The position numbers and the translations under genes were made by a program. The notes below the pieces were generated by a model, which worked only from the letters and a program-made list of their open reading frames with translations, ran no database searches and was not told the origin of the DNA. From positions 186,001 through 250,000 of the forward strand of contig JACCLO010000001.1 of NCBI GenBank assembly GCA_029448655.1: a stretch of 64,000 bases of DNA, written 5' to 3'. Shown here in pieces: positions 1 to 64,000 of this stretch (its first letter is position 1; every line of letters begins with the position of its first letter). The DNA comes from Wolfiporia cocos (lineage: Eukaryota > Basidiomycota > Agaricomycetes > Polyporales > Phaeolaceae).

Positions 1-579
1 GCGACTGCGGCCCCTGCACCTCTCGCGACCTCCGCGACCACGGTCCCTTCGCTCCCCGCACGTCTCGCGACACTGCCCCCCGCACATCTCGTGACACCGC
101 CACCCATGCATTCCGCAACGCCACCTGATGCACCTGACGCGCCCAATGTGGCTCTCGTGACCACCGCGACCGTGGCACCTGCGCCTCTCGTGAACTCCGC
201 GACCGCGACCCCCGTGCTTTCTGTGACTGGTAGCTCCATGACATCGTCCACACCAGCTTCTGTGGTCCCTCCAGCCTCTGAACATGCACCCATGAACGAT
301 GCAACTGACGACACTGTGCACAATGAAGACGTCGGCCCCACTGTAAGTACCACCATTCCCCTCTCACTCTGCCCGCACATTCTAAAGTCGATCTACGACT
401 GGTCAGGACATTTCAATGGAAGATGATGACACCCACTTGTCATCGCAACTGGATTCTCCTGTTGCCAGTGGGCAAGGTGAGCATTGGTACTCTGAGGAGG
501 CTTAAAAAGGGGAATGCTCACCACCAATATCTTTACAGGTGATGAGGACACAGATATGGATATGGGTGGGTCTGACTGA
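1..579 (+). CDS. 3' end of a host-like gene, three exons, 5' end outside window
   Basis: The reading frame is open from base 1 and encodes an Ala/Pro/Thr-rich stretch with repeated short units. I infer exons at <1-342, 407-476 and 539-579. Intron 1 (343-406) starts GTAAGT and ends CAG. Intron 2 (477-538) starts GTGAGC and ends ACAG. Both are about 60 bp, typical of basidiomycetes. Splicing keeps the frame and gives an acidic, Asp/Met-rich C-terminus ending at TGA 577-579. Without splicing the frame would stop at 426. A possible polyadenylation signal AATAAA lies near 694. I recognise no domain. The low-complexity part could be a linker or a surface or cell-wall type region. Exon structure is inference from splice consensus and frame, not from a homologue. 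Confidence 0.55.
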
Positions 580-1278
580 GCAGTTCCAGTCAGCATACAA
601 CTGTATTACCTTTTGTTCATTGTATAAATGTATAATATATGATTTTTTCATTGCTTCATTGTGAGGAGAAAATCAATTTGAACCAGACAAAGAAATAAAC
701 TGGAATGTAAGGCAACAGTTTTTGCTTCATCTTGGAACAGGTAAACTCAATGACATTTCAGCTGCTGCAGGCACAGCAGTCAGGTGTACATGTATGGATT
801 TTGGAATTCATGTTGACAGTCATGAGACAAGCAATGTCTATGAGTTGCTGGCTGTACCATTCATGGATGGAGAAATTGGACAGTGTCCTAATGGGCATAT
901 CATCTGCACCATCTCCTTTGGTGTCCCTGGCCACTAATGGTCTTGCCCAATACCATGAGGGAATTGTCTTCTATGGCTTCCTTGATGATATCCCTGGCAT
1001 CTGGTAGATGTGTTGGGATACCTGATACACATAAATTAAGAACTCACCATGGATAAATGTATCTGTACACTCCACATGAAGCATGATTGTGGCAATCCCA
1101 AGTCTTGAGGCTGTTTGGGATGGAACTTTGGAAGCTGTGGAATTTGTGACTGATGCATCAAATAATGCAAGAACAATGCAGGTCATCACTCTTTTGCCAG
1201 CTCCCATCAACAAACCATCATCATGTCCCTTCCTGTAGTTGACATTGTCATCAACTATGAAGGGGAAATTGCGGCATT
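580..1278. other. Intergenic stretch, no gene recognised
   Basis: AT-rich sequence with only short overlapping frames on both strands (for example 732-1007 on plus and 971-1213 on minus), none with a recognisable domain or consistent splice sites. The first 100 bases are probably the 3' UTR of the preceding gene. Confidence 0.5.
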
Positions 1279-1560
1279 GGTGGGGCGACCCACAACTGTC
1301 ACAATCATTTGGTCACAGCATTGGTGGGCCGACCCGCAAGCATCACGACCGTCAAGTCATGATGGTCGTGGGCCGACCCACAACTGTCACAACCGTCTGG
1401 TCGCGGAAGTCGTGGGCCGACCCACGACCGTCATAACCATCCGGTCACGGTGGTTGTGGGCCGACCCGCAACCGTCACAACCATCTAGTCGCAGCAGTCT
1501 TGGGCCCACCCACAACTGTTGCAACCGTCTGGTCACAGAAGACGTCGGCCCACCCGACGG
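1279..1560. repeat. Minisatellite, about 44-bp period, about six copies
   Basis: The core GTGGGCCGACCCRCAA recurs at about 1281, 1325, 1368, 1412, 1456 and 1500, each followed by a variant of a CGTCACAACCGTCTGGTC block. Copies are diverged by several bases each. The array is GC-rich, unlike the AT-rich sequence on its left, and ends in shorter GGCCGAC/GACCTGAACCGT repeats up to about 1650. It directly abuts the truncated end of element G. Confidence 0.85.
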
Positions 1561-1659
1561 TAGGCCGGACGGTTAGGGCATGGGCCGACGACCGGCTGAC
1601 CTGAACCGTTAGGGGTTGGTACAAGCCGGTTGACCTGAACCGTCACCTACTGTCACTGA

Positions 1660-1730
1660 AAGGTGTGTGACTGCAAGCATGAGCAGATCAAAGACAGTGA
1701 TCATATATATTACATCTTTGCTGACGCATG
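1660..1730 (+). pseudogene. Element G, left fragment of pol (protease-RT linker)
   Basis: The frame starting at 1660 encodes residues that align with the linker between protease and RT in element C, sharing a Cys-Asp-Cys-x-His-Glu motif. The frame runs through the GCATG target duplication at 1726-1730 and continues in frame at 11758, after element A, with Trp-Leu-Arg as in element C. This shows A inserted into G. The 5' part of G (LTR, gag, protease) is missing: the sequence changes to minisatellite just upstream. The fragment is too short to stand alone; the call rests on the frame continuity and on the homology to C. Confidence 0.7.
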
Positions 1731-2429
1731 TGTCACAGATTTGGGACATGCCACTATTTTTCCCGTATTTTTACCTATTTATCTGGTATTTCTACGACCT
1801 TGTAGACATTTACGCTGCTAAGCGCCCGTCTACACGTACACGCAACCAAACAACACGTACACAACGCGGTATACGTCCACTTGTCATAACAACACGTACA
1901 TAACACGCTTGTACGCGTCAATGACTCAGCGGACTAACCTTCGGTGTCACGCGCTTTACTCATATCCCGGTACCGGGCTATGTCAGTACGATTGGATAAG
2001 CGGCCCGCTCGTTATCACATGCCAATGCCCTTATGATTATTCATATCCCGATGCCGGTATATAAGAATCACATGCATGGCTTACTAACGTAGCTACAGCC
2101 ACTTCCACAACATGGACCTACGGTCCAAACAAACGATCTTACTGGTGCGGCCATTACCGGCGCACATGGTCTATTGTAGTTTACGACTTAACCATATTAG
2201 TTATGTCTGCGCACAGACCACCTTCATGTTTGGTTCCCTTACCGGTAACCAAACAAAGCATGTATATAAGTAGGGCTATCACTGCGGATAAGCCTTAGAT
2301 TTGTTCTCTGCATTCGCACAGTCACATATCATCTCTGCTTGCGCCCACTAGTCTCCTCACCAACCTTCTGCAACTCCTTCAAGTCGCCTACAAGGTTATA
2401 GTGTGAGTCCCACAGTCTAGTCTGTGTCA
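1731..2429 (+). repeat. 5' LTR of element A
   Basis: 699 bp, with the same length and sequence class as 11054-11752. It contains a 12-bp palindrome CCCGGTACCGGG at 1966-1977, a TATA box TATATAAG at 2263-2270, the predicted transcript start and self-primer AGATTTGTTCT at 2297-2307, a GTGAGT splice-donor-like site at 2403-2408, and a terminal hairpin with stem CACAG 2411-2415 / CTGTG 2422-2426. Confidence 0.95.
2263..2307 (+). promoter_or_regulatory. TATA box and predicted transcript start of element A
   Basis: TATATAAG at 2263-2270 lies 34 nt upstream of AGATTTGTTCT (2297-2307), the segment complementary to the site after the LTR. The spacing fits a TATA-directed start, which would put the self-primer at the 5' end of the RNA. 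Position of the start is inferred, not measured. Confidence 0.65.
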
Positions 2430-2442
2430 TAAGAACAAATCT
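2430..2442 (+). other. Primer-binding site of element A (self-primer complement)
   Basis: AGAACAAATCT at 2432-2442, two bases after the 5' LTR, is the exact reverse complement of 2297-2307 in the LTR. This matches the Tf1/sushi mode, in which the folded 5' end of the RNA primes minus-strand synthesis. The site does not look like the usual TGG-starting complement of a tRNA 3' end. Confidence 0.8.
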
Positions 2443-3451
2443 CCCCCATACCCCCACCCTTGCGCTTGCGCTTGGGTCTGGGTTTCTATCCTACAGGGGC
2501 TATTACTTGTTGCTGCGCACATCCCTTTCTGCCTGACAAGGCGATTGGGGTGATAGTTGAGATCTGGGGGATACATCACCATTCTCGGCAGAGGATTGGC
2601 AAACAGGGAAGCCACACCGCCTTTTTTAGGCAGGAGGCCTACCTAACCCGGACTCCAGGGTCAAGGAGACATGGTCCTCGCTGACAAGCTTGGACTATGC
2701 GCGGTTAAGACCCGCCTGTGGAGAAAAGGGGACGGTCTGCCTGTGTGCGCCCAACCCCCTGTCATGGCAAGCGTTGTTCAGCGCCCCATCACTATCCATA
2801 GGGTCATCATTATGATGGCATGGGAATTTTCCAAAGCCGCCTCCCAGGCGTAAGGGACCTGCTTTGAACCCGTTATGGGAAAAGCAGTGAGGGGGGTGAC
2901 GTAAAAAATCACCCTGCCATAGGTCACTCGCGGTAGCCAATAGCATAAGTCCTCCGGGCAGCTCGGCGTGCGAGCATGGGTCAAACGGATTTGGGGCCCC
3001 ATTGGAAGAGAAGCGCGTGGCCCACTCCTTCGGGATGTGGAGCGCTGCTGTCTCGCGATCTTAGATCGACAATGGTTTTTTAGCCCTGATGTGACACCCA
3101 TGTGGCTACAGACGGCAACCTCATTGTTGAAGCATGGACAGGCTAAGGGATGTAAAATCCCAGCCACTTTCCGGCATCGTCCCTCCGGGACGGTGTCGTG
3201 TATCCGAATCCCAATCATCTGACCCAGGAACCGGCCTGGCAGTCAGCAACTCTACCCCTGGAGTCGGCGCCTCTGACCGTTAGGGTCATGCGAATATCCG
3301 CGCCGTCTCGGCACAGGGTTTGCGCGCAACATAAGAGTAATTATGCCCCGTAGTACACCTTCTTTGCTCCTGAAAAGGAGTCCACTACCCTACCTTACAT
3401 AATCCCTTTCATTCCTGTTCTTGAACGTATCACTGGGAAACTTCGTTTCTC
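2430..3451 (+). other. About 1-kb non-coding leader of element A
   Basis: No convincing coding frame. The same sequence is in element B (43927-44944). A block near 2700-2790 (GACCCGCC, then GGGGACGGTCTGCCTGTG) is also well conserved in the leader of element F (about 63850-63920), although the F LTR is very different. Conservation without an open frame suggests an RNA function such as packaging, an internal ribosome entry or an intron. Function is inference. Confidence 0.6.
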
Positions 3452-4375
3452 ATGAAGGCTGCACTTTCTAGAATCATGCCCCGCGTTACCCGTCGCACCC
3501 GTGGCTCCTCCACTGCCCCTTACGTCAAACCGGCGAAGCGGTCCCTTCTCAGCCGCATCGACACCACCGACATTCCTCGGGCAGAGGACGTCACCTACAC
3601 CCTTCCTGTAAAGGAAGATTACACTGGGAAACTCCATCTTTGGGAGATTCCCGTCCACATGCCAAAGCACATTGCTGAGGCTGGGAAACCCACTCCTCAA
3701 CCTCCCAAACCAGTTCCGCTCGCTAAGCGTATCTGGACAGAGGAAGAGAAGCTAGCGCAATCCATTACCGCCATGGAGAACCTAATCGAACTCCGCGAAC
3801 TCAACAAGCTCAAGCTCGCCCGCGATAAGCTGAACAAGCGAATCGCCGCCAAACAAGCCGCTAAGGAAGCCAAACAAGCAGCTTCTTCACTGGCCCTCCG
3901 TCTCTCCAGCCCGGCGGCCGGACCTTCTGTTCCGGCCAACCACAAGATTCTCGACCCTTCCCTCGTCTTCGGGAAGAAGAAGCCTCTCCAAGCATGCGAT
4001 CAAGTTATTCCCATGCTAGAAGGCACTCTCACTCGCCTCACTCCTCTCGCCAACCACCCCCCTAATTACCCAGGCTTCCATATGGAAAACGACATGCGTT
4101 TCCATACTATGGTAGTAGAATTGGAGGATCTGGTGGATAACGTAAAGGATAGAGCGAGACGGGGGAGGATCACCAATAGAGACTGGAGAATTATGAAAAA
4201 GTATTGCAAACAGCTCGGCAATATTTCCTTTTTGGATTGGCGTACAGACTTAGCTCGTATCGTAGCAGAATGCGTAGCGCTACAAATTACTTTTGCCTTC
4301 GGTGTAACACCACCTGACAAGGTGGCAGGGCCCTCAACTACTTCGGTAGAAGAGGATATACTCGCGATTGTATAG
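3452..4375 (+). CDS. ORF1 of element A: accessory protein upstream of gag, 307 aa
   Basis: ATG at 3452, stop at 4375, nearly identical to the 307-aa ORF of element B. The first 40 residues are strongly basic (Arg/Lys-rich). Next comes a Pro-rich segment after the motif LHLWEIP (about residues 61-67), then a long charged helix of Lys/Glu/Ala (about 90-150) that could form a coiled coil, and a C-terminal helical part. I see no signal peptide or membrane segment, so it is not an envelope gene. No zinc knuckle or protease motif is visible. A diverged counterpart stands at the same place in element D (55127-55942), sharing LHxxWEIP and N-x-D-x-R-x(3)-KY-x-K. Conservation of length and position in different families indicates a real protein. 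The basic N-terminus suggests nucleic-acid binding, but the function is unknown. Confidence 0.8.
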   Translation: MKAALSRIMPRVTRRTRGSSTAPYVKPAKRSLLSRIDTTDIPRAEDVTYTLPVKEDYTGKLHLWEIPVHMPKHIAEAGKPTPQPPKPVPLAKRIWTEEEKLAQSITAMENLIELRELNKLKLARDKLNKRIAAKQAAKEAKQAASSLALRLSSPAAGPSVPANHKILDPSLVFGKKKPLQACDQVIPMLEGTLTRLTPLANHPPNYPGFHMENDMRFHTMVVELEDLVDNVKDRARRGRITNRDWRIMKKYCKQLGNISFLDWRTDLARIVAECVALQITFAFGVTPPDKVAGPSTTSVEEDILAIV

Positions 4376-4517
4376 TAGAAATACTATCATCTTTAACTCT
4401 GAAATAGAGTGCGAGTGTGATCTATAACGAAAGTCGCAGCTTTCAAAACCAATCCCTTCTTAAGAATCTAAGACAATGAGTAACCGGAAACTAACATTCG
4501 TCACAAACAGATTCACA

Positions 4518-6535
4518 ATGTCCTCCACCTCCTCCGTCAGCACTCCTCTCGCCCCCCGCAAGATGCGCCTCCGCTCAGAAGGTCCGGTGACCCCGGTAGC
4601 TGGTCCCTCGGGAACCCAGCAACTGGTGACGCTGGAGCACCTAAGCGAGGGAGAGGAAGAAGAAGAAGAGGAAGGAGAAGAGGAAATGCCGGAGTTCGCT
4701 CCCCCGCAAAGGGAACCTCCGACCAACCCCATGGGAACACGCCCAGGCTCCCCCATTGCCGGATATCCACCGGCTCGTCGAACTCGCCCTATCGGGCCCG
4801 CCACCACCCTGGAAATGGAATTTTCGGGTCCGACACGACAGACCAATGTCGCTGTCGAGAACAACCTCAAGGCGTACCTCCCTGAGGAGGAACACCACAA
4901 GGTGGATGGGTCCCTACATGGGCCGATCATCGACGCCGCCGTACAACGAAGTGCGGCCATCTCCCACGACACCACCGACACCCTCGGTCGAATGGTGCAC
5001 GCTCGCCTGGAGCGAATCCACGGCAGAATCGACTCCCTGGTTGGGCAATCCAGGGCAATCGAACAGAAGGCCCAAGACGAGCTACACGAAGCGGTCAATT
5101 CGGTCCGGAACGAGGTGCTGTCCACTCATGGTGGACCTCGGCAAGGAACTCCGACAGGAGTACACCGCCAAGCTTCTCCGCAATGGAGAAGGCAGCTCCG
5201 GAAGGACTACCGGTCCCGGCTGGACGACCTCGAGGATGCATTTCGCAGAACGCATGGAGAAGGTTGACGACGAACTCCGGAGGATTCCGCAAGAATCCCT
5301 CCGTTCCCAACCCTCCCGGCGTCCGCACGCCATCCGGAAGACTCAGCTACCGGCCCCCGGTCAATGCTCAAGCCAGATGCAGCCGAGGCCGCTGCCGCCG
5401 CACAAGCTGCAGCCTGCTGCCTGCAGCAGCCGTCGCCCCGCAGATTCCAGGTCTGCCTCAAAACCTGAAAATCCCCCCTCCCCCCGAATTCTCTGGGTCA
5501 TCTGGAAAGGTGACTGCGCAGGAATGGGTGGAAAAGATGGGCCTGTACTTCGGTACGCTCAGGGTCTACGACGACCATGACCGTATCACCACGGCCCTCT
5601 TCCGCGTCACAGGGGACGCATACAAATTTTTCTCGCCTCTCATCAAGAAGGCAGGAAATGGTGAACCTCTCGGCACCTGGGAGGATTTCACCAAATCCGT
5701 AATGGTGCAATATGGGAAGATGACGGATAAGGAGATAGCCAAGAAGGAAATTCGCGGCTACTACGGCACGAAGGGCAAGGAACTGGCAGAATCAAACTAT
5801 TTCAATTACTGCGAACGGTTCCGCACCCTCGGCCGACTCTCCGAAACCGCCAACGAGACTCTGGTGTGGGAATTCACCGAGACTCTCCCGGAAAAGGTTC
5901 AAGGACACCTTAAACGTCCTCGGCAAGACTCCGTTCTTCAAGGGCCCCGACCGACATCGAGCCCTCTATCGACTTCGCTCTGGAAATGTACCAAACGTCA
6001 TATCCAGACAAGATCAAGGGCTCGATCTTCGAGAAGGCCGGCAAGAAGGACTCGGCACCTGCCGAAAAGAAGGAGACGTCCTCCGCTTCTGCAAAGAAGT
6101 CGGAGAAGAAAAAGGACAAGGGAAAGGCGCCCGCCAAAGCCCCCGCCGACTACCACCAACGCCGTCTGCACTTACTGCAAGCAGACAGGGACACTACTTT
6201 CAACAAGTGTCCTAAGCTTGCCGCGGACAAGGCTGCGGGAACGTTCGTGCCTGCCTGCTCAGCGGGCCGAACAACAAAGGGCGAAGGATGCAGCTGCCGC
6301 GTCTGGAAAGACCACGGCTGCTCCTTCGGGTAGTGGAAAGGGACAGGCTTCTGGCAAGAAGCCGTACTCGGCGCCCCCCGCGGATGGCAAGACGTATCGT
6401 GCCCGAACAATCTGGGAAGAAGTGACGGCTGACTCAAGCTCAGCAGGACCCTCGGCCCCCGCCACCACCGTCGCCAATGTCGGGACCATCTCGGTTCCCC
6501 TCGCCCCAACCACACGTCTCGAAGACGTTCTGTGA
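4518..6535 (+). pseudogene. gag: Gag of element A, frameshifted
   Basis: Homologous to the intact 662-aa gag of element B (40867-42855). The start is ATG 4518; an upstream in-frame ATG at 4476 is also present. The acidic Glu-rich run, the coiled-coil part, the capsid domain (about 5470-5990) and the Cys/His knuckle region near 6170-6215 can all be followed, but in three alternating frames. Aligned by eye to B, the breaks are many single-base insertions, for example at about 5126, 5170, 5190, 5240, 6150, 6185 and 6200, with almost no compensating deletions. The knuckle itself is disrupted. The product would be non-functional. The insertion-only pattern could be decay, a divergent gag lineage or a sequence error. 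Confidence 0.85.
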
Positions 6536-7021
6536 AGAACACACCAGCCCCGCAGCGGCTGGGAGTGTACAGCGCCCCGAAGAAGCGCACCTCTACGAAG
6601 AGGCTTCACAGAGACCCCTTATCTTGTGGGAAGATAAGGCGGTCGTACGTCACCCGGTATCCCATCTCGGCATATTCGGTAACATCGGCAATGGACTTTG
6701 CCCGGAGGACAAGGACACTAGCTACACGTGCCCCTCCTGTACAATACTTTTATCCTGACCCACTCGCGCTGAAGTTTTTCACTTTGTATAATGTACATGG
6801 AAACGATTCTCGAGACGACAATAAATCGTTCTCTATCGAAGTGGAACTGTGGGTATATGGAAAGAAAGTCAACGCCATGGCATTAATCGACACCGGTGCA
6901 TCAATAAGCGTCATAGATAAGAAACTCGTACATGAGGAGAAGTTAGTCACTCAGAAACTACCTTCGCCTCTAGAGATTCGCAACGCCGACGGTACCTCTA
7001 ATACCGCCGGTAATATCAACT
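6477..7021 (+). pseudogene. Protease part of pol in element A, frameshifted twice
   Basis: The pol frame opens inside the end of gag, one base ahead, and runs from 6477 to 6758. A one-base insertion near 6682 (TAACATCGG against TAACTCGG in E) moves coding to the next frame, which holds the aspartic protease motif ALIDTGASISVID near 6880-6920. A second insertion near 7020 (ATCAACTATGG against ATCAATATGG in E) moves it again into the RT frame. The catalytic Asp-Thr-Gly is present, but the domain is separated from RT. The same region is continuous in B and E. Confidence 0.85.
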
Positions 7022-10000
7022 ATGGCAGTAAAAGCTTATATGGTGCACGAGGAACACAAGTCCACCGAATTCTTGTACGTAATGGACGTACAGAATGCGG
7101 ATGTGATCCTCGGATATGACTGGTTCCTGAAACACAACCCGGACTTCAATTGGCCGGAAGGAACCTTCACATATCGGTGTACGGAAAAATGCAAACATGG
7201 CAAACGGGTTTCGATTTCTGAGGAAGAAGACGAAATCGAACCTCGCAACATCTATCAGATTATCAACGACTTTCCAATAGATTTTCTCGGCTTAGAGGAG
7301 CCTGAGAATCCCTTTGTCGCTTGGGTGAACACCCTTGACGAAGGAACGGAACTCCTTATCGACGCCATTCAGTCAATAACGGAGAAGTCGGATGATGAAT
7401 TCCTGACAGATGCGGATCTCCAGAAATGGAAATCCTTGGTTCCGGAGGAATATCAGGAGTTTGGTCCCACGGTATTTTCTCAACGCGCATCCGAAAGGAT
7501 GCCCGAACGGAAACCATACGACCACGCCATCGACTTCCCCGATGACGCGGTACTACCGCCTCCGAGTAAGGCATACAAGATGTCTCCTCAGGAAGCGAAC
7601 TCGCTAGATCAGTGGATTCAGGAAGAGTTACGGAAGGGCTACATCCGACACTCGAAATCTCCGATCGCGAGTCCGGTCTTCTTCGTCCCTAAAAAAGACG
7701 GCGGAGCCCGAATGGTAGTCGATTACCGAAAGGTAAACGACTTGACCATTAAAAACAGGTACCCTCTCCCACGCATAGACGAGCTTATCGATAAGCTTAG
7801 CCAGGCTTCGATATTTACGAAGCTCGACTTGCGTTGGGGCTACAACAACGTAAGAATCAAGGAGGGAGATGAATGGAAGACCGCATTCATTACGCCTAAC
7901 GGCCTTTACGAAGCCGTAGTCATGTACTTCGGTTTTTGTAATGCACCCAGCACGTTCCAACACATGATGAACGATATCCTAGGTGACCTTATCAGAGAAG
8001 GAAAGGTCATTGTCTACCTAGACGACATCCTTGTGTTCGGAAACGACCTGCTGGAACACCGTCGTATCGTCAAGCAAGTATTACAAATCTTGCAAGACAA
8101 CGACTTGTTCGCGAAGCCTGAAAAGTGCTTCTTCGAACAAAGCAGTATTGAATACCTGGGAATGATCATTTCCAAAGGAAAAGTCGAAATGGACCCTAAG
8201 AAGGTAGCCGGCGTAATGGACTGGCCTACACCTGCCAAGGTGAAGGACGTCCAGGCCTTTGTTGGCTTCGCCAACTACTACCGGCGGTTCATTAAAGACT
8301 TCTCTAAAGTGGTTAAGCCATTAACCGAACTGTCCAAGAAAAACACGCAGTGGAATTGGGGACCCGAACAAGCGGAAGCCTTCCAAACTCTCAAGGAAGC
8401 TTTCACATCGGCTCCAATACTCCGGATCCCAGATCAGGAATCCCCGTTCCGCGTGGAAGCGGATTCTTCCGATTACGCAACTGGTGCAGTGCTATCGCAA
8501 TACTCTTCGGAGGATAAGCTCTGGCATCCGGTAGCCTTTTACTCGAAATCTCTATCAGCACCCGAAAGGAACTATGAGATTTACGATAAGGAGTTGCTCG
8601 CAATCATCCGCGCTCTAGAGGAATGGAGACATTACCTCGAAGGACACCCACACAAATTTGAAGTATGGTCGGATCATCTCAATCTGACATATTTCAAATC
8701 GGCACAACGGCTTACCCGGAGACAGGCACGTTGGAGTCTTTACCTGACAAGGTTCAACTTCACCATGTGCCACAAACCCGGTAAAACAATGCTTACGGCT
8801 GATCCTCTGTCACGGAGGCCAGACCATGAAGAGGGGGTGGAACTCGACAATCGCGATCAAATTTTGCTGAAACCGGAATACTTTACGGTTAGGGCGCTAG
8901 AAGCGTCACAGCAGGAGATACAATCAGGCGACGAGGACCTTCTCCGACAAATCCGACAAGCCCTCATGGACGATCAAATTACCAAGGATTACCAGGAACT
9001 ACTGAAAAGTGGTCCCAAGGAATTCGGTAAAGATCTCCAGGAATGGAACATGGAGGCCGGATTACTCCTCAGACGAGGAAAAGTGTACGTTCCAAAAGAG
9101 CCTAAGGAATTGCGCACGAAGATTCTGGAGTTACATCATGACCATGTGACGGCCGGACACTTCGGACGATGGAAGACCTATGAACTTCTATCACGTAATT
9201 ACTGGTGGCCTGGAATGACCACAATGGTAAAGCAATACGTGGAAGGTTGTGACACATGTCAACACATGAAGAACCACAACCAGACCCCGTACGGACCCCT
9301 GCAACCGCTCCCAGTTCCGGAAGCACCTTGGGACACCGTCACAATTGACCTTATCGTCCACCTACCACCCAGCGGCGAATTGAAACAATTCAATGCTATT
9401 ATGGTAATAGTGGACCGGCTTACCAAACGAGCACATTTCATTCCCACGTCCGACAAAATAACGGCAAAAGAATTAGCGAACCTCCTGTACCTTCGGATTT
9501 ATCCGAACCACGGACTTCCAAAACAAATCATTTCGGATAGAGGCCCGCAATTTGCAGCCGCCTTATTCAAGGGATGGTGTGAGCAATTGGGAATCCAACG
9601 GTCAATGACAACCGCCTATCACCCGCAAGCGGATGGCCAGACGGAGAGAGTTAACCAGATCCTGGAACAATATCTTAGATGTTACATCGATGTTATTCAG
9701 AAGGATAACTGGTCATGGTTTCTCCCAACGGCTGAATTCGCGTACAACAACGCGGCTAGTGAGACAACAAAGAATAGCCCATTCTTTGTCGAACTAGGAA
9801 GGCACCCTAATGCAGGACCTACGAATTTACGTCCAACACCATACACGGACCTAAATGTCATTGCTTACGAACGATGGTCAGCACAAGAACAAGCTAAGGC
9901 AGCAATGAAACTGGCTGCTGAACGCTGGTCTTGGTACTACGATCAACATAAGCGCTCGGTACCGTTTAAAGTCGGCGACAAAGTTCTCGTTGACGCCCGT

Positions 10001-11014
10001 AGCTGGCAAGACTCCGAAAGAAGTCTTAGTCCACGCTATTTGGGACCATTTAGGATAATTGAACAATTATCTCCGGTCACCTTTAGGGTACACATGGACG
10101 AGCAATACAGGGCTTACCACCCAGTATTCCACGCTTCCAAGTTGGTCATGTACAAGGACCCGGTGCATCAGAAAAAACCAGAGCCTCAACCAGAAATGGT
10201 CGATGGCGAAGAATTATGGGAAGTCGAGAAGATCTTAGATCATCGTCTCCGCGCAGGAAGAGTTGAATACAGAATCCGATGGAAAGGGTTCGGTATCAAC
10301 GACGACTCCTGGGTACGCGAAGCCGATCTCGACACGGCATACGACATCCTGCAGGAATACAAGGCTTCACACGCCATTCCAACGCAGGATGTCCCCCTCA
10401 GGCGATCAGCTAGAAGGAAAGAAGCAGTTCACGTCTTCGACCCTGATAGCGACGACTGGGAAGCCGACGAATGCACGTGGCCAGACGACTGGCCGCAGTA
10501 TCGCGAAGAATTTGCGAAAGATCCTAAGCAGCGCATGGTTAGACACCCCGACGGGGGATGGATGTCAGCTGACATTAACCAAAACGCGGACTTGAAAATC
10601 GTAGTCGGCGAAGGCGGCCGAATGCCGGAAAAAGGAACCAAGGACTCGGTTGGGTTTGACCTGTACACTGCAACAGGCGACGTTCTGCCAGCTCACGGGC
10701 AGACAGAATACAACACCAAACTGAAGATCCAGGTACCTTTCGGCACTTACGGACGTATCGCCCCCCGCTCTAGTCTCGCTCGCAAAGGCATAGACGTAAT
10801 GGGTGGCGTCATCGACCACGATTACCAAGGCGAAGTAATCATCATTCTCCGGAATCACTCCGACATATCTATCGATATTCGGGCCGGCGATAAGATTGCT
10901 CAGCTCATCTGCGAAGTTGCTAAGGACCCGCATATTACGCTACACGGAAAATCTTACTTTGAAAAGATTAAATCCGAGCGCGGTACTGGTGGTTTCGGCT
11001 CCACGGGGAAGTAA
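7022..11014 (+). CDS. pol: Pol of element A: RT, RNase H, integrase, chromodomain, dUTPase (1,330 aa open)
   Basis: The domains in order are as follows. RT has the YLDD active site at residue 332. RNase H has an Asp near 476, Glu in YDKELLAI, and Asp in the ADPLSRR tail, to about 599. Integrase has an HHCC zinc module (from about 704) and a DDE triad in TIDLI (about 773), SDRGPQF (about 838) and QTERVNQ (about 875). A chromodomain follows at about 1062-1115 (VEYRIRWKGF, DDSWV). A dUTPase fills about 1184-1330 with all five motifs: VGFDLYTA, GRIAPRSSLA, GVIDHDYQGE, GDKIAQLI and RGTGGFGSTGK. The enzyme would hydrolyse dUTP and limit uracil in the cDNA. Placement after the chromodomain is unusual; viral dUTPases lie elsewhere in gag-pol. 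The real pol start is upstream in the gag overlap; 7022 only marks where this frame becomes continuous after a frameshift. Confidence 0.95.
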   Translation: MAVKAYMVHEEHKSTEFLYVMDVQNADVILGYDWFLKHNPDFNWPEGTFTYRCTEKCKHGKRVSISEEEDEIEPRNIYQIINDFPIDFLGLEEPENPFVAWVNTLDEGTELLIDAIQSITEKSDDEFLTDADLQKWKSLVPEEYQEFGPTVFSQRASERMPERKPYDHAIDFPDDAVLPPPSKAYKMSPQEANSLDQWIQEELRKGYIRHSKSPIASPVFFVPKKDGGARMVVDYRKVNDLTIKNRYPLPRIDELIDKLSQASIFTKLDLRWGYNNVRIKEGDEWKTAFITPNGLYEAVVMYFGFCNAPSTFQHMMNDILGDLIREGKVIVYLDDILVFGNDLLEHRRIVKQVLQILQDNDLFAKPEKCFFEQSSIEYLGMIISKGKVEMDPKKVAGVMDWPTPAKVKDVQAFVGFANYYRRFIKDFSKVVKPLTELSKKNTQWNWGPEQAEAFQTLKEAFTSAPILRIPDQESPFRVEADSSDYATGAVLSQYSSEDKLWHPVAFYSKSLSAPERNYEIYDKELLAIIRALEEWRHYLEGHPHKFEVWSDHLNLTYFKSAQRLTRRQARWSLYLTRFNFTMCHKPGKTMLTADPLSRRPDHEEGVELDNRDQILLKPEYFTVRALEASQQEIQSGDEDLLRQIRQALMDDQITKDYQELLKSGPKEFGKDLQEWNMEAGLLLRRGKVYVPKEPKELRTKILELHHDHVTAGHFGRWKTYELLSRNYWWPGMTTMVKQYVEGCDTCQHMKNHNQTPYGPLQPLPVPEAPWDTVTIDLIVHLPPSGELKQFNAIMVIVDRLTKRAHFIPTSDKITAKELANLLYLRIYPNHGLPKQIISDRGPQFAAALFKGWCEQLGIQRSMTTAYHPQADGQTERVNQILEQYLRCYIDVIQKDNWSWFLPTAEFAYNNAASETTKNSPFFVELGRHPNAGPTNLRPTPYTDLNVIAYERWSAQEQAKAAMKLAAERWSWYYDQHKRSVPFKVGDKVLVDARSWQDSERSLSPRYLGPFRIIEQLSPVTFRVHMDEQYRAYHPVFHASKLVMYKDPVHQKKPEPQPEMVDGEELWEVEKILDHRLRAGRVEYRIRWKGFGINDDSWVREADLDTAYDILQEYKASHAIPTQDVPLRRSARRKEAVHVFDPDSDDWEADECTWPDDWPQYREEFAKDPKQRMVRHPDGGWMSADINQNADLKIVVGEGGRMPEKGTKDSVGFDLYTATGDVLPAHGQTEYNTKLKIQVPFGTYGRIAPRSSLARKGIDVMGGVIDHDYQGEVIIILRNHSDISIDIRAGDKIAQLICEVAKDPHITLHGKSYFEKIKSERGTGGFGSTGK

Positions 11015-11040
11015 TCGTTCCATTAGGGACAATGAAACCT

Positions 11041-11053
11041 GAAGAGGGGGTAA
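11041..11053 (+). other. Polypurine tract of element A
   Basis: GAAGAGGGGG followed by TAA directly precedes the 3' LTR. The same tract precedes the 3' LTRs of B, E and G, and a similar one precedes the TRIMs. Expected primer for plus-strand cDNA synthesis. Confidence 0.8.
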
Positions 11054-11752
11054 TGTCACAGATTTGGGACATGCCACTATTTTTCCCGTATTTTTACCTA
11101 TTTATCTGGTATTTCTACGACCTTGTAGACATTTACGCTGCTAAGCGCCCGTCTACACGTACACGCAACCAAACAACACGTACACAACGCGGTATACGTC
11201 CACTTGTCATAACAACACGTACATAACACGTTTGTACGCGTCAATGACTCAGCGGACTAACCTCCGGAGTCACGCGCCTTACTCATATCCCGGTACCGGG
11301 CTATGTCAGTACAATTGGATAAGCGGCCCGCTCGTTATCACATGCCAATGACCTTACGATTACTCATATCCCGATACCGGAATATAAGAATCACATGCAT
11401 GGCTTACTAACGTAGCTACAGCCACTTCCACAACATGGACCTACGGTCCAAACAAACGATCTTACTGGTGCGGCCATTACCGGCGCACATGATCTATTGT
11501 AGTTTACGACTTAACCATATTAGTTATGTCTGCGCACAGACCACCTTCATGTTTGGTTCCCTTACCGGTAACCAAACAAAGCATGTATATAAGTAGGGCT
11601 ATCACTGCGGATAAGCCTTAGATTTGTTCTCTGCATTCGCACAGTCACATATCATCTCTGCTTGCGCCCACTAGTCTCCTCACCAACCTTCTGCAACTCC
11701 TTCAAGTCGCCTACAAGGTTATAGTGTGAGTCCCACAGTCTAGTCTGTGTCA
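11054..11752 (+). repeat. 3' LTR of element A
   Basis: 699 bp, starts TGTCACAG, ends CTGTGTCA, followed by the target duplication GCATG at 11753-11757. It differs from the 5' LTR at about a dozen positions by eye, mostly transitions. Confidence 0.95.
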
Positions 11753-14700
11753 GCATGGCTACGAAACAGGGAAGAATGCTGAGTGGACATCGCCAAGCGA
11801 GTCCATGCCACTAAAGCAACTGAGATCACAATTGCGGCTGGCAAGACAATGGAAGCCAAAGCCTTCAAGGAGGTCGTACCCGAGTACTTACATGACTTCA
11901 AAGACATGTTTGAGGAAAAGGAATTTGACAATCTCCCGGAGCGGCGACTGTGAGATCATGCCATTGAACTCCTACCAAACTCCGAACCATACACCGGAAA
12001 AATCTACGCTCTTTCACCCCGTGAGCAGGAAGCACTGGACGACTTCCTCAAAGAACAACTATGAACCAGACGCATTAGACCATCAAAGTCTCCATGGGGG
12101 GCACCATTCTTCTTCGTAAAAAAGAAGGATGGGAAACTGAGACCCATACAAGACTATCGGAAGTTGAACCAGATGACCAAAAAGAACAAGTACCCACTCC
12201 TGCTCATCACGGAGCTGCTGAATAAGCTTAAATGAGCTAAGTACTTCTCTAAGCTGGACATTTGTTGGGGATACACGAACATGCACATCAAGGAAGGCGA
12301 TGAAGAAAAAGCCGCCTTCATTACTAATAGAGGGCTATACGAGCTGCTAGTGATGTTCTTCGGAATGTGCAATGCACCAGGCACATTCCAGACCTTGATG
12401 AACGATATATTTAGAGATCTAATCCTAACCGGGAAGGTCATTGTATACCTAGATGACATACTTATTTTCATGGAGAGTCAGAAGGAACATAGAGAGATAC
12501 TGCGCAAGGTCCTTCTCGTCCTCCGTCAAAATAAGTTGACTTGTAAACCAGAGAAATGCGAGTTCGAGAAATTGGAAGTAGAATACCTCAGGCATATAAT
12601 CTCTCACAGGCAGATCTGCATGGACCCCACGAAGGTAGCCACAGTTGCCGAATGGCCGGCCCCTTGGAACAAGAAAGAAGTGCAATCCTTCATCGGATTC
12701 GCAAACTTCTACCGGAGATTTATACCCAAGTTCTCAACGGTAGCATGCCCACTGATAAACCTGACCAAAGACATGGAATGGCAGTGGGGTACAGCAGAAC
12801 AGGAGTGCTTCAACAAACTAAAGAAAATATTTATCGAAGCACCCATGTTAGGGATACCAAATGACGACAACCCTTTCCGCATCAAGGCAGACTCTTCGGA
12901 TTTCGCAACCGGAGCCTGCCTCATGCAGAAACAGGACGATGTCCAGAAACCCATCGCATACCAGAGTAAGACAATGCTACCAGCAGAACAGAACTACGAG
13001 ATTTATGATAGAGAGCTCCTCGCCATCATGCGAGCACTAGATGAATGGTGACATTTCGTAATGGGGGCTAAACACCCCATAGAAGTACTAACAGACCATA
13101 AGAACCTAGAATACTTTAAGACCCCACAGAAAATTAATCTGTGACAAGCCCGGTGGATGACGGAACTCACCGAGTATGACCTACAACTCGTGCACATCCC
13201 TGGGAAGACCAATGGAAGGGCAGATAGACTCTCCCAAAGAAGTGATCACAGCAACAACAAGGATCACCTCGAAGGACAAGTAGTCTTGAAACCGCATCTC
13301 TTCGTCAAAGATAGCGCAGAAAGGCTGCGATCCTCATTCTACACGATCACTCATGGGATCACCCACAAGGAAGTGAAAGAGAGGGTCAAAGCGGAAGCCA
13401 CTCTATATGACAAGGAGGAAGTAGAAGTAGGGGATACGACTGAGGACGGTCTGCAATATAGGAGGGGGAGGTTAATTATCCCTCAGGATGAAGAGTTGAT
13501 AGGAAAAATCATTTCTTCCTTCCATGACATGGTTTCGGCAGGACACCCGGGCACAGAAAACACATACACAGCCATACATCGACACTATTGGTGGCCAAAG
13601 ATGTGCACAGACATCCACCAATATGTCAAGGCATGTATCAAGTGCCAACAGGCCAAACCGGATCGAACCAAATGTCCAGCCCCACTCAACCTGAACCCAA
13701 CTCCAGCACACAACTGGGAGAACATTTCCATCAACATGATCACAGGACTCCCAACTTCCAAGGGTCGGGATGCTATCATTGTAGTAGTAGATGTGAAATC
13801 AAAGGACTACATAGCTATACCAACAACCACCAGGCTCACAGCAGAAGGATGGGCAAACATATTTATAGACAAAGTATATACACAACATGGACTACCAAAG
13901 AAAGTATTTAGCGACAGAGGACCGCAGTTTGTAGCAGAGTTTATAAAGGACATATACCGTAGATTAGGCATCGAGGGAAACCCGAGTACCGTGTTCCACC
14001 CACAGACAGACGGGCAGATGGAACGAATGAACCAGGAACTTGAGGTGTACCCATGACTATTTATTAACGAAACACATACGAACTGGCTGGACTTACTCCC
14101 GCTAGCAAGCTTCGCATACAAGACACATGTACACAGTAGCACAGGATACTCCCCCTTTTACCTTACTCATGGATACCACCCTTTCACAGGTATAGAGGTG
14201 CCAGAGCAAGAAGAGGGGGTAGCACGGGACTGGGTCGAACACATGCACGAGATATCCAAAACCGCTTCACAGAACCTAGAGAAAGCGAAACTCCAAATGA
14301 AAGAATACTATGACAGGAAACAGGCAGAGCCACTGTCATATTCAGAAGGAGACTTGGTATGGGTTGACAGCCATAACATAAACATGGGCAACCCAACCAA
14401 GAAGCTGGACTCTAAGCGGTACAGACCGTACAAGGTCACTAAGAAGGTCAGGCACAGAGCATATGAATTAGACTTACCTGCAGACATGCGTGGAATATAC
14501 CCCATATTCAACGAAGTCTTATTGCTCCCATACCACCAGCCCACCTTCCCCAATTAAAACCACAATGTCAGGACAGAAAGCAATGACACTCGCAGGCCTC
14601 TCAGGATCCTCGCATCCAGAGAAGACCAAGGGTGGGTTGAGCTAGAAGTTGAGTGGTCTGATGGGAACAAGACATGGGAATGGAAATGCGGAATGACACC

Positions 14701-14985
14701 CTGGCAGGACTTGGTAAAGAAATACTTCGAGGCACAGCCAAATGCCCTGGGACACCAATGGTGGAATAGACACACCGAATGGGACCCCGAGTGGGAAGAC
14801 CTCGAAACCAAGTACCAACAGATGAAACTAGTGCAGGCTCCAGATGAATACATAGTCCACGATGATGTAGATCTCATGCTGCTCATACAAGGAAAGATAC
14901 CCTTCTATGTGTATCTTAAGCAGCTCATCGTACGAAACTTCTGGATCTGCAATCCGCATACAAGGGAAATACGCTACGGTATTAG
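11753..14985 (+). pseudogene. pol: Element G pol: RT, RNase H, integrase, chromodomain-like end
   Basis: One reading frame (codon starts as at 11756) can be followed for the whole segment without a frameshift. It holds RT with YLDD near 12449, RNase H (YEIYDRELLAIM), the integrase HHCC module (about 13520-13640), the integrase core and a chromodomain-like end (VELEVEWSDGNKTWE). It is broken by eight nonsense codons: TGA at 11780, 11951, 12062, 12233, 13049, 13142 and 14054, and TAA at 14555. At 12233, 13049 and 14054 element C has CGA, and at 11951 it has TGG, so these are C-to-T or G-to-A changes. The first integrase Asp is Asn (SINMITG, against SVDMITG in C), so the enzyme is dead. The closest relative in the window is element C. 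Confidence 0.9.
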
Positions 14986-15544
14986 TGTCACAGACTTTCT
15001 CTATGCAGGTTTGGACTCCCTCGCTATAGGACGCACGCGCGGCGCTAGGCGTACGCCGCGTCTCTGCGCTGTAGCCACCTCCAGCGTCTCCCAGTTATTG
15101 CAGGTCACCTGGTCGCCTGGTTAGCGCTGTAGGGTAGCGCGCGCCTCAGGTACCGTCACTTATGGTCACATTGTTACATGTCTCGTTACCTAGCACATGA
15201 CCCATTAGATAGCGGTGCACAGACCACGTCTTTAGGGCGGTCTCGGTAGTAGATACAAGCATGTATATAATACGACGAGATGTGGGTTAATACCCCATCT
15301 CTCAGATTCTCGACAATGGTGTATAACCCGTTCTTACTTAACGCTGTGTGACTTGCTGGCCCGGGGCCCACATCTCTGCGCCCTTGTCTGTGAGCCACCG
15401 CCGCTATCTCGACGTACACAAGGGATCTTGTCAATCCCACGTTGCCTCTGCGTTCAGCGCTGGCGCGGTGCCTTGTAGGCTCGACTGGTGTCGAGTATGG
15501 TTCCCCCTGAGCCCAGGGGTCGCACAGACAGTAAGTCTGTGTCA
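14986..15544 (+). repeat. 5' LTR of TRIM-1
   Basis: 559 bp. TATATAA at 15264-15270, self-primer ATCTCTCAGATT at 15297-15308, a shared U3 motif GTGCACAGACC...TTTAGGGC at 15214-15239, GTAAGT at 15531-15536, and a terminal hairpin with stem CACAGAC 15523-15529 / GTCTGTG 15535-15541. Confidence 0.92.
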
Positions 15545-16303
15545 TAATCTGAGAGATATCTTACCTCCCCTCCGGCGCCACCTGCGCTGGGGCCGAGGGT
15601 TCTCCACGTACAGGGTGCCATGGCAACGCGGCGGGGCAGCCTCTGGTAGAAGCACCAGAGGTCCGTAGTCTTACGAGCCCCCACGAAGCGTTACACCAGG
15701 CGAAGTACCCGTACGGAGTGAGCAAGCAAGACCGCCCCCTTTCGAACGCAAGGTAGAAGGGGTCGACCGACGTAAGCCCCGTTTGAGGACCCGCCGCCGT
15801 CACTCCTGCAAAGGGAATGCGCGCGCGTGTGGAGGTCTAGGGCAGTCCGGCCACTTACCCCTGGGCGGCAGGGTATCACCAAGAACTGATGATCAGTGGG
15901 TATGCGAAGGAACCCGCAAGGGTCTCCAACCCCACACCGACGATCACAAAGGTCAGAAAGCAATCCTCGACGACCGACTACTTCTCCGACAAAACCAACC
16001 ACATACCCCGAGGTCGGTGCGCCACGTCCATCTATGTCGGCGTCAGTCCTAGGAGGCGGAATGAACAAGCATTACCACAACCTCCGATGGGCCCGCTCAC
16101 CTCTGGAGGGCCTCGTTCACTCACGTTGCGGGATGGGGGGACGTTTTCTTCACTCCTCCACCGGCGGACGGACCGTGCACACGGACGCTCCCCACCTTAC
16201 GTTGCAAAGGATGGGCCGTGTGTCAAACAAGCAACCAAGGATGCGAGGGTCGTAGGAAGATAGGTAGAACGTCAGGGACGACGTTTTTCGAGAGGGGGGG
16301 TAA
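15545..16303 (+). other. TRIM-1 internal region with self-primer site
   Basis: AATCTGAGAGAT at 15546-15557 is the exact 12-nt reverse complement of 15297-15308 in the LTR. The remainder has short frames only, with no gag or pol domain. The segment GTTTGAGGACCCGCCG resembles the leader block of A and F, suggesting a retained leader. It ends with the purine tract next to 16304. Confidence 0.8.
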
Positions 16304-16862
16304 TGTCACAGACTTTCTCTATGCAGGTTTGGACTCCCTCGCTATAGGACGCACGCGCGGCGCTAGGCGTACGCCGCGTCTCTGCGCTGTAGCCACCTCC
16401 AGCGTCTCCCAGTTATTGCAGGTCACCTGGTCGCCTGGTTAGCGCTGTAGGGTAGCGCGCGCCTCAGGTACCGTCACTTATGGTCACATTGTTACATGTC
16501 TCGTTACCTAGCACATGACCCATTAGATAGCGGTGCACAGACCACGTCTTTAGGGCGGTCTCGGTAGTAGATACAAGCATGTATATAATACGACGAGATG
16601 TGGGTTAATACCCCATCTCTCAGATTCTCGACAATGGTGTATAACCCGTTCTTACTTAACGCTGTGTGACTTGCTGGCCCGGGGCCCACATCTCTGCGCC
16701 CTTGTCTGTGAGCCACCGCCGCTATCTCGACGTACACAAGGGATCTTGTCAATCCCACGTTGCCTCTGCGTTCAGCGCTGGCGCGGTGCCTTGTAGGCTC
16801 GACTGGTGTCGAGTATGGTTCCCCCTGAGCCCAGGGGTCGCACAGACAGTAAGTCTGTGTCA
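16304..16862 (+). repeat. 3' LTR of TRIM-1
   Basis: 559 bp, the same as 14986-15544 as far as I can see by eye; followed by the target duplication ATTAG. Confidence 0.92.
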
Positions 16863-17093
16863 ATTAGAACTGGGGAACCTATAGAATCCACCATACCCGG
16901 GACATCAGGGTGGATCTACCCAGTGAAATATACCCTGCAGATGGACGTCTCACACAGATGCAATAAGCATGACGTTGATCACCCTTGCCATGTTGACCAA
17001 AACCGCTACAAAGTGATTGCTGGGCATGGGGACACGCTGCTAGAAGAGGGGGTACTGTCACAAGCCGATTTTCTTAAGTCAGACATCTACTAG
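16863..17093 (+). pseudogene. Element G, last part of pol, running into the 3' LTR
   Basis: After the ATTAG duplication the pol frame of G resumes exactly (Arg codon split by TRIM-1). It passes the purine tract GAAGAGGGGG at about 17043-17052 and ends at TAG 17091-17093, some 38 bases inside the LTR. No catalytic domain lies here. The stop inside the LTR recurs in element C. Confidence 0.7.
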
Positions 17094-17422
17094 TGATGCC
17101 TCTTATCTAAGCGCCCACCTATGCATCATGTGCAAGGACCCCAAACACCCCACACGTGCCTACCTAGACCCCAGACACTCTGATTGTGGCTCTACACCCA
17201 GACTAGGGTTTACTTACAATAATAACAGACTATCAGCTTACATAATACTGTACAGTAGCCAAACATGTACAAACATAGCCAGAGCATATATACTGGCCGA
17301 TGGTCAGGGAGGAACCCCAGACTCATCTTGGCCTTATACACCTTGAGTAGCCTCAGATCAGGAATACACCTTTGTGTGAGTACTATTCCCCTGAGTCGTT
17401 GCTTGAGATCGTGCTTGTGTCA
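17056..17422 (+). repeat. 3' LTR of element G
   Basis: 367 bp, starts TGTCACAAGCC, ends GCTTGTGTCA, preceded by the purine tract. It has a TATATAC-type TATA near 17286 and GTGAGT at 17376-17381. The 5' partner is lost. A diverged piece of the same LTR type lies at 52621-52880 on the other strand, and the solo LTR at 26942-27978 begins and ends similarly. Confidence 0.85.
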
Positions 17423-17847
17423 CTTATCTTTGCTGTAACTCAACTGAGAAATTCATCATCCACTTCACCATTGGCTGGCTCTATCTAGTATCCTCGTCCT
17501 TGTCTTTGTTGTAACTACGTGGACTCTTTACTTTTACCAACTGCAAAATCACCCTCACATATGAATGTGAGTTACACAGCTACACGTTAAGTCTGGATAT
17601 AGTCCATAGATACATGCTGTCTGACCCAGGTGGAGGGATGTTGTTACAGAGGATCAACCACATATCGGAATCTGAAGCTTAAAGAGGATATATTTGATTG
17701 CAAACACTGCAATCCCATACCTAATCTAGGCCAATGGCAATCGGTATTGAGTTCACTGTTTGAGTTTCAGGAATAGGATTTCGAACTCCTCATGATCAAG
17801 GATTCATACAGACATACATACTAGCTGCCTACCTACATCTGGCCACA
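17423..17847. other. Intergenic stretch, nothing recognised
   Basis: AT-rich sequence between the LTR of G and the next gene. No coding frame or repeat stands out. Part may be the promoter and 5' UTR of the gene at 17848. Confidence 0.4.
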
Positions 17848-19297
17848 ATGGCTACCTCTACTCACATTGCTTGTATATATGCAGCAATTGAAAAGATTGA
17901 GCAGATAGAAACACAGATGCAAAATACAGTAAATAAGCAGAGCTACAAACAGGTCATACAGGTCCTACAGGCAGAAATTCAGGTTTTGAGAGATGAGAAT
18001 GTGGTCTTAAAGGAGAGGCTTGCCTTTAAAGAGGAAGTACTGGGAGTAGCCGAAGGAACTGAGGACAGAATAGAAGGGGCAGGAAATGAAGAAGCAGGTG
18101 GTGGAGAAGCCATAGACAAGGGCAAGATACAGATGCAGATAGGTTGTGAAGCAGTAAATGATCAGACTTTCAAGGTGCAGTAAATGGTGGTAAGAAGGGA
18201 TAGCACACTAAACCCAAGCACAGAAACTGGTTCCCAAGGTCTATCAGAAGCTGTTCGGTGTCGAGGGACTTACGGCCAAGACACTACCCTTATATCCTCA
18301 CCAGATCTCCCACAAACATGAACTTTGGCCAAAGGACTCTGCTACAGGGCAGCCTCTCTTGCGCTTTCATTGGGACAAACCAGCCTCGTTCTGCATGAAC
18401 TCCACAAATATCCGCTATATTGTGGAATATACACATGCAAATGGGGCCCAGTTATTTCCTCTTGCTGCAACTGCACTCGAAAAAGTGCATGATATCAATT
18501 TATCGGATCGTGTGAAAGCTAAGTTCAATTATCTGGCCTACCAGTGGCGACTCCACATTTCAGGAAAATCTGGTGCTGAGAAAGACAACCAAAATAATGA
18601 CGATGAAGAGGAAGAGGAAGGCAGTACTGTGCAGACTGGCAATGGAGGACAGGAGCAAACACAGAATGTTGGTGAGGGCATTGAGGATGAGGGTGTATTG
18701 GTGCCATCAAGAGCAAAAGGTCAGCCATAAACTCACGAGTGAAGTTGGTATGTATGAAACTCCGTAGTGATATAAATTTTAGTGACTGACATATAAAACA
18801 GAACCTAGCTGCTAGAATTCGGAAACGGGCCTTGTCAGAATATACAGACCCTAAGTACAATTCTGCATTTATCTTAAATGCCATGTCAGAAAATGAAGAT
18901 GATCCTGATACCATCCCTGGGAGGACAGCGACTCAGTGGGTCAGCCGTGCACCTGATTATCATGGTGATACTGCAAGTACATACCCGATAATAATTTATA
19001 ACTACTGACCATGCTTGTGGATAGGTGATGGAGTTGTACAAGGCAATTGACACTATTTCTGATCCCAATCCAGACAAGGAGAAGGCTGCTACCATGCATA
19101 TTTGTGGTACAGAAATCAAGAATGCAGTGCCATCAGCAGCAAAGTGCTTAGAAAATAGAATTCATGCCTGGCAGGTCAAGTCCAGTGCTCTTGAAGCAAA
19201 TCTGCATTGGTTTATGAAGGGCAGGGTGGCACGCAGCAGTACACTTTGGGGTGACACAGAGGACCCAGAGGAAAACTCAGCTCCTAAGAGAAAGTGA
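17848..19297 (+). CDS. Hypothetical multi-exon gene of a basidiomycete family
   Basis: ATG 17848. Exon 1 (17848-18174) has a coiled-coil, Glu/Lys-rich part. A 49-bp intron (GTGCAG...CTAAAC...CAG, 18175-18223) joins in phase to exon 2 (from 18224), which holds FGVEGL and RFHWDKP and then an acidic stretch. This frame meets TAA at 18728, so the end of exon 2 is unresolved; a donor-like GTATGT lies at 18748 and an acceptor at 18801. Exon 3 (18802-18972) encodes YTDPKYNSAF and DPDTIPGRT. It is joined to exon 4 (19025-19297) by a GC-AG intron (GCAAGT donor). Exon 4 has MELYKAIDT and an SSTLWGDTEDPEE end. I recognise the pattern as a hypothetical family common in Agaricomycete genomes, often near transposons, with no known function. 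The gene is convergent with the CACTA transposase. It may be decayed. Confidence 0.55.
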
Positions 19298-20028
19298 CAG
19301 AGTGGTGTGGCGGCAGCAGGACCTAGCACTGTGTGGGGCCCTTGTGGTACTGTACACAGCTCCACTGATGTCGAGAAATCGAAAACACGGCTAGAGGAGC
19401 TACTTGCAGGGGAATACATCGGTCCTATTTTGGAGAGAGATTGACTGTTCATTTCTGGATCCGCTTAGGCTTTGCTAGTCACTTCCTAGTTCTTGTACTG
19501 CTTCATCTATCCATTCTTCTATAGGTTCTGTACCAGTCTGGTGATCTGTCAATAAATAAAATGTGGCACAACATTTTAAAAAGCATTATACCTGATCAAA
19601 GGAATGAACAACCCAGAGTGGCTTATCAAGCCCAATGCAATGTGATTGAATAGGAATCAGTGCTACTGGTGCAGCAAAATGCGAACTTGCAATAACTTCA
19701 GCATCTTGGAATTGATCACAATAAACTGTGTAGGTCCCAAGATCGGTAGAGCTATTTCAAAGTGTCAGGATGTTCATAGGAATTAGCAAGAAAAATATAA
19801 ATGCACTACATGGACCAAGGAAATGAGGGAACCAACCCACCTGATATCATGCGCTTGACTACTGAGCATATGACAGGTTCCTTTCCACTCATGTGGAGTT
19901 CACAGTGATACAGGATCCTACATGGGAGTCATATGCTGGGATTGTCAAAGTCTATGCATGCATAGCAATCATTTTGTGTCCAATGGTCAAAGACTGAACC
20001 ATAGTGAGTGTCACAGATTATCTGCAAC

Positions 20029-20877
20029 ATACAATTTTCGCCCTATATTTCCAAGCTTTTCCCAACGTTCTACACCTCTGCGCATACAAACTACAATCTA
20101 TGCATATTTAAGCAAACCCTTTGGGAACTTAGATATCAAACCCTAGACAAAGCCCTAGCAGATTACATCATCAAGCACGTGATGACAATCTAATCTACAA
20201 TCTCTCATCACCAATCTCAAAAGACAACCATGACATCATCATGACATCATGGTTACATAATCAATCTAGACTATGACAACATAACTACATCATCATGACA
20301 TCATAGTCAATTACAAATACATGACATCATCAACAACATCATAATCTAGACCAGCACATCATACCTGACATTATGGTTACATCATAAGACTAGACGAGTC
20401 TCTAACTACACCACAAGGCCAGACCATGACAACATAACAGTGTCATCATGACATCATGGTTACATCATAGTACTGGGCTTGCCTATGGCACACCCCAAGG
20501 ACAATAGGACTTCACCAAATCTACAAAGTCATAGTTACATCATTAGTCACATGGTGGGATTCACACTGACTGATACAACATGCCTTTATGGCTATTGGAT
20601 AAGGCATATTCACATGGCTCTGGTTTAGTACCATTACCGGTCTAACCCTCTGCCCTACTAGTATCATAGGTCTTACTTACGGTATTAGGGGTCTGCCTTA
20701 CAATGTATATAAGGTACGCACTAAGGGGATTACAACCTTAGAACAATTCATCTAAGTATACCATTAAACTTGGTATAACACCTCTACCCCTGTGTGCACT
20801 AGCTCTCACTCTACAATCTAGGCAATCACCTTCAAACCCTCACCTCAAACTATACAACATGTGAGTAGTTCGTGTCA
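20029..20877 (+). repeat. Solo LTR inserted in the Tnp2 gene
   Basis: Starts TGTCACAGATTATC and ends TTCGTGTCA, 849 bp. Flanks GTGAG (20024-20028) and GCGAG (20878-20882) are a target duplication with one mismatch, so it is old. TATA TGTATATAAGG lies near 20704, and GTGAGT at 20861-20866. The inside carries a cluster of near-repeats of ATGACATCATGGTTACATCA (20222-20475). Confidence 0.8.
20222..20475. repeat. Cluster of ATGACATCA-type repeats inside an LTR
   Basis: At least eight copies of TGACATCAT or close variants, often as CATCATGACATCATGGTTACAT. The spacing is irregular. The core TGACATCA is one base from a CRE/bZIP site (TGACGTCA), and lies in U3 about 250-480 bp upstream of the TATA box. 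A regulatory role is inference. Confidence 0.6.
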
Positions 20878-23800
20878 GCGAGAACCACCACAGTAGATCA
20901 CAGGGATTGGCTTTACTGAGTGATTACTGATTAGTGGAACAGTTCCTGCAGTGATTGTGAAGTCGTTGACAATTGAGATATCTGGCCAGGTATTACAGGA
21001 ATATAAGAGAATAAGACAATATAGGTGGGGATCTAGAGTTCTGATGTCAATGAAGTCCTTTGGCCAACACTTGGGCAGTAATATTCCTCCATCTGTAGAG
21101 GTGCATTAGTATGAATTGAATATCTGACTGGAGTATCACCTGTGTATGATGCAGCAAATTGTGCATGCAGGGTACCATGATCTACACCTTTACTTGCAGT
21201 GATCTTGTTTAAAATCTTGTGCTCACGAGCTGTGGCATTATCCGGCAGCGATACAGACTGTTGAATCATAGATTATTATCTGAGCCTAGCACAAGAAAAA
21301 TGCTGCATAAAGTTACAAGCTCATACAAGCATTGCTTCACAATACAGTTTCGCATAAGTGTAGTCTCCATTACTCCTGAGGCATGTCCATTCAAGTTGAC
21401 TTTTTCTTGATCTCCATTAAGTCGCTCAAAGGCAAAAAGCCACCAACTGTAAGCTGGTCCGAATTTTTGAAACATGAGTTGGTAATGCATTGAGAGATGT
21501 TCATTCAATACTAGATGCACACCAAGTGCAAGGAGACCCTGACAGTATAGTTGTAGATACCATTGCCCTCATTTAATGTTGTCCATAGATATTGATTTGC
21601 ATGCTAGAATACGCTCAGCAACTGAGAGAAATGTGATATACCAATATATTTCGTCGAGATATCGTCTGAATGTCGGCTTTGACTTTGCGTTGGACGGAAC
21701 AGCTGGTTCTTTATGCGGAATGCGATCTTGTGGATCGCACCAGCACACCCAGAGGACAGTTGTCTGGATATTAGCCCATCTACGCCACTGATCAGCTTTT
21801 TGTAGCGAGTGATTTTCACTGAGCTTCAGAAATGATAAATCAGAGCAACGAATACAGGTGAGTGTATGGACGCCTTACATTGTTAGGTAGGTGACCAATG
21901 GATGATGGCCAGGCAATGGAATTGACAGTACTCTGAAGTAGTCACCATCCAGCTGTGTTAAGAAGATATCCTTCATTTATGACATTGGTGAATTAATCCT
22001 TTACGATTCCCACTGAGCGGCATTTTTTTTAATTCTCCGGATTCTGTAGAGTGCAATTGACGTACAGTAAAAATTATGCAAGAAGTCGATGGTGGTTGAT
22101 TTTATTGGTAGGAACCCGGGGAGTTCGTTAAGCACTGAGTAACGCATTCCAGTGCGGTCCAATATCTCCTTGCGATCCTTTTCAGTTGAAGCTGCCTTCG
22201 AGCAATATGCATGCTGGAGCTGTACCCAGCCGTCTCTCAACTGGAAGTCTTTACAAATAATTAGTAGTCTCATAATTCTATCAAGAAGGAGAAACATATA
22301 CTCTGTATGTCGTAGCTAGCTGGGGAATTTATTTTCTCAAGAGTGATGTAGCAAATCGCACATGGGTGCCGCTTATGTGAGTGGCCTGCTGAACCCGTGA
22401 CTTTGCGCGATGCCGGTATGTCACTGACATGTAACTCTATTCCTCCTTTGATGCGAGGGGGTATTGAGCGACCATAAATATACATGATGATCGCTGCACA
22501 CATGTCAGTGAATTGCGATGAATTAAAATAAATTGTCACCTTTCCGTAGGATATGTAACTCAGCCACCAGAGTATAGTTCATCTGCTCCAGGCTTGGCTC
22601 CTTTGGACCAGAGATTACACTACAGAGATGTACATTCTGCTGTAGATATCGAACAGCACGATGGAGATTATTGATGGTAATGTATACTCCACCACTTGAG
22701 TGTGGTCGATTATCTGTGATGCCGAACCTACAATGATTTAGTCTCGATTCACTGCTAGTAATATTTAATATACCAGTCAACATTGATTGTAAAGCTGAAG
22801 CCAACGTCACAGTGAATGAGCGTATCTTGTCGCTCTGAGGGTAACATGGAATCTTCCAATGTGCCATCCTCGTGAATAATGCGATTTGCACTGAGATTAA
22901 GTGAACCGTATGTTGGAGAGTCGTGAAAGTCACGCATCGGCTCATGATCATCTAATGTGCGGCGGTTCCTGTACATCTCTGTGTCCACCAGGTTGATCAC
23001 AAAGTCTGGTCGCTTTAGAAACCGCCGTAATGCTTTGATCAGTGAAGCATAGGGCTGGAATTTTGTGGGATAGCGCTTCTCTAGTCCAGATGCAGTCCGC
23101 TTAATTTTCCAGATAACTCCCTTGCAGCGTCGAGCAGTACATTGAGGAGAAGCAAGGGCATTGATCTCATCTTGTGTATATGACTTGAAGCAGACAGTGC
23201 ATATAGGGATTTGCTCGAAGTAGTCATCAACTGAGAGTCCCAAGTGACGTCATTTAGCAGTGACTAGAGATCTAGCAGGTCCTGGCAGAGTGAGCTCGGA
23301 AAGGAGGTCACATTCTTCAATGATAGCCAAGCCACAGTGAAGCGTTCGCTCTGATGCTTTCACAGTAATATTGTCGAACACGTTGCCCAGAACACTTTTG
23401 AGATAAGCTAGACGAACAGCAGAGCTTTCGAGAAATACACGGGGGACAAGACTAGCAGGATCTGGTTCTGAGGATTCAGTTTCTTCGTGAATGTCTTGAT
23501 TTCTGTCGGCATTCTCATCTTCCCCCTGAAACTTGTCTTCGTGCGCCTCTTCATTGTCTTCGTCTTCGTAATCTTGATGCTCGCCATTAATATCAGCATT
23601 AGGGTTTTGTTCCTGAGAAGCTACTGGAGGAGAATGGACTAGGAGGTCATCTTCGCGAAGATCAGAGTCGCCATGCAACGATTTATCTACGCCATCATTA
23701 TTATATATTATTGTGACGTCTACTAGTATATCAAAATAAATGGTGCTTACTGGACGCAGGGAGATGGTTTACTCGAGGAACAGACGTATCAGGGTTGTCC

Positions 23801-24150
23801 GCATAATCATAATTTATGTCCTCTTGTATGGGAATAGAGCCAGACCCAGACGCAGAGGATGCTGATGCACTTGAGGATGGCTGACCCACATAGCTGTTAA
23901 GCAAATCACCAGACAGGCTACCCAGGAGCAAGCTAGGTGCAGGAGAAGAATTGTTGTGAACAGGTTCAGGTGTGGTGCAGCTTGTGGCGGATGTGTGAAC
24001 AGCAGCGTTGCTTATGGATTGAGCATTTGCCTTCTCCTTTTTCTTATGACGATATGCAGTCTGTCTTGTTTGAATTTTGTACCCATCGATAGAGAGGCTG
24101 CACTGCGAGCAGCGGCATACTTCATACTCCTGCTGCCTGCGAGGCTGTCA

Positions 24151-24434
24151 TTTTTTTAGTGCAGCCACTTATCGTAGTGCACATTATTCCGTGAACTCTA
24201 CCATTTCTATGGGGTATATCAGCCTGCTTTAGATAATCTACGTGTTGTGTTGATTCGCCAATTTGCCAATCTTCTGTGCAGGGGAGGAGTTTAAATGCTG
24301 ACTATATGCGCACTTTTCATGTGTGTGTCGACTTTGCAGATGCGCGTCGAGCTCCCTCAGCATGTGATCGTGACTGGGCAATCAAAAATACATGCATAGG
24401 GACATATAATATCATCAATTGACAGCTCATGATC
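24151..24434. other. Spacer between the transposase and the TIR element
   Basis: No gene or repeat recognised. It holds the upstream region of the minus-strand transposase and ends with the target duplication CATGATC (24428-24434). Confidence 0.4.
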
Positions 24435-26166
24435 CCCAGTGAAAATCTGATGTATTAAAAAATATCCAAATGAATCCTCATATAACTAAATGTATCCACA
24501 AAAGTTCAATATTTCAAAATGTATACAGCACAATCGAATTGTATCCAGCAGCTCATGTGACCTGGTGAGCAGATTGACATGTGCCAATGAGCGATAGATC
24601 TTACCATAAGGCCTCTGCGTAATGCGTTAACGTTGCGTACGCGTAAGGTAGTTACATATGAAGGATCCCCATGTAGATTGCTTCGGATCCACACACTTAT
24701 GTCATTACACTTTCATACCGCCGTACTGCTGTATGCGCATCCCTCCATACCCCTACTAAAATAACCACAACCCACAATGCCTCGAGCCCCCGTACACAAG
24801 ATTGATAACAAAGGAACAAGGTATATTTTTGTGGCTGCAATCAACAGTTCCCGAAGAGAGATCTGCATTTTGTGACTAAAGGTACCTACTGCAGCCATGC
24901 CAAGTTTTGAGCTCATTTGCTTGGGCAACAGAGCCATTGCATACATGTTGAGTTTTTCATTTCTTATGTAAGAATACAGCGAATGCATCTACGCCGATAA
25001 CACAGTTCCCGTCCGAGTCCTTGTCTTCCTATGGCATTGTGGCGTTGTAGCCACATCCCTTTATGGCAATGCTCTTACTCTTACTCTTACCTAGCATCAC
25101 TATGTCATCTTCCATTAATAGCTTCGTTTTAGGTTCCTTCACCTACTCTGTCGCCCCTTGAACTTTATTTCTCTTGCTACACATAAGCAGGCTTGTGGCA
25201 TATCTTGTCTTCTCCCTGTGTTTTTCTCATATATAGTTAGTCTCTGGATCTTGGCAGGGCAACACCATCCCCTCCAGCTTCGAGAGGAGCCAAATGACCA
25301 CATGTGAGTAGACGTCCACCCATGGGTACTTGAGTCATTATTTTTATATTTAATTTTGTCTTGTCTACCTACATTCAGTCAGTACGTGACCATTCCCATT
25401 GCGAGATGTAACTGCTGCGGTGAACAGACTGGTATGTGTTGAAGTTCAGGCAGTGCCTATTTCAGCTATTAATACTGCCCGGCATTCCTCTAGTTCAAAT
25501 GTAATGGGATCTCACCGAACGCGTAAGGTATGTACATTTTCGTTCCTTGACTATATACCCTGCGCACCCCTTTTCTGTAACCAGGTGCGTATTGCACCAC
25601 CTTCCAGTCTGGGCTCACTCCGCCACCTTCCATTTTAGGTCACTCCTCACCGTGGCGATGAGATTGCACCCGTGTGCTGTGCCTGCACCTCCAACAGTAC
25701 ATATTCTCATAACTTCGAAATATACTCATACATACAGTGCAGATGCAATACACTTCTGTGAACATGCGAAAACTGACAGTTTTTTGTAGCAGGGATTGGG
25801 GGCAAGGAGCAGGCATGGGTGGAGCATGGATGTGGGTAGATTGGTATATTTCTCGGGTGCATTCGGGTAGTATATGTCGATACTTTTGTGTACATTAGGC
25901 TACATCTGAATACATATCCTGATGTAGTGAGCTATACTGAGCTACATTGAAATATATCTCTGGACCTTCTTATGCAACCTTGAAGATACCTTCAGATATA
26001 TTTGATGTTTCGAAACTTATCTGACATACATTTGGATACGTCTAGTGTAGATGAGATACATTGTGTGAGCGTCTACAATGTATCCTAATGTAGTCTATGG
26101 TTCGTGTTATATCCAAATGTATCCAATGCATCTGGATACATTTAAATACATTGGATTCTCACTGGG
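24435..26166. mobile_element. TIR DNA transposon, probably non-autonomous, 1,732 bp
   Basis: The left end CCCAGTGAAAATCTGATG and the right end read in reverse (CCCAGTGAGAATCCAATG) form an inverted repeat of about 40 bp with some mismatches. Both ends are flanked by the same 7 bp CATGATC (24428-24434 and 26167-26173). Subterminal regions (24460-24545 and 25850-26150) are full of short direct and inverted copies of TGTATCC / GGATACA, typical transposase-binding clutter. Inside are only short frames, none with a transposase domain. The class is uncertain: hAT, MULE and KDZ elements usually give 8-bp or longer duplications, CACTA 3 bp. Confidence 0.75.
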
Positions 26167-26173
26167 CATGATC

Positions 26174-26600
26174 ACTAGTGAAATGCAATCAGACATGAGA
26201 GGCGCACACACACACGTTTAGCGTAGAGCGTATGTGACCGTGTAAATGAGCGCCTTGAGCCATTACATTATTTATTATCATCCTGTTGAATGATTACATA
26301 ATATACTACGGTCGACTACAGCAAGCAGGGTGACATAAGCACGAAACCTCACAGAAATCTGTCAGAAACATGCAGATCCTGGGAAGATTCTGACGATTCC
26401 AGCATCTGCCTAGAATCTTGTCAGAATCTGCCCAGAATCAGTGGTTCTGACCAGATTCTGAGGTGTCAGAAACCGGCGGCTTCACGCAGTGATGGCTGTT
26501 GCCTGGTGCAATCTGAACTTCAACATACTGATCTTATCGTCATAACATTACAATTAGCACTAACCCCGGTTGCAATTAACGCTCTACAGGCATGATGTGC
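26174..26600. other. Spacer with short CAGAATCTG repeats
   Basis: 26350-26480 contains about eight scattered CAGAATC/AGATTCTG half-sites in both orientations, which may be remnants of a small TIR element. No coding frame recognised; the 3' part precedes the Crinkler-like gene. Confidence 0.4.
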
Positions 26601-26941
26601 AAGCGGTCAGCCACAGCGCAGGGTGCTGAAGCCACCATGGAGTTTGAAAGGCAATGCAAACTGATTGCATTCAGCCCATATCTTCTTCATCAACATGCAA
26701 TTCATGCGATACCACCTGTCAAAGTACAAGCATACAGAATGTGCTAAACCCGACAATCATACTATGGAAGGTTCTTTAGCCAGACTCCATCAGATTGCCT
26801 GGAATAGAAACCACGGCGACCTTTTCCATTCTCTCCCCATCATACACAACACTCAGCCTGCATCAGCTGAACTTCCAGAAAATCCCATTGTTCTCCACTG
26901 GGATGAAGATTCAACTTCTGCTGTGGCATTGCTTCAGGCTA

Positions 26942-27978
26942 TGTCACAAGCCAATTTCAAAGCCTAGTAAAACACCCTAGGTTGACACCCTACTCATGCG
27001 TATGCATGCTATAGCACTCCATCCGAGCCCAGCTGGAACCATACAGCAATGCTAGTAGAAGCCCTCCAATATACAGGATACTACAGGCACTAGCAGGCCA
27101 CCAGCAGTCCAATCCTTAAACCCATCCAAGTCCTGGCAGCTAGAACCATATGCTGCCTAGTCCCTAAACCAAGGATCATGAGCCCCCTCTAGTAAACACC
27201 AGCATAGCTCAGCAGTAGACCATGTACAAACCCAGGTCTCCCACCACTGACCAATATGCTATATGCCAACTAGAGGCACAACATATAACCACATGTGACC
27301 CAGCCACTACACCCAATGTCTCACATCTCTACACCACAGACATTCGCCATTACAGGCATAGACTTTACACCATGGCCTATGGATGACCTTAAACTCCTTG
27401 CACCTAAGCCTACGAGAACCCCCGGCCAAGTGCACACACCTTATGATGCTATGTACGACTGAGAACCCTAGCAGTCACCCTTAGCGCCTACGCCAATTGC
27501 AGCCACTCACACTCAATCACCTTACGGTCATTATGGACCTGTTCATGTTCCTGGCTGATGTCACTCCTCAGTACCATCCCTGTGGGAACCTGGACCACTA
27601 ATGCCCCAATCACGGACTTAGAACCCTGCCATTACTGGCATCACCCAATTGATGAGAACCACCAATCGTAACCTGACCGATTGGCAACCCCATTGATCCA
27701 AGACCCTTACACTACGTCGCCATGGCCATCTTGCATACACCAGTGCCCCGATGCCATTACCGGCTTGTAGCTTAGACCAATCATATACCAGCGGTGCCGG
27801 CCTTACAGCCCATGCCCGCAAACATGTACAAATACATTAAGAGTATATAATGGGCCGACAGTCTTGAGCATAGCCTCAGACTTGTCTTGGCCATTTATGG
27901 CTAGTAGTCCCGGACCAGGAAGGTGCCTTTGTGTGAGCCCCCTTCCCCTGGTTGAGTGCTAGTTAGTAGTGTGTGTCA
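26942..27978 (+). repeat. Solo LTR, 1,037 bp, in the Crinkler-like gene
   Basis: Starts TGTCACAAGCC, ends AGTGTGTGTCA, flanked by GGCTA (26937-26941 and 27979-27983). TATATAATG lies near 27845 and GTGAGC at 27933-27938. Its last 130 bases resemble the end of the element G LTR, so it is a longer relative of that family. Confidence 0.9.
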
Positions 27979-28429
27979 GGCTAGCCGACTGTCGTCGATC
28001 CTCGTCAGGGATGAATATCCAAAAATGCTACAGGACATCATCGACAATGCCATGCTGGGCATAAAGTATGAGGATAGCAATGATGATGACAACAGCAATA
28101 CCGACAAGAGCAATGGAGCTATGAATGTCAATATAGATGCTCAGCCATTTCATAATCCCTTCGATAACTTGCCACATGGTGGATCCAGTGCAACTGGTGC
28201 AATTGTGATTGGCACTCCCAGTATTGGTCAGAATACCTATAGTTCAAACCTTTTCATCATCTTGCTCACTATACCTTCAGGAAAGACCATCTTTCTGATC
28301 TATGCACTTGTTCTTCACCTACTTGCTGGCCTAACCACCGTCATCCAGCTAGACAAGAAGAAACTCTATGTCTTAAATGACAAAGGAGTCTTCATAATCC
28401 ATTCCCGTCATCTTATGCATGATGAGCTG

Positions 28430-28959
28430 TGACACAGTAACTACTGTGCATACTGCTATGCAGGAATCTCCCCCTATCTCCTATCCTAAAGGGAGAACAG
28501 GAGCTGTCTAGGTGTTGAAGATGACCCTGCAAGCCATAGTGAGGGGCAACCATCCATCTGTGTAGACACTAGTCACTAGGCCCCCCAGACTAGCAGTGGT
28601 TGAGAGAGTGGTTACCCAGCACACAAGCATGCAGTGAAGAAGTGGTCACCAGGGGACTCGCCCCCAGAGTTGACAATACTAGTTCTGAGGAGTACCTCAG
28701 AACGTACGCTAGTATATATACATGAAGACATTGTCTAGTGCAGCACAAGGCCTGCCCTAACGGCGAGGTCTGTGCGCGCACTGTGACTATCTACAGAGGT
28801 AACGTAGTGACGCTGTTACAAGTACCATGACTACTCACATGACATGTCGCAAGATAAGATGAAGTTATAATCTACCCATGCACGTGCCGTTCCACAACGA
28901 CGATCTATTCTAATCAGCTAGAAGTGCGAATATTCGTTGAACGAGGAGGTTTCTTGTGA
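28430..28959 (-). repeat. Solo LTR, 530 bp, in the Crinkler-like gene
   Basis: Read on plus it starts TGACACAG and ends CTTGTGACA, flanked by AGCTG (28425-28429 and 28960-28964). Terminal hairpin stem CACAGTA 28433-28439 / TACTGTG 28442-28448. TATATATACATG near 28715 marks the promoter on the minus strand. It resembles the solo LTR at 37929-38585. Confidence 0.9.
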
Positions 28960-30566
28960 CAAGCTGCGCCTCTACATACCGACTGAAACATGGTACTTAA
29001 TTGACTCCAATCGATGCTTGACAAGTGTGCCTGAGGATGTTGTTAAACTGTCTATGTTGTATGGAGGCTTCATACTGCAGGCGGCGTCTCCATGTGCTGA
29101 CTGCATTGATTGGACGAAGAAAGATGGAGGGTGAGTGCCGAGGTACTGGATGGCACGTTGGTCCCTTGGGGAGCTCATTGTTGGATATGTCACAACTCCT
29201 CACTTTCTGCTCTAGGCGAGCAACAAACGAGCGTTTTGACAGCCGGGATCTCCAATTTCGGTACTGGAAACATCCTCAGCGGAGGCCCTCTGAGGCACAG
29301 CTCGCAACCTTTGCTGAACTCTATGGCACATCTGCTCGAAAAGCATACACTTATGTGGCAGCCCCAGACGACTACAAAAAGCAACTCTATGACAGGATCA
29401 AGTCACTCAATGGGACGATGGTGGTTGGATGGGTTAATAAGGTTATTGCCGGGGTCTTGGACGACGAAATATCTCATGACATCCTTGTGGCTGCTCCCCT
29501 CCATAACTGAGAGGACTTTTATCTGCGGATAGCCACCGACCACCTGTGGAGGATAGCATTGGACCATTTCAACAATACCGAAAAGCACGCTGCCGATATG
29601 CTATATCGGCTGTTCATTCGCAATTCTCACACCAGGGCTAGTGCCAGCTATCTCTTGGAATGAGCACTCTTTGTCGAGTTTTCCAAGGGTGGCGAGTGGC
29701 CCATGACCGCCATGAAGAAGAGCCCGTGATAGGGAAAGACAAGTACTCATTGGCGATCCGATGACACCAAACCTTACCAGTATCTTCGCTTGGGCTATCA
29801 AGGCCACATCGTAGCTATAGCAAACGATCAGATCGAGACACCAGTCGAGGCATTCGAGTGTCTGAGCAGCCACCACTTTTCACGTGGGGAAGCCCTGATA
29901 TTCAAGGATGGATTCTACATCCCTCATTCTTGGTCCCAGCCTTCGTGCGATGCGTTTGTTTACGAAGCTGGTCCTCAGTGTGCAACCATCTTCCAGGTGA
30001 CTGTCGGCAACCGGCGCCCGGTCTCCGTGGAGGGTCTGGACTGGCTACACAATTGCAGCGCAAAGTCTCTTCATCTCATCGTCATCACACCTCCCTTAAA
30101 AGGTAGCATTTTGGATATCTGGGTTGCCAACTACCATAAAGACATGCTAGGTGAGGTTTATCACCTCACGCTACCCAACCTGAAGAAGTGTAGTGTGGCT
30201 GAGTTGGAAAGTATCATGCCCACCTTGACTGCAGGTGGGAGAGTGGCGGCAGTAGAGCCCTCCACTCGGCCGAGAGGTACTCTACCCCACAAGAGCAAAA
30301 GCAAGAAGGAGAACAAGAAGGCTGCCTTGTTGCAACCCATGTAAAGTGCACGCAAAAAAGGCGAGGCCTCCAATACTGCTCTCGTTCCTGCACCCATCCC
30401 CTCATCCATGCCCATGCCCACCTCCATCTCCAGTCTAATGCAGCAAAAATCCAAAGGTCACAAAGGAAAGACCGTCATGTCTTCATCTAAATCAATTATC
30501 TCAGCCGCCATACCTCCAGCACAGCCATCACAACAACCATCGGACAAGGACCAGGCTCCGAGGAAG

Positions 30567-31125
30567 TGACACAGACTTACGTCTGTGCTACCCCTGGACT
30601 CAGGGGGAACCATACACGCCGTTGAGCGAGCCTATAAGTCACCGTGCCAGCGCTGAACGCAGAGGCAACGTGGGGGTGACTAGTCCCCTTGTGTACGTCG
30701 AGGTAACAGAGGCGGCTCACAGACTAGCACGACGCGATACGGGCCCCGGGCCAGAGAGCATCACAGCGATAGTAAGAAAGGGGCTATGCCCAATTGTCGA
30801 GAATCTTAGGAATGGGGAGTAAGCCCACATTCCGTCGTAATATATACATGAGCGATGTGACTACTAGTACTGCCCTAAAGATGAGGCCTGTGCGCCGTAT
30901 CTACTGGGTCATGTGCTAAGTGACGCTACATGTAACTACTGTGACCATAACGTGAGTACCGGAGGCGCGCGCTACCCTACAGCGCTAACCTAACGACCAG
31001 GTGACCTGCAATAACTGGGAGTGACGCTGGAGGTGACTATGGAGTAGAGGCGCGGCGTACGCCTAGCGCCGCACATACAACCTATAGCGAGGGAGTCTAA
31101 ATTAATAAAGGAATAATTTGTGACA
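30567..31125 (-). repeat. 3' LTR of TRIM-2
   Basis: 559 bp in minus orientation. Terminal hairpin CACAGAC 30570-30576 / GTCTGTG 30581-30587. Confidence 0.92.
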
Positions 31126-31901
31126 TTACCCCCCCTCTCGAAAAACGTCGTCCCTGACGTTCTACCTTGAATCCTACGACGCTCGCTACCTTGGTTGCTT
31201 GTTTAACACACGGCTCATGTGGTTCATGAGGAGCTTCCATGTGCACGGTCCGTCCGCCGGTGGTGGAGCGAAGTGAGCTAGCCTGCAGGAAGAATTGGGA
31301 GTTCCACTCATCCCGGATTCCTTACATCCCGCAACGTGAGTCGACGAGGCGTGTCAGCGGTGAGCGGGCCCATCGGAGTTGGGTAATGGCCAATCATTCC
31401 GCTCCTAGGACTGACGCCAACATGGCTACGCGTGGCCTACCGACCTCGGGGTATGTGGTTCGCTCGTTGGTATTCGATAGTCTGTCGTGGTGGATTGCCT
31501 TCTGACCTTAGTGATCGCCGGTGTGGGGTTGGGTACCCTTGCGGGACCCTTCGCATACCCACAGATCAAAGTTCTTGACGATAACCCCTGCCGCCCAGGG
31601 GTAAGTGGCCGGACTGCCCTAGACCTCTACGCGCACGCGCATTCCCTTTGCAGGGGTGACGGCGGCGGGTCCTCAAACGGGGCTTACGTCGGTCGACCCC
31701 TTCTATCTTGCGTTCGAAAGAGGGCGGACTTGCTTACTCACTCCCTACGGTCGCTTTGCCAGGTGTAGCATTTCGTGGGGGCTCGTAAAACTACGGACCG
31801 ACGGCGCTTCTACCGTCGGCTGCCCCGCCATGCTGCCTTGGCGACCTGTAGGTGGAGAACCCTCGGCCCCAACGCAGTTCGCGCCGGAGGGGAGGTAAGA
31901 T

Positions 31902-31913
31902 ATTCCTAAGATT
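31902..31913 (-). other. Primer-binding site of TRIM-2
   Basis: On minus, AATCTTAGGAAT follows the 5' LTR. It is the exact complement of the LTR segment at 32150-32161. In TRIM-1 both sides read differently (AATCTGAGAGAT and ATCTCTCAGATT): both sides changed together. Confidence 0.85.
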
Positions 31914-31914
31914 A

Positions 31915-32473
31915 TGACACAGACTTACGTCTGTGCTACCCCTGGACTCAGGGGGAACCATACACGCCGTTGAGCGAGCCTATAAGTCACCGTGCCAGCG
32001 CTGAACGCAGAGGCAACGTGGGGGTGACTAGTCCCCTTGTGTACGTCGAGGTAACAGAGGCGGCTCACAGACTAGCACGACGCGATACGGGCCCCGGGCC
32101 AGAGAGCATCACAGCGATAGTAAGAAAGGGGCTATGCCCAATTGTCGAGAATCTTAGGAATGGGGAGTAAGCCCACATTCCGTCGTAATATATACATGAG
32201 CGATGTGACTACTAGTACTGCCCTAAAGATGAGGCCTGTGCGCCGTATCTACTGGGTCATGTGCTAAGTGACGCTACATGTAACTACTGTGACCATAACG
32301 TGAGTACCGGAGGCGCGCGCTACCCTACAGCGCTAACCTAACGACCAGGTGACCTGCAATAACTGGGAGTGACGCTGGAGGTGACTATGGAGTAGAGGCG
32401 CGGCGTACGCCTAGCGCCGCACATACAACCTATAGCGAGGGAGTCTAAATTAATAAAGGAATAATTTGTGACA
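31915..32473 (-). repeat. 5' LTR of TRIM-2
   Basis: 559 bp, same as 30567-31125. The predicted transcript start and self-primer is at 32150-32161, read on minus, 33 nt after a minus-strand TATATATT box ending at about 32194. Confidence 0.92.
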
Positions 32474-32688
32474 GGAAGGTGAGAGGGAGGAAGCACAAAC
32501 ATAATGAACATCCCACCACTGACACTGAGGCACACCCTGCAAGCCCTCCATATGTGCCTGCTGCAAAGAAAATAAAACTGTGCAAGGAAAAGGAGCATGA
32601 GGCAATGGGGTCTGCGGCATTGCCAGGGCACAGGATGGCATGGCGATGGCAGACTGATGGCACAGTGATGGGAAAGCTAGCAGGGTAG

Positions 32689-33600
32689 TTAGTTTTTCCG
32701 GTAGTGTACATGAGTGGGGCATGAGCAGAGTGGCTTGTCACCAGTTTGTAACCCACCTACATTCACTATCCTACAAAGGAGCATCAGCCCTGCGGCCACG
32801 GAATTTCCACAGCTTGATCCATCTTGTAAGAGTGTAGCAGGGTGCATATACACAGTAGAGTCACATTGCACACTACAGTGGTAGAGGTTCAGTTCCTGAG
32901 ATTCATCTGCAAAATCCACTCATTTGCTCAGAGTGTATCTCAACTGATTATGATCTTATGAGGGTGTAACCTACTCTGGCATAACTAGACATACAGCATG
33001 CCACAGCAGTGGATGGCAGTGATTGACACTTGGTGAAAAGCTGTCATATTTTTAGTGTATCAGTAAATACTAGTAAATATCAAAAAATATATTGAGATAA
33101 CCATTTATACTAGAAGCTATCGAAAGCTAAATGCCAAGAGTCTGGGCAGTCAGATCATCAATGTCAAGACTTTTGTTGTACTCATACATACTAGTTAATA
33201 TACTCAACATATCCTCGATTAATAGAAGTTGTGACTGAGAATTTTTCGAGCAGACGTCCAGTCACAAAACTGCAAGTCGACGTCAAGTCAAAAAGTGTCT
33301 TGTGGGCAGCAACCTGGACTTTGACTTTGTTGCAAGCAGCAAGCCCAAGCACTCATGTGAGCTGGTCATTCAGTTGTGTCATAGTACAAGTACTGTCTAA
33401 TCTTGAGTCATCTGTCTCTTTTTCTTATCTCTACCTCATACTTCCACCATCTCCCAAGGTATGCATGGCTCTGGTGAGGTGATCATAGAGAAGATTGGTT
33501 GCTTCATGCAGAACACAGCAAATGAAACAAGATTCAGTGAGTATATGCATGCTCAACACTTGTCTCTGATAACTTCTGTCTGTAGATACAGACTGCAGAG
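32689..33600. other. Spacer between the Crinkler-like gene and element C
   Basis: AT-rich, with only short frames. 33231-33482 has a weak open frame and intron-like signals near 33440-33540, but no recognisable domain. It ends with the target duplication CAGAG (33596-33600) of element C. Confidence 0.4.
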
Positions 33601-33983
33601 TGACAAGGCCACTAAAACCTTAGAGCAAACTGAGGGGAGCGAAGTGGATGAACGCCAAGTTCAGACTGGGGTTTCCAGCTGAACGAGGTCTGCTATTATA
33701 CTGCTAGGTTGTTTATACATGTTTATGCTATAATGGCCGTATCTGGTAAGTAGGGAGTCTGGGGCATGACTAGGGTAGGGGTCTAAGCCAGACTATGAAA
33801 CAAGGAAGCGTAATAAGATATGAAATACGTAGCGGTCATTGTGGCCGTGTGGGAGTACGGTCATGGGTCATGATTGGGCGCGATCCGGGTCCTTCCAGTG
33901 TATGATCCGGGCCTGGCTGGGCGCCGGGAGTCTTGGGACTGGGTCGGGCTCGTTGTCGTTAGGAAAAGCTTTTGCCCATGACA
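33601..33983 (-). repeat. 3' LTR of element C
   Basis: 383 bp; on plus it begins TGACAAGG and ends CATGACA. The purine tract AAAGGGGGGG-type (minus) adjoins at 33984-33999. The pol frame enters this LTR and stops at about 33868. Confidence 0.92.
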
Positions 33984-34990
33984 TCACCCCCCCTTTAAGT
34001 TCCTCGTCCCGAGGAGTCATCGTATAGATGGTGCTGTACTCGCACGGAGGTCTAGGGATGACGAAGTCTCCTTGTTCTGCGTGATCGGAGAAGTCGTTCT
34101 CACGGAGCATCTTGTGTATGTATACGACTGGATAGTCATAATATGTGATCCCTTCAGGTTTCTTGCGCTCGATGGGTCAATGTACTTCGATCAGATACTG
34201 TCCTTTGTGAGTATCTGGATTAACGGGGAGGAAGAACTGCACCGGTTTGTCGTGCCACCAGCGTATCTTTGGACGTTCTCGCTCCATGAGTATGTCCAGG
34301 TTGGCGTACATGTTCGACACAATAGTGAGTCCGTACTTCTTCATGACGGAGTAGTGGGGTATGTCCTCTTCAGTGGGGTCGACGACTTTGGTGTTGCCAT
34401 CGGTAATGGTTCTATTTTTCCATTGCGCCCCGGGTGCTTGTGGATTCTGCTCGTAGAACTCATTAGCTTGGGTGTTCTGTACATTTTTCTTACGTTCCCA
34501 AGTCTTCGAGCCGTCCAACCACTGCACTTCATACTCTACTCGTCCTCGTTCCTCGCATGATTGGATAATCTTCGTCACCGTTATTTGTGTTTCGGGGACG
34601 GGTTGAATTCTTTGTTGTTCGAATTCTGGTTTGTGAAAGGGGGTGAGCAATACCTCGTTGAACACCGGGTGTATACCCCGCATATCAGGTGTTAATGTTA
34701 GTCTGTATGCGCCCCTGCCGATTTTGGCTGCTACCACATACGGCCCATATCTTTTGGGTGATAGCTTGCGCGACGGCGTACCCATGTGTAGGTTGGTGCC
34801 ATCGAGCCAGACCTTGTCTCCGACCTCGTACTCGCGCGATGGTTGTCGACGTCGGTCCGCGTACTTCTTCATGGCGGCTTTAGCGAGGTCTATGCTTTCA
34901 GCTGCTTTGTCCTGTACGTCCTTTAGGTGATTAGCCCAATTCTCGGTGGATAGTGACATGTCAACTTCCATTGGGACGTTAGAGCCTGTG
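33868..34990 (-). pseudogene. Element C pol, C-terminal part with chromodomain-like fold
   Basis: The frame continues from the integrase on the other side of element B. It holds a conserved C-terminal integrase region (YEVGDKVWLDG, SPKRYGPY, HPVFNEVLL) and a chromodomain-like segment (GRVEYEVQWLDGSKTWE). TGA at 34177-34179 interrupts the frame, which continues past it to about 33868 inside the 3' LTR. Chromodomains in such elements target integration to histone-marked chromatin. Confidence 0.85.
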
Positions 34991-35688
34991 TGACACAGAC
35001 TAGACTGTGGGACTCACACTATAACCTTTAGGCGACTTGAAGGTGTTGCAGAAGGTTGGTGAGGAGGCTAGTGGGCGCAAGCAGAGATGGTATGTGACTG
35101 TGCGAATGCAGAGAACAAATCTAAGGCTTATCCGCAGCGATAGCCCTACTTATATACATGTTGTGTTTGGTTACTCGAAGAGGAGCCAAACATTGAGACG
35201 GTCTGTGAGCAGACATAACTAATACAGCTAAGTCGTAAACTACAATAGACCATGTGCGCCGGTAATGGCCGCACCAGTAAGAGCGTTTGTTTGGACCGTA
35301 GGTCCATGTTGTGGAAGTGGCTGTAACTACGTTAGTAAGCCATGCATGTGATCCTTATATTCCGGTATCGGGATATGAGTAATCATGAGGGCATTGGCAT
35401 GTGATAACAAGCGGGCCGCTTATCCAATTGTACTGACATAGCCCGGTATCGGGATATGAGTAAGGCGCGTGACACCGGAGGTTAGTCCGCTGACTCATTG
35501 ACGCGTACAAACGTGTTATGTACGTGTTGTGATGTCAGGTGGACGTATACCGCGTTGTGTACGTGTTGTTTGGTTGCGTGTACGTGTAGACGGGCGCTTA
35601 GCAGCGTAAATGTCTACAAGGTCGTAGAAATACCAGATAAATAGGTAAAAATACGGGAAAAATAGTGGCATGTCCCAAATCTGTGACA
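34991..35688 (-). repeat. 3' LTR of element B
   Basis: 698 bp, TGACACAG...CTGTGACA on plus; the purine tract on minus adjoins at 35689-35701. Confidence 0.95.
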
Positions 35689-35727
35689 TTACCCCCTCTT
35701 CAGGTTTCATTGTCCCTAATGGAACGA

Positions 35728-37928
35728 TTACTTTCCTGTGGAGCCGAATCCACCAGTACCGCGTTCGGATTTAATCTTTGCAAAGTAAGATTTTCCGTGT
35801 AGTGTAATGTGCGGGTCCTTAGCAACTTCGCAGATGAGCTGAGCAATCTTATCACCGGCCCGAATATCGATAGATATATCGGAGTGATTCCGGAGAATGA
35901 TGATTACTTCGCCTTGATAATTGTGGTCGATAACGCCACCCATTACGTCTATGCCTTTTCGGGCAAGACTAGAGCGGGGGGCGATACGTCCGTAAGTGCC
36001 GAAAGGTACCTGGATCTTCAGTTTGGTGTTGTATTCTGTCTGCCCGTGGGCTGGCAGAACGTCGCCTGTTGCAGTGTACAGGTCAAACCCAACCGAGTCC
36101 TTGGTTCCCTTTTCCGGCATTCGGCCGCCTTCACCGACTACGATTTTCAAGTCCGCATTTTGGTTAATGTCCGCTGACATCCATCCCCCGTCGGGGTGTC
36201 TAACCATGCGCTGCTTAGGATCCTTCGCAAATGCTTCGCGATACTGTGGCCAGTCGTCTGGCCACGTGCATTCATCGGCTTCCCAGTCGTCGCTGTCAGG
36301 GTCGAAAACATGAACTGCTTCTTTCCTTCTAGCTGATCGCCTGAGGGGGACATCCTGCATTGGAATGGCGTGTGAAGCCTTGTATTCCTGCAGAATGTCG
36401 TACGCCGTGTCGAGATCGGCTTCGCGTACCCAGGAGTCGTCATTGATACCGAACCCTTTCCATCGGATTCTGTATTCAACTCTTCCTGCACGGAGACGAT
36501 GATCTAAGATCTTCTCGACTTCCCATACTTCCTCGCCGTCGACCATTTCTGGTTGAGGCTCTGGTTTTTTCTGATGCACAGGGTCCTTGTACATGACTAA
36601 CTTAGAAGCGTGGAATACGGGGTGGTAAGCCCTGTATTGCTCGTCCATGTGTACCCTAAAGGTGACCGGAGATAATTGTTCAATTATCTTAAATGGTCCC
36701 AGATAGCGTGGACTAAGACTTCTTTCGGAGTCTTGCCAGCTACGGGCGTCAACGAGGACTTTGTCGCCGACTTTAAACGGTACCGAGCGCTTGTGTTGAT
36801 CATAGTACCAAGACCAGCGTTCGGCAGCCAATTTCATTGCTGCCTTAGCTTGTTCTTGTGCTGACCATCGTTCGTAAGCAATGACATTTAGGTCCGTGTA
36901 TTGTGTTGGACGTAAATTCGTAGGTCCTGCATTAGGGTGCCTTCCTAGTTCGACAAAGAATGGGCTATTCTTTGTTGTCTCACTAGCCGCGTTGTTGTAC
37001 GCGAATTCAGCCGTAGGGAGAAACCATGACCAATTATCCTTTTGAATAACATCGATGTAACATCTAAGATATTGTTCCAGGATCTGGTTAACTCTCTCCG
37101 TCTGGCCATCCGCTTGCGGGTGATAGGCGGTTGTCATTGACCGTTGGATTCCCAATTGCTCACACCATCCCTTGAATAAGGCGGCTGCGAATTGCGGGCC
37201 TCTATCCGAAATTATTTGTTTCGGAAGTCCGTGGTTCGGATAAATCCGAAGGTACAGGAGGTTCGCTAATTCTTTTGCCGTTATCTTGTCCGACGTGGGA
37301 ATGAAATGTGCTCGTTTGGTAAGCCGGTCCACTATTACCATAATAGCATTGAATTGTTTCAATTCGCCGCTGGGTGGTAGGTGGACGATAAGGTCAATTG
37401 TGACGGTGTCCCAAGGTGCTTCCGGGACTGGGAGCGGTTGCAGGGGTCCGTACGGGGTCTGGTTGTGGTTCTTCATGTGTTGACATGTGTCACAACCTTC
37501 CACGTATTGCTTTACCATCGTGGTCATTCCAGGCCACCAGTAATTACGTGATAGAAGTTCATAGGTCTTCCATCGTCCGAAGTGTCCGGCAGTCACATGG
37601 TCATGATGTAACTCCAGAATCTTCGTGCGCAATTCCTTAGGCTCCTTTGGAACGTACACTTTTCCTCGTCTGAGGAGTAATCCGGCCTCCATGTTCCATT
37701 CCTGAAGATCTTTACCGAATTCCTTGGGACCACTTTTCAGTAGTTCCTGGTAATCTTTGGTAATTTGATCGTTCATGAGGGCTTGTCGGATTTGTCGGAG
37801 GAGGTCTTCGTCGCCTGATTGTATCTCCTGCTGTGACACTTCTAGCGCCCTAACCGTGAAGTATTCCGGTTTCAGCAAAATTTGATCGCGATTATCGAGT
37901 TCCACCCCCTCTTCATGGTCTGGCCTCC
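35728..37928 (-). CDS. pol: Element B pol, second half: integrase, chromodomain, dUTPase
   Basis: Open frame 35728-37905 (725 aa from the first Met; a little more upstream to the solo LTR). Contains the HHCC zinc module (HHDHVTAGH, GCDTCQ), the integrase core (TIDLI, SDRGPQF, QTERVNQ), the chromodomain (VEYRIRWKGF) and a dUTPase with all five motifs ending RGTGGFGSTGK. About 99% like A and E by eye. In an undisturbed element this is continuous with RNase H; here the solo LTR at 37929 cuts it off from any known start, so it is unlikely to be made. Confidence 0.93.
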
Positions 37929-38585
37929 TGTCACAAGAAATAATTTGTGATTTTTCCCTTATTTTTGCGCTTTTTATTCCGATTTTTAGGCTTGTTAGAC
38001 CGACGCTGGAGGTATCACGTGCATAGGTAGATAAGTCTTCATCTTATCTCGTTATCTCTACAGGTCACGTTGTTATATCTAGAGTCACGGGTAGTTACCT
38101 CGTCATATGACTGTCACTTAGTTGTTACTGTAGGCACATGATCCTGATGCGCACAGACCGTCACTTTAGGGTAGACAAAAGGTCTTTAGCTAGAGGTCTC
38201 CTACATGTATATATACTGGCGACGTCTGAGGCTACTCCTCAGACTTAAGATTTTGGCCTAGGGGGCGTGTCCCCTGGTCACCTCTTTATATCCCTCTGCT
38301 GTCTGTCCTCGCGTGCAGGGTCCTTGACGACAAAGCCTGCTGCGTCCTACTTGGGCGTGGGGGCTCCTATTCATTGCATCCATCTTGTCTTTTCTCTATT
38401 ACCTTGCTAGTCTGGGGGCGTACCGGTACACTCATGGGTCGGTACCTCAGGCAATACGGCAGGACCTCTCAATAGAGGTGCCTTCTTGTTCTCCGCCTAT
38501 GGAGGATGGGGGGCTATTGGAGATAGGATAGGGCGGGTATGGGGGTTCCCCGTTAGGACGGGTGGCACGGATGGTTTCCGTGTCA
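37929..38585 (+). repeat. Solo LTR inserted in pol of element B
   Basis: 657 bp, starts TGTCACAAGAAAT, ends TTCCGTGTCA, flanked by CCTCC (37924-37928 and 38586-38590). Terminal hairpin CACGGA 38566-38571 / TCCGTG 38577-38582. TATATATA lies near 38210, and a shared U3 motif GCGCACAGACC...TTTAGGG at 38148-38172. Removing it with one CCTCC restores the pol frame as in E. Confidence 0.93.
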
Positions 38586-40934
38586 CCTCCGTGACAGAGG
38601 GTCAGCCGTGAGCATTGTTTTACCGGGTTTGTGGCACATGGTGAAGTTGAACCTTGTCAGGTAAAGACTCCAACGTGCCTGTCTCCGGGTTAGCCGTTGT
38701 GCCGATTTGAAATATGTCAGATTGAGATGATCCGACCATACTTCAAATTTGTGTGGGTGTCCTTCGAGGTAATGTCTCCATTCCTCTAGAGCGCGGATGA
38801 TTGCAAGCAACTCCTTATCGTAAATCTCATAGTTCCTTTCGGGTGCTGATAGAGATTTCGAGTAAAAGGCTACCGGGTGCCAGAGCTTATCCTCCGAAGA
38901 GTATTGTGATAGCACCGCACCAGTTGCGTAATCGGAAGAATCCGCTTCCACGCGGAACGGGGACTCCTGATCTGGGATCCGGAGTATTGGAGCCGATGTG
39001 AAAGCTTCCTTGAGAGTTTGGAAGGCTTCCGCTTGTTCGGGTCCCCAGTTCCACTGCGTGTTTTTCTTGGACAGTTCGGTTAACGGCTTAACCACTTTGG
39101 AGAAGTCTTTAATGAACCGACGGTAATAGTTGGCAAAGCCAACAAAGGCCTGGACGTCCTTCACCTTGGCAGGTGTAGGCCAGTCCATTACGCCGGCTAC
39201 CTTCTTAGGGTCCATTTCGACTTTTCCTTTGGAAATGATCATTCCCAGGTATTCAATACTGCTTTGTTCGAAGAAGCACTTTTCAGGCTTCGCGAACAAG
39301 TCGTTGTCTTGCAAGATTTGTAATACTTGCTTGACAATACGACGGTGTTCCAACAGGTCGTTTCCGAACACAAGGATGTCGTCTAGGTAGACAATGACCT
39401 TTCCTTCTCTGATAAGGTCACCTAGGATATCGTTCATCATGTGTTGGAACGTGCTGGGTGCATTACAAAAACCGAAGTACATGACTACGGCTTCGTAAAG
39501 GCCGTTAGGTGTAATGAATGCGGTCTTCCATTCATCTCCCTCCTTGATTCTTACGTTGTTGTAACCCCAACGCAAGTCGAGCTTCGTAAATATCGAAGCC
39601 TGGCTAAGCTTATCGACAAGCTCGTCTATGCGTGGGAGAGGGTACCTATTTTTAATGGTCAAGTCGTTTACTTTTCGGTAATCGACTACCATTCGGGCTC
39701 CGCCGTCTTTTTTAGGGACGAAGAAGACCGGGCTCGCGATCGGGGATTTTGAGTCTCGGATGTAGCCCTTCCGTAACTCCTCCTGAATCCACTGATCTAG
39801 CGAGTTCGCTTCCTGAGGAGACATCTTGTATGCCTTACTCGGGGGCGGTAGTACCGCGTCATCGGGGAAGTCGATGGCGTGGTCGTATGGTTTCCGCTCG
39901 GGCATCCTTTCGGATGCGCGTTGAGAAAATACCGTGGGACCAAACTCCTGGTATTCCTCCGGAACCAAGGATTTCCATTTCTGGAGATCCGCATCTGTCA
40001 GGAATTCATCATCTGACTTCTCCGTTATCGACTGAATGGCGTCGATAAGGAGTTCCGTTCCTTCGTCAAGGGTGTTCACCCAAGCGACAAAGGGATTCTC
40101 GGGCTCCTCTAAGCCGAGAAAATCTATTGGAAAGTCGTTGATGATCTGATAGATGTTGCGGGGTTCGATTTCATCTTCTTCCTCAGAAATTGAAACCCGT
40201 TTGCCATGTTTGCATTTTTCCGTACACCGATATGTGAAGGTTCCTTCCGGCCAATTGAAGTCCGGGTTGTGTTTCAGGAACCAGTCATATCCGAGGATCA
40301 CATCCGCATTCTGTACGTCCATTACGTACAAGAATTCGGTGGACTTGTGTTCCTCGTGCACCATATAAGCTTTTACTGCCATGTTGATATTTCCGGCGGT
40401 ATTAGAGGTACCGTCGGCGTTGCGAATCTCTAGAGGTGAAGGTAGTTTCTGGGTAACTAACTTTTCCTCATGGACGAGTTTCTTATCAATGACGCTTATT
40501 GATGCACCGGTGTCGATTAATGCCATGGCGTTAACTTTCTTTCCATATACCCACAATTCTTCTTCGATGGAAAATGATTTATTGTCGTCTCGAGAATCAT
40601 TTCCGTGTACATTATACAAAGTAAAAAACTTCAGCGCGGTGGGGTCAGGATGAAAGTATTGTACAGGAGGGGCACGTGTAGCTAGTGTCCTTGTCCTCCG
40701 GGCAAGGTCCGTTGCCGAGTTGCCGAATATACCGAGATGGGATACCGGGTGACGTACGACCGCCTTATCTTCCCACAAGATAAGGGGTCTCTGTGAAGCC
40801 TCTTCGTAGAGGTGCGCTTCTTCGGGGCGCTGTACACTCCCAGCCGCTTCGGGGCTGGTGTGTTCTTCACAGAACGTCTTCGAGACGTGTGGTTGGGGCG
40901 AGGGGAACCGAGATAGTTCCGACGCTGGCGACAT
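38583..40934 (-). CDS. pol: Element B pol, first half: protease, RT, RNase H
   Basis: 783 codons starting inside the last 105 bases of gag, in the frame one base ahead (+1). Contains the aspartic protease (ALIDTGASISVID near 40520), RT with YLDD near 39390, and RNase H up to ADPLSRR. It then runs into the solo LTR. The frame is intact to that point. The ATG at 40934 lies inside the overlap, so either +1 frameshifting or reinitiation could produce Pol; I see no classical slippery site. Protease is continuous with RT, unlike in A. Confidence 0.93.
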   Translation of the reverse strand: MSPASELSRFPSPQPHVSKTFCEEHTSPEAAGSVQRPEEAHLYEEASQRPLILWEDKAVVRHPVSHLGIFGNSATDLARRTRTLATRAPPVQYFHPDPTALKFFTLYNVHGNDSRDDNKSFSIEEELWVYGKKVNAMALIDTGASISVIDKKLVHEEKLVTQKLPSPLEIRNADGTSNTAGNINMAVKAYMVHEEHKSTEFLYVMDVQNADVILGYDWFLKHNPDFNWPEGTFTYRCTEKCKHGKRVSISEEEDEIEPRNIYQIINDFPIDFLGLEEPENPFVAWVNTLDEGTELLIDAIQSITEKSDDEFLTDADLQKWKSLVPEEYQEFGPTVFSQRASERMPERKPYDHAIDFPDDAVLPPPSKAYKMSPQEANSLDQWIQEELRKGYIRDSKSPIASPVFFVPKKDGGARMVVDYRKVNDLTIKNRYPLPRIDELVDKLSQASIFTKLDLRWGYNNVRIKEGDEWKTAFITPNGLYEAVVMYFGFCNAPSTFQHMMNDILGDLIREGKVIVYLDDILVFGNDLLEHRRIVKQVLQILQDNDLFAKPEKCFFEQSSIEYLGMIISKGKVEMDPKKVAGVMDWPTPAKVKDVQAFVGFANYYRRFIKDFSKVVKPLTELSKKNTQWNWGPEQAEAFQTLKEAFTSAPILRIPDQESPFRVEADSSDYATGAVLSQYSSEDKLWHPVAFYSKSLSAPERNYEIYDKELLAIIRALEEWRHYLEGHPHKFEVWSDHLNLTYFKSAQRLTRRQARWSLYLTRFNFTMCHKPGKTMLTADPLSRR

Positions 40935-42855
40935 TGGTGGCGGGGGCCGAGGTTCCTGCTGAGCTTGAGTCAGCCGTCACTTCTTCCCAGATCGTTCGGG
41001 CACGATACGTCTTGCCATCCGCGGGGGGCGCCGAGTACGGCTTCTTGCCAGAAGCCTGTCCCTTTCCACTACCCGAAGGAGCAACCGTGGTCTTTCCAGA
41101 CGCAGCGGCTGCACCCTTCGCCCTTTGTTGTTCGGCCCGCTGAGCGGCAGGCACGAACATTCCCGCAGCCTTGTCCGCGGCAAGCTTAGGACACTTGGTG
41201 TGATAGTGTCCCGTCTGCTTGCAGTAGGTGCAGACGGCATTGGCGGTGTCGGCGGGGGCTTTGGCGGGCGCCTTTCCCTTATCCTTCTTTTTCTCCGACT
41301 TCTTTGCAGAAGCGGAGGACGTCTCCTTCTTTTCGGCAGGTGCCGAGTCCTTCTTGCCGGCCTTCTCAAAGATCGAGCCCTTTATCTTGTCTGGATATGA
41401 CGTTTGGTACATTTCCAGGGCAAAGTCGATGAGGGGTTCGATGTCGGTTGGGGCCTTGAAGAACGGGGTCTTGCCGAGGACATTTAAGGTGTCCTTAACC
41501 TTTTCGGGGAGTGTTTCGGTGAACTCCCACACCAGGGTCTCGTTGGCGGTTTCCGATAGGCGACCGAGGGTGCGGAACCGTTCGCAGTAATTGAAATAGT
41601 TCGATTCGGCGAGTTCCTTGCCCTTGGTACCGTAATAGCCTCGGATCTCCTTTTTCGCGATTTCCTTGTCCGTCATTTTACCGTATTGGACCATCACTGA
41701 CTTGGTGAAGTCCTCCCATGTGCCGAGGGGTTCGCCGTTTCCTGCCTTTTTGATAAGAGGCGAGAAAAATTTGTAGGCGTCCCCGGTTACTCGGAACAGG
41801 GCGGTGGTAATGCGGTCGTGGTCGTCGTAAACCCGGAGAGTGCCGAAATAAAGACCCATTTTCTCCACCCATTCTTGCGCGGTCACCTTTCCAGATGACC
41901 CGGAGAATTTGGGGGGAGGGGGGATTTTCAGGTTTTGAGGCAGACCTGGAATCTGCGGGGCGACGGCTGCTGCAGTAACGGCTGCAGCTTGTGCGGCGGC
42001 AGCGGCCTCGGCTGCGCGGGTTTGAGCGGTGGTGGGGGCCGGTGCTGGTTCTTCCGGTGGCGTGCGGACGCCGGGAGGGTTGGGAACGGAGGGATTCTTG
42101 CGGCTCCTCCGCAGTTCTTCCTCAACCTTCTCCATGCGTTCGGCGAACGCATCCTCGAGGTCGTCGAGCCGGGACCGGTAGTCCTTCCGGAGATCTTTCT
42201 CCATTGCGGAGAACTTGGCGGTGTACTCCTGCCGGAGTTCCTTGCCAAGGTCCACCAGAGTGGACAGTACCTCGTTGCGGACCGAATTGACCGCTTCGTG
42301 TAGCTCGTCTTGGGCCTTTTGTTCGATTATCCTGGATTGCCCAGCCAGGGAGTCGATTCTGCCATGGATTCGCTCCAGGCGGGCGTGCACCATTCGACCG
42401 AGGGTCTCGGCCGTGTCGTGACTGATTGCCGCGCTTCGTTGTACGGCGGCATCAAGGATTGCCCCATGGAGGGGTCCATCCACTTTGTGGTGCTCCTCCT
42501 CTGGGAGGTACGCCTTGAGGCCTGTTTCGACCTCGGCATTGGTTCGTCGTGCAGGACCCGAAAACTCCATTTCTAGAGTTGTTACGGGTCTGAGGGGACG
42601 GGTGTGGCGGGCCGGGGGGTATCCGGAGATAGGGGTGCCTGGACGCGTTCCCATGGGGTTGGTCGGGGAGTCCCTTTGTGGCGGGACATACTTGAGTTCT
42701 TCTTCCTCTTCCTCTTCCTCCTCTTCGCTTAGGTGCTCTAGGGTCACCAGGGGTTGAGTCCCTGAGGTCCCTGCTTCCGGGGTTACCGGACCTTCTGAGC
42801 GGAGGCGCATCTTACGAGGGGCGAGGGGAGTGCTGACGGAGGAGGTGGAAGACAT
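40867..42855 (-). CDS. gag: Gag of element B, intact, 662 aa
   Basis: ATG at 42855. N-terminal part with an acidic Glu run (about residues 38-50); a long charged coiled-coil part (about 140-250); an Ala/Pro-rich linker; the retrotransposon capsid domain at about 310-490 (WVEKMGLYFGTL, TGDAYKFFSPLI, YFNYCERFRTLGRL); a Lys-rich stretch; and a CCHC zinc knuckle CTYCKQTGHYHTKC at about 541-554. It would form the particle and bind the RNA. An out-of-frame ATG lies about 40 bases upstream (minus). This is the reference gag for the family. Confidence 0.93.
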   Translation of the reverse strand: MSSTSSVSTPLAPRKMRLRSEGPVTPEAGTSGTQPLVTLEHLSEEEEEEEEEELKYVPPQRDSPTNPMGTRPGTPISGYPPARHTRPLRPVTTLEMEFSGPARRTNAEVETGLKAYLPEEEHHKVDGPLHGAILDAAVQRSAAISHDTAETLGRMVHARLERIHGRIDSLAGQSRIIEQKAQDELHEAVNSVRNEVLSTLVDLGKELRQEYTAKFSAMEKDLRKDYRSRLDDLEDAFAERMEKVEEELRRSRKNPSVPNPPGVRTPPEEPAPAPTTAQTRAAEAAAAAQAAAVTAAAVAPQIPGLPQNLKIPPPPKFSGSSGKVTAQEWVEKMGLYFGTLRVYDDHDRITTALFRVTGDAYKFFSPLIKKAGNGEPLGTWEDFTKSVMVQYGKMTDKEIAKKEIRGYYGTKGKELAESNYFNYCERFRTLGRLSETANETLVWEFTETLPEKVKDTLNVLGKTPFFKAPTDIEPLIDFALEMYQTSYPDKIKGSIFEKAGKKDSAPAEKKETSSASAKKSEKKKDKGKAPAKAPADTANAVCTYCKQTGHYHTKCPKLAADKAAGMFVPAAQRAEQQRAKGAAAASGKTTVAPSGSGKGQASGKKPYSAPPADGKTYRARTIWEEVTADSSSAGTSAPATNVASVGTISVPLAPTTRLEDVL

Positions 42856-43002
42856 TTTTGTTGAATCTGTTTGTGACGAATGTTAGTTTCCGGTTACTCA
42901 TTGTCTTAGATTCTTAAGAAGGGATTTGGTTTGAAAGCTGCAACTTTCGTTATAGATCACACTCGCACTCTATTTCAGAGTTAAAAGATGATAGTATTTC
43001 TA

Positions 43003-43926
43003 CTATACAATCGCAAGTATATCCTCCTCTACCGAAGTAGTTGAGGGCCCTGCCACCTTGTCAGGTGGTGTTACACCGAAGGCAAAAGTAATTTGTAGCG
43101 CTACGCATTCTGCTACGATACGAGCCAAGTCCGTACGCCAATCCAAAAAGGAAATGCTGCCGAGCTGTTTACAGTACTTTTTCATAATTCTCCAGTCTCT
43201 ATTGGTGATCCTCCCCCGTCTCGCTCTATCTTTTACGTTATCCACCAAGTCCTCTAATTCTACTACCATAGTATGGAAACGCATGTCGTTTTCCATATGG
43301 AAGCCTGGGTAATTAGGGGGGTGGTTGGCGAGAGGCGTGAGACGAGTGAGAGTGCCTTCTAGCATGGGAATAACTTGATCGCATGCTTGGAGAGGCTTCT
43401 TCTTCCCGAAGACGAGGGAAGGGTCGAGAATCTTGTGGTTGGTCGGAACGGTAGGTCCGGCCGCCGGGCTGGAGAGACGGAGGGCCAGTGAAGAAGCTGC
43501 TTGCTTGGCTTCCTTGGCGGCTTGTTTGGCGGCGATTCGCTTATTCAGCTTATCGCGGGCGAGCTTGAGCTTGTTGAGTTCGCGGAGTTCAATGAGGTTC
43601 TCCATGGCGGTAATGGAAGCGGCTAGCTTCTCTTCCTCTGTCCAGATACGCTTAGCGAGCGGAACTGGTTTGGGAGGTCGAGGAGCGGGTTTCCCAGCCT
43701 CAGCGATGTGCTTTGGCATGTGGACGGGAATCTCCCAAAGATGGAGTTTCCCCGTGTAATCTTCCTTTACAGGAAGCGTGTAGGTGACGTCCTCTGCCCG
43801 AGGAATGTCGGTGGTGTCGATGCGGCTGAGAAGAGACCGCTTCGCCGGCTTAACGTAAGGGGCAGTGGAGGAGCCACGGGTGCGACGGGTAACGCGGGGC
43901 ATGATTCTAGAAAGTGCAGCTTTCAT
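43003..43926 (-). CDS. ORF1 of element B: accessory protein upstream of gag, 307 aa
   Basis: Intact and nearly identical to ORF1 of element A (a handful of substitutions such as Gln/Ala and Ser/Thr, no indels). Basic N-terminus, LHLWEIP motif, Pro-rich linker, long Lys/Ala/Glu helix, C-terminal helices with NRDWRIMKKYCKQLG. It ends 147 bases before the gag ATG, so gag is the second ORF on a full-length RNA. No known domain recognised. Confidence 0.8.
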   Translation of the reverse strand: MKAALSRIMPRVTRRTRGSSTAPYVKPAKRSLLSRIDTTDIPRAEDVTYTLPVKEDYTGKLHLWEIPVHMPKHIAEAGKPAPRPPKPVPLAKRIWTEEEKLAASITAMENLIELRELNKLKLARDKLNKRIAAKQAAKEAKQAASSLALRLSSPAAGPTVPTNHKILDPSLVFGKKKPLQACDQVIPMLEGTLTRLTPLANHPPNYPGFHMENDMRFHTMVVELEDLVDNVKDRARRGRITNRDWRIMKKYCKQLGSISFLDWRTDLARIVAECVALQITFAFGVTPPDKVAGPSTTSVEEDILAIV

Positions 43927-44944
43927 GAGAAACGAAGTTTCCCAGTGATACGTCCAAGAACAGGAATAGAAGGGATTAAGTAAGGTAGGGTAGTGGACTC
44001 CTTTTCAGGAGCAAAGAAGGTGTACTACGGGGCATAATTACTCTTATGTTGCGCGCAAACCCTGTGCCGAGACGGCGTGGATATTCGCATGACCCTAACG
44101 GTCAGAGGCGCCAACTCCAGGGGTAGAGTTGCTGACTGCCAGGCCGGTTCCTGGGTCAGATGATTGGGATTCGGATACACGACACCGCCCCGGAGGGACG
44201 ATGCCGGAAAGTGGCTGGGATTTTGCATCCCTTAGCCTGTCCATGCTTCAACAATGAGGTTGCCGTCTGTAGCCACATGGGTGTCACATCAGGGCTAAAA
44301 AACCATTGTCGATCTAAGATCGCGAGACAGCAGCGCTCCACATCCCGAAGGAGTGGGCTACGCGCTTCTCTTCCAATGGGGCCCCAAATCCGTTTGACCC
44401 ATGCTCGCACGCCGAGCTGCCCGGAGGACTTATGCTATTGGCTACCGCGAGTGACCTATGGCAGGGTGATTTTTTACGTCACCCCCCTCACTGCTTTTCC
44501 CATAACGGGTTCAAAGCAGGTCCCTTACGCCTGGGAGGCGGCTTTGGAAAATTCCCATGCCATCATAATGATGACCCTGTGGATAGCGATGGGGCGCTGA
44601 ACAACGCTTGCCATGGCAGGGGGTTGGGCGCACACAGGCAGACCGTCCCCTTTTCTCCACAGGCGGGTCTTAACCGCGCATAGTCCAAGCTTGTCAGCGA
44701 GGACCATGTCTCCTTGACCCTGGAGTCCGGGTTAGGTAGGCCTCCTGCCTAAAAAGGCGGTGTGGCTTCCCTGGTTGCCAATCCTCTGCCGAGGATGGCG
44801 CTGTATCCCCCAGATCTCAACTATCACCCCAAACTCTTTGTCAAGAGTAGGGATGTGCGCAGCAACGAGCAATAGCCCCTGTAGGATAGAAACCCAGACC
44901 CAAGCGCAAGCGCAAGGGCGGGGGTAGGGGGAGATTTGTTCTTA
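43927..44944 (-). other. Leader and primer-binding site of element B
   Basis: Same leader as element A. The self-primer site is at 44932-44942, the exact complement of 45066-45076 in the 5' LTR, which lies 34 nt from TATATAAG (minus, from 45110). No coding frame with support. Confidence 0.75.
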
Positions 44945-45642
44945 TGACACAGACTAGACTGTGGGACTCACACTATAACCTTTAGGCGACTTGAAGGTGT
45001 TGCAGAAGGTTGGTGAGGAGGCTAGTGGGCGCAAGCAGAGATGGTATGTGACTGTGCGAATGCAGAGAACAAATCTAAGGCTTATCCGCAGCGATAGCCC
45101 TACTTATATACATGTTGTGTTTGGTTACTCGAAGAGGAGCCAAACATTGAGACGGTCTGTGCGCAGACATAACTAATACAGCTAAGTCGTAAACTACAAT
45201 AGACCATGTGCGCCGGTAATGGCCGCACCAGTAAGAGCGTTTGTTTGGACCGTAGGTCCATGTTGTGGAAGTGGCTGTAACTACGTTAGTAAGCCATGCA
45301 TGTGATCCTTATATTCCGGTATCGGGATATGAGTAATCATGAGGGCATTGGCATGTGATAACAAGCGGGCCGCTTATCCAATTGTACTGACATAGCCCGG
45401 TATCGGGATATGAGTAAGGCGCGTGACACCGGAGGTTAGTCCGCTGACTCATTGACGCGTACAAACGTGTTATGTACGTGTTGTGATGTCAGGTGGACGT
45501 ATACCGCGTTGTGTACGTGTTGTTTGGTTGCGTGTACGTGTAGACGGGCGCTTAGCAGCGTAAATGTCTACAAGGTCGTAGAAATACCAGATAAATAGGT
45601 AAAAATACGGGAAAAATAGTGGCATGTCCCAAATCTGTGACA
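44945..45642 (-). repeat. 5' LTR of element B
   Basis: 698 bp, virtually identical to 34991-35688. GTGAGT donor-like site on minus at 44966-44971; target duplication CTGTG follows at 45643-45647. Confidence 0.95.
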
Positions 45643-46590
45643 CTGTGTTCGGTTCGTAACCATGTGTAATGAAGAACGGTGATTGCTTCGTCGACACGTT
45701 CTGGTGCATGTTATATGCAAATGTGGCGGTGGGCAACAAGTCGGCTCAGTTCGTGTGATTCCTGTTGGCAAACAGTCGGAGGTATACCTCCAACTCCTGG
45801 TTCATCCGCTCGGTTTGTCTGTCGGTTTGCAGATGGTATGCTGTGGAGGGGTTGCCTTCGATTCCGAGTTTCTTGTATGTGTCTTTGATGAATTCGGAGA
45901 CGAACTGTGGGCCCCTATCACTGAATACCTTCTTGGGGATGCCGTGTTGCATTACGATGTGTTTGATGAGCAGGTTAGCCCATCCTTCTGCAGTTAGCTT
46001 ATCGGTTGTTTCGATCGCAGTTGTCCACTTCGACATCATGTCGACGATGATGAGGATAGCATTCTTGCCTCGCACTTCGGGGAAACCTGTGATCATATCA
46101 ACCGATATGTTCTCCCAGCTCCTCGTCGGTGTTGGATTGGGGTTAAGTGGGGCCGGTCGTTTAGCGTGGTCTACCTTAACCGATTGACATTTTACGCACC
46201 CTTGTACGTATAACGTCATGTCCCTTCTCATGTGTGGCCACCAGTACGACTTGTGAATGGTGGTGAGGGTGCGATCTCGGCCTGGATGTCCTGCCAACAA
46301 CGAGTCGTGATGCGATGATATGATGTCGCCTTTGAGCTGTGCATTGTTGGGGACAACTAGTTTTCCCTTTCGATATGCTAGCCCTTCCTTGAACTCGATG
46401 TTTGCGTCTAGACCGTAGTCGTATAATGCCTTTTGAGCTTCAATTTTCGCTTTTATGGTTTCGGTGGAGATGAAGCTTAGCTTTTCGATTTCATCCACCC
46501 CCTCTTTAGGTTGTTCGTCCCTGAACAGGTGTGGTTTGAGGACTACTTGTCCTTCGAGGTGTTCTTTGCCATCGTCCCAGTCAATGCGTC
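45643..46590 (-). pseudogene. Element C integrase
   Basis: HHCC module (HHDSLLAGHPG...GCVKCQ), core SVDMITGFP, FSDRGPQF and the Glu in QTERMNQELE; the usual YHPQTDGQ reads YHLQTDRQ. TGA at 45746-45748 stands where element G has TGG (Trp), so it is a G-to-A nonsense change. The frame continues on both sides: into the RNase H part across the solo LTR (46591-47169) and into 34990 across element B. Confidence 0.9.
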
Positions 46591-47169
46591 TGTCACGGAT
46601 ATGCCCGGGGGGCTACTGTACATCCCTTACTATTTGTTGTATGGGCGCCGCTGCACGCGCGCGCGCCCCGCTCACTTTACGTTTCCTCTCGGTCGCGCCC
46701 TAGTTACCTCCATGATCACCTGACCCAGTAGGCGCGCGCTAGTCAGGCAGCGCGCGTGCCAGGTACACCACATGATAGGTCACCATATAGTTACATGTTA
46801 CGTTACTTGTACGGTCACGCTTACGTTACATGCGCACAGGCCATGTCTGTAGGGCAGGCTAGATACTTAGCGTTCCAACACATGTACTTATACTGCAGCG
46901 ATGGGGGCTTACTCCCCCATCTTTGAGATTCTAGTCGTTTGGGCTTAGGCCCCTTTCTTATTTGCGCGTGATGCGTCTCTGCCCCGGGGGTCTCTCTTGT
47001 CGCGCTTGACTGTGTGCCGCCACCTTACGTCGCCGTTAGGAGTCCTCGGGTTGGTGCTGCCCTTGGTACAGCCGACTCGGTCACCGCTGTCGCGGTCGCA
47101 CACAAGCCTTGCTAGGCACGTTAGGATTCCCCTGCAGCGCAGGTCCTCACAAACAGTAAGTTTGTGACA
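46591..47169 (+). repeat. Solo LTR inserted in pol of element C
   Basis: 579 bp, starts TGTCACGG, ends GTTTGTGACA, flanked by GCGTC (46586-46590 and 47170-47174). Terminal hairpin TCACAAAC 47147-47154 / GTTTGTGA 47160-47167; GTAAGT at 47156-47161. U3 motif TGCGCACAGGCC...GTAGGGC at 46831-46856. Related to the TRIM LTRs and possibly close to their autonomous partner. Confidence 0.92.
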
Positions 47170-49152
47170 GCGTCGAGAGAGGGGGTCGGCGCGTATGTTC
47201 TTTGTACCAGGGATGTGGGTGAGCTTGATGTTGAACTCTTGTAGTTCAGTCATCCAATGCGCTTGTCATGGGTTGATCTTCTGGGGCGTCTTGAAGTATT
47301 CCAGGTTCTTGTGATCACTCCAGACTTCGGTTGCATCAGCAGATCCCTGTATGAAGTGTCGCCACTCATCTAATGCTCACATGATGGTGAGGAGTTCCCT
47401 GTCGTATATCTCGTAGTTCTTTTCTGTGGGTGTGAACCCCTTGGAGAGGTATGCGATAGGTCTCCATATCGACTCTTGTCGTTGTAGGAGCACGGTGCCT
47501 GTTGCGTAGTCAGAGGCGTCGGCTTCAATCCTGAATGGGTCAGCGTCTGTTGGTGACCCTAGAATGGGGGCTTGTGTAAACAGCTTTTTCATCAGGTCGA
47601 ACGTATCCTGCTTGGCCTTGTCCCATTTGAACGGAACGTCGGCGGTTAGAGTGATGAGCGGTCGTGCAAGGGTACTGTACCCCTTGATGAATCTCCTGTA
47701 AAAGTTGGCGAACCCGAGGAAACTCTGGACTTCCTTCCTGTTCTTCGGCGTCGGCCACTGCGTAATTCCTTGGACCTTTACTGGGTCCATCTTGATGCTT
47801 CCGTGCGAGATGATGTGGCCGAGGTATTTGACTTTGGCTTTCTCGAACTCGCATTTCTCTGGCTTACACGTGAGTTTATGTTCTCGTAGTACATCGAGTA
47901 CCTTGCGTGTAATGAGTCGGTGTTCCTCGAGAGTTTCGGTGAAGATCAGTATGTCGTCTAGGTATACGATGACCTTCCCTTGTAGTATGAGCTCTCGGAA
48001 TATGTCGTTCATCATCGTTTGGAACGTGCTTGGTGCGTTGCACATTCCAAAAAACATGATGAGGGGGTCGTATAATCCTCTGTTGGTTATGAATGCCCCT
48101 TTTTCCTTGTCTCCTTCGGCGATACGAATGTTAGTGTATCCCCATCGTACGTCGAGTTTGCTGAAGAACTTAGCTCGTTTGAGCTTATTGAGTAGCTTGC
48201 TGATCAGGGGCAATGGGTACTTGTTCTTCTTTGTCATCTGATTCAGCTTGCGATAATCCTGTATGGGGCGTAGCTTTCCGTCTTTCTTTTTTACGAAGAA
48301 GAAAGGCGCACCCCACGGTGATTTGGATGGTCGTATACGACCGGTACACAGTTGTTCCTCTAGGAACTCGTCCAATACCTTTTGTTGTTGCGGTGAGAGC
48401 AGGTATATCTTGCCGCAAAAGGGTTTGGCATCTGGTAGTAGTTCGACCGCGTGGTCCCATGGTCTTCGTTCTGGGAGTTTGTCGAACTCGCCTTCTTCAA
48501 ATACGTCATTGAAGTCATGTAGGTGTTCCAGCACGACCTCTTTGAATGTTCTGGCTTCCGTCGTTTTCTTCACTGCGATATCCATTTCTGTGGCTTTTAC
48601 AGCGGTGATCTGTTCAGGAGATATGGGGTAAACATCACCTTGTAGGGCCGTTTCCCCTGCTTCCCACACTTCGAGTTGGTTGCGGATGTGCTCTTTGCAT
48701 TTGCTTGCATATCGTAGCCATACTGTGGCATCGATCATGAACACCTGATCTCCTTCTTCGAGATGTTCGTGTTCGCAATCACACTTGTCGAAGTCGATCG
48801 CTTTCTTCCTCCAGTCGATCGTCGGATTGTGTTGTTCCAACCAATCAAAACCTAGAAAGATATCGTGCGAGCCTAGCTTGCTCACATTGAACTTTCGATT
48901 TTTGAAGTGCGTACCAATTTAGATCTGCATCTCGACGTAGTGGGTCATGGTGCCCCCACCATTAGGTGTTCTGTCAGCATTTTGTACACGAACGGGTCGG
49001 TCGAGTGGTTGGATGTTGAGTTCGTGTTTCTGAACGAAGTCGTAGTCTACCACCGACCCTGTTGAACCGGAGTCTACCAGTGCGGTGGTCGTGATTGTTC
49101 GTTCATGCGGGCTATGGATCATGACGGGCACGGTTATCTGTCGTCCCCATCA
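47170..49152 (-). pseudogene. Element C protease, RT and RNase H
   Basis: One frame: aspartic protease with ALVDSGSTGSVVD near 49080, RT with YLDD near 47960, RNase H with YEIYDRELL near 47410 and the ADPLSRR end near 47180. Nonsense codons: TGA 49150-49152, TAA 48919-48921, TGA 47377-47379 (CGA in element G) and TGA 47266-47268. TGA also occurs at the matching codon of element G (13142). No frameshift was seen. Confidence 0.92.
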
Positions 49153-49179
49153 TCCTTGCCCAAACACGACGTGACTGCC

Positions 49180-51945
49180 TCAGATTTTGTCTGTGGATCC
49201 GAAGCCTGCTGTCCCTCGTGTCGTTTCTCGTATACGTTTGACTATTTTGACACGTGGATTCTTGTTCTGTTCCAGAATCAGTTGGGCAATCCTATCCTTG
49301 TAGTTGACGACTAGATCTGTGTCGGAGTGGTTTATCAGCATAATGACCAGCCGGCCGGTGTAATCTTGGTCGATTACACCTGCCAGTACGTCAATCCCTT
49401 TGTTCGCAAGCCCGGATCTAGGGGCAATGCGACCATAGACTCCATCAGGCATCCTTATTTTTATGCCAGTATCGATGTTCTCTTTCCCATGAGCAGGGAC
49501 GATGGTCTCTTCGGCTGAATACAAGTCGTATCCAGCCGCTTCGTCGCTCTTCTGCTCTGGAGCTGTGGCTCGGGGATCATCTAAATAGATGTCCAGGGTC
49601 TCTGTCTTTTTCTTAACGCGTCTGATCTTCCTTTTCTTAGGTTTATCGTTAGCGTCTTTCATGTCAATATCCTCTGAGACAATGATGGGTTCTGTATCCA
49701 CATTCATTTTCTCGTCTAAAGAGGAATTAAGCCCCGGATTAACCCCCGGGTGAGCCGTGGTTTCACGGAGCTCCTCTTGGGCTGTACAAAAGGAATCATT
49801 GCTAGTTACAGAACTTGCATCGTTGTCTGTATAATCTGAGTCCTCCGCTTGACTCATAATGTCCATCGCGGAGCCGTACACTTCTTGGTCATCGTCGTTT
49901 ACTTCCTCGACGTTGAGAAGATGGAAATGGTTGTTATGAGGTTTGCTTACCTCTGTCTTCTTGGACACGTTTGCGTCTTCTGCCTTGTATTGGGCAGCAA
50001 GTCGCTGCCACTCATCGTCAGTTAGTTCCCGCACCTGCTGCTTAGCGGGTTTTTGTGGGCCGGATGGCCGAGTCTGAGTGCTGCTGGTTGCAGCGGCGTA
50101 CGTCTTGCCGGGCGTATACTTGTATCCTGCGTCGCGCATCGGGATGTGCCAGGTTGGGGAAGTGCAGGCAGAGGTTGGACGCTCGCCCATCTTCTTTCCG
50201 CAAAACTTACAGGGCCTGTTGGCGGCGGGTGAGTTGTACGTCTTCTTTGTGGACGCCTCCTTCTTCTTCTCCTTCCCTTTGCCTTTCGACTCCTCGTCCT
50301 TCTTGCTCTCGGCGCGGTCTTGAGCGCGTCTCCACAGGGCCTGGTTGAAGTCCATGATGGCTTCCTTCCAGGTGAGGTATCGTTTGGGGACTGGTATCTT
50401 CCGATGTTGCCAGTCGTGTTGGGTGGAGAACAAGGCATACACCGGTTCGTATACTGATGTGGGCACGTTCTTCTTGATGGCTTGTAGGACGAACTCGCTG
50501 TCCATGTCGACTCCTGCTTCTCGGCACAGCGTTTCGATCTCAGTGAAGTATTCGTTGGACTTACCAAAGATCATTTTGAGACCCGTTAGTTGACGGCGCA
50601 CTCGCTTTTCCCTGTCGGGATCCTCGAACCTGGTGAATAGTTCCTGTTTGAAGTGGTCGAAGTGGATCTCCCACCACCCTGTTTCCTTGTTGAAGTATGT
50701 TGTGAACATGTTCGCGAACCACTGGTCGACCTTGTCGCCGCAGATGTAGGACATGGCGCACTCGATCCTGTCGTGTGATGTCTCCATGTACTGTCGCTGC
50801 GACGCTAGGTACTGTACCATCCGCATCCACCAATCATGGAATTTGACTTTGTCATCGTCGAAGATGGGCAGTTCCTTCACCGTTCAGTGATGTGACGAGG
50901 TTGTGTAGGTGGGTGGATCGTGCGATGCGGGGATAGGGGTGAACGTCTCGCGATGTTTCTCGCTGAGCTGTGGGATCTGCCATTTTGGTGGGACGTGTCT
51001 GGTCTCTCGTATACGGAGGAGATCGAACTCATTGTTGTAGGCCGCATTGCCTGTCTCCAGCGGCTGGTAGCCACTGCGTGTTTTTGGGCTGGGCTGCAGC
51101 GCGTGTTCTGGGATGTTCGGCATGCACTTTGATGGTGATGGGGTGTCGGAGTCGTCGTCGTTGTGAAGGGCATCGAGCTTGGCTGCGTCCTTCCTCCTCC
51201 TTTCCTTCTCCCAGTGTTGGAGTCCTACCGCACCGTGGATGTAGTCGTCACATTTGGCGCTGTCCCAGTACCCGAGTTTGAAGAAGGCCTCACAGTAGGT
51301 GCCGACTCGGGTGTGGAAGTGCGGCGAGGTGGGTCTCGACAGGTACTCCTCGTCGTCAAACCTGTGGCGTACCCGTTCCGGGGCTCGCTGCTCTGGTGGT
51401 ACGATGTTTGGTGGTGTGGTGATGTGTGTTTGGGTGGGTGGTCGCTGTGTGTCCATCCCACCTACGTCGTCATTGATGTCTAAATTGTCGAGTGGTGGTA
51501 GCTCGTCTTCTCCCGTGCCCGCAAATGGTTTGCGTCGTAGGGGCCACTCGTATTCTGGGATGTCGACAGCGGTCGTGTAACCAAAGCCGTCCTCTTCTTC
51601 CTCGATGAAGGCGGTTGTCGGGTGCTGTGGCCCGAACTTCCTCGTCAGCCTCTCGTACTCCTCCCGATCGGCTCTGTCTCTTTCCTCCTTCATGTGCTCC
51701 GCTTGTTGCAGAGCGTACTGTGGGGGTGCGTCAAGGATGCCACCTACATACCTCGACCCCCCATGTTGAGTCGCCTTCTCCTTAAGGCATCTCGCTCGTG
51801 ATTGACTAGACGTCGGCGTCGTTGGTTGAGCACCTTGTCTACTTGTTCTCCTTGCATCATCATAAACGTGGAGGCTCTCTTCCTCCTCACGTCTTGCTCC
51901 CACATTTTGATCCGTAGGAGCTCGGCGACGAACTTGGCGTTCCAT
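49180..51945 (-). pseudogene. gag: Element C gag with C-terminal dUTPase
   Basis: Two open parts in the same frame, 51945-50884 and 50883-49180, separated by one TGA (50884-50886). The first part (353 aa) is charged and disordered. The second begins with a capsid-like domain (FHDWWMRMVQYLASQ, LFTRFEDPDREKRVRRQL), then a Lys-rich stretch and a Cys-x2-Cys motif (CKFCGKK) that may be a degenerate zinc knuckle. It ends in a dUTPase with AAGYDLYSAEE, GRIAPRSGLANKG, GVIDQDYTG, KDRIAQLILEQ and RGTAGFGSTDK. Position between nucleocapsid and protease recalls betaretroviruses, not element A. The TGA at 49180 may be the true gag terminator, since dUTPases normally end just after this motif. The downstream protease is nevertheless in the same frame. 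Confidence 0.9.
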
Positions 51946-52146
51946 ATCTCGTAGTCGGCTATTGTATAATGGCCGGGTTCGTGAACGTGGTATGGGATGC
52001 GGAGAGTGTCAAAAAGAAACTTCTCTCCCGGTCTAGTAGGGTGGGTTACGTTGAGGAACGTCGTTTTGGCGATCCTGAGGGGTTTGTTGATAAAAGAATA
52101 ATAAAACTGTCGGGATGATCGTCGACAGTAGGGGAGTCTGAACTTA
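51946..52146 (-). other. Short leader and primer-binding site of element C
   Basis: About 200 bases. The site at 52135-52145 (on minus AAGTTCAGACT), next to the 5' LTR, is the exact complement of 52203-52213 in the LTR, which lies 33 nt from a minus-strand TATAAT starting at 52246. Confidence 0.8.
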
Positions 52147-52529
52147 TGGCAAGGCCACTAAAACCTTAGAGCGAACTGAGGGGAGCGAAGTGGATGAACG
52201 CCAAGTTCAGACTGGGGTTTCCAGCTGAACGAGGTCTGCTATTATACTGCTAGGTTGTTTATACATGTTTATGCTATAATGGCCGTATCTGGTAAGTAGG
52301 GAGTCTGGGGCATGACTAGGGTAGGGGTCTAAGCCAGACTATGAAACAAGGAAGCGTAATAAGATATGAAATACGTAGCGGTCATTGTGGCCGTGTGGGA
52401 GTACGGTCATGGGTCATGATTGGGCGCGATCCGGGTCCTTCCAGTGTATGATCCGGGCCTGGCTGGGTGCCGGGAGTCTTGGGACCGGGTCGGGCTCGTT
52501 GTCATTAGGAAAAGCTTTTGCCTGTGACA
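52147..52529 (-). repeat. 5' LTR of element C
   Basis: 383 bp, pair of 33601-33983 with a few differences; its inner end reads TGGCA instead of TGACA. Followed by CAGAG at 52530-52534. Confidence 0.92.
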
Positions 52530-52620
52530 CAGAGGTGCATGCATTCCCCATTCTTGCATTGTACTCCAAGATGGCACTTCTCCTTTATCGGACCCCAGGG
52601 ACTTCGTCTGGATAGGTTAC

Positions 52621-52880
52621 TGACACAAGCAACAACTCAAGCAACTACTCCAGGGAATAGAACCCGTGCAGAGGCGTATTCCTGATCTGAGGCTACTCAA
52701 TGCATATAAGGCCAAGACGAGTCTGGGGTGCTGCCCTGCTCGTCGGCCAGTATATATGCTATTCTACTGTTTGTACATGTTTGTGCAGCTGTATAGTATT
52801 ATGTAAGCTGATAGTCCATTATAATGTAGGTAACCCTATAATGGGTGTAGGTACATGGCACAGAGTGTCCAGGGGTCTGA
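52621..52880 (-). repeat. Truncated LTR related to the element G LTR
   Basis: Begins TGACACAAGC on plus and follows the reverse complement of 17422 down to about 17170 with many differences (GTATATATGC, TATTATGTAAGCTGATAGT). The remaining end is missing; the sequence switches at about 52880. Confidence 0.7.
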
Positions 52881-53775
52881 TAATATTGTCACAAGAAAGT
52901 ATGTAGGCTTTCATTCCTCGTTCTAAAGCATATATACATGGACATTCCCTATGATATGGGGCCAAGGGCTCCCCCTAGTAGCCCTTATGTCACAACATTT
53001 TCGTGGCTTACTTTCTTTACGCTTATACCGGGAGTCGAACCCTCGACTCCTGGGTATATCAACATGTGACTTACTTCTTTAGTGCACATGACTTACATAG
53101 TAGCTAGCGCGCGGCTACCCTTACTTACATCATCGCTTACTTAATAGTTCTAGGTCTTGTCTAGTAGGCGCGTGCGCACAGGCCACGTCGCTTTAGGGCA
53201 AGGGTATCTACTTAGGATTAGAGCGTTACCCAGATGTACTTAAGCTTGGCAGTCTGAGGCGTTTACCTCAGACTTTGCAATCCGTTCATGGGGCTTAGGC
53301 CCCCTTACTCAGTACCTCTCTGCTGCGCTACATAAGACCGCTAGCCTGTGACCTCGACTACTCAGTCACCCTCAACCTTCGATAAGGCGTTGGACCTGGA
53401 GGCTTGGGTATTAGAGGTTGGAGGGATAATGGGCAGGGCGTTAGTTGGGACGTCGCTAAGTTCGCGACACCTTAAGGTGATTAGCCACCCAGCACGCCCA
53501 TTACCAGATGCATTGGACTTGTGTGTAGTGTATGCTGAATAGGCAGGTGACCATGATGCGTAGGCAGGTGACCACGTAGGTAGCACCTGACTTGCACATG
53601 ACCGCATCTGCACCTTATGGTGTAGACAATGACTCATGGGCAGCTGCCATTACTGGCCGGCCACTTATATAACATCTAAGGCAGTCTGATGCTGTGCACA
53701 GACCAAGGTACTGTAGGGCAGATAGTTAGCAAGTAGTTACTTGTTCTGCATGTACATAAAAGCCAAGTTGATGGT
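52881..53775 (+). repeat. Mosaic of LTR fragments
   Basis: TGTCACAA starts occur near 52886 and 52988. A U3-like part has GTGCGCACAGGCC...TTTAGGGC at 53172-53198 and a TCTGAGG...CCTCAGA hairpin near 53255. A further U3-like part at about 53670-53775 is cut by the 5' end of element D. I could not pair ends or find target duplications, so these are old, partly deleted LTRs. Confidence 0.5.
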
Positions 53776-54413
53776 TGTCACAAGATTTTCCTAGTATTAA
53801 TACTATTTTTCCCATATTTCTACGCATTTATCTACGGTTTATACGTCTAACTAGTGCTTAACTGGTTGGTAACTATTCGTTACATACAAGCCGAATGATG
53901 GCCGTGTTATCTCCCGTAGCAACGGTATCTAATCACGGTAGTTCCCGTTATAAGTCACATGTCTATTCTTGTAGCCAATCGGACATCTCGTCCGTGAAAC
54001 GTCATACACATTAGCTCAGCGGACCGGCGTTTGGTCACGCCTCCAACTGACTAATGATTGCGCATTATACGCCATTCGCGCGGCCTACGCCGCACACCTA
54101 TATCCCGGTTTTGATCGGCATATGTATTTACGGTGTATTACTAATTACTTAGGTCTCCGAGGACTTGCCTGTACGGATTGGGGTAATTAGATTAGGTAAT
54201 AAGACTGTTAGGGGTCTTATATAACATGTATATATACTACGATATCTGAGCGTTAACACCTCAGATTCTATTCATTGCATTTGCACTCCGAGTTAACAAC
54301 TCAGCGCGCCCTGCTCTACCTGCTTAACAAGTTCTTGTCTACTCGACAACCTCAAAGCTACCGCCTAACCAGCAACCTCAAAGCTTATAGTATAAGTGAG
54401 TAGTCTTGTGTCA
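53776..54413 (+). repeat. 5' LTR of element D
   Basis: 638 bp, TGTCACAAG...TTGTGTCA. TATATATA at 54229-54236, self-primer CAGATTCTATTCAT at 54262-54275, GTGAGT at 54396-54401. A TCTGAG...CTCAGA hairpin near 54245-54266 overlaps the primer. Confidence 0.88.
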
Positions 54414-55126
54414 TATGAATAGAATCTGCTTCCGCCCTCGCCCTACCTGAAAAGGGGGGTCTGGGATTTTTCTTCATAGGGGCTTCTCGTCGTCGTCAGC
54501 GCCCCCCGCTCGCCGTCAGGCAGCGGGGTTTCCCTAGTGGGATCTGGGGGATCGCCTTTGGGCAGCCTTTGGGCAACATACCCGGACCCAGGGTTAAGGG
54601 ACGGGCTTGGCACCTGCAAAGGGCCTTGCCGAGAGTTGAGAACCGGAGATAATGGGGCACGTGCCACCCTGGATCTCCGGCGATCTTCTAGCCTATCCCC
54701 AGGCGTTACAGGGGCGGCTCTATTATAGAACCGGGGTGGGCCCGAGTGGCCCTGCCTAGAACCGCTGCTGATACGGCTACAGAACGATAGAGTTCTGGCC
54801 TTGGCGCCCTCTAAGTCCCTCAGGGCATGGGTTTGGTTTTAACACTGGCAAGCCCCCTTTCTTGAGCTAGGCGTGGACACATGCGGAGTGTAATACTCCA
54901 AACCCCATACTACCTGCACGCTAGGGAAGCGTGTCAGTTGTATCCCCCACCTGGTAGCGTATGAGAGATGCCAGCCAGTCGCCGACACTAACTCCGGTCG
55001 AGAGCGGAGCGCTCATTGATGCCGGAGGATAAGCGCTAGACTATCAAAAAACGACGATTAGCCCCGACCGAAGACCGCGTGAAATTTTACACTAGATACA
55101 GTAGCTTATAGACTTCTTACGTAGCC
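54414..55126 (+). other. Leader and primer-binding site of element D
   Basis: ATGAATAGAATCTG at 54415-54428 is the exact 14-nt reverse complement of 54262-54275. The remaining leader has no supported frame and shares CCCGGACCCAGGGTTAAGG (54581-54599) with the leaders of A, B and F. Confidence 0.75.
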
Positions 55127-55942
55127 ATGCCGAACACCTTCCGCGTCGCACCCCGCAACGCAGCCACGGGTCTCCACGAGTGTTGGGAGATCCCTCACAA
55201 ACCGATGAAGGCATTCATGCCTGAGGAAGTGGGGCCCGTGCGAAAGTCCCGAAAGGGCAAAAAGGAGGCGAAGAAGCCTTACACCCGGAGAGAGGCAGAC
55301 CCCGAGACTATCGAAAGGGTCAACCACGAAGCGGCCCTAGCCGACATACACCGCAAGAAGCTCGACAAGCTCTTCCGTCAGAAGGAGAAGCTCGAAGCCC
55401 GACTCGACGCAGCCCGGCTCGACGAATACATCGCCCGGGTCGCCGCCGAAAAAGCCGAAACCGAACGGCTCATCGCCGCCGGCAAAGCTAGACGCGAACA
55501 GGGTCCCAAAAAGACCTTGTTGGAGAGGGTAGAGGAGCTGCGGATGGCCCCGTTATGGGCCGAGGAACGCGGGATCAGTAACCCCCGCGACATGCACTGC
55601 ACCGAAAAGAAATGGGACTGGTGGATCGAAACCGAAAAGAAGATCCTCGCCGCCCACCCCCGGCTCACCAAACTCTGGTGAGCCAAAGATTACTCGACAC
55701 CCGCGCCAATCATGGCCAAGTACACCCAGCTCACCGGAGACTTCGATGAGCTGTGCGCCAATGGGGAACATCGTGTCCGACAGGACTCGATGAAGAACCA
55801 GGACCTCAGGCGCTTGGACAAATACTTAAAGCGGATGGAGTACATATTTGGGGACTTAGACATTGCGGAGCATGTAACATACCTAAAGAGGCAGTTGGTA
55901 ACCGCCAAGTTGGACTTCGATCTGGGTAAACCCGAGTTGTAA
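55127..55942 (+). CDS. ORF1 of element D, split by one in-frame TGA
   Basis: ATG 55127; open to TGA 55679-55681 (184 aa), then open again in the same frame to 55942, for 270 sense codons in total. This compares with 307 aa in A and B. Shared features: LHECWEIP near residue 25 (LHLWEIP in A), a long Arg/Lys/Glu/Ala helix, and an N-x-D-x-R-x(3)-KY-x-K motif in the part after the TGA. That the similarity continues past the stop suggests a single ancestral protein. The TGA follows TGG (Leu-Trp-stop) and may be a mutation or read through. Function unknown. Confidence 0.65.
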
Positions 55943-56101
55943 TAGTAGCACGAGACTCAAATCAAAAGTCCCGACAGGGCAATTTTGAAGGTGGCATGGC
56001 ATGCGAAAAGTCCCGTCAGGGCATTTTTATTCCTTTTTTTTTGAATCTTTTAAGTCGAACGTGACAAATAAGACTCAAGCTGACGAAAAAATTCAGCAAC
56101 A

Positions 56102-57130
56102 ATGGTGTCTTACACAATCATCCCCGCCGCCGGAGCACACGCCACTACCTACAAGGTAGCAACGGCTTACCGTCCGATGACCGGAAAACATGCATGGCCC
56201 GGAGAGCAGACATGCCTCATGGAGTACCTGCGAATTGTTTTCGGCATCAGAGCTGGGGGGAGTGTCACCACCTTCAACTCGATTCCGCCCCACATATGCA
56301 CACACCTACGGGTGAACTATCTCGTATACTTCAAGTACTACGGGGAGGACTCGACCAGGAACCACATCTCGTGGTACCCCTGGGACAAATACGCAGAGAG
56401 CATACTGCTCTCTGACCTAATCTGTCTCTACGGAGACGTACATTGGTACTCGACCAGCGAAAGCGAAGGCGAGGAGACGCCCACGCGGGCAATCAGGACC
56501 CCAGAAAGGTCCCCCACGAGATCCGAGGAAGAAGCGTCCAAGCAGGCGCTGTTCGGCACGCTGCCGGACATGCTTCCGGAATTCGAAGCCGAGACGATCG
56601 AACCAGTCGTCTTGCCCGCACCAACACAGTCCGAATACGTGGAACGCCTCACCAGGGGGGTAACATCTTACAGCCCCGACAACCTGGGACTGTCTATCAA
56701 TGCAGTCAAAGAGGGCCGGTACCACGCCGGCAACTATGTTATGGCAAACCTCGCCTCATATAGCCGAACCGTCGACCGTAAACTCGAAAGGGTCTGGTCG
56801 AAGTCGAACGAGATCAGGTCGCACAACCAGTCTCTTCAAATGCGAATCGATGCACTAGAAGAGAACGTGACCCTCCGAAACCAGCTAGACGACCTAACCG
56901 GGAAACGTCTAGACAAGTTGGAGAGTGGTCTCAGGAGACTCGAGAAGGCCCCCGCAGCCAGCGGAAGCGGTGGAAACAGTACCACCACAGGCGCCGAAGT
57001 CCAGGCGCTAACAAATAAATTGGACACGCTCCAGAAGGAACTGGACAACCTGAAAGCGGCAGCTCTCGCCCAGCCGAGCGGAACTGCCACAACCATCAAT
57101 CTTGCCCCGAAACCCACGCAGCCCCCAAAG
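56102..57130 (+). pseudogene. gag: Gag N-terminal part of element D, cut by element E
   Basis: ATG 56102, open for 343 codons and stopped by the first bases of the inserted LTR. The first 130 residues look globular (YTIIPAAGAHATTYKV, aromatic-rich). An acidic Ser/Glu linker and a coiled coil (about 240-335) follow, as in the N-terminal gag of A and B. The capsid domain is missing because it lies beyond the insertion. The assignment is from position after ORF1 and architecture. Confidence 0.65.
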
Positions 57131-57829
57131 TGACACAGACTAGACTGTGGGACTCACACTATAACCTTATAGGCGACTTGAAGATGTTGCAGAAGGTTGG
57201 TGAGGAGGCTAGTGGGCGCAAGCAGAGATGGTATGTAACTGTGCGAATGCAGAGAACAAATCTAAGGCTTATCCGCAGTGATAGCCCTACTTATATACAT
57301 GCATTGTTTGGTTACCAGTAAGGGAGCCAAACATGAAGACGGTCTGTGCGCAGACATAACTAATACAGCTAAGTCGTAAACTACAATAGACCATGTGCGC
57401 CGGTAATGGCCGCACCAGTAAGATCGTTTGTTTGGACCGTAGGTCCATGTTGTGGAAGTGGCTGTAGCTACGTTAGTAAGCCATGCATGTGATTCTTATA
57501 TACCGGCATCGGGATATGAGTAATCGTAAAGGCATTGGCATGTGATAACGAGCGGGCCGCTTATCCAATTGTACTGACATAGCCCGGTATCGGGATATGA
57601 GCAAAGCGCGTGACACCGGAGGTTAGTCCGCTGAGTCATTGACGCGTAAAACCGTGTTATGTACGTGTTGTTATGACAAGTGGACGTATACCGCGTTGTG
57701 TACGTGTTGTTTGGTTGCGTGTACGTGTAGACGGGCGCTTAGCGGCGTAAATGTCTACAAGGTCGTAGAAATACCAGATAAATAGGTAAAAATACGGGAA
57801 AAATAGTGGCATGTCCCAAATCTGTGACA
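57131..57829 (-). repeat. 3' LTR of element E
   Basis: 699 bp, same family as the LTRs of A and B, TGACACAG...CTGTGACA on plus; the purine tract on minus adjoins at 57830-57842. Donor-like GTGAGT on minus at 57152-57157. Confidence 0.93.
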
Positions 57830-57868
57830 TTACCCCCTCTTCAGGTTTCATTGTCCCTAATGGAACGA

Positions 57869-60800
57869 TTACTTCCCCGTGGAGCCGAAACCACCAGTAC
57901 CGCGCTCGGATTTAATCTTTTCAAAGTAAGATTTTCCGTGTAGCGTAATATGCGGGTCCTTAGCAACTTCGCAGATGAGCTGAGCAATCTTATCGCCGGC
58001 CCGAATATCGATAGATATGTCGGAGTGATTCCGGAGAATGATGATTACTTCGCCTTGGTAATCGTGGTCGATGACGCCACCCATTACGTCTATGCCTTTG
58101 CGTGCGAGACTAGAGCGGGGGGCGATACGTCCGTAAGTGCCGAAAGGTACCTGGATCTTCAGTTTGGTGTTGTATTCTGTCTGCCCGTGAGCTGGCAGAA
58201 CATCGCCTGTTGCAGTGTACAGGTCAAACCCAACCGAGTCCTTGGTCCCTTTTTCCGGCATTCGGCCGCCTTCACCGACTACGATTTTCAAGTCCGCGTT
58301 TTGGTTAATGTCTGCTGACATCCATCCCCCGTCGGGGTGTCTAACCATGCGCTGCTTAGGATCCTTCGCAAATTTTTCGCGATACTGCGGCCAGTCGTCT
58401 GGCCACGTGCATTCGTCGGCTTCCCAGTCGTCGCTGTCAGGGTCGAAGACGTGAACTGCTTCTTTCCTTCTAGCTGAGCGTCTGAGGGGGACATCCTGCA
58501 TTGGAATGGCGTGTGAGGCCTTGTATTCCTGCAGAATGTCGTATGCCGTGTCGAGATCGGCTTCGCGTACCCAGGAGTCGTCATTGATCCCGAACCCTTT
58601 CCATCGGATTCTGTATTCAACTCTTCCTGCACGGAGACGATGATCTAAGATCTTCTCGACTTCCCATAACTCCTCGCCGTCGACCATTTCTGGTTGAGGC
58701 TCTGGTTTTTTCTGATGCACCGGGTCCTTGTACATGACCAACTTGGAAGCGTGAAATACTGGGTGATAGGCCCTGTATTGCTCGTCCATATATACCCTAA
58801 AGGTGACCGGCGATAATTGTTCAATTATCTTAAATGGTCCCAAATAGCGTGGACTAAGACTTCTTTCGGAGTCTTGCCAGCTACGGGCGTCAACGAGAAC
58901 TTTGTCGCCGACTTTAAACGGTACCGAGCGCTTATGTTGATCGTAGTACCAAGACCAGCGTTCGGCAGCCAATTTCATTGCTGCCTTAGCTTGTTCTTGT
59001 GCTGACCATCGTTCGTAAGCAATGACATTTAGGTCCGTGTATGGTGTTGGACGTAAATTTGTAGGTCCTGCATTAGGGTGCCTTCCTAGTTCGACAAAGA
59101 ATGGGCTATTCTTTGTTGTCTCACTAGCCGCGTTGTTGTACGCGAATTCAGCCGTTGGGAGAAACCATGACCAGTTATCCTTTTGAATAACATCGATGTA
59201 ACATCTAAGATATTGTTCCAGGATCTGGTTAACTCTCTCCGTCTGGCCATCCGCTTGCGGGTGATAGGCGGTTGTCATTGACCGTTGGATTCCCAATTGC
59301 TCACACCATCCCTTGAATAAGGCGGCTGCGAATTGCGGGCCTCTATCCGAAATGATTTGTTTCGGAAGTCCGTGGTTCGGATAAATCCGAAGGTACAGGA
59401 GGTTCGCTAATTCTTTTGCCGTTATCTTGTCTGACGTGGGAATGAAGTGTGCTCGTTTGGTAAGCCGGTCCACTATTACCATAATAGCATTGAATTGTTT
59501 CAATTCGCCGCTGGGCGGTAGGTGGACGATAAGGTCAATTGTGACGGTGTCCCAAGGTGCTTCCGGAACTGGGAGCGGTTGCAGGGGTCCGTACGGGGTC
59601 TGGTTGTGGTTCTTCATGCGTTGACATGTGTCACAACCTTCCACGTATTGCTTTACCATCGTGGTCATTCCAGGCCACCGGTAATTACGTGATAGAAGTT
59701 CATAGGTCTTCCATCGTCCGAAGTGTCCGGCAGTCACATGGTCATGATGTAACTCCAGAATCTTCGTGCGCAATTCCTTAGGCTCTTTTGGAACGTACAC
59801 TTTTCCTCGTCTGAGGAGTAATCCGGCCTCCATGTTCCATTCCTGGAGATCTTTACCGAATTCCTTGGGACCACTTTTCAGTAGTTCCTGGTAATCTTTG
59901 GTAATTTGATCGTTCATGAGGGCTTGTCGGATTTGTCGGAGAAGGTCCTCGTCGCCTGATTGTATCTCCTGCTGTGACGCTTCTAGCGCCCTAACCGTAA
60001 AGTATTCCGGTTTCAGCAAAATTTGATCGCGATTGTCGAGTTCCACCCCCTCTTCATGGTCTGGCCTCCGTGACAGAGGATCAGCCGTAAGCATTGTTTT
60101 ACCGGGTTTGTGACACATGGTGAAGTTGAACCTTGTCAGGTAAAGACTCCAACGTGCCTGTCTCCGGGTTAGCCGTTGTGCCGATTTGAAATATGTCAGA
60201 TTGAGATGATCCGACCATACTTCAAATTTGTGTGGGTGTCCTTCGAGGTAATGTCTCCATTCCTCTAGAGCGCGGATGATTGCGAGCAACTCCTTATCGT
60301 AAATCTCATAGTTCCTTTCGGGTGCTGATAGAGATTTCGAGTAAAAGGCTACCGGGTGCCAGAGCTTATCCTCCGAAGAGTATTGCGATAGCACTGCACC
60401 AGTTGCGTAATCGGAAGAATCCGCTTCCACGCGGAACGGGGACTCCTGATCTGGGATCCGGAGTATTGGAGCCGATGTGAAAGCTTCCTTGAGAGTTTGG
60501 AAGGCTTCCGCTTGTTCGGGTCCCCAGTTCCATTGCGTGTTTTTCTTGGACAGTTCGGTTAACGGCTTAACCACTTTGGAGAAATCTTTAATGAACCGAC
60601 GGTAGTAGTTGGCGAAGCCAACAAAGGCTTGGACGTCCTTCACCTTGGCAGGTGTAGGCCAGTCCATGACACCGGCTACCTTCTTAGGGTCCATTTCGAC
60701 TTTTCCTTTGGAAATGATCATTCCCAGGTATTCAATACTGCTTTGTTCGAAGAAACACTTTTCAGGCTTCGCGAACAAGTCGTTGTCTTGCAAGATTTGT

Positions 60801-62404
60801 AATACTTGCTTGACAATACGACGGTGTTCCAACAGGTCGTTTCCGAACACAAGGATGTCGTCTAGGTAGACAATGACCTTTCCTTCTCTGATAAGGTCAC
60901 CTAGAATATCGTTCATCATGTGTTGGAACGTGCTGGGTGCATTACAAAAACCGAAGTACATGACTACAGCTTCGTAAAGGCCGTTAGGCGTAATGAATGC
61001 GGTCTTCCATTCATCTCCCTCCTTGATTCTTACGTTGTTGTAACCCCAACGCAAGTCGAGCTTCGTAAATATCGAAGCCTGGCTAAGCTTATCGATAAGC
61101 TCGTCTATGCGTGGGAGAGGGTACCTGTTCTTAATGGTTAAGTCGTTCACCTTTCGGTAATCGACTACCATTCGGGCTCCGCCGTCTTTTTTAGGGACGA
61201 AGAAGACCGGGCTCGCGATCGGGGATTTCGAGTGTCGGATGTAGCCCTTCCGTAACTCTTCCTGAATCCACTGATCTAGCGAGTTCGCTTCCTGAGGAGA
61301 CATCTTGTATGCCTTACTTGGGGGCGGTAGTACCGCGTCATCGGGGAAGTCGATGGCGTGGTCGTATGGTTTCCGTTCGGGCATTCTTTTGGATGCGCGT
61401 TGAGAAAATACCGTGGGACCAAACTCCTGGTATTCCTCCGGAACCAAGGATTTCCATTTCTGGAGATCCGCATCTGTCAGGAATTCATCATCCGACTTCT
61501 CCGTTATCGACTGAATGGCATCGATAAGGAGTTCCGTTCCTTCGTCAAGGGTGTTCACCCAAGCGACAAAGGGATTCTCAGGCTCCTCTAAGCCGAGAAA
61601 ATCTATTGGAAAGTCATTGATGATCTGATAGATGTTGCGGGGTTCGATTTCGTCCTCTTCCTCAGAAATCGAAACCCGTTTGCCATGTTTGCATTTTTCC
61701 GTACACCGATATGTGAAGGTTCCTTCCGGCCAATTGAAGTCCGGGTTGTGTTTCAGGAACCAGTCATATCCGAGGATCACATCCGCATTCTGTACGTCCA
61801 TTACGTACAAGAATTCGGTGGACTTGTGTTCCTCGTGCACCATATAAGCTTTTACTGCCATATTGATATTACCGGCAGTATTAGAGGTACCGTCGGCGTT
61901 ACGAATCTCGAGAGGCGAAGGTAGTTTCTGAGTGACTAACTTTTCCTCGTGGACGAGTTTCTTATCAATGACGCTTATTGATGCACCGGTGTCGATTAAT
62001 GCCATGGCGTTTACTTTCTTTCCATATACCCACAGTTCCACTTCGATAGAGAACGATTTATTGTCGTCTCGAGAATCGTTTCCATGTACATTATACAAAG
62101 TGAAAAACTTCAGCGCGAGCGGGTCAGGATAAAAGTATTGTACAGGAGGGGCACGTGTAGCTAGTGTCCTTGTCCTCCGGGCAAAGTCCATTGCCGAGTT
62201 ACCGAATATACCGAGATGGGATACCGGGTGACGTACGACCGCCTTATCTTCCCACAAGATAAGGGGTCTCTGTGAAGCCTCTTCGTAGAGGTGCGCTTCT
62301 TCGGGGCGCTGTACACTCCCAGCCGCTACGGGGCTGGTGTGTTCTTCACAGAACGTCTTCGAGACGTGTGGTTGGGGCGAGGGGAACCGAGATGGTCCCG
62401 ACAT
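57869..62404 (-). CDS. pol: Intact pol of element E, 1,511 aa: protease to dUTPase
   Basis: The only complete pol in the window. Domains in order: aspartic protease (ALIDTGASISVID, about residue 140), RT with YLDD (about 513), RNase H (to ADPLSRR, about 780), integrase zinc module (HHDHVTAGH) and DDE core, chromodomain (about 1243-1296), and dUTPase (about 1365-1511) with all five motifs. The frame is +1 to the end of gag, with which it overlaps. In the zinc-module region YWWPG reads YRWPG, a possible weakening. All other catalytic residues that I can name are present, so this copy could supply enzymes if translated. Confidence 0.95.
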   Translation of the reverse strand: MSGPSRFPSPQPHVSKTFCEEHTSPVAAGSVQRPEEAHLYEEASQRPLILWEDKAVVRHPVSHLGIFGNSAMDFARRTRTLATRAPPVQYFYPDPLALKFFTLYNVHGNDSRDDNKSFSIEVELWVYGKKVNAMALIDTGASISVIDKKLVHEEKLVTQKLPSPLEIRNADGTSNTAGNINMAVKAYMVHEEHKSTEFLYVMDVQNADVILGYDWFLKHNPDFNWPEGTFTYRCTEKCKHGKRVSISEEEDEIEPRNIYQIINDFPIDFLGLEEPENPFVAWVNTLDEGTELLIDAIQSITEKSDDEFLTDADLQKWKSLVPEEYQEFGPTVFSQRASKRMPERKPYDHAIDFPDDAVLPPPSKAYKMSPQEANSLDQWIQEELRKGYIRHSKSPIASPVFFVPKKDGGARMVVDYRKVNDLTIKNRYPLPRIDELIDKLSQASIFTKLDLRWGYNNVRIKEGDEWKTAFITPNGLYEAVVMYFGFCNAPSTFQHMMNDILGDLIREGKVIVYLDDILVFGNDLLEHRRIVKQVLQILQDNDLFAKPEKCFFEQSSIEYLGMIISKGKVEMDPKKVAGVMDWPTPAKVKDVQAFVGFANYYRRFIKDFSKVVKPLTELSKKNTQWNWGPEQAEAFQTLKEAFTSAPILRIPDQESPFRVEADSSDYATGAVLSQYSSEDKLWHPVAFYSKSLSAPERNYEIYDKELLAIIRALEEWRHYLEGHPHKFEVWSDHLNLTYFKSAQRLTRRQARWSLYLTRFNFTMCHKPGKTMLTADPLSRRPDHEEGVELDNRDQILLKPEYFTVRALEASQQEIQSGDEDLLRQIRQALMNDQITKDYQELLKSGPKEFGKDLQEWNMEAGLLLRRGKVYVPKEPKELRTKILELHHDHVTAGHFGRWKTYELLSRNYRWPGMTTMVKQYVEGCDTCQRMKNHNQTPYGPLQPLPVPEAPWDTVTIDLIVHLPPSGELKQFNAIMVIVDRLTKRAHFIPTSDKITAKELANLLYLRIYPNHGLPKQIISDRGPQFAAALFKGWCEQLGIQRSMTTAYHPQADGQTERVNQILEQYLRCYIDVIQKDNWSWFLPTAEFAYNNAASETTKNSPFFVELGRHPNAGPTNLRPTPYTDLNVIAYERWSAQEQAKAAMKLAAERWSWYYDQHKRSVPFKVGDKVLVDARSWQDSERSLSPRYLGPFKIIEQLSPVTFRVYMDEQYRAYHPVFHASKLVMYKDPVHQKKPEPQPEMVDGEELWEVEKILDHRLRAGRVEYRIRWKGFGINDDSWVREADLDTAYDILQEYKASHAIPMQDVPLRRSARRKEAVHVFDPDSDDWEADECTWPDDWPQYREKFAKDPKQRMVRHPDGGWMSADINQNADLKIVVGEGGRMPEKGTKDSVGFDLYTATGDVLPAHGQTEYNTKLKIQVPFGTYGRIAPRSSLARKGIDVMGGVIDHDYQGEVIIILRNHSDISIDIRAGDKIAQLICEVAKDPHITLHGKSYFEKIKSERGTGGFGSTGK

Positions 62405-62473
62405 TGGCGACGGTGGTGGCGGGGGCCGAGGGTCCTGCTGAGCTTGAGTCAGCCGTTACTTCTTCCCAGATCG
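62347..62473 (-). pseudogene. gag: C-terminal end of gag of element E
   Basis: The last 41 codons of gag, ending at TGA 62347-62349, overlap the beginning of pol. It is cut by the LTR of element F at 62474. Confidence 0.8.
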
Positions 62474-63569
62474 TGTCACAGATTTATCTGGGACTTACAG
62501 CATTTTTCCTACGATTATAGCAATTTACCTGGGATTTATACGTCTAACTACCAGTTATCTACGGGTTAACTCCCACTGCCACCACGACAAGCTCTTAACT
62601 GGGCTTATCACCACATGACTAGCTTACATAACGCTACGGCACCTTCCGGTCCAATAGCATAGTTACAGCTACGTCATACAGGTCTCGCCCGTCAGAGCAA
62701 GACCAGCCACGTCATAGATCCTAGATCATAATGATAGGCCGAGCGCGGCACGCTCGCATAATAATGTCCACAAGTACAAACAGTGCCTCGCGGCCTTGTA
62801 CTATTGGGTCGGCCTTCCCGGCTTCCCATCGCCATAAGATCCTAGATCACAATGGCACCTCAGGCGCGCCACGCCTTCGCATAATAATGGCAACACGGCC
62901 AAATAGCACTATATTAGCATCAAGGCAATATCGCTATAGGCTACGGCCTTTCTCGGCCTCTCACGGACTCGGCGTTCTCCAAGTCCCGGGCTTCTGCCAT
63001 CACGGCGTTGCCCAAACACCGGTCCTCGCCTCACGGCTAAGACCACCATATGTTCCGGTAACCTTCCGGTCCGGACATATCACATGCTACGGTGCCTGCT
63101 GGCCCAATAGCATTACGACCTCGGCGTTCCGCCTTGGTCAGCACACGATGACCGGCCAATCGCCATTATACCTCACGGTATCCGGCAACCGGCATCCCTT
63201 ATACCCGGGCTGCGCCCGTCTTCACATGTCCATCTAACGATGAGACCACACGCTCTCTCTTTTACCATTGGCTCGGCCATTACCGGCGGGTCACGGCCTT
63301 TGTAGAGTAGTCGTATCACTTGGTCGCCCTTATGGCAACCAAGCCCACACTCCTTATCGGGCATGCACTATACAGTAGCACATGACCCGTTAAATATATG
63401 TATATAAGTAGGGCCTTGACGGCCTATAACTTTAGTTCTATTCTTCTCGGCGTACGCCGTAGAAGAACATTCCACCTACTACAGCGTCTGATAACCTCTA
63501 CCTCACCTCGTCGCCTTAGTTCATCACAAGGATACTGGCGTGGTGAGTCCCACAGAGCCATCTGTGTCA
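62474..63569 (+). repeat. 5' LTR of element F, 1,096 bp
   Basis: TGTCACAG...CTGTGTCA. TATATAAG at 63401-63408, self-primer TAGTTCTATTCTT at 63433-63445, GTGAGT at 63543-63548, terminal hairpin CACAGA 63551-63556 / TCTGTG 63561-63566. U3 contains partly repeated CTAGATCA-AATG...CGCATAATAATG blocks near 62720 and 62845. Confidence 0.88.
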
Positions 63570-64000
63570 TAAGAATAGAACTACCTACCCCCCTGCGCCT
63601 CCTTAACTGGTGGCGCCTGGGTTTTTCCTCCTACAGGTGTCTGAGATAGCGCAGGGGCCGCTACTCTCCTGCAAAGAGGATGTATGCTCCGTGGTTGTGG
63701 ATATGGGATACATCGGCGGCGGGCTTAGCGGCCTGCTGCCACCCAGTGGGGCGCTGCTTGCCTAATCAGCAGCATGCGTCCTGCGAACCCGGACTCCAGG
63801 GTTAAGGAGAGGCGCCGGCTTCCTGACAAGGTTGCTGGTGCCAGCGGTTGAGACCCGCCTATTGGGAAAAGGGGACCGTCTGCCTGTGTGCGCGCAGCCC
63901 CCTGTCTTGGCAATCCCTGTTCAGGGACCCAACACTACCAGTAGGATCCCCATAGGGATATGCGCTTCGGCGTATTCCCTTAGTTGGGTGTGGGAATCTT
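63570..64000 (+). other. Leader and primer-binding site of element F
   Basis: AAGAATAGAACTA at 63571-63583 is the exact 13-nt reverse complement of 63433-63445. The block at about 63850-63930 is strongly similar to the leaders of A (2700-2790) and B, despite an unrelated LTR. No coding frame with support. Confidence 0.75.

Follow-up and report, generated by a model that had tools for sequence, protein, structure and literature searches.

How do the LTR retrotransposons in this piece of a genome, probably that of a mushroom-type fungus, start copying their RNA into DNA? For most LTR elements the rule is tRNA priming. Self-priming, familiar from related elements of fission yeast, has been published as a common trait of the Tf1/sushi group of chromoviruses (Tf1, Tf2, Tj1, Tosmo and Tcry1, with Tcn1 proposed), and it has also been proposed for Tcn1 itself, an element of the basidiomycete Cryptococcus. 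An earlier note on the window (the whole stretch of 64,000 nucleotides analysed here) claimed that all visible elements carry such a self-primer, because the site after the 5' LTR pairs with the predicted 5' end of the element's own RNA.

The seven reverse complements behind this claim are all exact. In element A (plus strand; 5' LTR 1731–2429, 3' LTR 11054–11752, TSD GCATG), the LTR half at 2297–2307, the predicted RNA 5' end and self-primer, is the exact reverse complement of the PBS at 2432–2442. On the same strand, D (5' LTR 53776–54413, TSD ATGGT, 3' LTR outside the window from relative position 79443) pairs 54262–54275 with 54415–54428, and F (5' LTR 62474–63569, 1096 bp, 100% identical to the 3' LTR at relative 67436–68531) pairs 63433–63445 with 63571–63583. 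TRIM-1 (T1), also on the plus strand (5' LTR 14986–15544, 3' LTR 16304–16862, TSD ATTAG), has its LTR half at 15297–15308 and its PBS at 15546–15557. The other three lie on the minus strand: TRIM-2 (T2; 5' LTR 31915–32473, 3' LTR 30567–31125, TSD GGAAG) with 32150–32161 and 31902–31913, B (44945–45642, 34991–35688, CTGTG) with 45066–45076 and 44932–44942, and C (52147–52529, 33601–33983, CAGAG) with 52203–52213 and 52135–52145. Element E (minus strand, 3' LTR 57131–57829) was missing from the earlier list because its 5' LTR falls outside the window, at relative 72499–73197. It fits as well, with a primer pair of the A type at that 5' LTR. The elements are partly nested: B lies within C, E within D, and F within E.

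A blind BLAST search for LTR pairs covered 264 kb, that is, the window, 40 kb on either side and 120 kb of contig C2, and 13 pairs were retained. With raw BLAST ends, 11 of the 13 score at least 10 nt, and I and T4 miss. BLAST had over- or under-run the LTR ends of D, I and T4, which lowered their first-pass scores. After the ends were adjusted by hand towards TG...CA, 12 pairs score 11–14 nt, and with T4 corrected as well all 13 do; T4 needed correction because another insertion splits the 3' copy of its LTR. The match is specific to one orientation (11–14 nt versus 5–7 nt in the opposite one) and lies 1–2 nt past the 5' LTR. Only two of 2000 shuffled post-LTR sites attain 11 nt. The claim for all visible elements stands for elements with a 5' LTR junction (13/13 sampled), to which the primer test was restricted. 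It does not extend to an RT/integrase remnant at about 11851–14056, which falls outside that test and for which we looked for an LTR pair and found none.

The LTR half also sits where transcription should begin. Computed on the elements, the distance from the start of the TATA box to the LTR half is 32–34 nt, as the earlier note had it. The TATA box of A (2263–2270, plus strand) starts 34 nt ahead of the paired stretch and that of C 33 nt ahead, while the boxes of D and F begin at 54229 and 63401, with a likely +1 at 54263 and 63434. In all eight primer types the pair opens at an A preceded by four pyrimidines, and we infer that transcription begins at this A. A start at this A in every family would leave D and F with one additional paired base 5' of it. 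From the predicted start to the end of the LTR there are 67–248 nt across the 13 elements.

Copies elsewhere in the genome allow the pairing to be followed within families. In the TRIM-like family 26 of 72 copies were compared, namely those with PBS sites on the stretch from C1 to C9:575217 (three of the 26 from the window and L008), and in all 26 the LTR half fits the copy's own PBS subtype. The compared copies fall into three covarying subtypes, and T4 represents a fourth. For another family, 262 CYTGTGTCATAA sites were counted, and the 20 that we sampled come from the first 100 on the list; for the 562 TCTGTGTCATAA sites we have counts only. Fifteen of the 20 sampled LTR ends have an exact 11-mer, two of these as a compensated variant. 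The five copies lacking an exact pair have a single changed base in the LTR half (L054 and L063), an altered PBS (L065) or an LTR that is different or interrupted upstream (L051 and L061). Shuffling in this sample gave 10 nt in 2 of 400 cases and never 11. Matching one copy's site to another's LTR reaches 11 nt in 134 of 280 comparisons, which is uninformative within one family; copies of the same family share descent and are not independent events.

Could the match be chance, or merely reflect the inheritance of a single site? Members of a family are indeed related, and two shuffles did reach 11 nt. However, sequences vary among the eight types, and none fits any other LTR nearly as well as its own: in an 8×8 matrix the own LTR gives 11–14 nt and the 56 combinations with a foreign LTR give 5–9 nt, which bears out the covariation asserted earlier. 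Furthermore, the junction patterns at LTR ends recur 262, 562 and 72 times, versus 7, 7 and 0 times for the reversed patterns. Both the matrix and the TRIM subtypes contradict chance or descent, and we give this explanation next to no credence. Priming could instead come from a tRNA of the host, whole or as an internal fragment, the match to the LTR being secondary. Such a primer would be the ordinary case for an LTR element, and the set of tRNAs that we compared (30 Rfam-matched ones from 49 tRNA hits) is without Met, Lys, Leu, Asn, Asp, His, Phe and Trp. Yet TGG is absent from positions 1–4 of the post-LTR site in all 13 elements, and the best match to the 30 tRNAs measures 8 nt over their whole length and 6 nt within the last 20 nt, compared with 11–14 nt to the own LTR. 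Matches of this size are what chance gives (5–10 nt for shuffled sites); the zero matches to a tRNA-like pattern are not informative. Nor would a tRNA primer explain why PBS subtypes covary with the LTR. We consider it very improbable.

A third possibility is that the duplex between 5' end and PBS is an RNA switch, involved in circularisation, dimerisation, packaging or translation control, and that the primer is something else. The predicted folding is compatible with this idea. Primer and PBS pair in the predicted leader fold of all 13 elements, with mean pair probabilities of 0.90–0.98, so that the duplex dominates the fold, and the seven leaders tested, each with its duplex, are more stable than mononucleotide shuffles (z of −2.6 to −5.4). 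Against a switch, the site occupies the usual position of a PBS, 1–2 nt after the LTR, the pair begins at the predicted +1, and its length is close to that of the Tf1 primer, which is 11 nt. In addition, tRNA, the sole other class of primer tested, does not fit. The switch seems very unlikely to us, if less so than a tRNA. The duplexes that would flank primer and PBS in a Tf1-type 'pretzel' are not clearly above shuffles in the 13 elements, with the exception of the U5 side of C, which 4 of 200 shuffles equalled or surpassed; in the remaining 25 tests, 13–191 of 200 did so.

Taken together, the self-priming reading of the earlier note is well supported: the 3' ends of the 30 tRNAs compared do not match the sites, and primer and PBS segregate together in 26 of 26 compared copies of one family. 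Judged from the sequences, Tf1/sushi-type self-priming is very probably the best interpretation, the 5' end of the RNA being predicted to fold back and prime minus-strand DNA.

The coding elements that we examined are Ty3/gypsy elements with a dUTPase and a pol that includes RNase H, and pol domain scans covered A, C, D, E and H. In A, D and E, the RT, RNase H, integrase, SH3_Tf2-1 and chromodomain are all above the cut-off, and the dUTPase forms the C-terminus of Pol; the pol frame of A, which contains the domains in this order, runs from 6974 to 11014 on the plus strand (limits of a stop-to-stop frame) and has its best named match in Trametes. C and H have the dUTPase upstream of the RT, in C within a minus-strand frame at 49183–50883 together with a gag domain just below the Pfam cut-off. 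The chromodomain match of C is weak (E 0.0012) and below the cut-off; H has SH3_Tf2-1, and a search for a chromodomain in it gave no match. A dUTPase is shared with Gypsy elements of other basidiomycetes, PosPlaTy3 of Postia and elements of Phanerochaete. In the accessible parts of the reports, the dUTPase of Postia elements is placed at either end of Pol, and self-primers are not among the features described for PosPlaTy3 or the Phanerochaete elements.

Five of the 13 elements, T1–T4 and F, are without recognisable enzyme genes. Pfam scans of a single frame from F and a single frame from T1 gave no match, and no pol was detected in any of the five: tblastn with nine frames of A, H, C and D (including the pol of A and H) found nothing inside their internal regions. 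The TSD is an exact 5 bp in T1, T2, T3 and F and has a single mismatch in T4 (CGCGG/CACGG). With LTR pairs and TSDs flanking an internal region in which no gag-pol was detected, T1–T4 appear TRIM-like and F LARD-like, and all five are apparently non-autonomous. TRIMs are usually shorter than the TRIM-like elements here, which have LTRs of about 560 bp and a length of about 1.9 kb. A further difference from TRIMs and LARDs is the private self-primer. One non-autonomous element has its leader and PPT regions in common with a putative helper.

In the mechanism that we propose, transcription would start at the A with which the pairing begins, and the RNA 5' end would pair with the PBS just past the 5' LTR. 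The element's RNase H would then cut after about nucleotide 11–13, and the freed 3' OH would be extended through U5 and R. In the Tf1/sushi group, the cut that releases the primer falls between nucleotides 11 and 12. It is because the site mirrors the predicted RNA start that the RNA likely primes its own copying. T1–T4 and F would borrow the enzymes of an autonomous relative and supply the primer in cis, and their primer sequence would therefore be free to differ from that of the helper. A 2006 paper on Tf1 states in its title that the primer stays in the cDNA. The pairs probably stay exact because a primer kept in this way would overwrite the PBS each time the element is copied. Primer and PBS may thus form one self-copying module, in which the first 11–13 bases of the RNA rewrite the PBS, the pair drifts while its exactness is kept, and non-autonomous parasites diverge from their helper at priming and are still copied. 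We see the odds for this module as even.

Several features are shared with the Tf1/sushi group. A PBS complementary to about 11 nt of the predicted RNA 5' end directly follows the 5' LTR (the RNA 5' end being predicted here from TATA spacing only), none of the 13 elements has a PBS that fits the 30 tRNAs compared, a purine tract precedes the 3' LTR, and A, D and E have a chromovirus pol with RT, RNase H, integrase and chromodomain. The differences are the dUTPase within pol, predicted primers of 11–13 nt that differ in sequence between families, the variable distance from RNA start to LTR end, and non-autonomous members with their own pairs. Private primer pairs in non-autonomous elements appear to be modestly new.

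Since the mechanism was already known, the gain lies in breadth and in a test system rather than in a new principle. The count is unbiased and comes from one genome, where 13 of 13 sampled LTR elements have the self-primer signature, including five that are apparently non-autonomous. Searches for a tRNA-type PBS would label all of these elements as lacking a PBS. Natural compensated variants of the primer pair exist, and the TRIM subtypes offer a system in which one could ask whether selection or the copying of the primer keeps the pairing exact.

A primer-binding site (PBS) directly after the 5' LTR is complementary to a segment of that same LTR, the predicted RNA 5' end, in every element that we recovered by a blind search. 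The DNA searched was the window, which occupies C1:186001–250000, its 40-kb flanks left and right, and a 120-kb part of contig C2. From the direct-repeat pairs listed there, 13 LTR-like pairs were retained: the LTR elements A, B, C, D, E, G, H and I, the LARD-like element F, and the non-autonomous, TRIM-like elements T1 to T4. Judged by eye, 12 of the 13 are flanked by exact 5-bp target duplications, and the duplication of T4 has one mismatch. With raw repeat ends, the post-LTR site matched the LTR over at least 10 nt in 11 of 13 elements. Once LTR ends were adjusted by hand the match was 11–14 nt in 12, and with the boundary of T4 corrected as well, all 13 matched. The same elements read the wrong way gave 5–7 nt in all 13 cases, and among 2000 shuffled sites two reached 11 nt and five 10 nt. 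The seven pairs listed in the earlier note are, on re-checking, exact reverse complements position for position. When eight primer types were set against eight LTRs, each matched its own LTR over 11–14 nt, and the 56 foreign combinations gave 5–9 nt.

The earlier note had also placed the LTR half of the pair 32–34 nt from the start of the TATA box, and this spacing holds: in all eight types, 32, 33 or 34 nt separate the start of the TATA box from the opening A of the pair. Since TATAW occurs in these LTRs at a density of 0.0053 per base, chance would place one in any given 3-nt bin less than 2% of the time. Four pyrimidines precede the opening A in all eight types. In D and F the base 5' of it pairs too, which we attribute to chance. 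The last base to pair is the second one beyond the LTR, except in the A family, where it is the third. The predicted start lies at a distance from the LTR end of 67 nt in C, 104 nt in H, 132–133 nt in the A family, 136 nt in F and 151 nt in D (one base taken off in both), and 246–248 nt in the TRIM-like elements (five bases taken off for T4).

Across the genome (64.4 Mb in 76 contigs), two patterns joining an LTR end to TAA occur 262 and 562 times, versus seven times each for the reversed patterns. From the first 100 places listed (of 262) for the first pattern we picked 20, spread over the list and without view of further sequence. An exact 11-mer lies 101–104 nt from the LTR end in 15 of these copies, two of which (fetched stretches L058 and L069) have an altered PBS and a compensating change in the LTR half. 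Of the five misses, two (L054 and L063) differ by a single base in the LTR half, one (L065) has an intact LTR half and two changed PBS bases, and two (L051 and L061) have an LTR that diverges or is disrupted upstream. A TATA box is found at 32–33 nt in 18 of the 20 copies. In L061 a second LTR end follows directly after the expected self-primer place of the H-type LTR, apparently an insertion that parts primer from PBS.

The TRIM-like PBS junction, in three subtypes, occurs 72 times (reversed pattern, 0) and the LTR half 280 times versus 0. Three of the eight LTR-half variants that the pattern allows appear among the first 100 places listed of these 280. In the part of the genome covered, the LTR half fits its own subtype at 26 of 26 PBS sites (13, 9 and 4 copies), at a distance of 237–251 nt in 25 of them. 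In the remaining copy, at C1:3716847, the distance is 838 nt, and in stretch L072 a different LTR end lies between the two halves. One more copy, the 27th, was read directly in L075 and fits as well, and T4 is a fourth subtype, beyond the search pattern. Because each PBS subtype comes with a fitting LTR half, a single position holds three pair types that are always matched. The copies are related by descent, and what we see is therefore few events many times.

Could a host tRNA prime these elements instead? TGG at positions 1–4 is absent from all post-LTR sites. Against 30 of the 49 host tRNA hits, the best match is 8 nt anywhere and 6 nt within the last 20, and real sites do no better than shuffled ones, which match tRNAs over 5–10 nt. 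The earlier note would have given up self-priming had tRNA 3' ends matched better than the LTR; with 6 nt at best for the 30 tRNAs compared versus 11–14 nt for the own LTR, the comparison argues for the self-primer. In predicted folds of the leaders, the mean pair probability of primer and PBS is 0.90–0.98 in 13 of 13. The two side duplexes of the Tf1 'pretzel' did not stand clear of shuffled controls except on the U5 side of C, where 4 of 200 shuffles did as well; in the remaining 25 tests the number was 13–191 of 200.

The pol of A encodes RT, RNase H, integrase, a Tf2-1-like SH3 domain, a chromodomain and a C-terminal dUTPase. E has the same set plus a protease, and D the same set split over two frames. 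In A, D and E the dUTPase is the C-terminal domain of pol, but in C and H it precedes RT (window 6974–11014, 49183–50883 and 57869–62455; stretches L011 and L006); Postia elements likewise have it at one or the other end of Pol (PMC2864245). H shares 41% identity with A over 1068 positions; no chromodomain was found in H, and C has a weak chromodomain match. The A pol protein has its best named match in Trametes, with others in Lyophyllum, Leucocoprinus and Pleurotus, which suggests an agaricomycete-like basidiomycete as host; more distant matches come also from vertebrates, an ascomycete and a plant. In H (L011:1527–7973, minus strand), three successive open stretches share one frame with single stop codons between them, as do two in C (window 49180–52008, minus strand), an arrangement reminiscent of Tj1 with its in-frame stop. 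Immediately upstream of the 3' LTR, GGGGGTAA, GGGGGTGA or GGGGGTAC recurs across families in the flanks of the sampled elements (e.g., window 11046–11053), as does GAC about 25 nt before the LTR.

F is 6058 bp long, with identical LTRs of 1096 bp. Between them no frame exceeds 192 aa, and none of nine frames from A, H, C and D can be traced; the same frames leave no trace in T1–T3 and T4. F aligns with A over 631 nt (75%) after the 5' LTR and over 56 nt (88%) at the polypurine tract (PPT) end (F internal region, 63570–67435 counted from the window start). Lacking coding traces and sharing leader and PPT regions, F appears to be a non-autonomous relative of A that carries a primer pair of its own. 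The shared regions are likely the core for packaging and plus-strand priming. F lies inside E, and E inside D (window 53776–64000, on to 80083), with LTR identities of 100%, 100% and 99.8%. B lies inside C, and one T4 LTR is split by G. LTR identities of 98–100% point to recent activity.

Retention of the self-primer has reportedly been described for Tf1. In Tf1, the 11 bases at the RNA 5' end pair to the PBS, and RNase H cleaves between bases 11 and 12 (PMC7175516). Self-priming via a three-duplex structure is common in the Tf1/sushi group (PMC10085805). It is predicted for the plant Tcn1 and TAR lineages (PMC6317226) and proposed for Tcn1 of Cryptococcus, where Tcn2–5 might prime in novel ways (PMC7175516). 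The mechanism is already known, and a proposed precedent exists in basidiomycetes. The earlier note's observation holds up, and on the sequence evidence so does its reading, self-priming of the Tf1/sushi type. For self-primers in non-autonomous elements, the open-access literature yielded a paper on bivalve TRIMs, whose accessible text proposes no clear mechanism. What this analysis adds is the unbiased count, the naturally compensated variants and the private primers of non-autonomous elements.
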